This document shows positions 1 through 43,436 of a stretch of DNA of 43,436 bases, one piece after another. Made by a program: the position numbers and the translations under genes. Source of the stretch: a virus; the IMG/VR virus record IMGVR_UViG_3300025616_000002, positions 1 through 43,436 of that record; one strand, 5' to 3'. Numbering within the stretch: the first letter of the stretch is position 1; each line of letters begins with the position of its first letter. A model generated the notes under the pieces. That model made no database searches and was not told the DNA's origin. It was given only the letters and a program-made list of their open reading frames with translations.

Positions 1-127
1 GTTAAATAACAATACACCAAGAGCAACACCAACTCCTATGTATTGATTAAAGTATAAGTTAGCACTTACTACAGGGCCGCCAGTACCAGGAGCCTCAGTT
101 AAATATAATGGTCTAGCTCTTATTGTA
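1..127. repeat. Terminal overlap, left copy (circular closure)
   Basis: These 127 bases are identical to 43310-43436. They lie inside a minus-strand gene that reads through the joined ends in frame, so they mark one physical locus read twice. The length equals a commonly used assembly k-mer, which points to an assembly overlap of a circular or circularly permuted molecule rather than a biological direct terminal repeat. Confidence 0.95.
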
Positions 128-837
128 CCATCAGTATCTGTTTGTACGCCACCTGACATATAATAGCTTTTATTAAGATAGTAATTAACTCCCGGCATTA
201 TAATAGGGTTAGTAATAGTAGTTATCAATCCAGCAGAAACTGTTACTTCTCCTACAGCTCCAGCTACTATAGGGTTAATATCACTTACGTAACCTTGTGC
301 TAGGTTAGGTTCTCGTACTAAATGGCCTACAATAGTAGTAGCCGTAGTTGGGTTATACCAGTTATAAACAGTCGCATAGTTATATGTAGTAAAACCTGTT
401 GTACTTGAGTAAGCCGAAAAGTTAGTATCATTAGCAGGTGTAAGTGAAGTAATTACTGATACATAGTCAGCTGAAGCTAAACCTGCTGTTAATATATTTA
501 AGTTAGGTGCAGTATAATTAGCTGTTAGAGGGCTATTAACTAATGTTATTATATCACCAGGATACATTGTAACACTAGCCTTTACTTGTAGCTTATTATA
601 TCCACCAGAAGTTATTCCTGAATAACCTCCTGAACCTGTTCCTGTACCGCCACTTCCAGTAATACCAGAGTAGCCTGCACCACTATTTAATAGTAAACCT
701 GTTTGTGTAAGTATAGCATTAACAGCTAACTGTAATACATTCATACTGTTATATAATACAGATAGTTCCCCATAAAGCTCTTGGTCAGTAGTTCTAGGGC
801 TCATAGGTAACTGCATATTAACTTGGCTAGTAAACAT
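1..837 (-). CDS. Virion protein of unknown role, N-terminal 279 residues (gene continues at 43309)
   Basis: The gene starts at the minus-strand ATG at 837, with AGGAG about 10 bases upstream, and runs off the left edge with no stop. Because the window closes on itself, it continues at 43309 and stops at 43253, giving 297 aa in all. Residues 1-50 look helical. Residues 52-80 form a Gly/Ser/Thr-rich linker with two YSGIT copies. The remainder is rich in Thr, Asn and Tyr and looks beta-stranded, as in many tail or fibre components. It starts 12 bases after the tail hub gene ends and precedes the internal virion proteins, so it belongs to the late structural operon. I recognise no family; tail appendage or head decoration are both possible. 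Confidence 0.8.
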   Translation of the reverse strand, partial: MFTSQVNMQLPMSPRTTDQELYGELSVLYNSMNVLQLAVNAILTQTGLLLNSGAGYSGITGSGGTGTGSGGYSGITSGGYNKLQVKASVTMYPGDIITLVNSPLTANYTAPNLNILTAGLASADYVSVITSLTPANDTNFSAYSSTTGFTTYNYATVYNWYNPTTATTIVGHLVREPNLAQGYVSDINPIVAGAVGEVTVSAGLITTITNPIIMPGVNYYLNKSYYMSGGVQTDTDGTIRARPLYLTEAPGTGGPVVSANLYFNQYIGVGVALGVLLFN

Positions 838-849
838 TACTTAGTACTC

Positions 850-3018
850 CTATCTTGAACCATGAGTTGTGATTGTAAGTATAACATCTACCAAGTCAAA
901 TGCTCCAGATACTACTACGGAGTGATTAACCCCTGTAACTCTACAGCCATAACTTCTAGTAAGTGCTCCGCTAGAAATAAGTACTGGGTTAGTAATCTTA
1001 TCTGTAATTGATTTACCGTCCATAGATGTCTGTATTTGTATAGAAAAGTTAGCTGTATTAGCCGCATCTACGTTATCTACTGATACACCTTGAAGTGTAA
1101 ATACCTTAGTACGTGTTACTTGAAACTTACCTAGTATAAGCACTGCAGAGTGGTTAGTATCTCCATAAGAAAATACCATATTAACTATAGAACCGTCTAG
1201 CTGTAAAAAACTCATAAGTTTATGAGTAGATGCTGTAGAGGGATAGTAATAGTCAGTGCTAGCTACAGCTTCTGGAGCTCCTGTATAACCAAGTACAGCT
1301 ACATGAGGTATTCTAACTTTACCCCATCGTTTAAGAGCTATATCGTATATGAAACAATGAGTAAGAGTAGTAACTCCGTAGCTAATACAGACAAATCTAG
1401 AATTTGCATAAGTTATTTTAGTAAGAATATCAGATGTAAGGTAACTAAGAGTAAGTGTATTAGTTACATAAGAAAAGTCTTCTAACAGTCTGCTACTTAG
1501 ATAGTCAGCTATGTCGGAATATACTTGAGCAGTTCCTGTTGCAGATACTTGCAATATACCGGCCGAAGTCCATGCATAGTTAGTTCCATCCTCTCCTGAT
1601 ACTGATACATCAGATACCTTAGTAATACCTGCTGAGTTATATGCTGGCTTGAATATCCAAGGATACTGACTATTTCCACTAAAAGCAACAATAACTATAT
1701 TAGTACCTGTATAGATAGCAAAACCTAAGTTGATAGGGTGCATAACAAGTATTAGTGCTCCAAGGCTAGTAGGTATAGCTGAACCTGCACCTGTAACTAA
1801 TGAGGGATTAAAGTCTAGTGGGTTAAGTGCGCTAGACCACAGCACTGATTGACCATTATGCATTATAAGATAGTTATAAGAACCAACTATACCTACTATG
1901 GTATTCATAACTATAGGAGAAACTCCTGAAGTATTTAATGTAAGTGTTGGTACAGTAGCTACGCCTGTAAGTAGGTTAATAGTATAAAGACTATCTAATG
2001 GATTACACAAGTAAGTAACACCTGAAGCATAAGCTTTGGTTACATCATTAGCTTTCCATATAGCAGCACCTCCTGTTAAGGCTGCCCATGCAATGTTAGT
2101 ATTAGTGCTTATATAAGCTTTACCTGCAAGTGTAATTCCAAGGTGTCCATAGTTACCTTTATTGTCTCTTAGTTCTATTATCTGTGCCATATCAAATACA
2201 GGCGTAGTTGCTAGTACCGAATACTGTCCATATACTATGTTAGTAAAAGGTGAGTAAACATTAAAAGTCCATTTAAAACTACTTTGTACTGTTAAGCCAG
2301 CTACTATACTAGAAGAGTCAGAAACAGTAGCTATATACTTAATTATTCCATTAAAACTAAATACTACGGTAGAACCAATATACTCAATCTCAAACATATC
2401 AGTAGTTAGTGGCGATACTCCTACAGTAGTAACATACATAGTAGCTACTGGAGCTGTCTTTCCATATACATAAGCAGATACTATAATACCGAATATTGCA
2501 CCACTGCTAGTAGTTGTTATGGAATCTATTTGTATATAAGCCAGAAGCCTACTATTTACCGTATCATATAAACCAAAGTTATCTCCAACGCTACCACTAG
2601 GACTAGTGATTATTAAGCCTGATTTAACAACACAAGCAGATGTGTAAGTAGGAGCTATCTTAACAGATGGAAGAGCTGCAGTACTATTTAGTATGTTTGA
2701 TGGATAAGTAGTACCTACAGATGGTACAAAGGGAGTACCTGTTGTAAGGCTCACAGCTGTTATTGACCTAGTTCCAATAGTTATATTAGCTGATTTTTTA
2801 ACAGTACGAAAACCTATTGATTTCATACCTTCTGAAGTAGGCATTACGTTATGTATATAGTATACTTCTGGGCTGCCTATATTCTTAGAAGCAGTACCCA
2901 TTACACCAGCTGTATTCTTCTGGTCTTGTCCAGGAACTATAACATCCCTGCCAGCAAACCTAGTGCAAGGTATTACATCTATAGAAAGCAGGTTAGCCTT
3001 TAGTATAAGTTGAGACAT
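850..3018 (-). CDS. Tail hub / nozzle protein (P22 gp10-like beta-propeller)
   Basis: A 722-residue, beta-rich protein. Residues about 270-560 carry a run typical of podovirus hub or DNA-stabilisation proteins: LWSSALNPLDFNPSLVTGAG near 385-410, then FSGNSQYPWIF, and YSDIADYLSSRLLEDFSY. By analogy with P22 gp10 it would bind below the neck adaptor, close the packaged head and form the tail conduit. Residues about 125-260 look like an extra beta-sandwich spliced into the propeller (FEIEYIGSTVVFSFNG at 209-224), resembling lectin or SPRY-type folds. The start follows an AGG ribosome site. It lies downstream of the adaptor and a small coiled-coil protein, in the usual neck/tail order. The hub role is fairly secure; the nature of the insert is a guess. 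Confidence 0.75.
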   Translation of the reverse strand: MSQLILKANLLSIDVIPCTRFAGRDVIVPGQDQKNTAGVMGTASKNIGSPEVYYIHNVMPTSEGMKSIGFRTVKKSANITIGTRSITAVSLTTGTPFVPSVGTTYPSNILNSTAALPSVKIAPTYTSACVVKSGLIITSPSGSVGDNFGLYDTVNSRLLAYIQIDSITTTSSGAIFGIIVSAYVYGKTAPVATMYVTTVGVSPLTTDMFEIEYIGSTVVFSFNGIIKYIATVSDSSSIVAGLTVQSSFKWTFNVYSPFTNIVYGQYSVLATTPVFDMAQIIELRDNKGNYGHLGITLAGKAYISTNTNIAWAALTGGAAIWKANDVTKAYASGVTYLCNPLDSLYTINLLTGVATVPTLTLNTSGVSPIVMNTIVGIVGSYNYLIMHNGQSVLWSSALNPLDFNPSLVTGAGSAIPTSLGALILVMHPINLGFAIYTGTNIVIVAFSGNSQYPWIFKPAYNSAGITKVSDVSVSGEDGTNYAWTSAGILQVSATGTAQVYSDIADYLSSRLLEDFSYVTNTLTLSYLTSDILTKITYANSRFVCISYGVTTLTHCFIYDIALKRWGKVRIPHVAVLGYTGAPEAVASTDYYYPSTASTHKLMSFLQLDGSIVNMVFSYGDTNHSAVLILGKFQVTRTKVFTLQGVSVDNVDAANTANFSIQIQTSMDGKSITDKITNPVLISSGALTRSYGCRVTGVNHSVVVSGAFDLVDVILTITTHGSR

Positions 3019-3027
3019 AGTAATAAC

Positions 3028-3330
3028 CTATCTTTGGTTGTTATTCATAGTTATTAATAGAGAGTGTATATCCATAAGACTCTCATGAGTAGTTCTTTGT
3101 AACTCATCTATACGATTAAATAGTGTATTAAAGTCACCACGTTGTACATAGTTAGTAGGCATTGATACCTCTAACTTATTTATTTCCTTATCTGTAAGTT
3201 CTTGTTTATCTTTTAAGGCTTTAATATCACCCCGTAAATCATTTACAGATGCTTTAATAAAATAGGCTAATATAAGTACTAGGCCATTTAACACATAAGT
3301 TCCAAGGGATGCAGAGTCTAATCCTAGCAT
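3028..3330 (-). CDS. Small membrane-anchored coiled-coil protein
   Basis: A 100-residue protein with one predicted membrane helix (about residues 10-27, VLNGLVLILAYFIKA) followed by a charged heptad-like helix (about 30-55, DLRGDIKALKDKQELTDKEI) and a second amphipathic helix to the C-terminus. This resembles XhlA-like or spanin-like accessory proteins, but it sits among neck and tail genes, 41 bases after the adaptor and 9 bases before the hub, not beside the lysis genes. The ribosome site (GAG) is weak, so translation may depend on the upstream gene. Function unknown; a membrane-contacting virion component or lysis accessory are the main options. Confidence 0.7.
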   Translation of the reverse strand: MLGLDSASLGTYVLNGLVLILAYFIKASVNDLRGDIKALKDKQELTDKEINKLEVSMPTNYVQRGDFNTLFNRIDELQRTTHESLMDIHSLLITMNNNQR

Positions 3331-3371
3331 AGTATTTCTCGCTTAGTATCTAGTATAAGTGTAAAAAAGTA

Positions 3372-3986
3372 TTAAGTAATTTGACTCATTACTAGCAGTC
3401 GGAAGTTATCAGCTGATATTTCTCTGAATCTACTGTACTCCTCATCTTTACCTATTAGTTTAAATATCTGCGCGGCAGCATCATCTGTAACTGCCATGCT
3501 ATATAAGTCTGCTATCCAACTACTGTAGCTAGGTGTAACTCCTGTACTTCCTACATCTGGATTAGAGTAGTAACCTATTTTAACTTGTCCACTTGTTTTA
3601 GATGTTCTCAAGTTAATAGCATTACCAACACGGTAGTAATACTCTGGAAATTCTTGCTGATAACCATTCATGATTATATCAGCTGGTACTTCTTGGTAGT
3701 TATCTATAGGAGTAACTGTAGCTGGTACTAAAGGTTCATCTCTTATGTATAGTAATGCTCTAAATCTAACAAAAGGTGTTAGCGAAGTATCTATACTATA
3801 CCGATTATCTATGGTGCTAGTACTAACTAAACCTGTAATCTTTACTTCTTTAAGGTCTTTAGGAAACTGCTCTAACTGATGTAGTCGCAGAGTTGCTTTC
3901 TTAATGCAGTATATAGTCTCACTAACTAAGTCTGGCCTGTTAGTAATACTATATACATCTGTTATTAAATCAGCTAGAGCCGTCAT
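3372..3986 (-). CDS. Head-tail (neck) adaptor protein
   Basis: A 204-residue protein. Its N-terminus (MTALADLITDVYSITNRP, then KKATLRLHQLEQFPKDLKEV) matches the pattern I know from podovirus adaptor proteins that sit between the portal ring and the tail hub: helical N-terminus, a central beta region (residues 50-135) and a helical C-terminus ending near FRLLVMSQIT. Role by analogy with P22 gp4 / T7 gp11: joining the portal to the tail after packaging. It lies two genes after the capsid gene and upstream of the hub, the expected place. An AAGG ribosome site precedes the ATG. Assigned from pattern and position, not from a catalytic motif. Confidence 0.7.
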   Translation of the reverse strand: MTALADLITDVYSITNRPDLVSETIYCIKKATLRLHQLEQFPKDLKEVKITGLVSTSTIDNRYSIDTSLTPFVRFRALLYIRDEPLVPATVTPIDNYQEVPADIIMNGYQQEFPEYYYRVGNAINLRTSKTSGQVKIGYYSNPDVGSTGVTPSYSSWIADLYSMAVTDDAAAQIFKLIGKDEEYSRFREISADNFRLLVMSQIT

Positions 3987-3998
3987 ATTTATACCTTG

Positions 3999-4586
3999 TT
4001 ACTTAGCAGTAGAGTTACTTACTGAGTTAATTGCTTTACTGGCAGATGCAATAGCAGCATCGTCAGCAGCTTTAGCAACAGCAGTAGCTTTTAATGAAGC
4101 TAATTTACTTACTGAATCAGCAGCAGCAGTTGCAGTTGCAGCAACAGCATTAGCAGTAAGAGCTGCTTCAGAAGCCATAATCAACTTAGCTGTTGTATCA
4201 GCAGCAGCAGCCATAGCTAGTACGTTGTTAGCAGCTGCAGCAGCATCGTTAGCAGCTTGAATTGCGTTTAATTTACGTAACTCATCATTAGCAATAATAG
4301 CATCATTAATAGCTTTTTGTTTAGCTACAACTCTAGCAACTTCTGCATCAACTGCATCAGTAGCAACTTTGTTAGCAATAGAAATTTGCTCTTCAACTGA
4401 TAGTGTAAGTATGGCTTCACGTTCAGCAGATACAAGTATCTCACCATCACAGAGAGCATCTAATTCTACTTGCTCTCTTTCCTTAGAAGTAGTTATATAA
4501 CCTGAACTGTCTGGAGCATAACGATTGCCGGAGGCTGCACTAATAGCGCCCATACCATTAAACCTATACGATTTTTCAATAGACAT
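3999..4586 (-). CDS. Alanine-rich helical protein of the virion gene cluster
   Basis: A 195-residue protein in two parts. Residues 1-60 are mixed, with an acidic patch. Residues 65-195 are strongly enriched in Ala with Thr, Ser, Lys and Asp and almost no aromatic residues, expected to form a long continuous helix or coiled coil. It follows the capsid gene and the terminator at 4624-4659 and precedes the adaptor. Start chosen at ATG 4586 with AAGGTAA upstream. Candidates are a head fibre, decoration or assembly chaperone; I recognise no family. The opposite strand also holds a long Ala-rich open frame (3904-4260), a by-product of the repetitive GCA/GCT codons. Confidence 0.75.
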   Translation of the reverse strand: MSIEKSYRFNGMGAISAASGNRYAPDSSGYITTSKEREQVELDALCDGEILVSAEREAILTLSVEEQISIANKVATDAVDAEVARVVAKQKAINDAIIANDELRKLNAIQAANDAAAAANNVLAMAAAADTTAKLIMASEAALTANAVAATATAAADSVSKLASLKATAVAKAADDAAIASASKAINSVSNSTAK

Positions 4587-4623
4587 TTTATTACCTTATT
4601 TATAGTAGTTAATCACGTTGGTA

Positions 4624-4659
4624 TAAAAAGAGTGCCAGTATTGAGTACTACCTGACACT
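4624..4659 (-). terminator. Rho-independent terminator after the capsid gene
   Basis: On the minus strand AGTGTCAG (4659-4652) pairs with CTGGCACT (4638-4631) over eight base pairs with one G-U, separated by a 13-base loop, and is followed by CTTTTTAT. It sits just after the major capsid stop codon and before the ribosome site of the next gene. Partial termination here would give extra capsid transcript relative to downstream neck and tail genes. Confidence 0.65.
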
Positions 4660-4695
4660 TAAAGTTATATCACCGAGGAGATTGGTAGTAGCTTA

Positions 4696-6066
4696 TTAGC
4701 TCATATTCCATAACATAGCACAAGCTGGAGGATTCTTACATAACAAAGTTACTTCAGTAGTAAGAGTTCCACCAACAGCATCAATACCGGAATCAACTGG
4801 GTCAAGGTCACGCATATTAACGTTAAACTCACGGTTCTGAGTTTTACGGTCACCAAGGTAAGCTAACTTAATAGCAGCAGGGTCAACTACTAATGCAGCT
4901 TTAGCCCACATAGGGTTAGAGTTAAACAGTGGATGTTCAATAATCTTAAAGTTACCACGAGCAGTATGGAACTCGGAGAATTGTAAGCCCCAAGCTGTTT
5001 CTTGTGTTTGCAACCAAATAGTACCAGAAGCTTTACCAATGTTATTAAGTATGCGCTTAGAAGCACCACCTACAAACATAAGACGCTCATTGGCATGTTT
5101 AGGGTCTGAAGCTTGGTTAAACACTGGGTCTAAAGCAGTTTCAAGAGTAGCAAATGCAGTACTTATGTTAGCGCCTGATAAAGAACCAGTAGTAATAGTA
5201 GTTACGTTAGCTGCTGCATAAGAGGAAGGGTAGTTACTTAACTGACCTATGATACTAATAAGTCCATCCATCATACGTCTTGGTTGAGTACCATTCACTC
5301 CACCGTTTGAGTAACCTAAAGCTTTTTGTCCAAAGATAATAGCTTTCTCAATATCAGTAGCATGGAAAGCCATACAATCTTGACGACTCTCAGCAACAGT
5401 ACTATCACCAGCTGCAACTTGTGTAGCTCTAACTGAATCAGAGATAGTCCAAGTATTACGGAAGATTTGAGTATAGTTACTTAATCTTACAGGCATAATA
5501 CCAAGAGCTGCAGGTCTGTTACTTGCTTCAGCGTAAGCAGAACCAATTTGGTATAAAGTCATACCAGAAGCCAAAGCTACTGTTAATGTACCTGAACCTT
5601 GGTTACTAGCATTACGTGAAACAGTGATACCAGTACCAGAGTTAACGGTTTCAATAATAACTACTTCACCTGTAGGTACGCCAGTAGTATTCATAACTTG
5701 CATTACCATACCAGGAACTAAGTTATTAGTACCATTTGCTGCGCAAGCAAGAGTATCTTGAGTGCTCATAGGAACAGCAGTAGTTGCAGAGCCTGGAGCA
5801 GCGTTTAAAGTAAAACTAGGAAAAATCATAGTCTTAGCGAAGTAACCATGCTCATACTGTAGAGCTATTTCATCGCCTAACATAGAAGTTAAGCCGAAAA
5901 GCGTAGCAGTACCATTAGGCATAAGGCGCATAATAGTAGCACTAAAACTCTTACGAGCTAAGTCTGTTTGTAACCCCATGATGCTAGCTTGTGTGCCACC
6001 AGCATATGAAAGTAATGTACCAGCTATACCGCCAGCTGAGTAAGCGTTAGTAATAGGTAATGCCAT
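4696..6066 (-). CDS. Major capsid protein (HK97 fold, DUF5309/SU10-like)
   Basis: A 456-residue protein directly downstream of the scaffold gene. Residues 31-80 (DLARKSFSATIMRLMPNGTA, then LTSMLGDEIALQYEHGYFAK) and 200-270 (IFRNTWTISDS, FHATDIEKAIIFGQKA, RRMMDGLISI) follow the pattern of DUF5309-type capsid proteins, the spine helix preceding a conserved gly-rich turn. Residues about 83-180 form a beta-rich, Thr/Gly-rich segment (PGMVMQVMNTTGVPTGEVVI), probably an inserted or elongated surface subdomain. The C-terminal half carries KRILNNIGKAS and TEVTLLCKNPPACAMLWNM. It would form the icosahedral shell. The leader has AAGGATACTACTC before the ATG, a stem-loop upstream (6107-6142) and a terminator downstream, fitting high expression. 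Capsid role is firm; the exact family is less so. Confidence 0.88.
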   Translation of the reverse strand: MALPITNAYSAGGIAGTLLSYAGGTQASIMGLQTDLARKSFSATIMRLMPNGTATLFGLTSMLGDEIALQYEHGYFAKTMIFPSFTLNAAPGSATTAVPMSTQDTLACAANGTNNLVPGMVMQVMNTTGVPTGEVVIIETVNSGTGITVSRNASNQGSGTLTVALASGMTLYQIGSAYAEASNRPAALGIMPVRLSNYTQIFRNTWTISDSVRATQVAAGDSTVAESRQDCMAFHATDIEKAIIFGQKALGYSNGGVNGTQPRRMMDGLISIIGQLSNYPSSYAAANVTTITTGSLSGANISTAFATLETALDPVFNQASDPKHANERLMFVGGASKRILNNIGKASGTIWLQTQETAWGLQFSEFHTARGNFKIIEHPLFNSNPMWAKAALVVDPAAIKLAYLGDRKTQNREFNVNMRDLDPVDSGIDAVGGTLTTEVTLLCKNPPACAMLWNMS

Positions 6067-6106
6067 GAGTAGTATCCTTGTAACTTAATTAGAATCAAAT
6101 GATGTT

Positions 6107-6142
6107 GATAAGATAATTACCTTATAAGATAACTACCTTATC
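6107..6142 (-). other. 15-bp stem-loop in the scaffold-capsid gap
   Basis: Arms 6107-6121 and 6128-6142 pair along all 15 positions on the minus-strand RNA (three G-U pairs) around a TTATAA loop. No U-run follows, so it is not a standard terminator. It sits about 40 bases upstream of the capsid start, where an RNase III-type processing site or 5' stabilising hairpin would act. Confidence 0.55.
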
Positions 6143-6162
6143 TAAAGAGTTGTGCTATATTA

Positions 6163-6870
6163 CTACTGACCTAGTAAGGTCATCCAATCTACTTCGCCTT
6201 GAGCGTTAGCAGCTTGTTGTGTAGGTACAGCTGGTGATACTGCTGAAGCAAATTGAGTAAGGTAATCATTTACCATACCTTTCATTTCAGTAGTTGTAGC
6301 GTTGGGAAACTTCTTTGTTAGTTGTTGCTCTAATGCTCCAATGATAGGCGCAGCAGCAGGTAAATTGTAAGCAGGGTTTTCTGTACGTAAAGCATCATTA
6401 ACATTGTGACGTTTCATTAGTTCTGGTAACTTAGCAGCAAAGTTAGCTTCTGCTTGAGTCATTGCGTTACTAACTAACTTATCAGTAGCGTGTGCTGATT
6501 GAGCGTAAGTAGCTTGTGCTACATGATTCATAGCTTCTGCGAAAGCTTTGGTAGCACCCTCACCTCCTTGTGCAATAGCAGACATAGTATCAGGAGGTAT
6601 AATACTGGCAAAGTTAAGTTGTTTAGCAGCTTCCATGAATCTAGCTGGGTCTTGTGCTTGTTGCTGTAACTTAAGTTGTTCTACGCTTGGACTAGCATCA
6701 GGTTGCCATAAGTCCTTGTAAGTATCCATTGGCGATGCTGGAGCTGCTGTAGGGTTAGCTGGGTCAATCATAGTTGGAGTATTAGCTGCATTTGGAACTG
6801 TTGGATTAACATCAGCAGAAGTTGGAGCAGTAGGTTGTGTAGCTGATTTGAACATATTAAATAAAGACAT
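6163..6870 (-). CDS. Scaffolding protein
   Basis: A 235-residue protein with a Pro/Ala/Thr-rich, low-complexity N-terminus (residues 10-50), a helical Gln/Ala-rich middle (60-150) and an extended tail ending EVDWMTLLGQ. The composition, the MDTYKDLWQP motif near 48-57, and the position between portal and capsid genes are typical of podovirus scaffolds, which guide procapsid assembly and then leave. The start has TAGGAAACTAATA upstream. A GGGCA/TGCCC mini-hairpin (6894-6906) lies in its leader. No protease motif was seen, so it is probably released intact. Sequence of scaffolds diverges quickly, so the call rests mainly on context and composition. Confidence 0.75.
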   Translation of the reverse strand: MSLFNMFKSATQPTAPTSADVNPTVPNAANTPTMIDPANPTAAPASPMDTYKDLWQPDASPSVEQLKLQQQAQDPARFMEAAKQLNFASIIPPDTMSAIAQGGEGATKAFAEAMNHVAQATYAQSAHATDKLVSNAMTQAEANFAAKLPELMKRHNVNDALRTENPAYNLPAAAPIIGALEQQLTKKFPNATTTEMKGMVNDYLTQFASAVSPAVPTQQAANAQGEVDWMTLLGQ

Positions 6871-6963
6871 TATTAGTTTCCTAGTTAGGTTCTGGGCAAA
6901 ATGCCCGTAAGTATCGTTTGTATCTGGTTAGCTTAGTATCCTATGTATCATTATTATTTGTAA

Positions 6964-7293
6964 CTAGTAGTTATATAACCCTGCATCTTCTCCCTCATAT
7001 ATACCAGAAGCCTTATCTTGTAACCCTAGCTTACTACAGTTAGATACTTCAATTAGATATATTAGTAATCCTATCTGACCTTGTAGTTCTGCTTCTCTTT
7101 GTAGGTAAGTAAGAGGGTTATTAGCATCGTACTTAAGATTAAGTTTTTCTTCTGCTAAGCCTACAAGTTCATTCTGTAGTACAGCTTCTTGTAACGTACT
7201 TAGTATTTGACCTTCTATAGTATCTTTAGCACTAAGGTCATAAGAAGTAAAGGTACTTACTTTAATTGGTTTATCTAAGTTACTTGGTATCAT
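6964..7293 (-). CDS. Small helical protein between portal and scaffold, unknown function
   Basis: A 109-residue acidic protein without a recognisable family. Residues 22-55 (STLQEAVLQNELVGLAEEKL) and 63-90 look like two amphipathic helices, consistent with a small oligomerising protein. The start has GGAGATACAACA upstream. It lies 35 bases after the portal gene and about 90 bases before the scaffold gene, so it is probably a head-assembly accessory, but nothing in the sequence proves this. Confidence 0.72.
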   Translation of the reverse strand: MIPSNLDKPIKVSTFTSYDLSAKDTIEGQILSTLQEAVLQNELVGLAEEKLNLKYDANNPLTYLQREAELQGQIGLLIYLIEVSNCSKLGLQDKASGIYEGEDAGLYNY

Positions 7294-7328
7294 TGTTGTA
7301 TCTCCTAAGTGGCCAGGGTATAAGGTAC

Positions 7329-9368
7329 TTACTGGCCAGGTTGTGGTTGTGGTTGTTGCTGGTTACTAGCTCCCATTCCCATTATCTGTTCTATGATAGT
7401 AGGTGCTGGGGTATTAGATACTCCTGTTTTATTAGGAGTCCCGTCTGGGTTCATACCAAACTGTGTAAGTTGTGGTTGAGGCGGTAACTGTTCTTGCTTA
7501 ATGTCTGGGTTATCTTTCATAACTTGCATTATAGTTTGTTGCCATTGCTGTACAGCTTGCTCATATTGTACTTGACCAGGAGGTTTCTCAAACTCACTAA
7601 CTTGTGCGCCTTGAGTCTTCAGAAGGTAACTGATTAAAGCACCCATGTTATATTGCGATGAAACCTGCGGAGAACTACCTAGTATCTGTAAAGCTACTTG
7701 AAAACTATCTGCATTAATAAGCTTATCACTAGGTGTAAGTCCATCAGATACTTTGAACTGAGTAACAGCTGTACGTAAAGTTATAGGGTCAATAGCAACT
7801 TCTTGTTTCTGATTACCGTTATATAAGGTTGTACCTCCTTGGAACTGTAGTATGTTTAAGCGTAGAATCTCTTTAAGTGGTGAGAATGTTTGTGCTTCAA
7901 TAACTATACTAATAGATTGAGGTCTACTAGAAGCATTACTCATAACATCGGCATACTCATGCTGTGTTTTATTACCTTTAACAAACTGACCTTGTTGGCT
8001 CTTATTTTGACCGCTGATAGTATCAGCAAAACTTGTGAACATAGGTAACTGTTGTAATATAACAGAACTCTGGTCATCTCTAAAAGGAAATGGAAATACA
8101 GATTCAGCTAAGTTCTTACCATAAGCAGAAGGTCTTACTGGTATCTTAGCAGAAGGGTTAGGGTTATTAATATCAGCCTCACGTATACGGCTTGGGTCGT
8201 ATAAGGTTCTGTCACTAATAGCTCTACGCCTAGATGCTAGTACTGAGGTCATTAAAGCGCTACTTACATCCTGTATAGGTTTAATGTTACTAGCAAATGA
8301 TTTAGTCTGGTAGTCAAGACCATCTTCAAGTGGTTGGCATATAAGAATAGGCAAGTAACCGTGAGCATTAGTTTGTCTCTCAATGTAAATAGGTATATCA
8401 TTAACAAATACAAACTTCCATACTTGCGGAGTGTTAGGACTAGGTACTCGTAAACCAAAGTCACTAGGTATAATACGACCATATAAGGTAGTTACTTCGT
8501 ATTGGTTATGGTACTGTATTTTGCTGTGAGTCTCACTAGCAGTAGCCCAAGCTTCCCAGTTAGTAGATGCGCGAACATCCCTGTTAAGTAAAGCTTCTGA
8601 GTTAAGTTGTGGAGTAAAATAATTTTGATAGCTAATATTTCCTGACTCAAAAGCAGCTACTATATTATCTACCATTTTATCTGGTAACTTATGAATATAA
8701 TCCTTAAGTGCAACTCTTGACATTAACTCAATGTAACCTACGAACTCTCCTTTAGAGTGTACTTGGCTAGGACTTACACGCGTATCGAAGATAAGGTTAT
8801 AAGGGTCTAACCTGCGTACTACGTTACCATCCCAAATAACTTCTTTAGGTTTACCTTCGGTAGTACTGTAACCTGTATCCGTCTCTAGTGAAGCTGTTAC
8901 CTTAGATTCCCAAGTAACTTCTACTGCTGCAATGTTGTACTTAAAACCATCACGAAAGAATAAGTTAAGTTCCCTTGTCCATCCTCCCTTAACTGCTTGG
9001 TCTTCAAGTATAGTCTCCATCTGCATAGCTGCATCTTCGTACTTGGGACTTGCAACTACTCCAAATATTGGATTACCTGATAAAAATACTGATGATTGAT
9101 AAGCTACTGCTGTTTCAACCTGCGGCATAACTATAGGTACTGTAATGTTTTGTAACTTAGTAGCATCACCATAACGATTAGCTATCTTAGCTATACGATG
9201 TTCACCAGTTTGGTCTAGCTCTCGCATGTAAGCTAAATCAATATTTCGCATCTGGTCACGTATGTTCCAATGCTTCTTAGTTAAGTCATGACAAGACTTC
9301 TTGAAGGCAACTATACCTTCCTGTGCTTTCTTACTTACAAGTAATGCGGTTGTAGGGGTTGTAGCCAT
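7329..9368 (-). CDS. Portal protein (head-tail connector)
   Basis: A 679-residue protein immediately downstream of TerL. The N-terminal section (HDLTKKHWNIRDQMRNIDLA at about 27-46, then VPIVMPQVETAVAYQSSVFL and NPIFGVVASPK) and the central section (VIWDGNVVRRLDPYNLIFDT, and LPILICQPLEDGLDYQTKSF) match the pattern of large podovirus portals. These proteins form the dodecameric ring at one capsid vertex through which DNA is pumped. The last 50 residues are a Pro/Gln-rich disordered tail (ending QQQPQPQPGQ), which would lie at the barrel end. Start at ATG 9368 with AAGGATACTACAA upstream. Length is within the range for podovirus portals of the T7/P22 size class. Confidence 0.88.
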   Translation of the reverse strand: MATTPTTALLVSKKAQEGIVAFKKSCHDLTKKHWNIRDQMRNIDLAYMRELDQTGEHRIAKIANRYGDATKLQNITVPIVMPQVETAVAYQSSVFLSGNPIFGVVASPKYEDAAMQMETILEDQAVKGGWTRELNLFFRDGFKYNIAAVEVTWESKVTASLETDTGYSTTEGKPKEVIWDGNVVRRLDPYNLIFDTRVSPSQVHSKGEFVGYIELMSRVALKDYIHKLPDKMVDNIVAAFESGNISYQNYFTPQLNSEALLNRDVRASTNWEAWATASETHSKIQYHNQYEVTTLYGRIIPSDFGLRVPSPNTPQVWKFVFVNDIPIYIERQTNAHGYLPILICQPLEDGLDYQTKSFASNIKPIQDVSSALMTSVLASRRRAISDRTLYDPSRIREADINNPNPSAKIPVRPSAYGKNLAESVFPFPFRDDQSSVILQQLPMFTSFADTISGQNKSQQGQFVKGNKTQHEYADVMSNASSRPQSISIVIEAQTFSPLKEILRLNILQFQGGTTLYNGNQKQEVAIDPITLRTAVTQFKVSDGLTPSDKLINADSFQVALQILGSSPQVSSQYNMGALISYLLKTQGAQVSEFEKPPGQVQYEQAVQQWQQTIMQVMKDNPDIKQEQLPPQPQLTQFGMNPDGTPNKTGVSNTPAPTIIEQIMGMGASNQQQPQPQPGQ

Positions 9369-9421
9369 TTGTAGTATCCTTTATATTATAAGTATCTGGG
9401 TATCTTGGTAGTACAAGGTTG

Positions 9422-10978
9422 TTAAAACAGGCAGTTATCTTCCATGCTCCATACTTTACTGGTATCGTAGTCTTCATTACCAAATGGGGAGTTTATGACA
9501 ATGAGGTGTTCTAGTTCGGTAAGTACTCGTGGAGCATAGGTTAATAAGTCTAATATACCATCAGTATTATCTCTCTTAAGTGGGTTAAATTGAGTTATTT
9601 GGCTGTAAACTTGACTCTTAGTATCTGGGTGTATTACTATCTCACCAGCTATAAGCTGTTTAAACATGGTAAGTATTCGTGTATTTTTCGCAAGACTACC
9701 AGAGTATATAGGTACAGCTTGTATACCTGTAAGTCCTAACTGCATAGCTGTTTGCTCAAACCAATAACATAGTGAGTACTGGTATGCGTTAGCCTCTATA
9801 ACTATGAGGCCAGTTCCGTTCTTAGTAGCCATTAATATGGCCTGCTTAATAGTGTCGCCTGGACTTAACTTATCTTCTATTAGAGAAGTAAGTACTGGCA
9901 CTCCTTCATATAAGTGAAAGCAACCAATAGATACAAGGTCACTATTAGACTTGTCATTAGATGGGTCAATAACAATGAACGAGCCAGCAGAGATACTATC
10001 AGTATACTTATATTCACCAATCCTATTGAGGTCGATAGCATTATTAGTACTTGCATGTTCGTCATTAAGTACCTCACTATAAAAGATTTCTGGGTAACCT
10101 GCTGCTAAGTCAGAAGCAAACTCTTCTTCTAACTGTTTGATAGGTACAAGTGCTTCCCACAAGCTAGTACCATCAGCTAAGATAGCTCCAGCTATGAACT
10201 TAACCCATGTAGGGTTATGCTTTAGGCGGCGCAAGATACTCCACTTAGTAGGATACATGTTACCTAGGAAGATATACATACACCCAGTTTGAGCCTTGGC
10301 TTTCATGCAAGTACCTATCATCCATTTCTCAAGGTCAGTACTTACTATCTGTGACTCACTTGCTTCTCTGGTTTGTATGTCATCGAATACCATTACATCA
10401 GGCCGAGAGTTCTTAAGTACGATACCTCGAACACCAGTACCAACACCTATCCCTTTAAGTATTATGTTACGTCCTCTGAAGCCAAACTTCTTAAGTTCCT
10501 GAGTATCCTTCTCTAGCCCTACTCTCCAGTTACCAAATACCTTAACTATATTATCTTCATCAAGCATATCTACTATATCAGCTATAATGTTCTCAGCTAG
10601 TGAGGCAGAGGCAGCTATTATAAGTATAAACTTCCTATCTGTGAATAGTATACAGTATAGTATAAATATCTTCATTAGTGAGGTCTTAGCAAAACCTCTA
10701 GGTAAGCCTAGTGCTAACTTACTAAAGTCACGAGATTTAGCTACAAACCCAAGTAACCAAGTCCAGATAGCAAGGTAAGTTACAGGGAACTCATGTTCTA
10801 TAACTTCCGGCATAGCTAGTGCTGCTAGGAAGTCAAGGTTAGTTCTTGCTAAAGTATGTACTTCTTGTTGTTCGAAACTAGCATCCTTAGTTTTTTCTGC
10901 TGCCAGCGTAGTTATTTGTTCAGTTGTTAGTTCTGTAAGCCCTAAGGCATCTTCTAATGATACTACTTGTCTCGCCAC
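9422..10978 (-). CDS. Terminase large subunit (packaging ATPase-nuclease)
   Basis: A 518-residue protein with a Walker A-type GLPRGFAKTS (residues 91-100), Walker B VMVFDD (195-200), coupling region near FLGNMYPTKW (237-246), and an RNase H-fold nuclease with acidic residues at VIDPSND (D338), IVIEANAY (E395) and NTDGILDLL (D473 or D477). It translocates DNA into the procapsid through the portal and cuts concatemers. The start is GTG at 10978, preceded by AAGGATACAACTAGG, and overlaps the upstream small gene by 16 bases, implying coupled translation. It is a full-length protein, and both ATPase and nuclease domains appear intact. Confidence 0.93.
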   Translation of the reverse strand: MARQVVSLEDALGLTELTTEQITTLAAEKTKDASFEQQEVHTLARTNLDFLAALAMPEVIEHEFPVTYLAIWTWLLGFVAKSRDFSKLALGLPRGFAKTSLMKIFILYCILFTDRKFILIIAASASLAENIIADIVDMLDEDNIVKVFGNWRVGLEKDTQELKKFGFRGRNIILKGIGVGTGVRGIVLKNSRPDVMVFDDIQTREASESQIVSTDLEKWMIGTCMKAKAQTGCMYIFLGNMYPTKWSILRRLKHNPTWVKFIAGAILADGTSLWEALVPIKQLEEEFASDLAAGYPEIFYSEVLNDEHASTNNAIDLNRIGEYKYTDSISAGSFIVIDPSNDKSNSDLVSIGCFHLYEGVPVLTSLIEDKLSPGDTIKQAILMATKNGTGLIVIEANAYQYSLCYWFEQTAMQLGLTGIQAVPIYSGSLAKNTRILTMFKQLIAGEIVIHPDTKSQVYSQITQFNPLKRDNTDGILDLLTYAPRVLTELEHLIVINSPFGNEDYDTSKVWSMEDNCLF

Positions 10979-11205
10979 CCTAGTTGTATCCTTAAGTTCA
11001 TTAATATAAGTTCTGCGTTCTTTCTATCCTTAGATATGTACTTGTTAGCGGCATCCCTACCTAACGCTCTATCTACTGCTGCCAGTAGTTCTTTGTTATG
11101 TTGTTGCGCCGCTTGTTCTGCTATAACTTCTAGCACTAATCTATCTACAAGTTGTGAGATTGATTCAGAGGTTGTTGGTAACAGTAATGGAGGAGTTAAT
11201 GTCAT
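10963..11205 (-). CDS. Small protein wedged between terminase genes, unknown function
   Basis: An 80-residue helical protein (about 15-75: ISQLVDRLVLEVIAEQAAQQ, then DRALGRDAANKYISKDRKNA). Its start lies inside the end of the small terminase gene (41-base overlap) and its end overlaps the TerL start by 16 bases, so all three are translationally linked. CAGGAACTCCCTG precedes the ATG. The opposite strand has a 91-residue frame over the same bases, but strand, overlap pattern and ribosome site favour this one. It may be a terminase accessory; no family recognised. Confidence 0.68.
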   Translation of the reverse strand: MTLTPPLLLPTTSESISQLVDRLVLEVIAEQAAQQHNKELLAAVDRALGRDAANKYISKDRKNAELILMNLRIQLGWRDK

Positions 11206-11770
11206 CAGGGAGTTCCTGTATAGTAGTTCTTGGTTTAGGTAAGGCTATGGTATTAGCGTGCTTAGCTGCTAGCATGGATGAAGGCATAGTAACTAATGTT
11301 TGCTTTAAGTCACCGCTAGTTACTTCTACTACTTGGTTGTTACTATCAGTAGTAAATCGTTGCATGATTTGTACTGGCATAACTAGGTTGACTATAGTGT
11401 TACCTATAGCTGTATGTTCTGGTGCAGTAGCTCCGCGCCGCTTAGCTCCATTAACTACAGCCATAACTCGTACAAGTTCCAAAGGTTTGTAGCACATATC
11501 TAAGGCCATGTCTAGTTTCTCTAGTACTTTATCTTCTAATGCATCGTAACGCTTATCTCGTGCCGTGGATACTGCTAAGTTATCGAAACGCAAGGTTGCT
11601 ACTTGTTGAGCGAAGGCTGTATCTGATAGTAACTGCGAAACATATCCTGCACTAACTCCTGCCGCTGAAGCTACAAGTTCCGGTGCAAGGCCATTACCTA
11701 GTAGTTCTAGTATTCGAGCTGTGTTACCTAGGTACTGCTTAGCTGGTTCAGGTGGGTTAGTTACGGTCAT
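11165..11770 (-). CDS. Terminase small subunit (putative)
   Basis: A 201-residue protein that is first in the late operon. Residues about 18-50 (ILELLGNGLAPELVASAAGV, then SAGYVSQLLSD) form a helix-turn-helix typical of small terminases and other DNA-binding adaptors. A helical middle (60-110) would make the oligomeric ring, followed by a beta-like strip (VNLVMPVQIMQRF) and a disordered tail. It would recognise the packaging site and load TerL. The call combines the HTH with position upstream of TerL; other DNA-binding roles, such as late regulation, are not excluded. Confidence 0.7.
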   Translation of the reverse strand: MTVTNPPEPAKQYLGNTARILELLGNGLAPELVASAAGVSAGYVSQLLSDTAFAQQVATLRFDNLAVSTARDKRYDALEDKVLEKLDMALDMCYKPLELVRVMAVVNGAKRRGATAPEHTAIGNTIVNLVMPVQIMQRFTTDSNNQVVEVTSGDLKQTLVTMPSSMLAAKHANTIALPKPRTTIQELPDDINSSITVTNNL

Positions 11771-11931
11771 GTGCTGGGAGTTCCAAGGATTTGCGCGGTC
11801 ATTGCTTAGGTTACATGATACCCACTAACCTGTAACTTACGCTATAAGGAAACGTGGTTAGTACTGGGTGTTACCTTACTGCTGGGAATCGTTCGCAACT
11901 AACCAATTGTGGCTCGAGTCTTGTAACCTCT

Positions 11932-11977
11932 GAGTAGTATATTAGAGTAGTACGGGAGAGTAGTATATTAGAGTAGT
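11932..11977. repeat. 20-bp direct repeat upstream of the late operon
   Basis: GAGTAGTATATTAGAGTAGT occurs at 11932-11951 and exactly again at 11958-11977, 26 bases apart centre to centre. On the minus strand each copy contains TATACT. It lies about 160-210 bases upstream of the small terminase gene, where an operator or activator site for late transcription would be expected. Confidence 0.7.
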
Positions 11978-12110
11978 TAGTAACTAGGTATGTAATAGTG
12001 TTCTAAAAAAGTTTAGTAAATTTAATGGGAAGCTATAGGATATACACCCTACAAGGTACTTAAAAAGGGTTTACCCCCCCCTTTAAGTTATTGATTTATA
12101 TAGGTTATTT

Positions 12111-12218
12111 GTTAGTTGCCCTGTTATAGTGCAATAGGTATAATGTAAGTTAGGGATAATTATAGGTTTATTTGGCTGTGCTTATTTTTGGTGCGTTAGT
12201 TGCCCTGTTATAGTGCAA
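12111..12218. repeat. 24-bp direct repeat pair, 84 bp apart
   Basis: The same 24 bases are found at 12111-12134 and 12195-12218, core TTGCCCTGTTATAGTGCAA. In the first copy they supply the -35 box and spacer of a promoter; the second copy lacks a good -10 box at 17 bases. They look like two binding sites for one regulator or two alternative start sites. Confidence 0.75.
12116..12144 (+). promoter_or_regulatory. Sigma70-type promoter for early genes
   Basis: TTGCCC (12116-12121), a 17-base spacer and a perfect TATAAT (12139-12144) face the rightward early genes. The -35 lies within the repeated 24-mer, so a repeat-binding protein would compete with or recruit RNA polymerase. Confidence 0.7.
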
Positions 12219-12300
12219 GTATGGTTATTTTAGGGTAGTAGGTAGGTTATATTCTATGGTAGTTGTTAGTAAGTACCTGATAGCTATAGTGTTTTAATAG

Positions 12301-12327
12301 TTGGCATAGTATATGCTATAGTATAGA
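12301..12327 (+). promoter_or_regulatory. Possible second early promoter
   Basis: TTGGCA (12301-12306) and TATAGA (12322-12327) are spaced by 15 bases, slightly short, about 40 bases before the first early gene. The surrounding TATAGTATATGCTATAG is dyad-rich. Moderate to weak match. Confidence 0.35.
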
Positions 12328-12368
12328 GGAAGCTGTGCTATTCTGGCATGGTATTATAAGGTAATGAC

Positions 12369-12584
12369 ATGACAACTAAAGCAGAATCATTCGCAAAAAC
12401 TCTAGTAGGGGAATTTAACATTGAGGACATGATATATAAAGTTATCAATACAGGTGGACAACAATGGGGGAATGAAAAAACCTACATTGTTCAGTTTGGT
12501 GATGGCAGTTATTACTCTGCCGCCATCTTTTACCCAGAAGATAGCCCAGCTTACTACAACGGCTCTGCAAAAGTAAATCCATAG
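12369..12584 (+). CDS. First early gene, small protein of unknown function
   Basis: A 71-residue protein at the very start of the rightward block, with TAAGGTAA before the ATG. It has a helical N-terminus (AESFAKTLVGEFNIEDMIYK) followed by short strands rich in Tyr and Gly (IVQFGDGSYYSAAIFYP), a compact alpha+beta pattern. No family recognised. First-expressed small phage proteins often inhibit or redirect host enzymes, but nothing here shows a target. Confidence 0.75.
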   Translation: MTTKAESFAKTLVGEFNIEDMIYKVINTGGQQWGNEKTYIVQFGDGSYYSAAIFYPEDSPAYYNGSAKVNP

Positions 12585-12593
12585 TAGTACGTT

Positions 12594-12647
12594 AGTTGGT
12601 AGTTGGTAGTTGGTAGTTGGTAGCATGTAAGTTAATGCTACCAACTA
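12594..12647 (+). repeat. Four 7-bp tandem repeats running into a 13-bp perfect hairpin
   Basis: AGTTGGT is repeated four times at 12594-12621. The last copy forms part of an inverted repeat whose arms 12614-12626 and 12635-12647 pair perfectly over 13 bp around GTAAGTTA. Only TCATTATGTTT follows, so it is not a clear intrinsic terminator. Tandem copies allow several alternative pairings with the right arm. It separates the first early gene from the membrane-peptide genes. Confidence 0.75.
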
Positions 12648-12684
12648 TCATTATGTTTATTAGTTTATGGCGTAAGGTTAAGGT

Positions 12685-12789
12685 ATGGTTAAGTTTAGAT
12701 TGATGGTTAGTCAAGTTGTTTGGTTGGTTAGCATGGTAGTTAGCTCTATCATGTTAGTTGTTGAGTTAGTTTTTATTTGGAGCTATTAA
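12685..12789 (+). CDS. 34-residue single-pass membrane peptide
   Basis: A very short frame: ATG at 12685, TAA at 12787-12789. It encodes MVKFRLMVSQ followed by a hydrophobic helix (residues 10-30, rich in Val, Leu, Met, Ile, Trp) and ends IWSY. Positive charges at the N-terminus would keep that end in the cytoplasm. AAGG lies 7 bases upstream. Its stop is two bases before the ATG of the next gene, whose ribosome site lies within it, so the two are likely coupled. Small early membrane peptides in phages can alter the host envelope or block superinfection; that role is inference. Its shortness leaves some doubt. Confidence 0.55.
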   Translation: MVKFRLMVSQVVWLVSMVVSSIMLVVELVFIWSY

Positions 12790-12791
12790 GT

Positions 12792-12983
12792 ATGAATATA
12801 AATAAGTTTTTTGATAGTGTTGGTTTTATAATTAGTTGCGTAGTAACGTTAGCTATATTCATGATAATACTAGGTATTAAGATTATCATGGTTTCTGGAT
12901 TCGGTATTTTTACTGTACTAACCTTAGTTGGTGGTACAGTTTTATACTTTGTTATTAATTGGATTACTAAAGGTAGGGTGTAG
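12792..12983 (+). CDS. Small two-helix membrane protein
   Basis: A 63-residue protein with two membrane helices (about residues 11-32 and 36-57) and a basic end (NWITKGRV). I chose ATG 12792 because GGAG lies 9 bases upstream; a longer TTG start at 12777 would destroy that spacing. It is tightly packed with the 34-residue peptide before it and a soluble protein two bases after it. Function unknown; candidates are superinfection immunity or an early membrane-active protein. It is far from the lysis genes, so a holin role is unlikely. Confidence 0.72.
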   Translation: MNINKFFDSVGFIISCVVTLAIFMIILGIKIIMVSGFGIFTVLTLVGGTVLYFVINWITKGRV

Positions 12984-12985
12984 TT

Positions 12986-13273
12986 ATGAATGATTTAAAA
13001 GAGTTGATTAAAAGTGTTAGTACTAAAAGTTTGTTAGTTACTGATTTATTGGTACAGATAGATATTGCTATTAGTACTAAGACTGACGGAAGTTTAGAAT
13101 CAGCTAAAAAAGTGTATTATACTATTACCGAATTAGCTGATAGGTTAGAGTGTATGGATATAGAAGTATATAAGGAAGTTAGAGCATACTTTAGTAGCAT
13201 GGCTATTGTCCGGCATAAGAATAAAAAGGATGTTAAGTATATTATTAATGATTATGATGGTACATTGGATTAG
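12986..13273 (+). CDS. Small helical early protein, unknown function
   Basis: A 95-residue, mostly helical protein (residues 1-32, 39-75) ending in an acidic stretch (IINDYDGTLD). It starts two bases after the membrane protein stop, with AGGTAGGGTG upstream. Codon use (many AAA, AGT, ATT) is more AT-rich than in the DNA-metabolism genes. No family recognised. Confidence 0.72.
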   Translation: MNDLKELIKSVSTKSLLVTDLLVQIDIAISTKTDGSLESAKKVYYTITELADRLECMDIEVYKEVRAYFSSMAIVRHKNKKDVKYIINDYDGTLD

Positions 13274-13429
13274 TTATGTTTATGCCTGATAATGGTTAGT
13301 TGTTAGTGTATAGCTACTTTGTAACTGTGTAAGGTTATAAGGTTATAAGGTAGCTATGCAATAACCAACTAAGGTTATTATGGCTGGTTAGTCCATTACT
13401 AACTAAGATACTAAGGTATAGGTAAGATT

Positions 13430-14131
13430 ATGTATATTATAAATAAAGCAGGATTACCCGCATTAAAACTAAGTAACCTTATCAGTGTGGATAGTAACCT
13501 TGTAAATATCGGTGAGACGATACTAAAGATTACATTCAAACCTGTTAAGGTAACAGGCAAGCCCGATATTCCTGCAAAGATAAGCAAGGGCGCTATAATG
13601 TTAGCTGTTACGGATAATGAGCTTGATAGCTTGTTAAGTGAGCCTGTAACTCGCACATGGCTGAAAAACGAATTATTAAAGATTCAAAAAGGATTAATCA
13701 CTAATGAGCTAGATAATAAAAGTTATAAGGAAGCAAATGGTATTAGTTTGGAGCTGTTTAATCAGGGCGCGTTATTAGATTGGATTAAAAAATCTGTTAG
13801 TAGCGAAAGAGCTAATGGAACTAGATTGAGCGGTAAGAGCATAACAGAGTTTTTTAACCAAGTAATAGAGCCTGTGCTATCTTGGAAGTTTAGCGAAATG
13901 TTAAATGTTAGTTTAGAGCATAAGAAGGTAGTTAATCAAGTAGGTAAGTATCGCGATAACATGACATCGCTTGCAGGTAATACGTTGCTATCCGATGACA
14001 TGCTTGGAATGTTATTAAAGTCTCTAGACATGGTAGCTGAGAGTAATAATCCTATGCTTGGGAAGTTATTAGAACGTATTAATTCAATGCAGGAAGTGGG
14101 TAATGATGACGACATGTTAAGTCTGGATTGA
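13430..14131 (+). CDS. Early protein of unknown function (233 aa)
   Basis: A 233-residue protein with a beta-leaning N-terminus (residues 1-60: LNLISVDSN, ILKITFKPVKVTGKPDI) and a helical remainder (65-225) with charged surfaces, ending in the acidic NDDDMLSLD. TATAGGTAAGATT precedes the ATG. It is the last gene before a strong terminator (14166-14191) and the candidate origin. Its position suggests an early host-interaction or replication-control protein, but no motif supports a specific role. Confidence 0.78.
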   Translation: MYIINKAGLPALKLSNLISVDSNLVNIGETILKITFKPVKVTGKPDIPAKISKGAIMLAVTDNELDSLLSEPVTRTWLKNELLKIQKGLITNELDNKSYKEANGISLELFNQGALLDWIKKSVSSERANGTRLSGKSITEFFNQVIEPVLSWKFSEMLNVSLEHKKVVNQVGKYRDNMTSLAGNTLLSDDMLGMLLKSLDMVAESNNPMLGKLLERINSMQEVGNDDDMLSLD

Positions 14132-14165
14132 TTGATGTAATCATGTAAGTTATTCCAAGTAAACT

Positions 14166-14191
14166 AAACCGGTTTAATTGCCGGTTTTTTT
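14166..14191 (+). terminator. Rho-independent terminator of the first early unit
   Basis: AAACCGG (14166-14172) pairs with CCGGTTT (14181-14187) around TTTAATTG and runs into a T-tract. It closes the 12.4-14.1 kb unit and isolates the repeat-rich region to its right. Confidence 0.85.
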
Positions 14192-14740
14192 ATGCCTGTT
14201 TGGTAGGTATATACCTATATAGGTAGGTATCTTGTATCATGTAGGTATTGTAAGTTATATACACACACGTGATATGGCAGACTATGACAGACTATGTCAG
14301 GTTATGACACACTATGACAGACAGACACACTATGACACATCACACGCACACCCGCCTATATCACACCCGTTTTATACAACATTACTGTGTTACTAACTAC
14401 GGGTGTATGCAGTAGTTAGGTAGTATCTATCTATATATAGTAGGTAGTAGGTATATATATATAATTTTTATTCTTTTTGAGTAGGGGTAACAAGAAGGGC
14501 TAAGATACCTTGTAAGTACTGACTTCCTCCGATACCTTGTATGTACTGGGTAGTGGGTAGTAGCTGGGTAGTAGTAGGTTACTAGGTAGTAGTAAGGTAC
14601 AGGAATAATACCTATTGCACACATGATGGTGGTAGGGTATCATGGGATGTGTCTGACTATGGCAGACATAGTATGACAGAGTATGACATAGTTATACACA
14701 TACAACTAACAAGCAACAACTAAACAAAGAAGGTAATACG
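14192..14740. other. Repeat-rich non-coding region, candidate replication origin
   Basis: About 550 bases without a credible gene. At 14271-14340, TATGACA-like units occur at near-10-bp steps (TGGCAG, TGACAG, TGTCAG, TGACAC, TGACAG, TGACAC). A second cluster at 14651-14690 has TATGGCAG, TATGACAG and TATGACAT. Between them are AT-rich runs of alternating TA (14430-14465), a T-rich patch and an 18-bp repeat (14504-14521, 14531-14548). Further left lie TATATACC and TATATAGG palindromes (14205-14230). Phased iterons around an AT-rich unwinding element are typical of origins. No experimental or family evidence supports it here. Confidence 0.4.
14504..14548. repeat. 18-bp imperfect direct repeat
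   Basis: GATACCTTGTAAGTACTG (14504-14521) recurs as GATACCTTGTATGTACTG (14531-14548), one mismatch, 27 bases apart. It lies in the AT-rich core between the two TATGACA clusters. Confidence 0.7.
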
Positions 14741-15037
14741 ATGAGCATACGACCGTACATAACAGATTGTGAACAAGAGTTACTGGTAAGCATACTTAGT
14801 AATCAAGAGTACCACGGTAACAGAACAGCACTTAACTTACTAGAGAAACTGATAGTAAGAACAAGTGATAACAGACAGGCTAGTAGGTCAGTAACTAACA
14901 CACTAGATGCACTAGGCATAGCAGGTGATGTATTTGTAGTACCTGCTGCGCCTAAGCAAGATAAGCCGGAAGTGATAACTAAGGCTAACTTCTACAGTAT
15001 GGATGATAGTGCTATTAATGCTATGTTTGATATATAG
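14741..15037 (+). CDS. Small protein of unknown function next to the candidate origin
   Basis: A 98-residue protein with a helical N-terminal 65 residues (CEQELLVSILSNQEYHGNRT, then ALNLLEKLIV) and a short tail with Lys/Pro and acidic residues. GAAGGTAATACG precedes the ATG. It directly follows the repeat-rich region, as origin-binding or control proteins sometimes do, but I see no clear helix-turn-helix. No family recognised. Confidence 0.72.
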   Translation: MSIRPYITDCEQELLVSILSNQEYHGNRTALNLLEKLIVRTSDNRQASRSVTNTLDALGIAGDVFVVPAAPKQDKPEVITKANFYSMDDSAINAMFDI

Positions 15038-15061
15038 GAGGGTAAGCAGGAGGTAGCACTG

Positions 15062-15109
15062 ATGGTAGCAGTAAGCCGGAGGCGGTCATTGAAGAGGGTA
15101 GCATGGTAA
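15062..15109 (+). CDS. Possible 15-residue basic leader peptide
   Basis: ATG at 15062 is preceded by AGGAGG at good spacing and encodes MVAVSRRRSLKRVAW before TAA. The ribosome site is better than those of most real genes here, but the peptide is too short to judge. It could be a leader peptide for control of downstream expression or chance. Confidence 0.2.
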   Translation: MVAVSRRRSLKRVAW

Positions 15110-15196
15110 CAGCCTAGGCAGCAACAAGGGTAGTAGCCTAGCATGGTAGCAGCAACCTAGGTACTACTAGCTACCATAGCAAGGTAAAAATAACGC

Positions 15197-15225
15197 TTGA
15201 CTTATACGGGAATTTATGTTATTAT
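15197..15225 (+). promoter_or_regulatory. Strong sigma70 promoter
   Basis: TTGACT (15197-15202), 17-base spacer, TATTAT (15220-15225), with an A-rich upstream flank ending AAAAATAACGC. CTCTAGGAGAG sits at the expected start site. It would drive the 15.4-19.8 kb genes. Confidence 0.8.
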
Positions 15226-15254
15226 ATAGCTTCTCTAGGAGAGCTGTGAGTTAC

Positions 15255-15287
15255 CGTAGTACGATAGGTAACGTAGTACGATAGGTA
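15255..15287 (+). repeat. 16-bp tandem direct repeat in a 5' leader
   Basis: CGTAGTACGATAGGTA occurs at 15255-15270 and again at 15272-15287, one base apart. It lies about 25 bases downstream of the predicted transcription start, so it would be in the RNA as well as the DNA. Confidence 0.75.
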
Positions 15288-15364
15288 GGTTAGCTAGGTT
15301 AGATAAGCCTGCTAAGAGACCTCTGCTAAGAGAATAATGATACTAATTATATAATTATATAAGG

Positions 15365-15429
15365 ATACTAGATATGAATACTAATACAATACATAAGGTT
15401 AATACAGTAATACTAGATATGAATACTAA
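15365..15429 (+). repeat. 20-bp duplication of a start-codon context
   Basis: ATACTAGATATGAATACTAA occurs at 15365-15384 and 15410-15429, exactly 45 bases (15 codons) apart and in frame, so the gene has two identical start contexts. Only the first has a good AAGGA upstream. Confidence 0.8.
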
Positions 15430-16000
15430 GTACCGCTTAGAACTATCAGTGCTAGGAACTATCCAACCTATTAAGGTTATAATAGGTTGGATAGATAGAT
15501 ATGCTGATGGTATTTATGGTATAACTGGAAGCAAAGCTAACATAGTTGGAAGTCGTGACTTCAGTAACTACCAAGATGCTTATGATGCCTTAGTAGCATC
15601 GTTTGAACCAGTGCTAGCTACGTATGTTAATCGTATAGTAGCTATGGACTTAGAATATAGGAAGTCATCTGGTACTAAGTCACTGGCGCAACTAGCTAAG
15701 GATACCAGTACTAAGGATACCAGTACTAAGTCAGCGTCAGCAGATATACATAGCACTTACTTGCTAATAGGTGATGCTATGTATACTAACCCAGCTGAGT
15801 TCGTAAGTCTTAAAGCAGCTTACATTAGTGCTATGCGCGGCCTTATTAGTGCAGCTATGGATAACAAGCCGGATAGTTACGTTGTGATACGAACTAAGGG
15901 TAATACTTGGATAGATAATGTAAGTATCTATAACATTAACTACTATGATGATTACTTCTTACAAGCTCTTGGCATGTACCCGTTAGTAGGAAGTAACTAA
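15374..16000 (+). CDS. Early protein of unknown function (208 aa)
   Basis: A 208-residue protein with a beta-leaning first part (residues 8-60), a helical middle (60-95) and a low-complexity hinge containing a duplicated KDTST (about 109-119, from a 15-bp tandem DNA repeat at about 15694-15723). The second half has a helix (about 140-165) and a Tyr-rich end (SIYNINYYDDYFLQALGMYP). I use ATG 15374 because AAGGATACTAGAT precedes it; a second ATG at 15419 lies in a duplicated context. It ends two bases before the next gene. No family recognised. Confidence 0.75.
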   Translation: MNTNTIHKVNTVILDMNTKYRLELSVLGTIQPIKVIIGWIDRYADGIYGITGSKANIVGSRDFSNYQDAYDALVASFEPVLATYVNRIVAMDLEYRKSSGTKSLAQLAKDTSTKDTSTKSASADIHSTYLLIGDAMYTNPAEFVSLKAAYISAMRGLISAAMDNKPDSYVVIRTKGNTWIDNVSIYNINYYDDYFLQALGMYPLVGSN

Positions 16001-16002
16001 CC

Positions 16003-17202
16003 ATGAAGATAACATGCTGTTACAGTCTTGTAACTTACGAGGTATCTTGCATACCAATGACTATACATGCTTCCAAGCGTGTACATCACCCTATCTTTGA
16101 CCAAGAAACTAAGGTGTTACTAGGTCTGTTACCTAAACTGATAGCTGGACAACTGGGTACTGTAGACCGTAGACTACTATTTCTAAGCCTGTTACATAGT
16201 ACTACGCTACTTGATTGGAGAGTACCTGCTACACCTAGTGATGAGCGTATAGCGCAGTTACTTACTAAGGTTATATCAGTAGTAGACATGGTGCATCAAG
16301 TACCTAACGCAGTAAACATCTTCCCTCGCTATGTGATAGATAACACTACAACTACTATGGAAGACTTAAGGTACTATCTGGATAGCTTAGTAGCTACTAA
16401 GAACCAACTTCCTATGCTTGCACGTACTAACAGAAGAAGCGCAGTACTAAGGAACAAGGAGGATGTAATAGCTAGGCTAATGCGAGGCGGTAAGAATAAG
16501 AACCGTAGTAAGTATGCAGCTATGCTTGCTGAGTGGGTAGCTATAGCAGGTAACTTTCCTGATAGCGTGTACTACCCAGAAGCTTATCCAGAAGTACCAA
16601 GTACTACGGTAGCAGAACATTGGAAGGATGTTATTAAGTTTTGTGGTAGTAAGAAGCTTAACTGGGACAATGTTCCTATGGAAGATATAGATAAGATAGA
16701 AGATTGGTTAGGTGAACAAGCTGATACAGGTAACTTTGAACTAGGTACTGTACTATCTAAGGGAGTATTTAACCTACTTAACGATGCTAAAGATACTAAG
16801 AAAGCATTGTACGGTGATGACCTTAACTTCAACTACGTAAAGTTAGATACTTACACGGTTGAGATAGATGAAGCCTATGAGTACTATGACGACCTTGGTA
16901 CTATCTTAGTTGGTACACGTAAGGTTACTAAGATAGTAACTTCATTACCAAGTACCAGCACCATGATGGCAGGTGGACATAGTAAAGACCAGATAGAACT
17001 AGCGAAACTTGCCGCTACTGCACCCACAGAACTGCCAGTACGTTCCAAGTACTTAGATAACATAAGTTATTTACGTGCTAAGAACGCTTATCAAGCCATG
17101 CAAAGACAGTTGCAAGTGGCTACGCCTGTAGTAGAGTTAGCTCCTATTACTACAGAAGTCGATACAACAAAGGATGATACTAATGATACTACTGAGGTAT
17201 AA
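16003..17202 (+). CDS. Protein of unknown function (399 aa) before the helicase
   Basis: A 399-residue soluble protein. Residues 30-140 are helical with several hydrophobic stretches, 145-180 are basic (RTNRRSAVLRNKEDVIARLM, then GGKNKNRSK), 200-270 are acidic and Trp-containing, and the last 25 residues are acidic and Thr-rich. GTAGGAAGTAACTAACC precedes the ATG. A basic patch in an otherwise acidic protein next to helicase genes suggests nucleic-acid contact, for example as a replication initiator or loader, but no Walker or zinc motif is present. No family recognised. Confidence 0.75.
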   Translation: MKITCCYSLVTYEVSCIPMTIHASKRVHHPIFDQETKVLLGLLPKLIAGQLGTVDRRLLFLSLLHSTTLLDWRVPATPSDERIAQLLTKVISVVDMVHQVPNAVNIFPRYVIDNTTTTMEDLRYYLDSLVATKNQLPMLARTNRRSAVLRNKEDVIARLMRGGKNKNRSKYAAMLAEWVAIAGNFPDSVYYPEAYPEVPSTTVAEHWKDVIKFCGSKKLNWDNVPMEDIDKIEDWLGEQADTGNFELGTVLSKGVFNLLNDAKDTKKALYGDDLNFNYVKLDTYTVEIDEAYEYYDDLGTILVGTRKVTKIVTSLPSTSTMMAGGHSKDQIELAKLAATAPTELPVRSKYLDNISYLRAKNAYQAMQRQLQVATPVVELAPITTEVDTTKDDTNDTTEV

Positions 17203-17230
17203 CCACTAATAAGTATATAAAGAGAATAGC

Positions 17231-17593
17231 ATGATACAAGCAACGTTTAATGACAAAACTAATTCAGGTAACTTACCTTCTTTACTAAGTAAAGAGTGGA
17301 TACTACCTGCTAGTACTATAGCAAGCCTAGAAGGTTACTACCTTCTGAAGTGGTCAAGAAAGTTTTTCTTACTATCCTTATACCAAGATGGTACTAATAA
17401 GGATTCCCTAGTACATCAGGGAGCTAAGTACACGGTAAGCTACAAGAATACTACCTTAGAAGAACTTGTATATAGTAACAACACTTCTGTATTTGTAAGT
17501 TTCCGTAAGACTGTGCCAAGTAGCGGAGTAACTCCTGTAGCCTTAGTTAAGCTAATAAGGTCTGCTATACCTACATTACCAATCAATGAATAA
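17231..17593 (+). CDS. Small protein of unknown function (120 aa)
   Basis: A 120-residue protein with a mixed alpha/beta pattern (residues 34-60 YYLLKWSRKFFLLSLYQ, 70-95 YTVSYKNTTLEELVY, then VFVSFRKTV). AAAGAGAATAGC precedes the ATG. It lies between the 399-residue protein and the helicase in one transcription unit. No family recognised. Confidence 0.7.
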   Translation: MIQATFNDKTNSGNLPSLLSKEWILPASTIASLEGYYLLKWSRKFFLLSLYQDGTNKDSLVHQGAKYTVSYKNTTLEELVYSNNTSVFVSFRKTVPSSGVTPVALVKLIRSAIPTLPINE

Positions 17594-17621
17594 CAATAAC
17601 CAGATACAAGGATACTAAAAA

Positions 17622-19460
17622 ATGAGTACAATTAACAAACAACCTAAAGCTACTGTAGCTGAGTTACTAGCTAAAGCAAGGGCGCGGCGAGATGCCTTAC
17701 TAGCAGAACAAGCAGCAAGTACTAACCAAGCACCAGTACCTCCTATGGCACTTACTGCTATCACAGAAGCTATAATAGAAGAACTGCATGGAGTATCTGA
17801 ACTGTTAGTACCTACACAGGAACCAGCTACCAGCTTACAGCGTGATGATGTTACTACCAGTGTTGATAAGTACGGTAATACTATTGAGTACAATAAAGAA
17901 CAAGCTAAGTTCGTAGAGATAGCTACTAGTAAGGAATCATGCATACTAATAGGTGCGGCTGGAACTGGTAAGACTACTACTATGCGCGGTGTTATGGAAG
18001 CACTGATAACTCAGGTAGGTATACCAGTACTTGCTAGTACCCACCATAAGCATCTGGTAGATGGTACTCCTGGGATACTGTGTTGTGCTTATACTAGGCG
18101 TGCAGTACAGAACCTTAAGCGTGCTATGAGCGCAGAGATGCAAGATAACTGTATTACTATACATAAGTTACTTGAGTACCAACCAACTTACTATGAAGTA
18201 ATAGATGAGAAGACTGGTAGTCTTAAGAACACTATGAAGTTTGAACCTGCTAGGTCTAGCTTCAATCCATTACCTAGTAGTATCCATACTATAATAATAG
18301 ATGAAGCTAGTATGGTCAGTGTGGAACTATATAACCTACTAATGGATGCTATCAGTCATGGTATACAGGTTATATTCCTAGGTGATATACAACAGTTACC
18401 ACCAGTATTTGGAGAAGCTATACTAGGCTTTAAGTTACTAGAACTACCAGTAGTAGAACTGGTGCAAGTATACAGACAAGCACTAGAAAGTCCTATCATT
18501 AGACTTGCTCATAGGATACTAAGTGGTAATGTAATACCGGTAGAAGAGTATGCTGAGTGGAAGTACGAAGGTCAGCTTACCTTACATCCTTGGAAGCGTA
18601 AGTTAGATGTACTTAACGCAACCCATACAGCGGCGAAGTTCCTACAACTTCATATCAATGAAGGTAAGTACGACCCTGACCAAGATGTAGTACTAATACC
18701 TCATAATAAGAAAGATACCTTTGGTGCTCATGACCTTAACTTACATATAGGTAACTTCCTAGCTAGACGTGATGGTAGAGTTACTTACGAAGTACTAGGT
18801 AGCATGGGTGCTAAGAAGTATTTTAGCATAGGAGATAAGGTACTATATGAGAAAGAAGATGCTATCATTACAAGTATCAGTGCTAATGGTGCTTACGGTG
18901 GTAAGGACTACCAAGTAGCTAGTACTACACTAGACTACTGGGGACATGACCAAGGTAGTCCAGTTAAGAAAACTACTGGTATGTTTAGTATGGATGAAGG
19001 TGTGGAACTAAGTGCTGATGATATAGATAGCTTAATGGACAGCATGGCTAATACTACTGAAGACAGAGGTAGACAAGCTAGTCATGTTATAACTATGGTA
19101 CTACAGAACTCTGACGAAGAGATTAGTATTAGTATTGGAGCTGAGATATCAGAGCTGGAGTTTGGCTGGGTTATTACTGTGCATAAGTCACAAGGTAGTG
19201 AGTGGCGTAAAGTGTACTTCATTGTACATCAAAGCCATGCTACTATGACTTATAGAGAGTTACTATATACAGCATGTACCCGTGCTAAGGAAGAACTGTA
19301 CGTAATCTGTGAGCCTGATACGTTTACTAAGGGTATAACTAGCCAACGTATTAAAGGTGAAACCTTAGCAGAGAAGGCAGCCTTCTTCCAGAACAAGCGT
19401 AAGGGGCAAGTAAGTAAGTACAAACAGACTAGTATGTTAGAGCATTTGAGCCTAGCATAA
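17622..19460 (+). CDS. SF1B DNA helicase (RecD/Dda-like)
   Basis: A 612-residue protein with all main SF1 motifs: Walker A GAAGTGKTTT (111-120), Ia near LCCAYTRRAVQNL (153-165), Walker B IIIDEAS (224-230), III GDIQQLP (254-260), IV VQVYRQ (281-286), V VITVHKSQGSEW (517-528) and VI YTACTRAKEELYV (549-561). Residues 1-95 are an Ala/Glu-rich, partly disordered extension, and about 395-510 hold an insertion where RecD2 and Dda carry an SH3-like domain. Such enzymes unwind DNA 5'-to-3' and help replication start or fork clearance. AAGGATACTAAAAA precedes the ATG. Confidence 0.93.
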   Translation: MSTINKQPKATVAELLAKARARRDALLAEQAASTNQAPVPPMALTAITEAIIEELHGVSELLVPTQEPATSLQRDDVTTSVDKYGNTIEYNKEQAKFVEIATSKESCILIGAAGTGKTTTMRGVMEALITQVGIPVLASTHHKHLVDGTPGILCCAYTRRAVQNLKRAMSAEMQDNCITIHKLLEYQPTYYEVIDEKTGSLKNTMKFEPARSSFNPLPSSIHTIIIDEASMVSVELYNLLMDAISHGIQVIFLGDIQQLPPVFGEAILGFKLLELPVVELVQVYRQALESPIIRLAHRILSGNVIPVEEYAEWKYEGQLTLHPWKRKLDVLNATHTAAKFLQLHINEGKYDPDQDVVLIPHNKKDTFGAHDLNLHIGNFLARRDGRVTYEVLGSMGAKKYFSIGDKVLYEKEDAIITSISANGAYGGKDYQVASTTLDYWGHDQGSPVKKTTGMFSMDEGVELSADDIDSLMDSMANTTEDRGRQASHVITMVLQNSDEEISISIGAEISELEFGWVITVHKSQGSEWRKVYFIVHQSHATMTYRELLYTACTRAKEELYVICEPDTFTKGITSQRIKGETLAEKAAFFQNKRKGQVSKYKQTSMLEHLSLA

Positions 19461-19521
19461 GCCTAGTTAGGAAGTAACCACAGGAAGTAACCATAGTAAC
19501 CATAACAACCAGAGAGTAACA

Positions 19522-19791
19522 ATGACAATGACAATGACACAATTAGAACTAACAGAATCAGGGTTTGCTATTACCTTAGCTGAGTTATTAGTATCAACAG
19601 CTGAGTTAAGAGCATCTAGCTGGGATGCAGAGAAGAAAGTATATAACTTGTCTATAAATGATGCAGCTATGCTACTAGTAACAAGTTCATGGACTTCAGT
19701 AGTATCACTGCTACTTACATATAGCTGGGATGAATCACTGGAATGGGCAGGTAATACACTAGGTAGAACACAAGAGTCTCGTGTAATGTAA
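19522..19791 (+). CDS. Small acidic protein of unknown function
   Basis: An 89-residue protein beginning MTMTMTQLEL because ATGACA is repeated three times at the start. Two helical stretches (16-32 and 45-68) contain Trp and Ser. CAGAGAGTAACA precedes the ATG; any of the three ATGs could be used. It is the last gene before the terminator at 19830. No family recognised. Confidence 0.65.
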   Translation: MTMTMTQLELTESGFAITLAELLVSTAELRASSWDAEKKVYNLSINDAAMLLVTSSWTSVVSLLLTYSWDESLEWAGNTLGRTQESRVM

Positions 19792-19829
19792 CAACCGGAG
19801 AGTAATAACCACTGTAACTGTAACAACCT

Positions 19830-19877
19830 AACTTCCAACTACGTGAAAATAACGCTTGCGTAGTTGGAAGTTTTTAT
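19830..19877 (+). terminator. Rho-independent terminator with a promoter -35 box inside it
   Basis: Arms 19830-19843 and 19859-19872 pair perfectly over 14 bp (AACTTCCAACTACG with its complement) around a 15-base loop, followed by TTTTTATTTT. The loop holds the A-rich AAAATAACGCTTG motif found at other promoters. Confidence 0.88.
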
Positions 19878-19885
19878 TTTATAAT
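19856..19885 (+). promoter_or_regulatory. Sigma70 promoter overlapping the terminator
   Basis: TTGCGT (19856-19861), 18-base spacer, TATAAT (19880-19885), preceded by AAAATAACGC. The -35 spans the end of the loop and the start of the right arm of the terminator stem. A TTAGTTG-ATAC-CAACTAG dyad (19893-19914) lies at the predicted start site. It would drive the two genes at 19.96-20.64 kb. Confidence 0.7.
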
Positions 19886-19963
19886 ATAGTCTAATTAGTT
19901 GATACCAACTAGTTAATACCAATTCACACAACTAACCCAAGTAACTAAAGGAAGTAACAACTA

Positions 19964-20362
19964 ATGAGCAAACCAAGTAACACAACTAAACTAAGTAAAT
20001 ACGAAGAATCACTGGAAGAATCACTGCATGATGATACTGAACTGTATAGTACAGCAGAGATGTTATCAGACCTGAGAGGTAACACTGATGTTAATAACGA
20101 AGTAGCTTCTGTACTAGTTATGTACATACTTGAATCAACTAAGGTTATATATAAGTATGCGGAAGATAATAACACTGATAACATACCAAGAAAAATTATA
20201 GCTAAGTTAATTAGCTCTGTAGTACCTGAGCCATTATATACTATAGTAGCAAGTATGTACATCGCTAACCCAGCTAAAACTGTACAATGGGCTGAGGCTC
20301 AGTTAGTAGCTGATGGTGGTGAGATAGTAATCTTACCTGATAACAACAAAGGAAGTAACTAA
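19964..20362 (+). CDS. Acidic protein of unknown function (132 aa)
   Basis: A 132-residue protein, acidic in the first 45 residues (KYEESLEESLHDDTELYSTA) and then helical (47-75, 80-110). AAGGAAGTAACAACTA precedes the ATG. Its TAA shares a base with the ATG of the next gene (TAATG), so translation is coupled. The acidic N-terminus suggests a DNA-mimic or a binding partner for a basic protein, which is inference. No family recognised. Confidence 0.72.
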   Translation: MSKPSNTTKLSKYEESLEESLHDDTELYSTAEMLSDLRGNTDVNNEVASVLVMYILESTKVIYKYAEDNNTDNIPRKIIAKLISSVVPEPLYTIVASMYIANPAKTVQWAEAQLVADGGEIVILPDNNKGSN

Positions 20363-20640
20363 TGATTAAGATAGAAGTAGAACTAGAAGATACTCGTATA
20401 TACATGGTACGTGGTACTACTCACTGGATGGTAACTATAGTAGATACTATGACTATGGAAGCTGTAACTACTACTTGGACTGATAACGAAGCTGGTGCTA
20501 CTATGGCACTTGCTATTGGTGGTGATGAGATAGTAGGAGCTAACATGCTGTACCCTGTAGCTGAACAAGCTTACTGTAATATGGTAACAACTGCTAAACT
20601 TAACACTGAACAAGCACGCGTACTTAGAGTGTTTCCATAA
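20362..20640 (+). CDS. Small protein of unknown function (92 aa)
   Basis: A 92-residue protein with four likely beta strands (KIEVELEDTRIYMVRG, HWMVTIVDTMTMEAVTTTW) followed by a helix (residues 43-88). It is translated from a TAATG overlap with the gene before it and is the last gene before a strong promoter at 20666. The compact alpha+beta layout is common in small phage regulators; no family recognised. Confidence 0.7.
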   Translation: MIKIEVELEDTRIYMVRGTTHWMVTIVDTMTMEAVTTTWTDNEAGATMALAIGGDEIVGANMLYPVAEQAYCNMVTTAKLNTEQARVLRVFP

Positions 20641-20665
20641 CTCTAGGTACTAACAAAAAAACCGC

Positions 20666-20695
20666 TTGACAACTCGGCCGTACTTACACTATACT
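20666..20695 (+). promoter_or_regulatory. Strong sigma70 promoter for the 281-aa gene
   Basis: TTGACA (20666-20671, perfect), 18-base spacer, TATACT (20690-20695), with an A7-rich flank and ACCGC just upstream. A perfect palindrome CTCTTTAAAGAG (20701-20712) lies on the start site, and GGTACTAAGTACC (20732-20744) follows in the leader. Confidence 0.85.
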
Positions 20696-20780
20696 ATCCA
20701 CTCTTTAAAGAGAACCAGTTAGCTAGGTATCAGGTACTAAGTACCACCTACTAACTACACTATAATTATAGGAGTACAGT

Positions 20781-21626
20781 ATGGCCGAGTTTAAGAGTTT
20801 ATTTGGTGGTAATAAGGATAAGAATGGTAAGGGTGGTAATAATACCAGTACTAACCAAACTACTACGTTACCTCCAAGCAATAAGACAGTAGCACAAGCT
20901 ACTATTCCAAACGATACTACTGTATCAAACACAACCACTACCGAGACTATTATGGATACTAACACAGCAACACCAATTGACAACTATGAAACTCTAGCTG
21001 CTGAATCAGCTAAGTTACGTGACCTTGCTACTTCTTCTGCTGGCTATGCTAAGCAAACTGTTAAGTTTAACTTTCGTAAAAACCCAGAACTGGGTACTAA
21101 AAGACCTTCTATTGAAGTTGAGATTCCAGTACTAACACTGACTGGTCTTATTAACATAATTGAAATTGGTGGCAAGCAACTGGACTTAGTACTAAGTACT
21201 CTTAGTGATGTTATAATTGCTCAAGCACGTGGGCAAGTAGATGACAACGAAGCATTTACTCCTGAGTTACTTGATACTGCTGCTATTACTTGGGAAGCTA
21301 TCTCTGCTATTCCTAAAGCTGAACGTAAGGGCGGTGGTATTGCTAAGGATGTATGGGAAGCCTTTGGTAAGGACTATCTTACTGTTATGCCAGCTCTTAA
21401 TGGTCGTACTCTGGAACAAACAGCTAACGCTGTTAAGATACTGCTTGGTAAGTTTCAGTCTTGCAAAACTAACAAGCCAGTACTTAAGTACTTACTTGAC
21501 CAGTTGTCAGTTTGGTTTGCTAATACTACTAATGCTGAAGACTTCGCAGACTGCTTTGAAGCACTGACTTCTAAAGCTGAAGCGTTGTTGTCTGCTACTG
21601 ACGAAGACTTGTTGAAAAACTTGTAA
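20781..21626 (+). CDS. Abundant DNA-metabolism-region protein of unknown function (281 aa)
   Basis: A 281-residue protein with a low-complexity N-terminus (residues 9-65, mostly Asn, Thr, Gly, Lys) and a folded domain from about 70. The latter has a strand-rich part (TVKFNFRKNPELGTKRPSIE, then IPVLTLTGLINI), a helical part (YLTVMPALNGRT onward) and an acidic end. I recall similar sequences as conserved hypothetical proteins in other podoviruses but know no activity. It has its own strong promoter and its own terminator, so it is expressed alone and probably at high level. A ssDNA-binding or regulatory role would fit; no motif proves it. Confidence 0.8.
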   Translation: MAEFKSLFGGNKDKNGKGGNNTSTNQTTTLPPSNKTVAQATIPNDTTVSNTTTTETIMDTNTATPIDNYETLAAESAKLRDLATSSAGYAKQTVKFNFRKNPELGTKRPSIEVEIPVLTLTGLINIIEIGGKQLDLVLSTLSDVIIAQARGQVDDNEAFTPELLDTAAITWEAISAIPKAERKGGGIAKDVWEAFGKDYLTVMPALNGRTLEQTANAVKILLGKFQSCKTNKPVLKYLLDQLSVWFANTTNAEDFADCFEALTSKAEALLSATDEDLLKNL

Positions 21627-21700
21627 GTAGTACGGTTAGCTTGGTTACTACGCTTGGTTAGATACAGCTGTGTAACCTACTAACCAACAACTAATGAAAG

Positions 21701-21732
21701 ACCTAGATAACTTACAACTATCTAGGTTTTTT
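21701..21732 (+). terminator. Rho-independent terminator after the 281-aa gene
   Basis: ACCTAGATA (21701-21709) pairs with TATCTAGGT (21719-21727) around a 9-base loop and runs into TTTTTT. It closes the single-gene unit that starts at 20666. Confidence 0.85.
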
Positions 21733-21808
21733 ATTTACTTAAATTCCAACGGGTATCCTGATAGGTACTCTTTTAATATTAACAGTAGTAACAAGGTAAG
21801 GAACTAAC

Positions 21809-22120
21809 ATGGCAGCTAAAAGACTTGATAAGTACAAGCCCATTTGGGATGCACTTAAGAAAGATGGTATATGCGCTATAGTAGCTATACCTGAAGACAT
21901 TGCTAGTATTAAACGAGGTGTTATTAAGGCGAAGTACCAAGATATAGCTTATAAGATAGAATGTACTTTGCGCACCGATACTGGAACTAGCTGTAATGGT
22001 GAGGCTAAGGTATTATATACAACAATAGGTAGGGATGCAGTAACGTTTGAACTGATAGATGCGAGTAAGTACTTTACTATGCGTGAGAACTTACGTAGAA
22101 ACAAAGCAATAGGACTATAG
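21809..22120 (+). CDS. Small basic protein of unknown function (103 aa)
   Basis: A 103-residue basic protein with AAGGAACTAAC before the ATG. The pattern is helix (1-20), short strands (CAIVAIPE, KIECTLRTD, KVLYTTI) and helix (85-98, YFTMRENLRRNKA). A small basic alpha/beta protein in this region could touch nucleic acid. No family recognised. Confidence 0.72.
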   Translation: MAAKRLDKYKPIWDALKKDGICAIVAIPEDIASIKRGVIKAKYQDIAYKIECTLRTDTGTSCNGEAKVLYTTIGRDAVTFELIDASKYFTMRENLRRNKAIGL

Positions 22121-22209
22121 GTTGCTGCAATAACACTAACATCGTAACACTGTAACAACCTGTAAACATAACTGATACTAACCAGCCATAACAGCTAAGA
22201 GAGATACTA

Positions 22210-22563
22210 ATGAATATATCTAACATAACCCACCCTAAGATAACTGTTACTGTACAGGTTATCAAACAGACAGACAACGCTATATTAGTCTTGTTACTTG
22301 ATTACCATAACAGAGAAGCTTGGTTTCCTAAATACTATGTAAGTAACTTAGGAGCTAACAGAGAAGGTGATGATACAATTGAGATACCTCAGTACATACT
22401 ACTAAGGAAACTTGAAAGTATCGTAGCTAAGGAACGTATTAAGGCAAGCACTGATATAGCTAACGCTACTAATGCAAGTCCAAGAGTAACACCTTGGAAG
22501 AAGTACTTAGTAGAAGCCTGTAGTGCAGAGAACTTCCACAAGTTTAGACAACAAGCGGAGTAA
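22210..22563 (+). CDS. Small protein of unknown function (117 aa)
   Basis: A 117-residue protein, strand-rich at the start (KITVTVQVIKQTDNAILVLL, then EAWFPKYYVSNLG) in a pattern that could be a small OB-like or SH3-like barrel, then a charged helix (LRKLESIVAKERIKASTDIA) and a basic end. GAGAGATACTA precedes the ATG. It begins a run of six closely packed genes leading to the nuclease and ATPase. No family recognised. Confidence 0.7.
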   Translation: MNISNITHPKITVTVQVIKQTDNAILVLLLDYHNREAWFPKYYVSNLGANREGDDTIEIPQYILLRKLESIVAKERIKASTDIANATNASPRVTPWKKYLVEACSAENFHKFRQQAE

Positions 22564-22568
22564 TAAAC

Positions 22569-22838
22569 ATGGCACTTAACCAAGCAACTGAAGTACGTGA
22601 GAAAATACTAGAGCTACAGGAAGCACTGTTAGCATCTAATCCTATGATGCCTACTATGTTACGTACTATACATACTGCATTACGAGCTGATGCGGAGATT
22701 GTTACGTTACTTACACCTGAAGAAGTAAGTATAATAGTACGTGGCTTAATGAAACAAACTCAGACTGTTATAGCTGATACAGTAGCTAAGACTAAGCCTA
22801 AGAAGGCACTTAAACACATGACACTGGATGATATCTAA
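22569..22838 (+). CDS. Small helical protein of unknown function (89 aa)
   Basis: An 89-residue, all-helical protein (5-25, 28-44, 50-75) with a basic Lys-rich tail (TKPKKALKHMTLDDI). GCGGAGTAATAAAC precedes the ATG. Its TAA overlaps the next ATG by one base (TAATG). No family recognised. Confidence 0.7.
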   Translation: MALNQATEVREKILELQEALLASNPMMPTMLRTIHTALRADAEIVTLLTPEEVSIIVRGLMKQTQTVIADTVAKTKPKKALKHMTLDDI

Positions 22839-23116
22839 TGGCTACTGTTATGCGTACACTTGGTAGTACAAAAGCTTACGGTGGTACTTGCACTCTTAGG
22901 TTACATACACCAGCAGTAGTAGTTGGAAGTATAGACTCTAATACTCGCATAGTATCTGCGCATTTTAAAAGTAACCTTATAGAATTCACTAAGGATATTA
23001 CATTACATAACTGTGACCTATTAACTACTGATGATATACTTGATTACATTACAACTGAAATAATGGATGCAGTAATTGTAGCTCATCAAGTACGTCAAGA
23101 TAACTGGGTACATTAG
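22838..23116 (+). CDS. Small protein of unknown function (92 aa)
   Basis: A 92-residue, strand-rich protein (GGTCTLRLHTPAVVVGSIDS, then IVSAHFKSNLIEFTKDITL) followed by a helix (65-85). It is translated from a TAATG junction with the previous gene and ends two bases before the Cys-rich gene. No family recognised. Confidence 0.68.
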   Translation: MATVMRTLGSTKAYGGTCTLRLHTPAVVVGSIDSNTRIVSAHFKSNLIEFTKDITLHNCDLLTTDDILDYITTEIMDAVIVAHQVRQDNWVH

Positions 23117-23118
23117 AT

Positions 23119-23595
23119 ATGTGTAGTTGTGGTGATGGTGGAAGTACTGGTCATATGCTTAGTAGCGGTATAACTAATCGTACTAATGTAGAACAATGCC
23201 TATACATATGCCTAGCACTGTATTACCAACAGCACCATGAGCTGTACATTAACAATCATGCAGGGATAGAGCAGGTACTTAACTGCTGGTTCTATCCTTT
23301 CGTAACTGAGAGAGAGGTAACAGATGTACTTGCCCGCTATCCCACAACTAGCTATCCTGATAGCTGTGTATGTGGTAATGCTGTCAATAGCACGGGTAGT
23401 ATATTAAGGTATGAGTGCATTACTTGTGAAGGTGTACCAGATGCTAAGTACCTATACATTACACAGTATGACTTCCAGCTACTTGCTGGACACATAAATA
23501 TGCACTATAGATGCTACATGAGTATTAGCCTTGCTAGGCTTAAGAGCATACTAGCTATGGTTATATATGATTCTAATATTAATGGAGGTTTATAA
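23119..23595 (+). CDS. Cysteine-rich, possible zinc-ribbon protein
   Basis: A 158-residue protein with 10 cysteines. C83-x-C85 (SCVCGN) and C100-xx-C103 (YECITCEG) have the spacing of a four-ligand zinc ribbon; MCSCGDGG at the start may add another site. The rest is helical and Tyr-rich. It lies two bases after one gene and overlaps the start of the nuclease gene by one base (TAATG), so it may work with the nuclease. The ribosome site is weak. Metal binding is inferred from spacing only; no family recognised. Confidence 0.7.
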   Translation: MCSCGDGGSTGHMLSSGITNRTNVEQCLYICLALYYQQHHELYINNHAGIEQVLNCWFYPFVTEREVTDVLARYPTTSYPDSCVCGNAVNSTGSILRYECITCEGVPDAKYLYITQYDFQLLAGHINMHYRCYMSISLARLKSILAMVIYDSNINGGL

Positions 23596-24518
23596 TGGAT
23601 TCCCGCTTACAAAGATTAAGTTACAGCAGTACACTAACACTACATAGTTGTCCACGTAAGTACCAACTATATAAACTTGGTGCTGAACAACCAGTACGAG
23701 AAGAAAATGTAACCTTTGCTTATGGTCATGCCGTAGGTGAGGGTATTCAAAGCGTTATAGAAGGTGATACTACTGAGTACACTTACTGGCGTATGTTCCT
23801 TGCGTGGGATGCTGACTTACTAGGCGAAGAAGCACGTACTAATAAGGACTTCTTCAATGCTTGTTACGCAGTAAGTAAGTTTGCACAAGTAGCAGCTAAT
23901 ACTGAGATACGAGAGTATGAACTAGCGTATACGACAGAAGTTGATGGTAACACTAAGCCAGCAGTAGAGCTAAGTTTCAGAATAGAACTACCTGATGGTT
24001 TTACTTACATTGGCTTCGTAGATGCTGTACTTAAGCACTCAGTAACAGGTGAGCTAATGGTATTAGAACTTAAGACTACTGGACAGTACGCTGTTAATGA
24101 AGCTAGCTATAAGAACTCTAGTCAGGCTATAGGATACAGCATAGTACTGGATGCAATGGCTCCCCATGCTAGTAGTTACAAAGTGTTGTACCTGATATAT
24201 AAATCTAAGTCTCGAGAGTATGAACTTATGATGTTTAGTAAGTCATACACCCAACGTGCTATGTGGATACAACAACTACTATTCGATATAGAACTAATAG
24301 AGAAGTATGAGAACACAGGCGTGTACCCTCAGTACGGTGAAAGTTGCTTTAACTACTTTCGTGCATGTGAGTATTATGATAGTTGTAGCATGGATACCAG
24401 TAGACTTATAAGTCCACCAACTTACTACATGGATGGAGAAGTAGCACCACCAGAACCAACGTATAGCATAGAAGTAACACTTGCTATGTTAATAGACTCA
24501 CAACTAGGTAGAGCATAA
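23595..24518 (+). CDS. PD-(D/E)XK nuclease with Fe-S-type cysteines (RecB/Cas4-like)
   Basis: A 307-residue protein of the PDDEXK_1 type. Motifs: LSYSSTLTLHSCPRKYQL (8-25, C19), H45 in YGHAVGEGI, D143 in GFVDAVL, E158-x-K160 in VLELKTT, and Q177 in SQAIGYS. The C-terminal C251, C258 and C264 (ESCFNYFRACEYYDSC) with C19 make the four-cysteine set known to hold a 4Fe-4S cluster in Cas4, AddB and Exo5 nucleases, though here the first spacing is x6 rather than the usual x2. It would resect or process DNA ends. One-base overlaps join it to the Cys-rich gene and to the ATPase that follows. Confidence 0.88.
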   Translation: MDSRLQRLSYSSTLTLHSCPRKYQLYKLGAEQPVREENVTFAYGHAVGEGIQSVIEGDTTEYTYWRMFLAWDADLLGEEARTNKDFFNACYAVSKFAQVAANTEIREYELAYTTEVDGNTKPAVELSFRIELPDGFTYIGFVDAVLKHSVTGELMVLELKTTGQYAVNEASYKNSSQAIGYSIVLDAMAPHASSYKVLYLIYKSKSREYELMMFSKSYTQRAMWIQQLLFDIELIEKYENTGVYPQYGESCFNYFRACEYYDSCSMDTSRLISPPTYYMDGEVAPPEPTYSIEVTLAMLIDSQLGRA

Positions 24519-25633
24519 TGAGACTAACAGATAAGAAGGCAGTAACAACTCAACGTGTGCTAGTATATGGCGCACCTAAGTCAGGTAAGACACAGTTAGT
24601 AGGAGAACTTGCAGAGAAGTTTAACTTACTATGGTTTGACTGTGAACAAGGTTGGAGTACATTACTTAAGTTACCTACAGCATGGCAAGAACGTATTGAT
24701 ATTATCAGTGTGCCTGATAGTCGTGTGTTTCCTATTGCAGCTGAGACTTGGAGTAAGGTTATCAAGGGAAGTAAAGTAGCTATCTGTGAGGAGCATGGTA
24801 AGGTAAGTTGTCTTACATGCAAGAAGGATAATAAACCTAGCGAGGAAGTGGAACTGGGTATTCTTGGCGCAGATACCATCGTAGTATTTGACTCACTAAC
24901 ACAGCTTACTAATAGCTTCATTAGCCATATCACTAAGAACCAACCTGAAGATTATAAGCTCCAGCTAGATGACTGGGGTAACTTACGGGTACTGGTAGAT
25001 AAGTTCCTAAGTCAAGTGCAAGCAGCAGGGTTTAATATAGTATGTATTACTCACGAAGAGGAAGTAGAAATGGAGGATGGTAGAAAGAAGATAGTACCAG
25101 TCTCAGGCTCTAGTAAGTCAAGTCGTAATACTGCTAAGTACTTCGATACCATCGTGTACTGCGATGTTAAGAACAAGAAACACATATTCAGTAGTACTAC
25201 AACCAGTATAAATGGGGTAATTACAGGCAGTAGAACTGGTCAAGTACTAGATGATATGAAAGTACCTACGTTACTAGAAGTATTTACTGGTACTGGAGCT
25301 GTTCATGTACCGCCTGTAGCTGGAGCTGGTATGGAAGTACTTAAGTTATCAGGTACAATGCGTGAGATACCTATAGTTCGTGAGATACCACTAGCTACAG
25401 AACAAGAAGTACAAGCAGTAGTTGATGCGGTACTTACACCACTTACACAGCTTACACCTAAACTAACTCAAGGTGATGCCGCTATTGAAGCACTAGCAGT
25501 ACGTAGACAAGACCCAGTAGTAGCTGCTGTATCAGCTGAGATAGAACTAGCAGACCAAGCTGCTCCACTTAGTGCTAAGCAAAGACTTGAAGCTATACTT
25601 GCTAAGCAACGCGCAAAGAAAGAAGGATTGTAA
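24518..25633 (+). CDS. Sak4-like RecA-fold ATPase with zinc insert
   Basis: A 371-residue protein with Walker A GAPKSGKT (18-25), an acidic DCEQGW (41-46), Walker B IVVFDS (121-126) and CITHEEE (about 179-185). A CxxH-x4-CxxC insert (C90, H93, C98, C101) has zinc-finger spacing. SGSSKSSRNTAKYFDTIVYC follows. This is the AAA_24 / Sak4 pattern: phage single-strand annealing or recombination ATPases acting with a ssDNA-binding protein. Residues 255-371 are Ala/Glu/Val-rich, partly disordered. It overlaps the nuclease gene by one base, and the candidate ssDNA-binding gene is two genes downstream, a common recombination cassette. Confidence 0.87.
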   Translation: MRLTDKKAVTTQRVLVYGAPKSGKTQLVGELAEKFNLLWFDCEQGWSTLLKLPTAWQERIDIISVPDSRVFPIAAETWSKVIKGSKVAICEEHGKVSCLTCKKDNKPSEEVELGILGADTIVVFDSLTQLTNSFISHITKNQPEDYKLQLDDWGNLRVLVDKFLSQVQAAGFNIVCITHEEEVEMEDGRKKIVPVSGSSKSSRNTAKYFDTIVYCDVKNKKHIFSSTTTSINGVITGSRTGQVLDDMKVPTLLEVFTGTGAVHVPPVAGAGMEVLKLSGTMREIPIVREIPLATEQEVQAVVDAVLTPLTQLTPKLTQGDAAIEALAVRRQDPVVAAVSAEIELADQAAPLSAKQRLEAILAKQRAKKEGL

Positions 25634-25636
25634 GCT

Positions 25637-26143
25637 ATGAGTGCAAGTAACAATAGTAACAGCACTGAAGGTAACACACTATCTGCGGCTAATCCACAAG
25701 AGTTTAACCCAGTAGTAGCTAAGCCTTGGACTAATGATGCCGTACTTACCACCAACAGTGGTATCACTGGTATAACTGGTGCTACTGAAGAACTGTGGGA
25801 GGAAGCTGGTACTACAGAAAAATTAGAGCTTGACAACATTGATTCGTTTAGTATAAACTGTAGTTCAAATCAGATAGAAGCAGTATTAGCTGACAGAGAA
25901 AGCACCTACGGTAACTACGCTGAAGGAGCTAAGTTAGCACGTACTATCAAGTTAGCTATGCAGACTGGTAAGAACTGGAACTTACTTAGTGCCAGCCAAG
26001 AGTATGCTCTGGACATGGTATCTAATAAGATTGCTAGGATACTTAACGGTGATGTTTGCCACCTTGATAGCTGGGTAGATATTGCAGGTTATGCTACGTT
26101 AGTAGCCAGTGAGTTAAGTAATACTTCAGATGATTTGAGATAA
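25637..26143 (+). CDS. DUF6378-like protein
   Basis: A 168-residue protein. Residues 1-75 are low-complexity (Asn/Ser/Thr). Residues 78-162 match the DUF6378 pattern: RESTYGNYAEGAKLA (88-101), LDMVSNKIARILNG (125-138) and LDSWVDIAGYATLVASEL (143-160). This family is common in phage DNA-metabolism clusters and resembles MazG-type helical pyrophosphohydrolases, but I know of no proven reaction. It follows the ATPase by three bases, with AAGGATTGTAAGCT before the ATG. The long disordered start is unusual for the family. Confidence 0.78.
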   Translation: MSASNNSNSTEGNTLSAANPQEFNPVVAKPWTNDAVLTTNSGITGITGATEELWEEAGTTEKLELDNIDSFSINCSSNQIEAVLADRESTYGNYAEGAKLARTIKLAMQTGKNWNLLSASQEYALDMVSNKIARILNGDVCHLDSWVDIAGYATLVASELSNTSDDLR

Positions 26144-26242
26144 GTTCCCTAAGCCAAGGGTAGTAAGTAAGCACATAACGTACATTAGTACATAACTTTA
26201 GTTATAACAATATAACTTATATATAATATAGGAACTAACAAC

Positions 26243-26668
26243 ATGTCATTATTAGATGCAATTTTAGATACAGAATTAGACGACTTAGCTGATTTACCTG
26301 AGTTCGTAGTACCACCTGCTGGAGCTTACTCTGCTACTATCATCTCTTTAGAAGAGAAGTTAATTGGCGAGCATCCTTCTTTGGAAGTACGTTTCCGTCT
26401 TAATGAAACTCTGGAACTACAGAACCCTAACGATACACCAATATCAGATGGTACTGAAACATCCATTGCTTACATGCTAGACAATGAGTTCGGAGTTGGT
26501 AAGTTCAAAGCCTTCATCAGACCTATTGCTCAACACTATAACATCAACGGTACTCGTGAAGCTGTTGAAGCTGCTAAAGGTACTGATATAATGCTAGTAA
26601 CAAAGATTCGTATGAACAAAGAGAAGACTCAGTCCTATCTTGATGTTCATAAGGTTGAAGTTATCTAA
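26243..26668 (+). CDS. Candidate ssDNA-binding protein
   Basis: A 141-residue acidic protein. Residues 25-95 alternate strands (GAYSATIISLEEK, LEVRFRLNETLEL, TETSIAYML) and end in a strand (DIMLVTKIRMNKEKTQSYLD) in a pattern consistent with an OB fold. I recall similar proteins beside Sak4-type ATPases in podoviruses, often annotated as ssDNA-binding. An acidic start (DTELDDLADLPEF) is notable, since SSBs usually carry such tails at the C-terminus. TAGGAACTAACAAC precedes the ATG. Role inferred from pattern and position. Confidence 0.65.
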   Translation: MSLLDAILDTELDDLADLPEFVVPPAGAYSATIISLEEKLIGEHPSLEVRFRLNETLELQNPNDTPISDGTETSIAYMLDNEFGVGKFKAFIRPIAQHYNINGTREAVEAAKGTDIMLVTKIRMNKEKTQSYLDVHKVEVI

Positions 26669-26778
26669 GTACATAGGTTACTTGAAGTAAGTACTGTGAA
26701 CTAAGCTAGGTTTGATAGGAAGGGTAACTGGCCTAGATTAGACGAGTACTTACTGATAGTTACATGCATGTATTAAAC

Positions 26779-26814
26779 TAGCTCTATTGCTGTAAAAGGT
26801 AGTAGGGCTATTTT
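26779..26814 (+). terminator. Possible terminator before the DNA polymerase gene
   Basis: A 13-position stem with several G-U pairs (26779-26791 with 26798-26810) around GTAAAA, followed by TTTTAG. The T-run is short and the stem weak, so termination would be partial. Confidence 0.45.
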
Positions 26815-26886
26815 AGTATTAGCTCCATAGAAATGCGCGTAAATACTAACACAAGATAACAGCTACACAATAACAAGGATACTAAT

Positions 26887-29160
26887 ATGAACTTACTATT
26901 TCTGGGTACTTCAGAGGATGTACCTTACATGCCTAGACTCAAAGGTTGTCTAAAACATGTAGGTAGTACGTACTTACTTACTGAACCAATCAGTACACTG
27001 TACGAACTAATAGCGTATTGTAATAAACGTAAGGTAACAGGGATACTTAGTACACGGAGTGACGTGTTGGCTAAGCTAACTTATGACCCTAACGATGCAG
27101 TTGAGTATAAGAAAGATGGCACACCTAAGAAGTTAAAACTTCCCAGTGTTGATAACTACGCAGGTAGTATGTTCACTGTAGGTGAGGATACAGGCATAGA
27201 ATTGGTAGTAGTAAATCCACTTAAACAATTACTTACTGTACCATTTGGCGACTTCATGCTAACTAGGTATGCCAGTAAGTTAATAGCTAAAGATAACTGG
27301 TATCAAGCTACTGACTTCAGTTGGGAGATAGTAACTCCTAAGACTGCGGCTGATTACCTAGAACTATTCGCTACAGCAGACCTAATAGCACTTGATATTG
27401 AAACTGTAAGTACTCCTATTCCAGCCATAACTTGCGTAGGTTACTGCGGTGTATGGTACGATGTTGCCTCTGCCTCATACCATAGTCATAGTATAGTTAT
27501 ACCATGCACTGATGATTACTTACATGAGTACATTCGTAAGTTTAATGCATTACCTGTACCTAAAGTAATGCAGAATGGTAAGTACGATATAGCTTATCTT
27601 GCTAGGTTTAATGCTCCAGTAAGTCATTGGTTCTGGGATACAGCTACTATGCAACATTGTTGGTATAGCGAACTACCTAAGGACTTAGGTACACTAGCAG
27701 CGTTTTATATACGTGAAGCTAGATATTGGAAAGGAGAAGCTAAGTACCTTAGTACTGACATTGAAAGATATTATCTATATAATGCTAAAGATACTTGGAA
27801 CACAGCTAACGTAGCTATGGCTTGGATACTGGAAGCACCTAAGTGGGCTAAGGATAACTACCTTATGGAGTTTCCACTTAACTATCCTTGTCATCTTAGT
27901 GAACTTACTGGTGTGCGTGCTGATGTGTGCTTACTTGCAGATGCTAGACGTGTTCAGGAAGCTGTAGTTGAAGACCAGTTACAAGTACTACGTGTAATGA
28001 CTGATAGTGTTGGATTTAATCCTAACTCACCAGTACAAGTTAAAAAACTGTTGCAAGTACTGGGTTGTGGTGACCTTACTTCCAGTGATGATGCGAGTCT
28101 TACTAAGGCAAGTTTCCGCCACCCACTTAACGCATTGATACTAAGTAAAATAACTAAGATACGTAAAGCGCGTAAACTTATAAGTACTTACTTAGATGAA
28201 AGTAAGTTGTTTCGGGGCAGAGTACTGTACTCCTTAGTACCACATGGTACTGATACTGGTAGGCTTGCATCGAGAGAACACCACTTCTGGTGTGGTTTAC
28301 AGATACAGAACATACCAAGAGGCAAAGGTGCTGGTACAGTTAAGTCCTATATGGTAGCTGATACTGGCTTCCTTATGGCAGAAGCTGACTTTGCACAGGC
28401 AGAGAGTCGTGGTACTGGATACATTAGTGGAGACATTAATTTAATAGAAGCTGTGGAAAGTGATAGAGACTTTCACGGCATCAATGCAAGTAAGTTCTTT
28501 GGTATACCTTACGAAGAAATAGTAGATACCAACGGCAAAACTATTAACAAAGAACTACGCGACCTTAGTAAGCGTACTAACCATGGAGCTAACTATAACA
28601 TGGGAGACTTTGTTATGTTAGAAACTATGGGAGAAGCTAACGTAGCTAAAGCTAAACGGTTACTAGGACTTAATAAGCTATGGTCTCTTAAGCAAGTATG
28701 TCAGCACTTACTAGACCAGTTTGCTAAGACTTACCCAAGAGTTAAGAACGATTACCAGACTTATGTTAAGTACCAAGTAGGTCTAAGTAAGATGCTTACA
28801 GGTGCTACTGGTTGGACTAGATACTGCTTTGGTAAGCCTAACCTTAACAAACCAGCACTTAACGCTTATGTAGCTCATTGCCCACAAAGTCTTAATGCAA
28901 TGATACTTAACAAAGCTTACATGAAAGTGTTCTATGAGATATGGTTACTTAATCATGATAACTTTAAACTATGTGCGCAAGTACATGATAGTATATTGTT
29001 TCAATACCGTATAGGTCATGAGTATCTAATAGATATGGTTAAAGCTTGTATGGAAATACCAACAGAAGTTACTGATATAAGTGGCACTACTAGAACTATG
29101 CTTGTACCTGTAGATATTAACGCTGGCCTTACTAGCTGGGGAGATAAGAAAAATGAATAA
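26887..29160 (+). CDS. DNA polymerase I (family A) with 3'-5' exonuclease domain
   Basis: A 757-residue replicative polymerase. Exonuclease motifs: ALDIET (D170, E172), MQNGKYDIAYL (N230, D234) and YYLYNAKDTW (Y298, D302). Polymerase motifs: TGRLASREHHFWCGLQIQNIP (457-477, quoted in part), A AEADFAQAESR (D501), B RDLSKRTNHGANY (558-570), and C QVHDSI (H700, D701). Motif C has S in place of the usual E. Residues 1-145 are an extra N-terminal region without clear homology. No 5'-3' nuclease domain is present, as in T7 polymerase. AAGGATACTAAT precedes the ATG. It would copy the phage genome with the nearby helicases. Confidence 0.95.
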   Translation: MNLLFLGTSEDVPYMPRLKGCLKHVGSTYLLTEPISTLYELIAYCNKRKVTGILSTRSDVLAKLTYDPNDAVEYKKDGTPKKLKLPSVDNYAGSMFTVGEDTGIELVVVNPLKQLLTVPFGDFMLTRYASKLIAKDNWYQATDFSWEIVTPKTAADYLELFATADLIALDIETVSTPIPAITCVGYCGVWYDVASASYHSHSIVIPCTDDYLHEYIRKFNALPVPKVMQNGKYDIAYLARFNAPVSHWFWDTATMQHCWYSELPKDLGTLAAFYIREARYWKGEAKYLSTDIERYYLYNAKDTWNTANVAMAWILEAPKWAKDNYLMEFPLNYPCHLSELTGVRADVCLLADARRVQEAVVEDQLQVLRVMTDSVGFNPNSPVQVKKLLQVLGCGDLTSSDDASLTKASFRHPLNALILSKITKIRKARKLISTYLDESKLFRGRVLYSLVPHGTDTGRLASREHHFWCGLQIQNIPRGKGAGTVKSYMVADTGFLMAEADFAQAESRGTGYISGDINLIEAVESDRDFHGINASKFFGIPYEEIVDTNGKTINKELRDLSKRTNHGANYNMGDFVMLETMGEANVAKAKRLLGLNKLWSLKQVCQHLLDQFAKTYPRVKNDYQTYVKYQVGLSKMLTGATGWTRYCFGKPNLNKPALNAYVAHCPQSLNAMILNKAYMKVFYEIWLLNHDNFKLCAQVHDSILFQYRIGHEYLIDMVKACMEIPTEVTDISGTTRTMLVPVDINAGLTSWGDKKNE

Positions 29161-29177
29161 CATAGGAGTAAGCTAAC

Positions 29178-29405
29178 ATGCTAACAAAGATACTAGATAA
29201 GTTAAATGAACTTAAACAAGATGCTAATGATGCACGTGCGGCTCAACTATTGGAACTAACACCCATACCAAGTACTACTTATCACGAAGTAGCAGAGGTG
29301 CTGGTAATAGATGGAAACACTTATACAAGTTGGGCGCACCAAGTAGCTGCAACTAGGAGGATACCAGATGGTAAACATATCTTATATATCAGAGAAGTTA
29401 GTTAG
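29178..29405 (+). CDS. Small protein overlapping the DUF3987 gene, unknown function
   Basis: A 75-residue protein with a charged helix (LTKILDKLNELKQDANDARA), then strands (EVAEVLVIDGNTYTSW, GKHILYIREV). CAGGAGTAAGCTAAC precedes the ATG. Its last 38 bases are shared in another frame with the start of the DUF3987-like gene, whose AGGAGG lies inside this gene, implying translational coupling. No family recognised. Confidence 0.68.
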   Translation: MLTKILDKLNELKQDANDARAAQLLELTPIPSTTYHEVAEVLVIDGNTYTSWAHQVAATRRIPDGKHILYIREVS

Positions 29406-30684
29406 TACTGGTACTGAAGATAAACCTGATGACTTCTTTGACATATATGCTAACTATGTAACAGATACAGAGAGTACTTATACTTACCATCGTTGGTGTG
29501 CTATTAGTGCTATAGGTGCAATGCTCGGCAGGAACTACTTCTTCCAGCATGGACACTTTACTGTGTATCCTAACATGTATATTATGTTACTTGGCAAAGC
29601 TGGAGATAGAAAGTCTAGTGCAATTAAAATAGCTAAGAAGTTAGTACGTACTACTGGCTATGCTTTTATTGCACCTGATAAGACCAGCAAAGAGAAGTTC
29701 TTACTTGACCTTAATGACCAAGTAGAAATAGAGGCAAGCGATGTATTAGATACTAACTTGTGGGGTGATATGGCTACTAACATGGCAACCAAGCCACCAG
29801 TAGAAAGCTATATTGCAGCAGATGAGTTTAATGACTTCATAGGTAATGGTAATATAGACTTCATATCATTACTTGGAAGCTTTTGGGATTACGATGATGT
29901 GTATCAGAACAAGATTAAAAATGGTAAGTCAGTATGTGTACCTTATCCTACTATTAGTATCCTTGGAGGTAATACTCCTACGGGATTCGCTCTTGCATTT
30001 CCAACACAAGTACTAGAACAAGGGTTCTTCAGTAGGTTACTTCTTATATACGGAGAGCCTACTGGTAGGAAGATAACATTCCCAGAACCTCCGTGTCCTT
30101 TACAGCGTGATGCACTAGTACTATACTTACAACGTATAAGAAGAGAAGTAGTCGGGCCAGCTAAGGTAACTAAGGAAGCCTCATTACTACTAGATAAGTT
30201 ATATAAAACATGGGAAGGTATGGAGGATGTTAGGTTTGATAGTTACGCTAACCGTAGATTTACTCATTTACTTAAGCTATGTCTTATTCATAGTGCCGCA
30301 AGACTTAGTACTACCATTACTGCTAACGATGTTATTTATGCTAATACAGTACTTACACATACTGAACATCTAATGCCTAAAGCTTTAGGTGAGTTTGGTA
30401 AGTCTAGACATAGTGATATAGTACATAAAATTATGATGATACTTGATAAGTCTAATGTACCTATACCGCCTAAGGATATAATAACAGCTATCCATAGCGA
30501 CATAGATAACATCAATGTAGCAGTAGAACTTATTAAGGGGCTTCAGGCGGCAGGTAAGATAATACAAGTAAGTTCAGTAGGTAACATGCAAGGCGGGTAC
30601 ATGGTTAAACGTAGAATACGAAGAGAACAAGATAGTGATACATTTGATATCACGTTACTAACAGAAGAAGAAAGGAACTATTAA
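29368..30684 (+). CDS. DUF3987-like replicative ATPase (putative helicase)
   Basis: A 438-residue P-loop protein. FFDIYANYVTDTESTYTYHR and WCAISAIGAMLGRN (23-55) precede Walker A GKAGDRKSS (76-84). YIAADEF (D152, E153) is a Walker B, and ISILGGNTPTGF a sensor-like strand. Residues about 348-400 (HSDIVHKIMMILDKSNVPIP, then KDIITAIHSD) look like a winged helix. DUF3987 proteins are found with phage polymerases and are thought to act as primase-helicase ATPases. No primase (TOPRIM) domain was seen in it or nearby. Start chosen for the AGGAGG 7 bases upstream, despite the 38-base overlap with the previous gene. Confidence 0.82.
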   Translation: MVNISYISEKLVSTGTEDKPDDFFDIYANYVTDTESTYTYHRWCAISAIGAMLGRNYFFQHGHFTVYPNMYIMLLGKAGDRKSSAIKIAKKLVRTTGYAFIAPDKTSKEKFLLDLNDQVEIEASDVLDTNLWGDMATNMATKPPVESYIAADEFNDFIGNGNIDFISLLGSFWDYDDVYQNKIKNGKSVCVPYPTISILGGNTPTGFALAFPTQVLEQGFFSRLLLIYGEPTGRKITFPEPPCPLQRDALVLYLQRIRREVVGPAKVTKEASLLLDKLYKTWEGMEDVRFDSYANRRFTHLLKLCLIHSAARLSTTITANDVIYANTVLTHTEHLMPKALGEFGKSRHSDIVHKIMMILDKSNVPIPPKDIITAIHSDIDNINVAVELIKGLQAAGKIIQVSSVGNMQGGYMVKRRIRREQDSDTFDITLLTEEERNY

Positions 30685-30685
30685 T

Positions 30686-31297
30686 ATGAACAATACTAAT
30701 GAACAGATAATTAATATCATGCTAGACTTGGAGACAACTGGTACTGAGCCAGGTTGTTGCATACTTAGTATCGGAGCAGTTAAGTTCTTAACTGGTGAGC
30801 TACGAGGTGCTATGGAACAAGACTACCGTAGACACTATGATACTGTATCTCATAATAGCTGCTTAGCTATTGGTCTAACTGATAGTGTAAGTACTATGCT
30901 ATGGTGGGATGGACAAGACTCTATTGCTAGGGATGAAGCCTTTAGCGGTAAGACTAATATACGAGCAGCTTTAGCTAAGTTCTCTGCATGGTATAAAGCT
31001 AGTACTGCTGACTATCAACCAGCTAACATACGATTATGGTGTAAAGGTGCAGCTTTTGATGAACCTATACTACGTGCAGCTTATGAGGTTGCTGACTTAA
31101 GTAGTATATATCCTATTAACTACCGTAGTATTATGTGCTATCGTACATTAGAAGCATTATACCCTGAGATAGTTAAGACATATCAGAGAACTGGTACTGC
31201 TCACAGTGCCATAGATGATGCTACTAACCAAGCAGGCTGCGCATCACTTATACTAAGTTATATAGAAAGTAATAAAGGAGGTAAGGTTAATGGCTAG
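30686..31297 (+). CDS. DEDDh 3'-5' exonuclease (Rv2179c-like)
   Basis: A 203-residue exonuclease-fold protein. Active-site residues: D14 and E16 in IMLDLETTGT, D125 in GAAFDEPIL, and H173-x4-D178 in TAHSAIDDATNQA. TMLWWDGQDSIARDEA and CYRTLEALYP match the Rv2179c-like family (PF16473). These enzymes trim 3' ends of DNA or RNA. AAAGGAACTATTAAT precedes the ATG, one base after the preceding stop. The polymerase has its own proofreading domain, so this one probably serves repair, recombination or RNA turnover. It overlaps the next gene by 8 bases. Confidence 0.88.
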   Translation: MNNTNEQIINIMLDLETTGTEPGCCILSIGAVKFLTGELRGAMEQDYRRHYDTVSHNSCLAIGLTDSVSTMLWWDGQDSIARDEAFSGKTNIRAALAKFSAWYKASTADYQPANIRLWCKGAAFDEPILRAAYEVADLSSIYPINYRSIMCYRTLEALYPEIVKTYQRTGTAHSAIDDATNQAGCASLILSYIESNKGGKVNG

Positions 31298-31580
31298 TTA
31301 CGATAATAATTCAAGAGCTTCTGCTAGAACTAATCGTGGTACAGAAGTACCATTCCATGAAGTACTGTTAGAACTACAGAAAGAGATACACCAGAATAAA
31401 GAGTTACAGCTTTATATGATAGAGAATGTAGCTCATAATGATGGATTTGATGATAAGTTATCTACTATTGCAGCTTACTTTAATATTGAAATGGATGGAT
31501 GGTATGTACCTATTGACGTAGCTAGGGTGTTATTAGATGAACTCAAAAAAGCAAATAGTATTATCTGGACTGCACACTAA
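31290..31580 (+). CDS. Small protein of unknown function (96 aa)
   Basis: A 96-residue, mainly helical protein (22-50: PFHEVLLELQKEIHQNKELQ, and 55-92). AAAGGAGGTAAGGTTA is a strong ribosome site before the ATG, inside the end of the exonuclease gene. Its final 44 bases overlap the zinc-ribbon gene in another frame. No family recognised. Confidence 0.7.
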   Translation: MASYDNNSRASARTNRGTEVPFHEVLLELQKEIHQNKELQLYMIENVAHNDGFDDKLSTIAAYFNIEMDGWYVPIDVARVLLDELKKANSIIWTAH

Positions 31581-31737
31581 ACCTGTTAGTAAGGCAGAAC
31601 CTATAAGTACTAAGCATTGTCCTAACTGCGGCAATACCTACTTAGGACTTATACGAACAAAGAAACTTAAGTACTGTCCTGACTGTAATACTTGGATACC
31701 TTGGAACTTAGATGAAGGTCAGCAAGTATTAGCTTAA
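31537..31737 (+). CDS. Small zinc-ribbon protein
   Basis: A 66-residue protein with a clear zinc ribbon: C28-xx-C31 (HCPNCGN) and C47-xx-C50 (YCPDCNT). A basic patch (IRTKKLK) lies between the two knuckles, as in nucleic-acid-binding ribbons. It is the last gene of the rightward block and overlaps the previous gene by 44 bases. TAGGGTGTTATTAG precedes the ATG. Candidates are a transcription or replication accessory factor. Confidence 0.75.
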   Translation: MNSKKQIVLSGLHTKPVSKAEPISTKHCPNCGNTYLGLIRTKKLKYCPDCNTWIPWNLDEGQQVLA

Positions 31738-31757
31738 TCCCGTAACATATATAAAAG

Positions 31758-31808
31758 AAAACCCCGTTGTAAGTAAGTAACTTAGTTACCTATCTACTTC
31801 GGGGTTTT
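31758..31808. terminator. Bidirectional terminator between converging blocks
   Basis: AAAACCCCG (31758-31766) pairs with CGGGGTTTT (31800-31808); the 33-base loop holds a smaller GTAAC/GTTAC stem. T-runs follow the stem on the plus strand (to 31810) and on the minus strand (TTTTCTTTTAT). It separates the zinc-ribbon gene from the endolysin gene, stopping both transcription blocks. Confidence 0.88.
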
Positions 31809-31831
31809 TTATTATCTAACTTATAACAACA

Positions 31832-32371
31832 CTATACTGGTAACTTATACAATGCTGGGTCAATCTCACCAGTGAATGTACTATCTACTTTAATACCACG
31901 TATAGTACTAGAGTTCTTACATAACTGAAAGTGCATACCATCTGGTACTAACCAATCCCCGCCCCAATCAAACCCAGCATCTTTAAAGCATTGTACCACC
32001 TTACTGTTTAACATAGGTACTTTACCAAACTGGTTAGTACTAGCATTAATATCAACAGCTAATCCCCAGCTATGTAGACTAGCGGAGCTGCCTCCCTTCT
32101 TAGCACGTATACAGAAACACCCATCCCAGCTATGTATCTCATTAACTAAGTTCATAGCTACTATGTTACTAAGAGCCATAATTAAGTGTGGAGCTAAATC
32201 TATGTTACAGTATACTTTCTTAGGAAGTTTACCAACAGCTAGTTGAGGTGCTATAGTAACTACTGCCATATGAGATTCATTCTTAGGTTCGCCGTATCTC
32301 TTAGTACATTCAAAGCTAGTAAGTAACTCATGAGCTGGTGCTATCTTAGTTCCATTAGTACTTGCAGACAT
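31832..32371 (-). CDS. Endolysin, M15-type D,D- or L,D-peptidase
   Basis: A 179-residue protein with the M15 zinc-peptidase motifs: SLHSWGLAVDIN (H100, D107) and DGMHFQL (D144, H147), with WGGDW before the latter. It would cut the peptide cross-links of peptidoglycan at the end of infection. No signal peptide or membrane helix is present, so it depends on the holin for release. Its ATG overlaps the stop of the holin gene by one base (TAATG). It is the last gene of the late operon. Confidence 0.88.
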   Translation of the reverse strand: MSASTNGTKIAPAHELLTSFECTKRYGEPKNESHMAVVTIAPQLAVGKLPKKVYCNIDLAPHLIMALSNIVAMNLVNEIHSWDGCFCIRAKKGGSSASLHSWGLAVDINASTNQFGKVPMLNSKVVQCFKDAGFDWGGDWLVPDGMHFQLCKNSSTIRGIKVDSTFTGEIDPALYKLPV

Positions 32372-32826
32372 TACTTAACTCCTTTACTGGTACTGGTACT
32401 GGTACTAGTACTGGTTACTATTTTCTTAGTATCAGTACCACGTACTTTATCAAATGAACGCATACCACCTATGCCAAGTAAAGCTGTAAGTACTGTTGTT
32501 GCCATATCATTACTTAGTGGAGGTAACGGCGGTAGTCCAAAGCATACTGCTATCCAACTAAGTAATGACGTGCCGAAGCTTCCATAAGCAAGGGCTATTA
32601 CGCCAACCCACATAGCTGCAGGTCTAGCACCAGCTACCAGTAATGAAGAATGTTTAGCTTCCTCTGTGTTAGCAGTTATTTGTGCAAGTTGTAAGTTATA
32701 ATCATTACTAATAAGGCTAGCAGCTTTAGCTAACTTACCTTGTAACTCCGTATTAGCATCAGGGAATATCTTATCTAAACTGGTCTTAACTAAGTCAAAG
32801 CCAGCAGTAAATGGGTCAAGCGACAT
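32371..32826 (-). CDS. Holin (GTA_holin_3TM-like)
   Basis: A 151-residue protein. Residues about 65-125 hold the conserved block RPAAMWVGVIALAY, a hydrophobic stretch through LLSWIAVCFGL, and a further helix ending LLGIGGMRSFDKVRG, matching the 3-TM holins named from gene transfer agents. It would make the membrane lesion for endolysin release. I place the start at ATG 32826, 8 bases after GGAG; an upstream TTG at 32853 has no such site. The C-terminus is a Ser/Thr repeat (TSTSTSTSTS) encoded by a 6-bp GGTACT-type tandem repeat. It is coupled to the endolysin through TAATG. Confidence 0.85.
   Translation of the reverse strand: MSLDPFTAGFDLVKTSLDKIFPDANTELQGKLAKAASLISNDYNLQLAQITANTEEAKHSSLLVAGARPAAMWVGVIALAYGSFGTSLLSWIAVCFGLPPLPPLSNDMATTVLTALLGIGGMRSFDKVRGTDTKKIVTSTSTSTSTSKGVK
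32385..32415. repeat. 6-bp tandem repeat in the holin C-terminus
   Basis: TACTGG is repeated in tandem about five times with one variant unit. It encodes the alternating Thr-Ser tail of the holin on the minus strand. Copy-number change by slippage would lengthen or shorten the tail by two residues per unit without a frameshift. Confidence 0.75.
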
Positions 32827-32900
32827 ATTAGTATCTCCAAAAATTAGTATCAAGGTTATGGTTATTGGCAGCGTCCTTGCTACCCTAGCATATTATTTTA

Positions 32901-34511
32901 CTATAGTACAAACCACTCATTAGCAACTAAGTTATACTTAAAAGACTTAGATGTATTAGCTGCAAGTGTACCTCCTACCCAGGTAGTAGCCCCTCCGACT
33001 AATGTATTTATAGGTGAGGGCTGGGCATTAACAGTAAATGCTGTTACTGCTGCTCTAGTAGTATAAGTAAATACCTGTCCGTTATAAGGGCAGGGAGGTA
33101 AGGTTAGTAATACTGCTGCTTGAGTAGTAGCAAAAAGGTTATTAACAAAGTTATAACCTAGGAAAGTCATAACATTTCCAGCTAATAGCCAATTTCCTCC
33201 CCAATCATTAGTAACATCAGCTGTTCTACTAACAGGACTAGTTGAAGTAACAGCTAAAGTAGTTGTAGTAACATTAGAACCTCTGGATATAATAGTATTA
33301 TTACTAACAGTAGTATTTAACTTACTAGGAAATGCATCAGAATTACTTGCTACTATATTAACTCTGCACTTACTATCTATAAATAAGGCTTTACCTTTAA
33401 GTGTAGTCTCTACATAGAAACCTTCTTTTGTAGCTATGATACTATTGGCATTAGCTTCCTGAGTGTTAGGTATGGTTAACCAACTAATACCATCAATACT
33501 TACATTAACTCCAGTACTGCCAACGTAAGCAAAATAGTTATCATTAGATACTATAGTAGTTTCTGTTATAGCAGCTAAAGCTACATCCAAAGAAATAGAT
33601 TTAAAGCTAGAAGTATCTAAAGTTAAAGTACTATTTGACGTAAAAGTATCTCTGTACTTAGTTACATAAAAGCCAGCATTAACATCTGATATGATAACGT
33701 ACTGCTTAGTAAAAGTTGCATACACTGAGGCAGATAATACTACTGTAGGAATACTCACGTTAGACCAAGTTATTGTTGTGTAAGTATTTCCTTGTATTAC
33801 CTGCAAATTAGAACCTGCTCCAGGTTTCCAAGCTAAAGCAAAAATATCACGGTTATTAATAGCATCTCCGTTAAAACTTTGAGGGGCTGTTATATACCAA
33901 CTAGCTCTGGACATCAAACCAACACTCTGCGCTGTAGGTGTTAAACTAGCTAAATCAATAACATACATACCAGTAGAACTAGCGCTTGGTATAAGAGCAG
34001 CTATGTTAGAGCTAATCATAATAGGAGGTTTAACAGAAACACTAAAAGATACTACTGGATTCCAAATAGCATAAGCTTCAGTGGGTAAAGCATAATACAT
34101 AGCGAAAGGACTAATAACAGCCGTAGCTAATATTACAAACCCATCTGTTACATAGTTATAATTACCCACAGTTGGTGGCGATATTTTAAAGTAGTGAAGT
34201 GCATCATTAGTTACTATTAAAGTTCCTGTTGTATTATACCAACCAACTAAACTACTATAATAAAAATAACCTTGTCTTAAGAAAGGAGTCATTTGTAGAT
34301 TATAGTTAATGTTAAATGCTAGACTTGCCATCTTAATAGGATAACTAGTACAGTCAAAAGTGCCAGCAACTAAAGAAGTAGTAACTACTGACTGTCCAAG
34401 TGTAGCATCATAACTAACCTCAGTAGGTACGAATTTACATCCATCCCAATAGTTAAGTACACCATCTAATATTATGTATCGTTTAATGCTGTCATCATAG
34501 TAAGGTATCAT
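32901..34511 (-). CDS. Tail fibre / receptor-binding protein (putative)
   Basis: A 536-residue, beta-rich protein with many Thr, Ser, Asn and Tyr and no clear catalytic motif. The N-terminus is Tyr-rich (MIPYYDDSIKRYIILDGVLN). The last 110 residues (TNDWGGNWLLAGNVMTFLGY, and LVANEWFVL at the end) form a separate beta-rich section typical of C-terminal receptor-binding regions. It starts in a 4-base ATGA overlap with the large virion protein and precedes the lysis genes, where podoviruses often place their fibre or spike. Host-binding is inference from composition and place. Confidence 0.65.
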   Translation of the reverse strand: MIPYYDDSIKRYIILDGVLNYWDGCKFVPTEVSYDATLGQSVVTTSLVAGTFDCTSYPIKMASLAFNINYNLQMTPFLRQGYFYYSSLVGWYNTTGTLIVTNDALHYFKISPPTVGNYNYVTDGFVILATAVISPFAMYYALPTEAYAIWNPVVSFSVSVKPPIMISSNIAALIPSASSTGMYVIDLASLTPTAQSVGLMSRASWYITAPQSFNGDAINNRDIFALAWKPGAGSNLQVIQGNTYTTITWSNVSIPTVVLSASVYATFTKQYVIISDVNAGFYVTKYRDTFTSNSTLTLDTSSFKSISLDVALAAITETTIVSNDNYFAYVGSTGVNVSIDGISWLTIPNTQEANANSIIATKEGFYVETTLKGKALFIDSKCRVNIVASNSDAFPSKLNTTVSNNTIISRGSNVTTTTLAVTSTSPVSRTADVTNDWGGNWLLAGNVMTFLGYNFVNNLFATTQAAVLLTLPPCPYNGQVFTYTTRAAVTAFTVNAQPSPINTLVGGATTWVGGTLAANTSKSFKYNLVANEWFVL

Positions 34512-37500
34512 TTGTTAGTTCCTGTTATTGTTGGTTCTGCTGGAGTGTTAGTAAAATCTTTCATTCTAGCTCCGCCTAATAGTTCTTGCATACCTTGTGA
34601 GTAAGGTGATTTTAACTTGTCAGCTAAAGCATTAGCTTGAGCCGTATTAGCAGACTTATAAGCTTTCATTATAAACTTGTTAAAGTTCTTCTGGTCACCA
34701 CCAGCTTTAACATAACCATCTAAGAAGTTATCCATTTGGTCTTTACCTGGCATATGATTACCAACCATAGTACTTTTAACTGTTTCACTAAGCTCTTTAC
34801 GTATACGAGTATCTCTTGATTGGTAAGCAGTAGACCTATAAGCTAAGTCAAGAGCTAAGGCTTCATCTAATGGTTTACCTCCAGCTATGCGCCCAAGAGT
34901 TACTAAGCTAAGCATATCATTACTTGCACTTAGTTCACCAGAGTTCTTAGTAGTAAAAGCTCTATGCGCAGAGTTAGTGAAACCTTCCAGCGTTGCTGCT
35001 AACCCAGATAGTGGGCGGTTAATACCATTATGTTCTAAGCCTTGAAGTAACGTAGTCCAACTTGCTCCACCATCATTAAGCTTATTAAATACTTCCTTAA
35101 GGTTACCAAAGAACTTAGTACTAGCACTTACTATTGGAATATCAGCAAAGCTAGTAGGTAGTATGGTAAGATTCCTTGGGTTAATATCTCCACGAGAGTA
35201 TAAGTTAACCTTTAGGTCAGGGTGGAATAAACCTAAGGCGCTTGAACCTGCACCATACATAACCCACTCAGCTGCTTCCTTATTAACAGAGCCATACAGC
35301 GCAGAGTACAAGTCTTTATTATGCTTATTACCTTCTGCTTGTCCAACTAAGTACTGGTTAACAGCATGAAAAGCTGGTAGTCCATTCATACCATAGATAG
35401 TACCTTGTAGTCCCATAGCTAATGCTACTGATTTATTACTTCCTTCAGCTAAATGACGTAACATCTGTTGAGCAAAGTTTATTTGGTAAGTTTGAAATAA
35501 ACCTACTGCTTGACCTATCGGGCCTTGAAACATAAGTGGGCGTTGCGAAGCTAAGTAGTTACCGTTGACTCTATTAACAGCAGCTCCTATGTAACTATCT
35601 GCAAGGTTAGCATCTAATAAGCCATTATCGGAAGCTAACGTAGTAAGTTTTCTCATAACTCTAGCAGTAATAAAGCGTGTATACTCTTCAGCAAGTTGGT
35701 TACCCGTATACTTAGCGGTCTTATCTAAGAAAGCCATAGTCTTATCATAGCCTTTGTTGGTTATATCTAACAACTGTGAGCCAGTCTCTCTACCAGTAAT
35801 AGTAAAAGCCTCATTAACAGCATGGTACTCAACAGTATGTCTAGTAGTAAAACCTGCTTGGGCTTCTTTTAACCTAGCAGCTTCATCAAACCAATCTTTA
35901 TGTGCATCAGCTATAAGTTTCTGTACAGTAAAAATAGGGTCGTTAGTACCAGGAACTTTAAGATGTGTAAGTCCTGCAAGTTCGCCAACTATACTTGAGT
36001 TACCTTTAGATATAGCATTAGCTATTGAGTGTATTTCAGAACCTCCAAGTATACTCATACTAATAAGGTTATTAGCTGCCTGTAGTACATCAGGCTTAAG
36101 CATTACACTTGCCATAAGTGCATTAGACCGTTGTACAAAGTTAGTTAATGCGCCCTTACCTGCAGTGTGGTTAGCATAAGCGTGAAGTGCTGCATTGTAA
36201 TAACCTGTATTAATACCAGCTTCTTGAAATACCCTGTTAATTTCATCTAAATCAGCTGGGTTCTTTGACGCTCTTATACTATTAGTTAGCGTGTTCCAGA
36301 TACTACTAACATGGTCATCCAAAAAGTTGTTCATAGTAGTCCAATTACTAGCATCAACTGAGTTAGATTTATCAAGCATAGTACGTATCAGTTGTTGATA
36401 AGGGTCATGAGCTACAGCATTTTGCGCACTACTTGATATACTACTACGGCCTACATCACTAGTACTAAGACGTGTATAGTTGTTACTAAGTTTTCTTAGT
36501 TCTGCTATCTCTTTAGCGTATCTAGTACTTACAGCTTCTCGTACCAGTTGACGTTCTTTCTCTAAGTGCCAGCCTTCTAAACCATCTACTAACTTGTTTG
36601 CATCTGTAACTGGAAAGTAAGGCGTACTGATACCTTTATTAAATAAGGCTGAATCTATATAAGTTTCATGTAGTGTAAGGTCATGTTGGTAATCACCGTA
36701 AGCCTTATGGAAGTCTTCAGAGTCTTTCTTAGTTATAACTCTAAACCTTCCTGTTTCAACTTGACTTACTAGCTTATCAAGCATAACATCAGTAGCTGCA
36801 TGTATCATCTTAACGTGGCCAGTACTTGTTATATCTTTGTCAATAACAAAGGCTACTTTAGGATATAACTTAGGGTCTACTGGTGGCACATATATAGTAT
36901 TAGGGTCTTTTAAATCTTGTAATCCTTGTACTGAGCGTATTCTTTTTAAGTGACCTATACGCTCACCATTAAGTTCTACGTGTGCGGCAAAGAAGTCACG
37001 TACTATAGGTGAAATAATAGGAATACTTGCAGGTGCATCAGGGTCAGTAGGTACATAAGCCTGTGGTTGTCTAACTCCCTTAGTTCCTGCAGCTTGAGCT
37101 TCTTGGTATGCTGCTGCCGCTTCTTCTTCTACTTTGACTCCTCGTAATACTATTGAGTTACCATCAGTGCTAAGTACATACCGCTCAGGCGTGTTCTGTA
37201 TTCTATTAAGAGTTGTACTTAGTTCTAACGCTGCGCCTTGATTGTTTCTAAGTTGTGAAAATATTGGCGTAAGTTTCTCAGTAGCTTTGTTAATACGAGC
37301 AGTAATAACATTGTGAGTAACTTGTCCTAACCTACCCATGTGTGCATCTATCTGACCGTAGATACCATTACTAAAGCTATATCTTCCTCCACCGTTTTGT
37401 CTACTACTAGCAGACAATGTAATCTTATCAGGTAAGTCAAAAAAGTATTGGTCATGCTCAGCAAAGAGTCCAGCTGTAGCTATCTTAGTTGCAAGTGTAT

Positions 37501-39691
37501 TAGCAACTTGTAGTTGTTTGATTGCTGCCATACCTTTAAGTACGTTGCCAGTTACATCCGTAATAGGCGTATCATCATAAAGTAACTTAACATGTTGAGG
37601 TTCAAGTAATACATCATAAGGATGCTTAGCAGTCTGGTAACCTAAACCTGACATTTTATCATTATACGTCTTAGCATGGAACTGGTTAGCAAGAACATCA
37701 TCTTCAATGTTAGTAGCAAATTTAGTTTTTTCAAGATAACCTACAGTTACATTAAGCCTTCTAGCTATCTCACCATTAGTAATAAGTCCAAGTACGTGTT
37801 TACCATCTACCTTAGCACCAGTAGGAACCTGTAAGGTACGTAGTTCATCAGCCAAAGCTGCCTTGCGCTCTATAATATGACTAAGTAAATCTTCTCGGCT
37901 ACGCATGAAAGTAGCAGAGCCATCTTTATCCATAAGTATATGAGTAAAATCCGCAGGTGCAGTATTAGCAGATTCCATATAAGCTTTTTCTAGTGCAGGT
38001 AAATCATTAGTATACAGTGTTGCATTATCAGGTAACTTATCACTATGGTACGCGTGTAAGTATCTTGCCTCAGCTTCTTCTTGAGTAACTGCGCCTACAT
38101 CCCAGAACTTATTACTATCCTTACCTAGTCCGTAGCGTACAGGTATAAACTTACTCTCACCAAAGCGTATGCCTTCAGGAGTTACAGTAACCTTTTGTCC
38201 AAACTTAATAAGCTTATCAACTACTCCTAAGGCACGAGGTACTAAGTCTTCAAGTATGTTACCACCAACAGGCATTTCACCAAATACTTTTAAGTACCTA
38301 GTGTTAGTATTTCTAACTCGTTCTACTTCAGCAGGAGTTGTTTTAGGGCTTAGTAACCTACTACCTATCTGCTCTACTTCAGCTTCTAACTTACCTACTG
38401 TATGAATGTTGCCTACTTCTCGTAAGCCAAGCATAGCGTCACCAACCTGTCTTGTATCAGCCATACCTAGTACTTCGTTAGCAACCTTGTTACCAACAAC
38501 ATCATCACCATTAGACATAGCTCTGCTGTTATTACGTACATCGTTAGCTATACCTGCACGCTTAGCTTCACCAGCTTGTTGTGGCCTGTTGCCGTAAGCA
38601 GTTACTTGTTCCGGAGTAGGTTCAGGTATGTTGAATCTATCTTCCATAGCCATAATGTTTTTATCACTATGGTTAGCTCCATTACCTAAATCATTTCTAT
38701 GAGTAAATGGCATTAGTTCAATATCACTAGCTTCGCGGGATTTCTTTAACATACTTGATGATTTAACAGCAGTAGTTACAGCACCTACAGCTCCCATAAA
38801 CATAGCACCATGTAAGATGTTCCAACCTAAATCCTCTACGTCCATATCATCTAATATAGGAGATTTAAACATAGTTGCTGCTATAGCTGTTTCAAAGATA
38901 GCTCCTTGTATTGCGTGTTCTCCAATACCTGCTGCTACCGACCTGATAGAGTTAGTATTTATGTAACTGAAAGCCGCAGAGCTAGAGTTAATCTCAGCCT
39001 CAGCTGCTGCTAAGAACCTTCCTTGAGTAGGTATAAGTAAACCTGTTGCCTCACTCATGCCAGCACCCATGTAACCACCCTTAGCCATAGTCAGTGCTTT
39101 AGTGCTCCAGTTATAGGCTTTCAGCGCAGCAGTACCAGGTATTAATGAAGTAGCTACAAACCCTGCTATATCACTTGACTGCTTGTTATCAGCATAGTAT
39201 TTACCTAAGTCACTATCTAGTGATTCCATAAACTGTTGAGTATCATTCTGAGCTATATCTATACCTCCCCAATTAGCTATAGCAGCCGCTGTATTATAGA
39301 AGCTATTAGCTCCAGAAGCTAAGGAAGCCTGTACGAAGTGTCCATCTGTAAGTCCACTAATAGCCCCAACTACTCCACCTACTACAGCACCTGGAAGTCC
39401 CAAAGCTATGCCGCCAATAGCTCCACCAACAGCTCCACCAACAGTAGCTTTAGCTCCATCTATATAAGGGTCAATTATGCTTTGTTTAAAATGGTCTATT
39501 AATGACGTATCACCTGTAGCCGCTATCTGGTGGTTGTTGGCTTGTACTAAGTAACTAGGTAAGTTATCATAAGCGCTACCAGACTCAGCTACAGTCTCTG
39601 GAGTTAGTACTGTAGATTTACGGTTACTTGTAGGTAATGTTGGGTCTTCTATGTTAGGTTCTATATTCTGGTTATTAGTATCAGTACTCAT
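34508..39691 (-). CDS. Giant internal virion / DNA-ejection protein (1727 aa)
   Basis: A 1727-residue protein, 12% of the genome. Residues 1-60 look disordered. Residues 84-113 are a glycine zipper (AVGGAIGGIALGLP and GAVVGGVVGAISG), a motif of membrane-inserting pores. The rest is mostly helical; about 1190-1290 (VMLKPDVLQAANNLISMSIL) and 1390-1480 (GPIGQAVGLFQTYQINFAQQ) recall conserved segments of large podovirus internal virion proteins. Such proteins leave the head first and build a channel across the envelope. I saw no clear lysozyme motif. It overlaps the genes on both sides. Confidence 0.75.
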   Translation of the reverse strand: MSTDTNNQNIEPNIEDPTLPTSNRKSTVLTPETVAESGSAYDNLPSYLVQANNHQIAATGDTSLIDHFKQSIIDPYIDGAKATVGGAVGGAIGGIALGLPGAVVGGVVGAISGLTDGHFVQASLASGANSFYNTAAAIANWGGIDIAQNDTQQFMESLDSDLGKYYADNKQSSDIAGFVATSLIPGTAALKAYNWSTKALTMAKGGYMGAGMSEATGLLIPTQGRFLAAAEAEINSSSAAFSYINTNSIRSVAAGIGEHAIQGAIFETAIAATMFKSPILDDMDVEDLGWNILHGAMFMGAVGAVTTAVKSSSMLKKSREASDIELMPFTHRNDLGNGANHSDKNIMAMEDRFNIPEPTPEQVTAYGNRPQQAGEAKRAGIANDVRNNSRAMSNGDDVVGNKVANEVLGMADTRQVGDAMLGLREVGNIHTVGKLEAEVEQIGSRLLSPKTTPAEVERVRNTNTRYLKVFGEMPVGGNILEDLVPRALGVVDKLIKFGQKVTVTPEGIRFGESKFIPVRYGLGKDSNKFWDVGAVTQEEAEARYLHAYHSDKLPDNATLYTNDLPALEKAYMESANTAPADFTHILMDKDGSATFMRSREDLLSHIIERKAALADELRTLQVPTGAKVDGKHVLGLITNGEIARRLNVTVGYLEKTKFATNIEDDVLANQFHAKTYNDKMSGLGYQTAKHPYDVLLEPQHVKLLYDDTPITDVTGNVLKGMAAIKQLQVANTLATKIATAGLFAEHDQYFFDLPDKITLSASSRQNGGGRYSFSNGIYGQIDAHMGRLGQVTHNVITARINKATEKLTPIFSQLRNNQGAALELSTTLNRIQNTPERYVLSTDGNSIVLRGVKVEEEAAAAYQEAQAAGTKGVRQPQAYVPTDPDAPASIPIISPIVRDFFAAHVELNGERIGHLKRIRSVQGLQDLKDPNTIYVPPVDPKLYPKVAFVIDKDITSTGHVKMIHAATDVMLDKLVSQVETGRFRVITKKDSEDFHKAYGDYQHDLTLHETYIDSALFNKGISTPYFPVTDANKLVDGLEGWHLEKERQLVREAVSTRYAKEIAELRKLSNNYTRLSTSDVGRSSISSSAQNAVAHDPYQQLIRTMLDKSNSVDASNWTTMNNFLDDHVSSIWNTLTNSIRASKNPADLDEINRVFQEAGINTGYYNAALHAYANHTAGKGALTNFVQRSNALMASVMLKPDVLQAANNLISMSILGGSEIHSIANAISKGNSSIVGELAGLTHLKVPGTNDPIFTVQKLIADAHKDWFDEAARLKEAQAGFTTRHTVEYHAVNEAFTITGRETGSQLLDITNKGYDKTMAFLDKTAKYTGNQLAEEYTRFITARVMRKLTTLASDNGLLDANLADSYIGAAVNRVNGNYLASQRPLMFQGPIGQAVGLFQTYQINFAQQMLRHLAEGSNKSVALAMGLQGTIYGMNGLPAFHAVNQYLVGQAEGNKHNKDLYSALYGSVNKEAAEWVMYGAGSSALGLFHPDLKVNLYSRGDINPRNLTILPTSFADIPIVSASTKFFGNLKEVFNKLNDGGASWTTLLQGLEHNGINRPLSGLAATLEGFTNSAHRAFTTKNSGELSASNDMLSLVTLGRIAGGKPLDEALALDLAYRSTAYQSRDTRIRKELSETVKSTMVGNHMPGKDQMDNFLDGYVKAGGDQKNFNKFIMKAYKSANTAQANALADKLKSPYSQGMQELLGGARMKDFTNTPAEPTITGTNK

Positions 39692-41544
39692 TAGTTAGTT
39701 CCTCCAAATTGGTTACGCGTACCTTTAACAGGTACTGGCATAGTAGCAGGGTCATCAGTAGCAGGGTCATTAATATTAGCTGTACCCATAGTCTCTGGGT
39801 TCTTTGGTGGTATCTTAGGGTTAAGTAAGTCATCAAACCCAAATACCTTACCAGTTGCATGTTTGTAATCTTGTATACCTGAAGCAAAGCGTTGAGTAAG
39901 TAACCATGTGTTAAACGTAGCTTCTGACTTAGCTATATTAATTGGAGCTATAATTCGTTCTGGCTCAAGTGCCTTAGTTAATAACTTTTGAAAAAACCAA
40001 GGTCTACTGGATGGTACCATCATGTAAGTAGTTTGTGGTAATAAGCCCATAGTATCGTACTTTTTCTGCACGTTATTAGTGGCTATACCGGCTTGGATAA
40101 ACTGATACATTTCTTTATAAGCTAGAGCTTTATCTTTAATAGCACCTGTAGTATAAGCGGCTTCTATCTGATGCACCATAGCTTCAGCTTCAAAGTTAGG
40201 GTTATTAGTTTCTATCTGTGTTTTAAGGAAACCTCTATATAGCGAAGTGTTCATTAAAGTTGGATTTTGTTTAAGTATGTTATTAATAGAACCTAAACCA
40301 TACACAGAATTAGGGGCTTCAGGATTACGCATACCTTCCAGAGACTTGTCATTAACTCCTGTATTAATTAGTTCACGCACTCTACTATCATAAGCTTCGC
40401 CATGTAAAGCATTAAGTTCTTTAGCATTAAGTAACTTAACATCCTTAGCTACATCCCTAATAAGAGTTACAACTTCTTGCCTAGGAGTTCCACGATAGTC
40501 TAAGTTATAAGTTTCAATTGTGTGCAAAGATTCAGAAGGAGTAGAGCCAATAGTACCTGTATTTCCCATAGCAAAAGCCTTAGCAAACTTAGCTTGCATT
40601 ACAGTGTTATTACCAAGTTGCTCAAAAGTTTGTTGGTTAATAGTTCCTTCGCCCATATCAGTTAAACCATTATTTACCGCCTTTAACATAGTAGCTTTTT
40701 CTTCTACTGCTACCTTATCTTTAGCTAAGTTATAATCTTGTAACATCGCATCATGGTTATATCTTTCACGCGCTAAAGTATTGCTAGTATCAGTCTGGTC
40801 TAAACCTCTCTTAGTATTAGCGTTCTGTATAATGTCTTGAGCTTTCTTTTGAGCAAACGCTTGTTGTTGCATCTCTAATGACTTAGCATTATAGTGTTGA
40901 GCAACTATATTAGTATAACCTTCTTTAAGTAACGCTTGGTTTTTAATATCAGTCTCAGAAGCGTTAGCCCGTAAACCTGCAACTACCGCATTTGCTGTTT
41001 GAGCTTTAACTTCCAATGAAGCTGCAAGAGTTTCTTTATCTATAGTCTTAGTCATGATAGAGTTAGTATTAGCTAACGAAGTCATGTTAGCACTAATATC
41101 ATCAATAGCAGCACCTGATTCCTTAGCTGCTGCTAAGTGGTCATTGTGACTTTGTATTTCATCATTGATAGTAAACTGTGCCTGTAACCATTCTAGTGGC
41201 GAATCAGAGAACTTAAGACTATCCATGTGCTCTATAACTTGTTGCTGTTTAAGCATCTCTTGAGTGTGATGTTGCTTACTCTGAGTAAGTTGAGCTATAA
41301 GATAGTTAGCTTTACTTGGGTCTGCCCCAAGGTCTGCACCTTGTATCTTTGTACGGTTGTTAGCTTCCATTGCATCAGCACCTTGCTGAGCATCTATTAC
41401 TTTTTGTGCAGTGTTAGCTTGTTCTTGTGCAGCTATCTGAGCACTTGTAGCTTTAGTTTGTTCGCTATTTTTAGCTTCTATGCTAGCATTAATAGAAGCT
41501 AGTTTTTCCATTGTACTACGTAAAGCTTCTGCTGTCATTGCCAT
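39691..41544 (-). CDS. Coiled-coil internal virion protein (617 aa)
   Basis: A 617-residue protein. Residues 1-110 and 130-310 are Gln/Ala/Asn-rich helices with coiled-coil character (STMEKLASINASIEAKNSEQ; YNAKSLEMQQQAFAQKKAQD). Residues 330-560 are a more globular helical part, and the last 50 residues are Pro/Asn/Asp-rich. This matches T7 gp15-like or P22 gp20-like ejection proteins by composition and by position directly before the giant internal protein, with which it shares one base (TAATG). AGGATACTAAC precedes the ATG. Family not confirmed. Confidence 0.72.
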   Translation of the reverse strand: MAMTAEALRSTMEKLASINASIEAKNSEQTKATSAQIAAQEQANTAQKVIDAQQGADAMEANNRTKIQGADLGADPSKANYLIAQLTQSKQHHTQEMLKQQQVIEHMDSLKFSDSPLEWLQAQFTINDEIQSHNDHLAAAKESGAAIDDISANMTSLANTNSIMTKTIDKETLAASLEVKAQTANAVVAGLRANASETDIKNQALLKEGYTNIVAQHYNAKSLEMQQQAFAQKKAQDIIQNANTKRGLDQTDTSNTLARERYNHDAMLQDYNLAKDKVAVEEKATMLKAVNNGLTDMGEGTINQQTFEQLGNNTVMQAKFAKAFAMGNTGTIGSTPSESLHTIETYNLDYRGTPRQEVVTLIRDVAKDVKLLNAKELNALHGEAYDSRVRELINTGVNDKSLEGMRNPEAPNSVYGLGSINNILKQNPTLMNTSLYRGFLKTQIETNNPNFEAEAMVHQIEAAYTTGAIKDKALAYKEMYQFIQAGIATNNVQKKYDTMGLLPQTTYMMVPSSRPWFFQKLLTKALEPERIIAPINIAKSEATFNTWLLTQRFASGIQDYKHATGKVFGFDDLLNPKIPPKNPETMGTANINDPATDDPATMPVPVKGTRNQFGGTN

Positions 41545-41581
41545 GTTAGTATCCTGTTTATTAAATTGTTAAGTTGATATG

Positions 41582-42523
41582 TTAATTAAACACGCTACTG
41601 AAGTTAAAATTACTCAAGCCAGTTACATCGCTTGCCCAATCCATAGCTTGTCCACTAAAGGATTTCGGTCCTGGTAACTGGTTCATACCATAGCTAACTA
41701 ATGGCTGTAAAGGGCCTGCTAGCATAGGTAAGAACTCTTTAGCTGCACTAGTCATAAAGTTATCGAGAGGGGTAGGAGTAAAAGCATAGGAGTTACCAAC
41801 ACTGAGTCCAGAAGGTGTATTACTTACATAGCCTATGTCACCTGGATAACTTATGGAGCTAGAATTGAATCCATCGTAGTTAGGGTTATTAGAATTACTA
41901 TTACCATACTGTTGTGGTGAGCCTATGTAGTTAGGGTTAGGCGCACTCATAGCACTAAGCTGAGAATTTATACCTCCCATATCTTGAGCAAAGTTAGTAC
42001 TACTCCTAGTAATAGCTTTACCATATCTATCATTGGAAGCTCCAGTGTAAAAGCCTACTACATTATTGCCAGTACTAGGCCCGCCAAATACTCCTGTAAG
42101 TTGTGCAGATTTATAGTTATTATTACCACTTTCAAGTATAGCAATACTATCCATCGCTACTTTAGAGTAATCAGTAGGAGCTTGATGACCCCAGATACTG
42201 GTAATATTATCTGCCATTACTGTTAAGTTATTTTGTTTAATATTACCAAACCAATTAACTTCATTTTGCCCTGCTTGTGGAGTATCAGCACTATCTAAGG
42301 TAGTTTGTAAAAACGACTTATTACTTACTGAATTAGGGTCACCAAGAGCAGATACTTGCGCTGATGTAGGAGTAACTTTAGTTGCAGCTATAAGAGGCGT
42401 ACCAATAAGTTGACCTGCGCTATTAAGAGTACCAGGTGAATAGGAATTAATAAGGCCAGTACTTACATTAGTAGTACCTTGTGCTGCATCTGAAGATGTT
42501 GCAGTAGTACCTATGTTAGCCAT
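41582..42523 (-). CDS. Virion-associated protein of unknown function (313 aa)
   Basis: A 313-residue protein rich in Asn, Ser, Gly and Thr with little predicted helix for residues 1-230, then a hydrophobic stretch (SAAKEFLPMLAGPLQPLVSY, about 260-280) and a short C-terminal domain. The composition is typical of disordered head-interior proteins or fibre linkers. It begins six bases after the stop of the preceding gene with a weak ribosome site, so coupling is likely. Probably packaged with the other internal proteins; no family recognised. Confidence 0.7.
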   Translation of the reverse strand: MANIGTTATSSDAAQGTTNVSTGLINSYSPGTLNSAGQLIGTPLIAATKVTPTSAQVSALGDPNSVSNKSFLQTTLDSADTPQAGQNEVNWFGNIKQNNLTVMADNITSIWGHQAPTDYSKVAMDSIAILESGNNNYKSAQLTGVFGGPSTGNNVVGFYTGASNDRYGKAITRSSTNFAQDMGGINSQLSAMSAPNPNYIGSPQQYGNSNSNNPNYDGFNSSSISYPGDIGYVSNTPSGLSVGNSYAFTPTPLDNFMTSAAKEFLPMLAGPLQPLVSYGMNQLPGPKSFSGQAMDWASDVTGLSNFNFSSVFN

Positions 42524-42529
42524 GACTAT

Positions 42530-43222
42530 TTACCAGCTAAATAAGTCAGAGAACCAATTACTTATATTACTTGCACCGCTTTGAGTACCAAAGCTAGTTA
42601 AAGGGCCGCTACCATTGAACTCACCACCACTACCAAATATCATATCAAGTACTGACTGTCCTCCTTTAATAGCCATAGGAGCAGCAACAGCAGCCCCAGC
42701 TAGTAAAGGTAACATACCAGCTATACCACTACCACCTAAATTATTAATACTAGGAGCTGTTGTAGTCTGGGTATTTGTAGTGTTTCGCGCATCAGCAAGT
42801 ACTTGTCCTATACTAGAATTAGCTTGGTTATTAATTTGACCGTAGTTAGTAATAGCAGATTGTTGTACAAGTGCTGCTTGTCCTGCTGCCTGTGCCGCAC
42901 CTTGAGTAGCTAGCATATCAGTAGTAGTGTTACTATAGCTACCTGAACCTAGTTGGTCATTAGCTATTTGAGGAAGGTATTGTTGCATAGCCCTATCCAT
43001 AGTAGTAGTAACAGCTGTTGCAGAATCTTTAATTGCAGCATCTTTACTATAAGCTGGGTTATTTATATTTGCTGCAAGAGCTGCATATATTTGGTCACTA
43101 AGAGAGTTCTTACTTGCTGTACTATTAGTCGTACCACCACCTAGGAATACAGGAGCTAAGTTACCTATAATATCGGAAGCTGTACTTAGTGGATTTTTTC
43201 GTAATTCTATTGCATCTGCCAT
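42530..43222 (-). CDS. Small internal virion / ejection protein (putative, 230 aa)
   Basis: A 230-residue protein. Residues 60-145 are Ala/Gln/Asn-rich and helical (AAQAAGQAALVQQSAITNYG), 165-190 are a hydrophobic helix (MLPLLAGAAVAAPMAIKGG) and the end is Gly/Ser-rich closing with NWFSDLFSW. It resembles the small ejection proteins (T7 gp14 or P22 gp7/gp16 type) in size, composition and order: small, medium, then giant protein. AGGATACTAAC precedes the ATG. Function inferred from context. Confidence 0.7.
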   Translation of the reverse strand: MADAIELRKNPLSTASDIIGNLAPVFLGGGTTNSTASKNSLSDQIYAALAANINNPAYSKDAAIKDSATAVTTTMDRAMQQYLPQIANDQLGSGSYSNTTTDMLATQGAAQAAGQAALVQQSAITNYGQINNQANSSIGQVLADARNTTNTQTTTAPSINNLGGSGIAGMLPLLAGAAVAAPMAIKGGQSVLDMIFGSGGEFNGSGPLTSFGTQSGASNISNWFSDLFSW

Positions 43223-43252
43223 GTTAGTATCCTATTGAGTTAGTATCATTGT

Positions 43253-43436
43253 TTAAACTATGTTAGGCCACTGGCCATTAGAGTTTATTATCTGTGTTGG
43301 TGTGCCAGGGTTAAATAACAATACACCAAGAGCAACACCAACTCCTATGTATTGATTAAAGTATAAGTTAGCACTTACTACAGGGCCGCCAGTACCAGGA
43401 GCCTCAGTTAAATATAATGGTCTAGCTCTTATTGTA
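43253..43436 (-). CDS. C-terminal part of the virion protein that begins at 837
   Basis: The minus-strand frame enters from the right edge and stops at TAA 43255-43253. Bases 43310-43436 repeat 1-127, so only 43253-43309 add new sequence: 18 residues ending PGTPTQIINSNGQWPNIV. Together with 1-837 this makes a 297-residue protein. It ends about 30 bases before the next gene's start. Confidence 0.85.
   Translation of the reverse strand, partial: TIRARPLYLTEAPGTGGPVVSANLYFNQYIGVGVALGVLLFNPGTPTQIINSNGQWPNIV
43310..43436. repeat. Terminal overlap, right copy (circular closure)
   Basis: An exact copy of bases 1-127. Removing one copy gives a 43,309-bp circle in which the interrupted minus-strand gene is intact. 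Confidence 0.95.

Follow-up and report, generated by a model that had tools for sequence, protein, structure and literature searches.

The tetranucleotide GATC is absent from all 43,436 bases of the viral DNA analysed here (the window, meaning the whole stretch at its full length), a complete podovirus-type genome from an IMG/VR-type virus record, and selection acted on this four-letter word itself. The loss is real and strong, and as a phenomenon it has precedents in T7-like and other phages; what is added here is an uncultured clade in which GATC content has switched repeatedly and in a nearly all-or-none fashion, together with a lead to an enzyme of the Sau3AI type. We infer that a GATC-directed nuclease of the host is very likely the agent of the loss, and which nuclease this would be is inferred in the same way.

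Counts and null models

As GATC is palindromic, counting on one strand covers both, and the exact count of zero also holds where the 43,309-bp circle closes, a point spanned by the 127-bp terminal repeat. This bears out the preliminary description of the sequence, which had reported the word as missing from the whole genome. The expected number of sites is 151 from base composition, 60 under a first-order Markov model and 94 under a second-order one. Hence, the roughly 150 sites previously anticipated match the composition value, while the second-order expectation is lower but still far from zero. Among the 256 tetramers, GATC is the most extreme under the second-order model (z = -11.6) and the only one with a zero count in the window; common tetramers include GTAC, AGCT, CTAG and CATG, in agreement with the preliminary description.

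In a codon null model, the synonymous codons of 46 genes were shuffled in 300 trials, with the proteins and the overall codon usage held fixed, which yielded 87.9 +/- 6.7 GATC sites and a minimum of 72, against none observed. Aspartate followed by C is encoded by GAC in 70 of 70 cases, compared with the use of GAT in 523 of 644 (81%) before other bases. Likewise, isoleucine after G never employs ATC (0/125; 91/735 after other bases), and serine after xGA never employs a TCN codon (0/14; 416/942 elsewhere). Because this codon switch is absolute in every reading frame, it is the word GATC itself on which selection acted. Chance, codon bias or mutation bias with no selection on the word can be dismissed: the window does under-use ATC as well as some GATT contexts, yet the second-order z-score, the gap between zero and the shuffle minimum and the absolute codon-context switches all stand against such an origin. 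A composition or codon artefact is ruled out by the three Markov orders together with the codon-preserving shuffle. General avoidance of palindromes was likewise rejected, as 6-bp palindromes are under-used in the window (O/E 0.71) but also in relatives that keep GATC.

Further compositional features of the window concern other words. GGWCC occurs once against 25 expected, the family median O/E being 0.31; AGGCCT, GTGCAC and GCATGC are missing, and GGTACC occurs once. In the coding regions, aspartate before T is encoded by GAC in 68 of 125 cases, compared with a GAC share of merely some 10% when A or G follows, and AATT is found 82 times against a codon-shuffle expectation of 251. The frequent GAC before T and the low AATT may reflect avoidance of GATT/AATT contexts or of the one-step mutational neighbours of GATC.

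Genome organisation and route of loss

Judged by homology, the window is a podovirus distantly related to Pseudomonas phage PaMx41 (Fredfastierviridae), in which homologues of its portal, terL, head protein and polymerase are all present. The nearest cultured kin are Aeromonas phage P5, Polaromonas phage Tiera and the Pseudomonas PaMx41 group (Jamesmcgillvirus), with terminases 31-35% identical to that of the window. Terminase homology with the PaMx41 group extends over about 90% of the length, and terL identity to PaMx41 amounts to only about 31-33%. Transfer of a host from the isolate relatives was rejected on account of this distance, and genome collections were equally uninformative about the host, as the best matches there, none of them close to the window, were binned metagenomic contigs of phages with 51-60% identity. 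The minus-strand half of the genome carries the packaging and structural genes and the plus-strand half the replication genes; the latter also comprise a PD-(D/E)XK exonuclease, a Sak4-like AAA protein, a DUF3987 primase/helicase and an Rv2179c-like exoribonuclease. The main features are:

1..127, plus strand, other copy at 43310-43436: direct terminal repeat, 127 bp
3372..3986, minus strand: structural-region gene
4696..6066, minus strand: major head protein (phrog_1328)
6964..7293, minus strand: small structural-region gene
7329..9368, minus strand: portal protein (PF23899 SU10 portal, phrog_15554)
9422..10978, minus strand: terminase large subunit (phrog_38)
17622..19460, plus strand: Dda/RecD-like helicase of the early region
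26887..29160, plus strand: DNA polymerase family A
31832-32853: holin and M15 peptidase
34508-39691, minus strand: 1,727-residue protein in the packaging/structural half

The terminal repeat is probably an assembler overlap on a circular map, with a unit of about 43,309 bp; one open frame runs off the left end of the window and another is found at the right end. No tRNA genes were found in the window, and the isoleucine codons in the coding regions of this phage are ATA (487), ATT (282) and ATC (91).

The route of the loss can be followed in the nearest relative found, a 10-kb fragment (L002/G001) whose terminase is 84% identical to that of the window and which holds 18 GATC sites against 35 expected. 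Twelve of these sites can be aligned to the window, where all twelve are altered, nine of them silently with both residues unchanged; the usual replacements are GACC, GATA or GATT. In the terminase gene, the relative's GATC reads GACC at 10033, and in the portal gene GACC at 9002 and GACA at 8213. The small gene at 6964..7293 has GATA at 7291, GACC at 7239 and GATA at 7224; in the major head gene the word is replaced at 5827, 5707, 5560, 4945 and 4851, and in the gene at 3372..3986 it has become GACT at 3932. Since matching fragments of this virus in further records (L001, L037 and L162) are also devoid of GATC, an assembly error is an unlikely cause of the absence.

GATC across the clade

GATC was counted in contigs of about 45 relatives, gathered with DNA polymerase family A among the queries and including the partial contigs G006 (5 kb), G001 (10 kb) and L297 (20 of 42 kb counted). 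Most relatives display an O/E of about 0.6-1.1, and a few are intermediate at 0.25-0.5. GATC is completely missing from the window, the near-identical G003, G004 and G005, G019 and G038 from the same sample, G027 and the short fragment G006, and it is nearly gone from P5 (3 observed/154 expected) and G041 (12/164). These losses are scattered over the portal-plus-terminase and the terminase trees and correspond to at least eight state changes; the tree placement of P5 and binL302, on long branches, is uncertain. In the clade as a whole, GATC is by far the tetramer palindrome most often lost. Other palindromes have nearly disappeared from single relatives, namely GTAC from G008 (L239-L241; 8/113) and G029 (L294-L296; 8/78), and G041 is devoid of most of its CCGG.

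L036/G014, which lacks a portal homologue and matches the terminase only in part and at 26%, did not enter the family analysis. This unrelated 33.8-kb viral contig (L192, L193; IMGVR_UViG_3300028826_000104) has lost many palindromes together: GATC (0/67), GGCC (0/47) and GCGC (0/26) are missing, as are CCGG and CGCG, and CATG is reduced to 7/110. In addition, the portal matches of G027 (C1:340-2265, TAG) and G029 (C1:28354-30261, TGA and TAG) cross in-frame stops, which may reflect stop-codon reassignment, pseudogenes or errors.

Candidate agents of the loss and known systems

No D12 or N6/N4 adenine methylase was found in the window and 49 related records (50 phage records), and no methylase, restriction or antirestriction family was recognised among the window genes scanned, early region included. 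Nor was a nuclease gene of suitable specificity recognised in the window, many early genes of which have no assignable family, and no gene cluster was found that is common to independent GATC-free lineages and rare elsewhere. A phage-encoded cause was thus rejected, as no recognised gene family explains the loss and no gene tracks it. As the loss is not accompanied by any particular phage gene and all 50 records lack an adenine methylase, the cause probably lies in the host and not in the phage.

Purging by a GATC restriction-modification system of the host, of the Sau3AI, MboI or DpnII type, is the course of events that we hold to be probable, if only just. Each new GATC would be a place where the phage DNA could be broken on entry into the host or during replication there, and a variant in which a synonymous codon turns GATC into GACC, GATA or GATT would yield more progeny. 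Purifying selection by a host enzyme cutting unprotected GATC would then continue until no site is left. The evidence comes from the metagenome bin nzgw467. A relative in this bin has 1 GATC where 65 are expected, and it belongs with the window to the same supported group of seven members. A 464-residue protein of nzgw467 matches the Sau3AI endonuclease model NF040973 with 430.6 bits (cut-off 300) as well as the crystallised Sau3AI (PDB 4pxg, E 8e-54), and its gene is directly followed by that of a C5-cytosine methylase. Among 41 genomes, i.e. nzgw467 and 40 related ones, the endonuclease exceeds the cut-off in nzgw467 itself and in no other. With sizes of 0.4-1.0 Mb, the nzgw467-related genomes tentatively suggest Patescibacteria-like organisms. 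The link between this relative and nzgw467 is one of metagenome binning, which does not prove infection. No match to MutH/Sau3AI, Dam or DpnII was found in the bins of two further GATC-poor relatives (L300, L302). Rusinov et al. (2018, PMC6286503) report GATC to be under-represented in each of 46 phages from hosts that encode endonucleases for this site. The losses of other palindromes in G008, G029 and G041 are as expected from differing restriction specificities. The 119-kb contig PBMU01000004.1 (L302, L303) is binned as Rhodospirillaceae and has a GATC count of 1/55; the same phage terminase match occurs on it twice, about 45.6 kb apart, which suggests that a 45-kb phage was assembled head to tail.

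A serious but less probable alternative is that the host is a bacterium of the gammaproteobacterial type with Dam and MutHLS, so that no dedicated restriction system is needed. Fast-replicating phage DNA would be under-methylated, and MutH, activated by mismatches or acting at a low level, would nick or break unmethylated GATC, leading to counter-selection of the sites as in T7 and phiX174. Bearing on this is a small, hand-picked panel of 13 podophages, which are not independent of one another (T7 and T3 are close); the Dam/MutH status of the panel hosts is assumed, that of E. coli being confirmed in control genome sets. All seven podophages of Dam/MutH hosts are depleted of GATC (observed/expected: T7 6/141, T3 10/142, SP6 53/174, phiAS7 1/159, P5 3/154, VP4 0/180 and LIMElight 0/172), and none of the six whose hosts are taken to lack Dam/MutH is (gh-1 230/248, phiKMV 194/242, LUZ24 224/297, PaMx41 183/237, Tiera 154/190 and SIO1 127/185). 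The same division runs through the kin of the window, where the Aeromonas phage P5 is depleted and the Pseudomonas and Polaromonas phages are not. Two T7-like members of the panel, gh-1 (L379) and VP4 (L382), were also seen to be devoid of CTAG (0/27 and 0/79, respectively), VP4 being without GATC as well. The phage phiX174 is known to be free of GATC, a direct fitness cost via MutH has been proposed (PMC5014478), and lower phage yields in dam- mutH+ cells are attributed there to Deschavanne and Radman (1991, as cited in PMC5014478). Moreover, the dominance of GATC among the losses of the clade is not predicted by mixed restriction specificities alone and is better explained by Dam/MutH. On the contrary, nzgw467 yielded no match to Dam, and its protein of the MutH family is the Sau3AI-family restriction enzyme; other GATC-poor relatives are binned with alphaproteobacteria, where no Dam or MutH matches were found, and some relatives lose palindromes other than GATC.

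Taken together, the 13-podophage panel brings mismatch repair close behind restriction, which is ranked slightly ahead because the bin with the Sau3AI-family enzyme is the nearest to the clade of the window; GATC restriction-modification is hence slightly the more likely, and the two are not separated for the window. The preliminary description had ascribed the loss to avoidance of a GATC-cutting or Dam-directed process of the host, and this is well supported by the silent and convergent character of the loss, the lack of a responsible phage gene and the host-linked behaviour of known phages. Its narrower forecast, a host with an MboI/Sau3AI- or DpnI-type system, fits the Sau3AI-family system in the relative's bin but is not established: some podophages of Dam/MutH hosts (VP4, LIMElight, phiAS7 and T7) show an equally near-total loss, so that such a host needs no GATC restriction enzyme, and no DpnI-type gene was found in a search that had no positive control.

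Two other host- or phage-borne processes appear improbable. The first is a host population alternating between strains of the DpnI type, which cuts methylated GATC, and of the DpnII type, which cuts the unmethylated word, a pair known from Streptococcus pneumoniae. Only a GATC-free genome would be safe in such a population, which would explain why the loss is complete and not even a few sites are tolerated. Nevertheless, the DpnI and DpnII families gave no match in five bins bearing relatives, the DpnI search having no positive control, and complete loss is also seen in phages of Dam/MutH hosts (VP4, LIMElight). The second, which we consider just as unlikely, is another process directed at GATC, such as phosphorothioate-based (Dnd) restriction or a phage GATC nuclease that destroys host DNA. 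Most small early genes of the window have no assignable family, leaving room for an unrecognised nuclease, but the search for a gene cluster shared by independent GATC-free lineages speaks against it.

A broader proposition, which we put forward as rather doubtful, is that GATC content constitutes a fast-switching, nearly all-or-none host marker in an uncultured podovirus clade, some hosts of which may be Patescibacteria-like with Sau3AI-type systems. Lineages would repeatedly enter hosts with GATC-cutting systems, and the word would be purged within the divergence that separates terminases 84% identical. In a metagenomic phage, the absence of a word leaves a legible record of a nuclease in a host that has not been grown, and such a record can guide host prediction for a clade almost without isolates. 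In addition, with close relatives that have or lack GATC and its repeated changes of state, the clade constitutes a natural experiment in which, once hosts are known, the restriction and mismatch-repair readings can be tested against each other.

In comparison with known systems, the window resembles PaMx41, Tiera and P5 in the kinds of packaging and replication modules found in their annotated records, but it differs in its GATC count of zero, as PaMx41 and Tiera retain the word and P5 has three sites. The window also resembles phages in which restriction-site avoidance has been described (Rusinov et al. 2018, PMC6286503; the staphylococcal podovirus phiAGO1.3, PMC6346686), in that a 4-bp type II site is lost; unlike in those phages, the endonuclease, of the Sau3AI family, is known only via the bin of a relative. 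With T7, T3 and phiX174, whose hosts possess Dam and MutH, the window shares the near or full absence of GATC from a short phage genome, and it departs from them in being Fredfastierviridae-like and in having no recognised RNA polymerase gene.

Follow-up and report, generated by a model that had tools for sequence, protein, structure and literature searches.

In origins of the lambda type, iterons for the O protein lie beside an AT-rich region, and iteron origins are likewise found in the plasmids F, P1, R6K and RK2. The satellite phage P4 carries octamer iterons in ori and crr, and its alpha protein, a primase-helicase, is the initiator. Repeated sites that overlap an early promoter are known from the lambdoid OL/OR operators and from the stoperators of cluster A mycobacteriophages. 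The locus described here resembles each of these systems in part. Like lambda-type origins and iteron plasmids, it stands at the head of replication genes and joins short repeats to a promoter and an AT-rich stretch; however, its two arrays flank the core and are usually mirrored, its repeats lie outside the neighbouring gene, its unit is typically 8 bp long rather than about 18–22 bp, and it has neither a recognisable Rep or O protein nor a conserved DnaA box. Octamer-sized iterons in two separate stretches recall P4, but here both stretches fall within 0.5 kb around one core, and the candidate binding proteins, P230 and P281, show no primase-helicase domains. As in OL/OR and the stoperators, repeated sites lie over an early promoter and specificity varies among relatives, whereas the sites are much shorter, tandem, restricted to a single locus and arranged around a conserved melting core.

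The locus was noticed in a phage record of IMG/VR, IMGVR_UViG_3300025616_000002, the whole 43,436 bp of which are referred to as the window. Its termini are identical over 127 bp. From 11.8 kb the terminase and structural genes are read leftward, and from about 13 kb the early and replication genes are read rightward; the rightward set includes, in PHROGs names, a Dda-like helicase, an exonuclease, a Sak4-like annealing protein, a PolA-type polymerase and a primase, and the repeat locus immediately precedes the genes for the helicase, exonuclease, polymerase and primase. The closest named phages, which are Aeromonas phage P5, Polaromonas phage Tiera, EBPR podovirus 3 and the group of PaP2, 119X and PaMx41 (these three classified as Fredfastierviridae), are remote, with 30–36% identity in DNA polymerase and 33–35% in the large terminase, and no nucleotide-level relative was found among named phages. 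A 44-kb relative, NVSS01000025.1 (L109, L111), is filed as a contig of a MAG labelled Coxiella sp., which may reflect mis-binning of a phage and not point to the host.

The gap that holds the locus follows the gene of P230, a 233-aa early protein (13430..14131, plus strand) represented by profile A1. An intrinsic terminator with an 8-pair stem and a T run (14166..14191, plus strand) separates the P230 transcript from the left array. This array (14273..14337, plus strand), delimited by repeat scan and motif count, consists of six TATGNCA units starting at 14273, 14283, 14293, 14303 and 14313, in 10-bp steps, and at 14331, after a step of 18 bp; Tandem Repeats Finder assigned it a period of 10 and 6.7 copies over 14273-14337. 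The right array (14648..14691, plus strand), located about 385 bp away at the expected transcription start, comprises one degenerate unit and three TATGNCA units, at 14658, 14672 (+14) and 14682 (+10), and the same program placed a second array at 14665-14692. TATGACA singly is not over-represented in the window (7 observed vs 8.9 expected); the pair TATGNCA-N3-TATGNCA occurs five times, always at the locus, against an expectation of 0.01. Unit starts and pair count thus bear out the two clusters of TATGACA-like repeats described in an earlier note on this DNA. The helical phasing proposed there is right as to the 10.0-bp step, but the 18-bp break makes it approximate. The left and right arrays are 73% complementary over 33 nt (14291-14323 / 14660-14692), and the TGNCA centre of the unit is near-palindromic; the orientation of the arrays in the window is mainly direct (direct similarity 52 vs a mock mean of 16), which is atypical among the loci. 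The earlier note mentions neither this complementarity nor the promoter-like sequence described below.

The TA runs, the 18-bp repeat and the terminator on the left, all listed by the earlier note, are present, and its 550 bases indeed hold no explanatory gene, the only open reading frame of at least 60 aa in the gap being a 65-aa frame on the minus strand. The AT-rich core with its GGGG-TA end (14451..14493, plus strand; G run 14484-14487), delimited by the alignment of 44 loci, is among the weakest duplexes of the window. Between core and promoter lies the 18-bp direct repeat (family D5; 14504..14548, plus strand, copies at 14504 and 14531), which was not seen as a conserved part of the relatives' loci. 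The promoter-like TTGCAC-N17-TATCAT (14615..14643, plus strand) stands where most relatives have TTGACA-N17 and stops just short of the right array; it is a weak match, and weak on its own, as its score is equalled in 6 of 22 background stretches of the window. DnaA boxes belong to many iteron-type origins, though not to all. One, TTATACACA, is found at 14692, and boxes of this kind are present in only 3 of the 44 loci, so it was rejected as a part of the locus. The first gene downstream of the promoter, taken from the list of open reading frames, encodes 98 aa (14741..15037, plus strand); its product matched no PHROG, and viral contigs gave no relative except one identical. Between this gene and the next one, of 208 aa, there is a good sigma-70 match with an extended -10, TTGACT-N17-TATTAT (15197-15225).

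Relatives were collected as DNA polymerase matches from IMG/VR; the helicase was placed in 20 genomes, and the regions upstream of it were fetched. The first set has 24 members, counting the window, G022, G037, G063 and PaP2, and does not include G004 and G021, whose contigs end within the gap. An independent set of 20 loci was fetched with profile A2 of P230, since profile A1 was too divergent for a scan of the collection. Throughout the first set of 24 and at the 20 independently fetched loci, the gap beside an early gene of about 215–265 aa has the same layout, namely a genome-specific array, the AT-rich core and, in most, a TTGACA-N17 promoter with a second array over its start region. This structure accompanies the P230 gene in every genome whose contig spans the gap. 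The arrays persist in G015 despite a reversed P230 gene, and in G009 despite its absence; in the latter (L072, 8276-8908) the locus is followed by two adjoining small proteins made of cysteine-rich NCxxC-type repeats.

The array sequences differ wholly between genomes while the core stays constant, and the second array is usually the reverse complement of the first. Examples of such pairs are AATCAT/ATGATT (G020), GCCTGAA/TTCAGGC (G003), AGACTGTC/ACAGTCT (G013), AACTTC/GAAGTT (G001) and TGGCA/TGCCA (G011 and G019). In Tiera, which was left out of the locus counts, GTTCGTTAT occurs at 43627 and ATAACGAAC at 43991 and 44063, and nowhere else; clusters of the array motif are likewise confined to the locus in the window and in PaP2. 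Mock anchors set at other positions of each sequence served as control. Against these, the flanks showed inverted similarity in the top 5% at 18 of 24 first-set and 13 of 20 independent loci, where about 5% would be expected (G010 and G020 scored negative since their AT-rich words are masked by the test); the corresponding counts for direct similarity were 3/24 and 2/20. In the window the arrays are clusters of tandem repeats beyond chance, and clear ones are present in most relatives. The unit is 8 bp long in most of these and 10 bp in the window, so that the spacing expected to be conserved is specific to the window, and helical phasing was discarded as a general rule. The earlier note knew of no described podovirus element like this one. 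The layout recurs at 44 loci and is not unique to the window phage, and literature searches, the scope of which did not extend to PaMx41 transcription mapping, returned no description of such a locus.

At all 44 loci the core ends in AATTTTTAAGT-GGGG-TA or in its C-run form. When aligned on the G/C run, 27 loci follow the consensus AAtTTTTaagt-GGGG-TA and 17 the C-run form, with core positions chosen in part by eye. A strict core pattern, used as control, was present at 9 of 24 loci, and in the other 307 kb it occurred only once. In 18/24 no other 100 bp of the fetched segment are less stable than the core, and in 24/24 the core falls among the weakest 1% of 60-bp windows; this test is not independent of the choice of an AT-rich core. 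An AT-rich, easily melted element thus stands beside the arrays.

A TTGAC element with promoter spacing occurs at the right array of 18 of the 24 first-set loci, and in these the array covers the spacer, the -10 or the start region of the predicted promoter; the left array has no matching promoter of its own. Sites overlapping a promoter in this way are what a phage operator or immunity region would present, with a weak match in the window itself, and an operator role of the right array is visible from sequence at least as directly as an origin role.

We favor, with a probability of about 0.5, the reading that the locus is an iteron-type replication origin fused with an early promoter/operator. 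It builds on the two arrays and their usual mirror orientation, the core of low duplex stability, the overlap with the promoter and the place before the replication genes. A phage-encoded DNA-binding protein, which could be P230, P281 as its probable paralogue, or some other, would bind both arrays and help to open the core between them, where the replication machinery would be loaded. The same binding might also regulate transcription of the replication operon, since the right array lies over the region where rightward early transcription is expected to start. The two roles are compatible and both may hold: the flanking arrays and core fit an origin, and the overlap fits an operator. Several findings speak against the origin part. 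The sign change of GC skew anticipated at the locus did not appear, as there is no kb-scale change at 14.3-14.7 kb of the window and the change lies near 11 kb, at the switch of gene orientation; in the relatives, only a local 200-bp shift was seen at the locus, in 18/24. Kb-scale skew was accordingly dropped as support for an origin. The DnaA box is not conserved, no protein resembling a known initiator is encoded beside the locus, G009 has arrays without a detectable P230, and the arrays of the window are mainly direct. Of the protein-directed element first suggested, the repeats around an AT-rich core have held up at 44 loci, while the skew and 10-bp spacing have not.

It is possible, though we hold it only tentatively, that the locus is purely a transcription switch, in which a phage repressor, be it P230, P281 or a different protein, would use the arrays as operators, blocking the early promoter from the right array and looping to the left one, with replication starting elsewhere; rapid change of the repeat sequence would then mark immunity groups. 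That a TTGAC-type promoter is overlapped by the right array in 18/24 is in line with this, and repeats that diverge fast while their orientation and position persist are as expected for immunity specificity. Clones infected with phage Shea resist superinfection without known lysogeny genes (PMC13348215), which also agrees. Such a switch leaves unexplained the conserved AT-rich/G-run core midway between the arrays as well as the left array without a matching promoter, and no repressor domain was recognised in P230, in P281 or among the other phage proteins scanned.

The proposed fused origin/operator raises the question of which protein reads the arrays. P230 is the neighbour of the locus, profile A1 matching 20 of 21 genomes, and convincing matches to known families or folds were sought by sequence, profile and structure search and not found: Pfam, PHROG and PDB gave none, and a Foldseek search of PDB and BFVD with the model of a P230 family member returned nothing below 1e-3. 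In that AlphaFold2 model (pLDDT 86.5; 70.2 for the window's own P230), short strands are predicted to precede a helical body. The alternative candidate, P281, is a 281-aa protein (20781..21626, plus strand) present in 21/21 genomes. In G008 and G016 the P281 counterparts are hit by the P230 profile (E about 1e-4), and hhalign of P230 against P281 gave E 3.5e-4 with a probability of only 37%, so that P281 is probably a distant paralogue. The arrays of G009, which lacks a detectable P230, favor P281 or another protein as the binder there. When repeat similarity was set against the similarity of P230, TerS, the 399-aa family, the helicase and TerL in a partial Mantel test, no protein was singled out. 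At the C-terminus, P230 of most genomes and the window's P281 have an acidic stretch and then a DDLLxL-like leucine motif (14100-14131 and 21590-21626), which suggests a common partner.

The cultured relatives bring the locus within reach of work on Pseudomonas phages. In PaP2 (Jamesmcgillvirus, Fredfastierviridae), the gap p01-gp58, between a gene of about 240 aa and the replication operon, spans the record ends and contains inverted CAAGGT/ACCTTG arrays and the core GAATTTTTTAACCCCCTA. PaP2 and its relatives thus share position and layout with the window, whereas the PaP2 repeat sequence is different and p01, at the P230 position, has no detectable homology to P230, for which reason it was rejected as a P230 homologue. 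In the PaP2-group records viewed, the gap is unannotated except for a terminator in PaMx41. Shea is 98.57% identical to PaP2 and persists as an unintegrated episome (PMC13348215), and therefore needs an origin of its own; this locus could be that origin or the immunity element.

An improbable explanation is a packaging site, in which the arrays would bind the small terminase and the core would be a cos or pac region. It draws on the fact that the first positions of the PaP2 (L096; ends 43783/1), 119X and PaMx41 records agree to within 1 bp, at a point about 27 bp to the right of the core, which may be a copied convention. Against it, repeat similarity shows no link with that of TerS (partial r about 0 or negative), the core is crossed without interruption by many independent contigs and by the FBPa48 record, the arrays overlap a promoter, and another conserved element, beside terS, is a likelier packaging site. 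Very improbable is control at the RNA level, by a left-array transcript pairing with the 5' end of the early mRNA, where the right array is predicted to lie as largely the reverse complement of the left one: a terminator between P230 and the left array, found in the window and by eye in several relatives, should keep the left array from being transcribed rightward, and Rfam gave no credible match to a known RNA element. Equally remote is a parS-like partition site for episomal maintenance. Tandem iterons and an episomal relative (PMC13348215) speak for it, but the partition-like locus suggested by the earlier note found no further backing. No ParA/ParB-like protein was found in the scanned subset of genome proteins, and the core and promoter overlap would be unexplained.

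The locus provides a precise and testable candidate origin/operator for a large, mostly uncultivated podovirus group, and it is accessible in three cultured phages, PaP2, PaMx41 and Shea. Should the arrays serve as immunity operators too, they would help to explain the episomal pseudolysogens of Shea without recognised lysogeny genes. Fast-changing arrays against a fixed core, beside a protein family without known relatives, make the DNA-recognition code worth solving. More speculatively, and in our judgment doubtful, a lineage-specific repeat code read by P230/P281 proteins of a new fold could serve both replication and superinfection immunity, allowing podoviruses without an integrase or classical repressor to persist as episomes.

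A second conserved non-coding element was observed just outside terS (window 12000-12050). It consists of AAAAAAGTTTAG and, about 20 bp on, TATAGGATA or TTAGGATA, occurs once in the window and is found at the same place in 19 of the 24 genomes, which makes it a candidate packaging site or late promoter.
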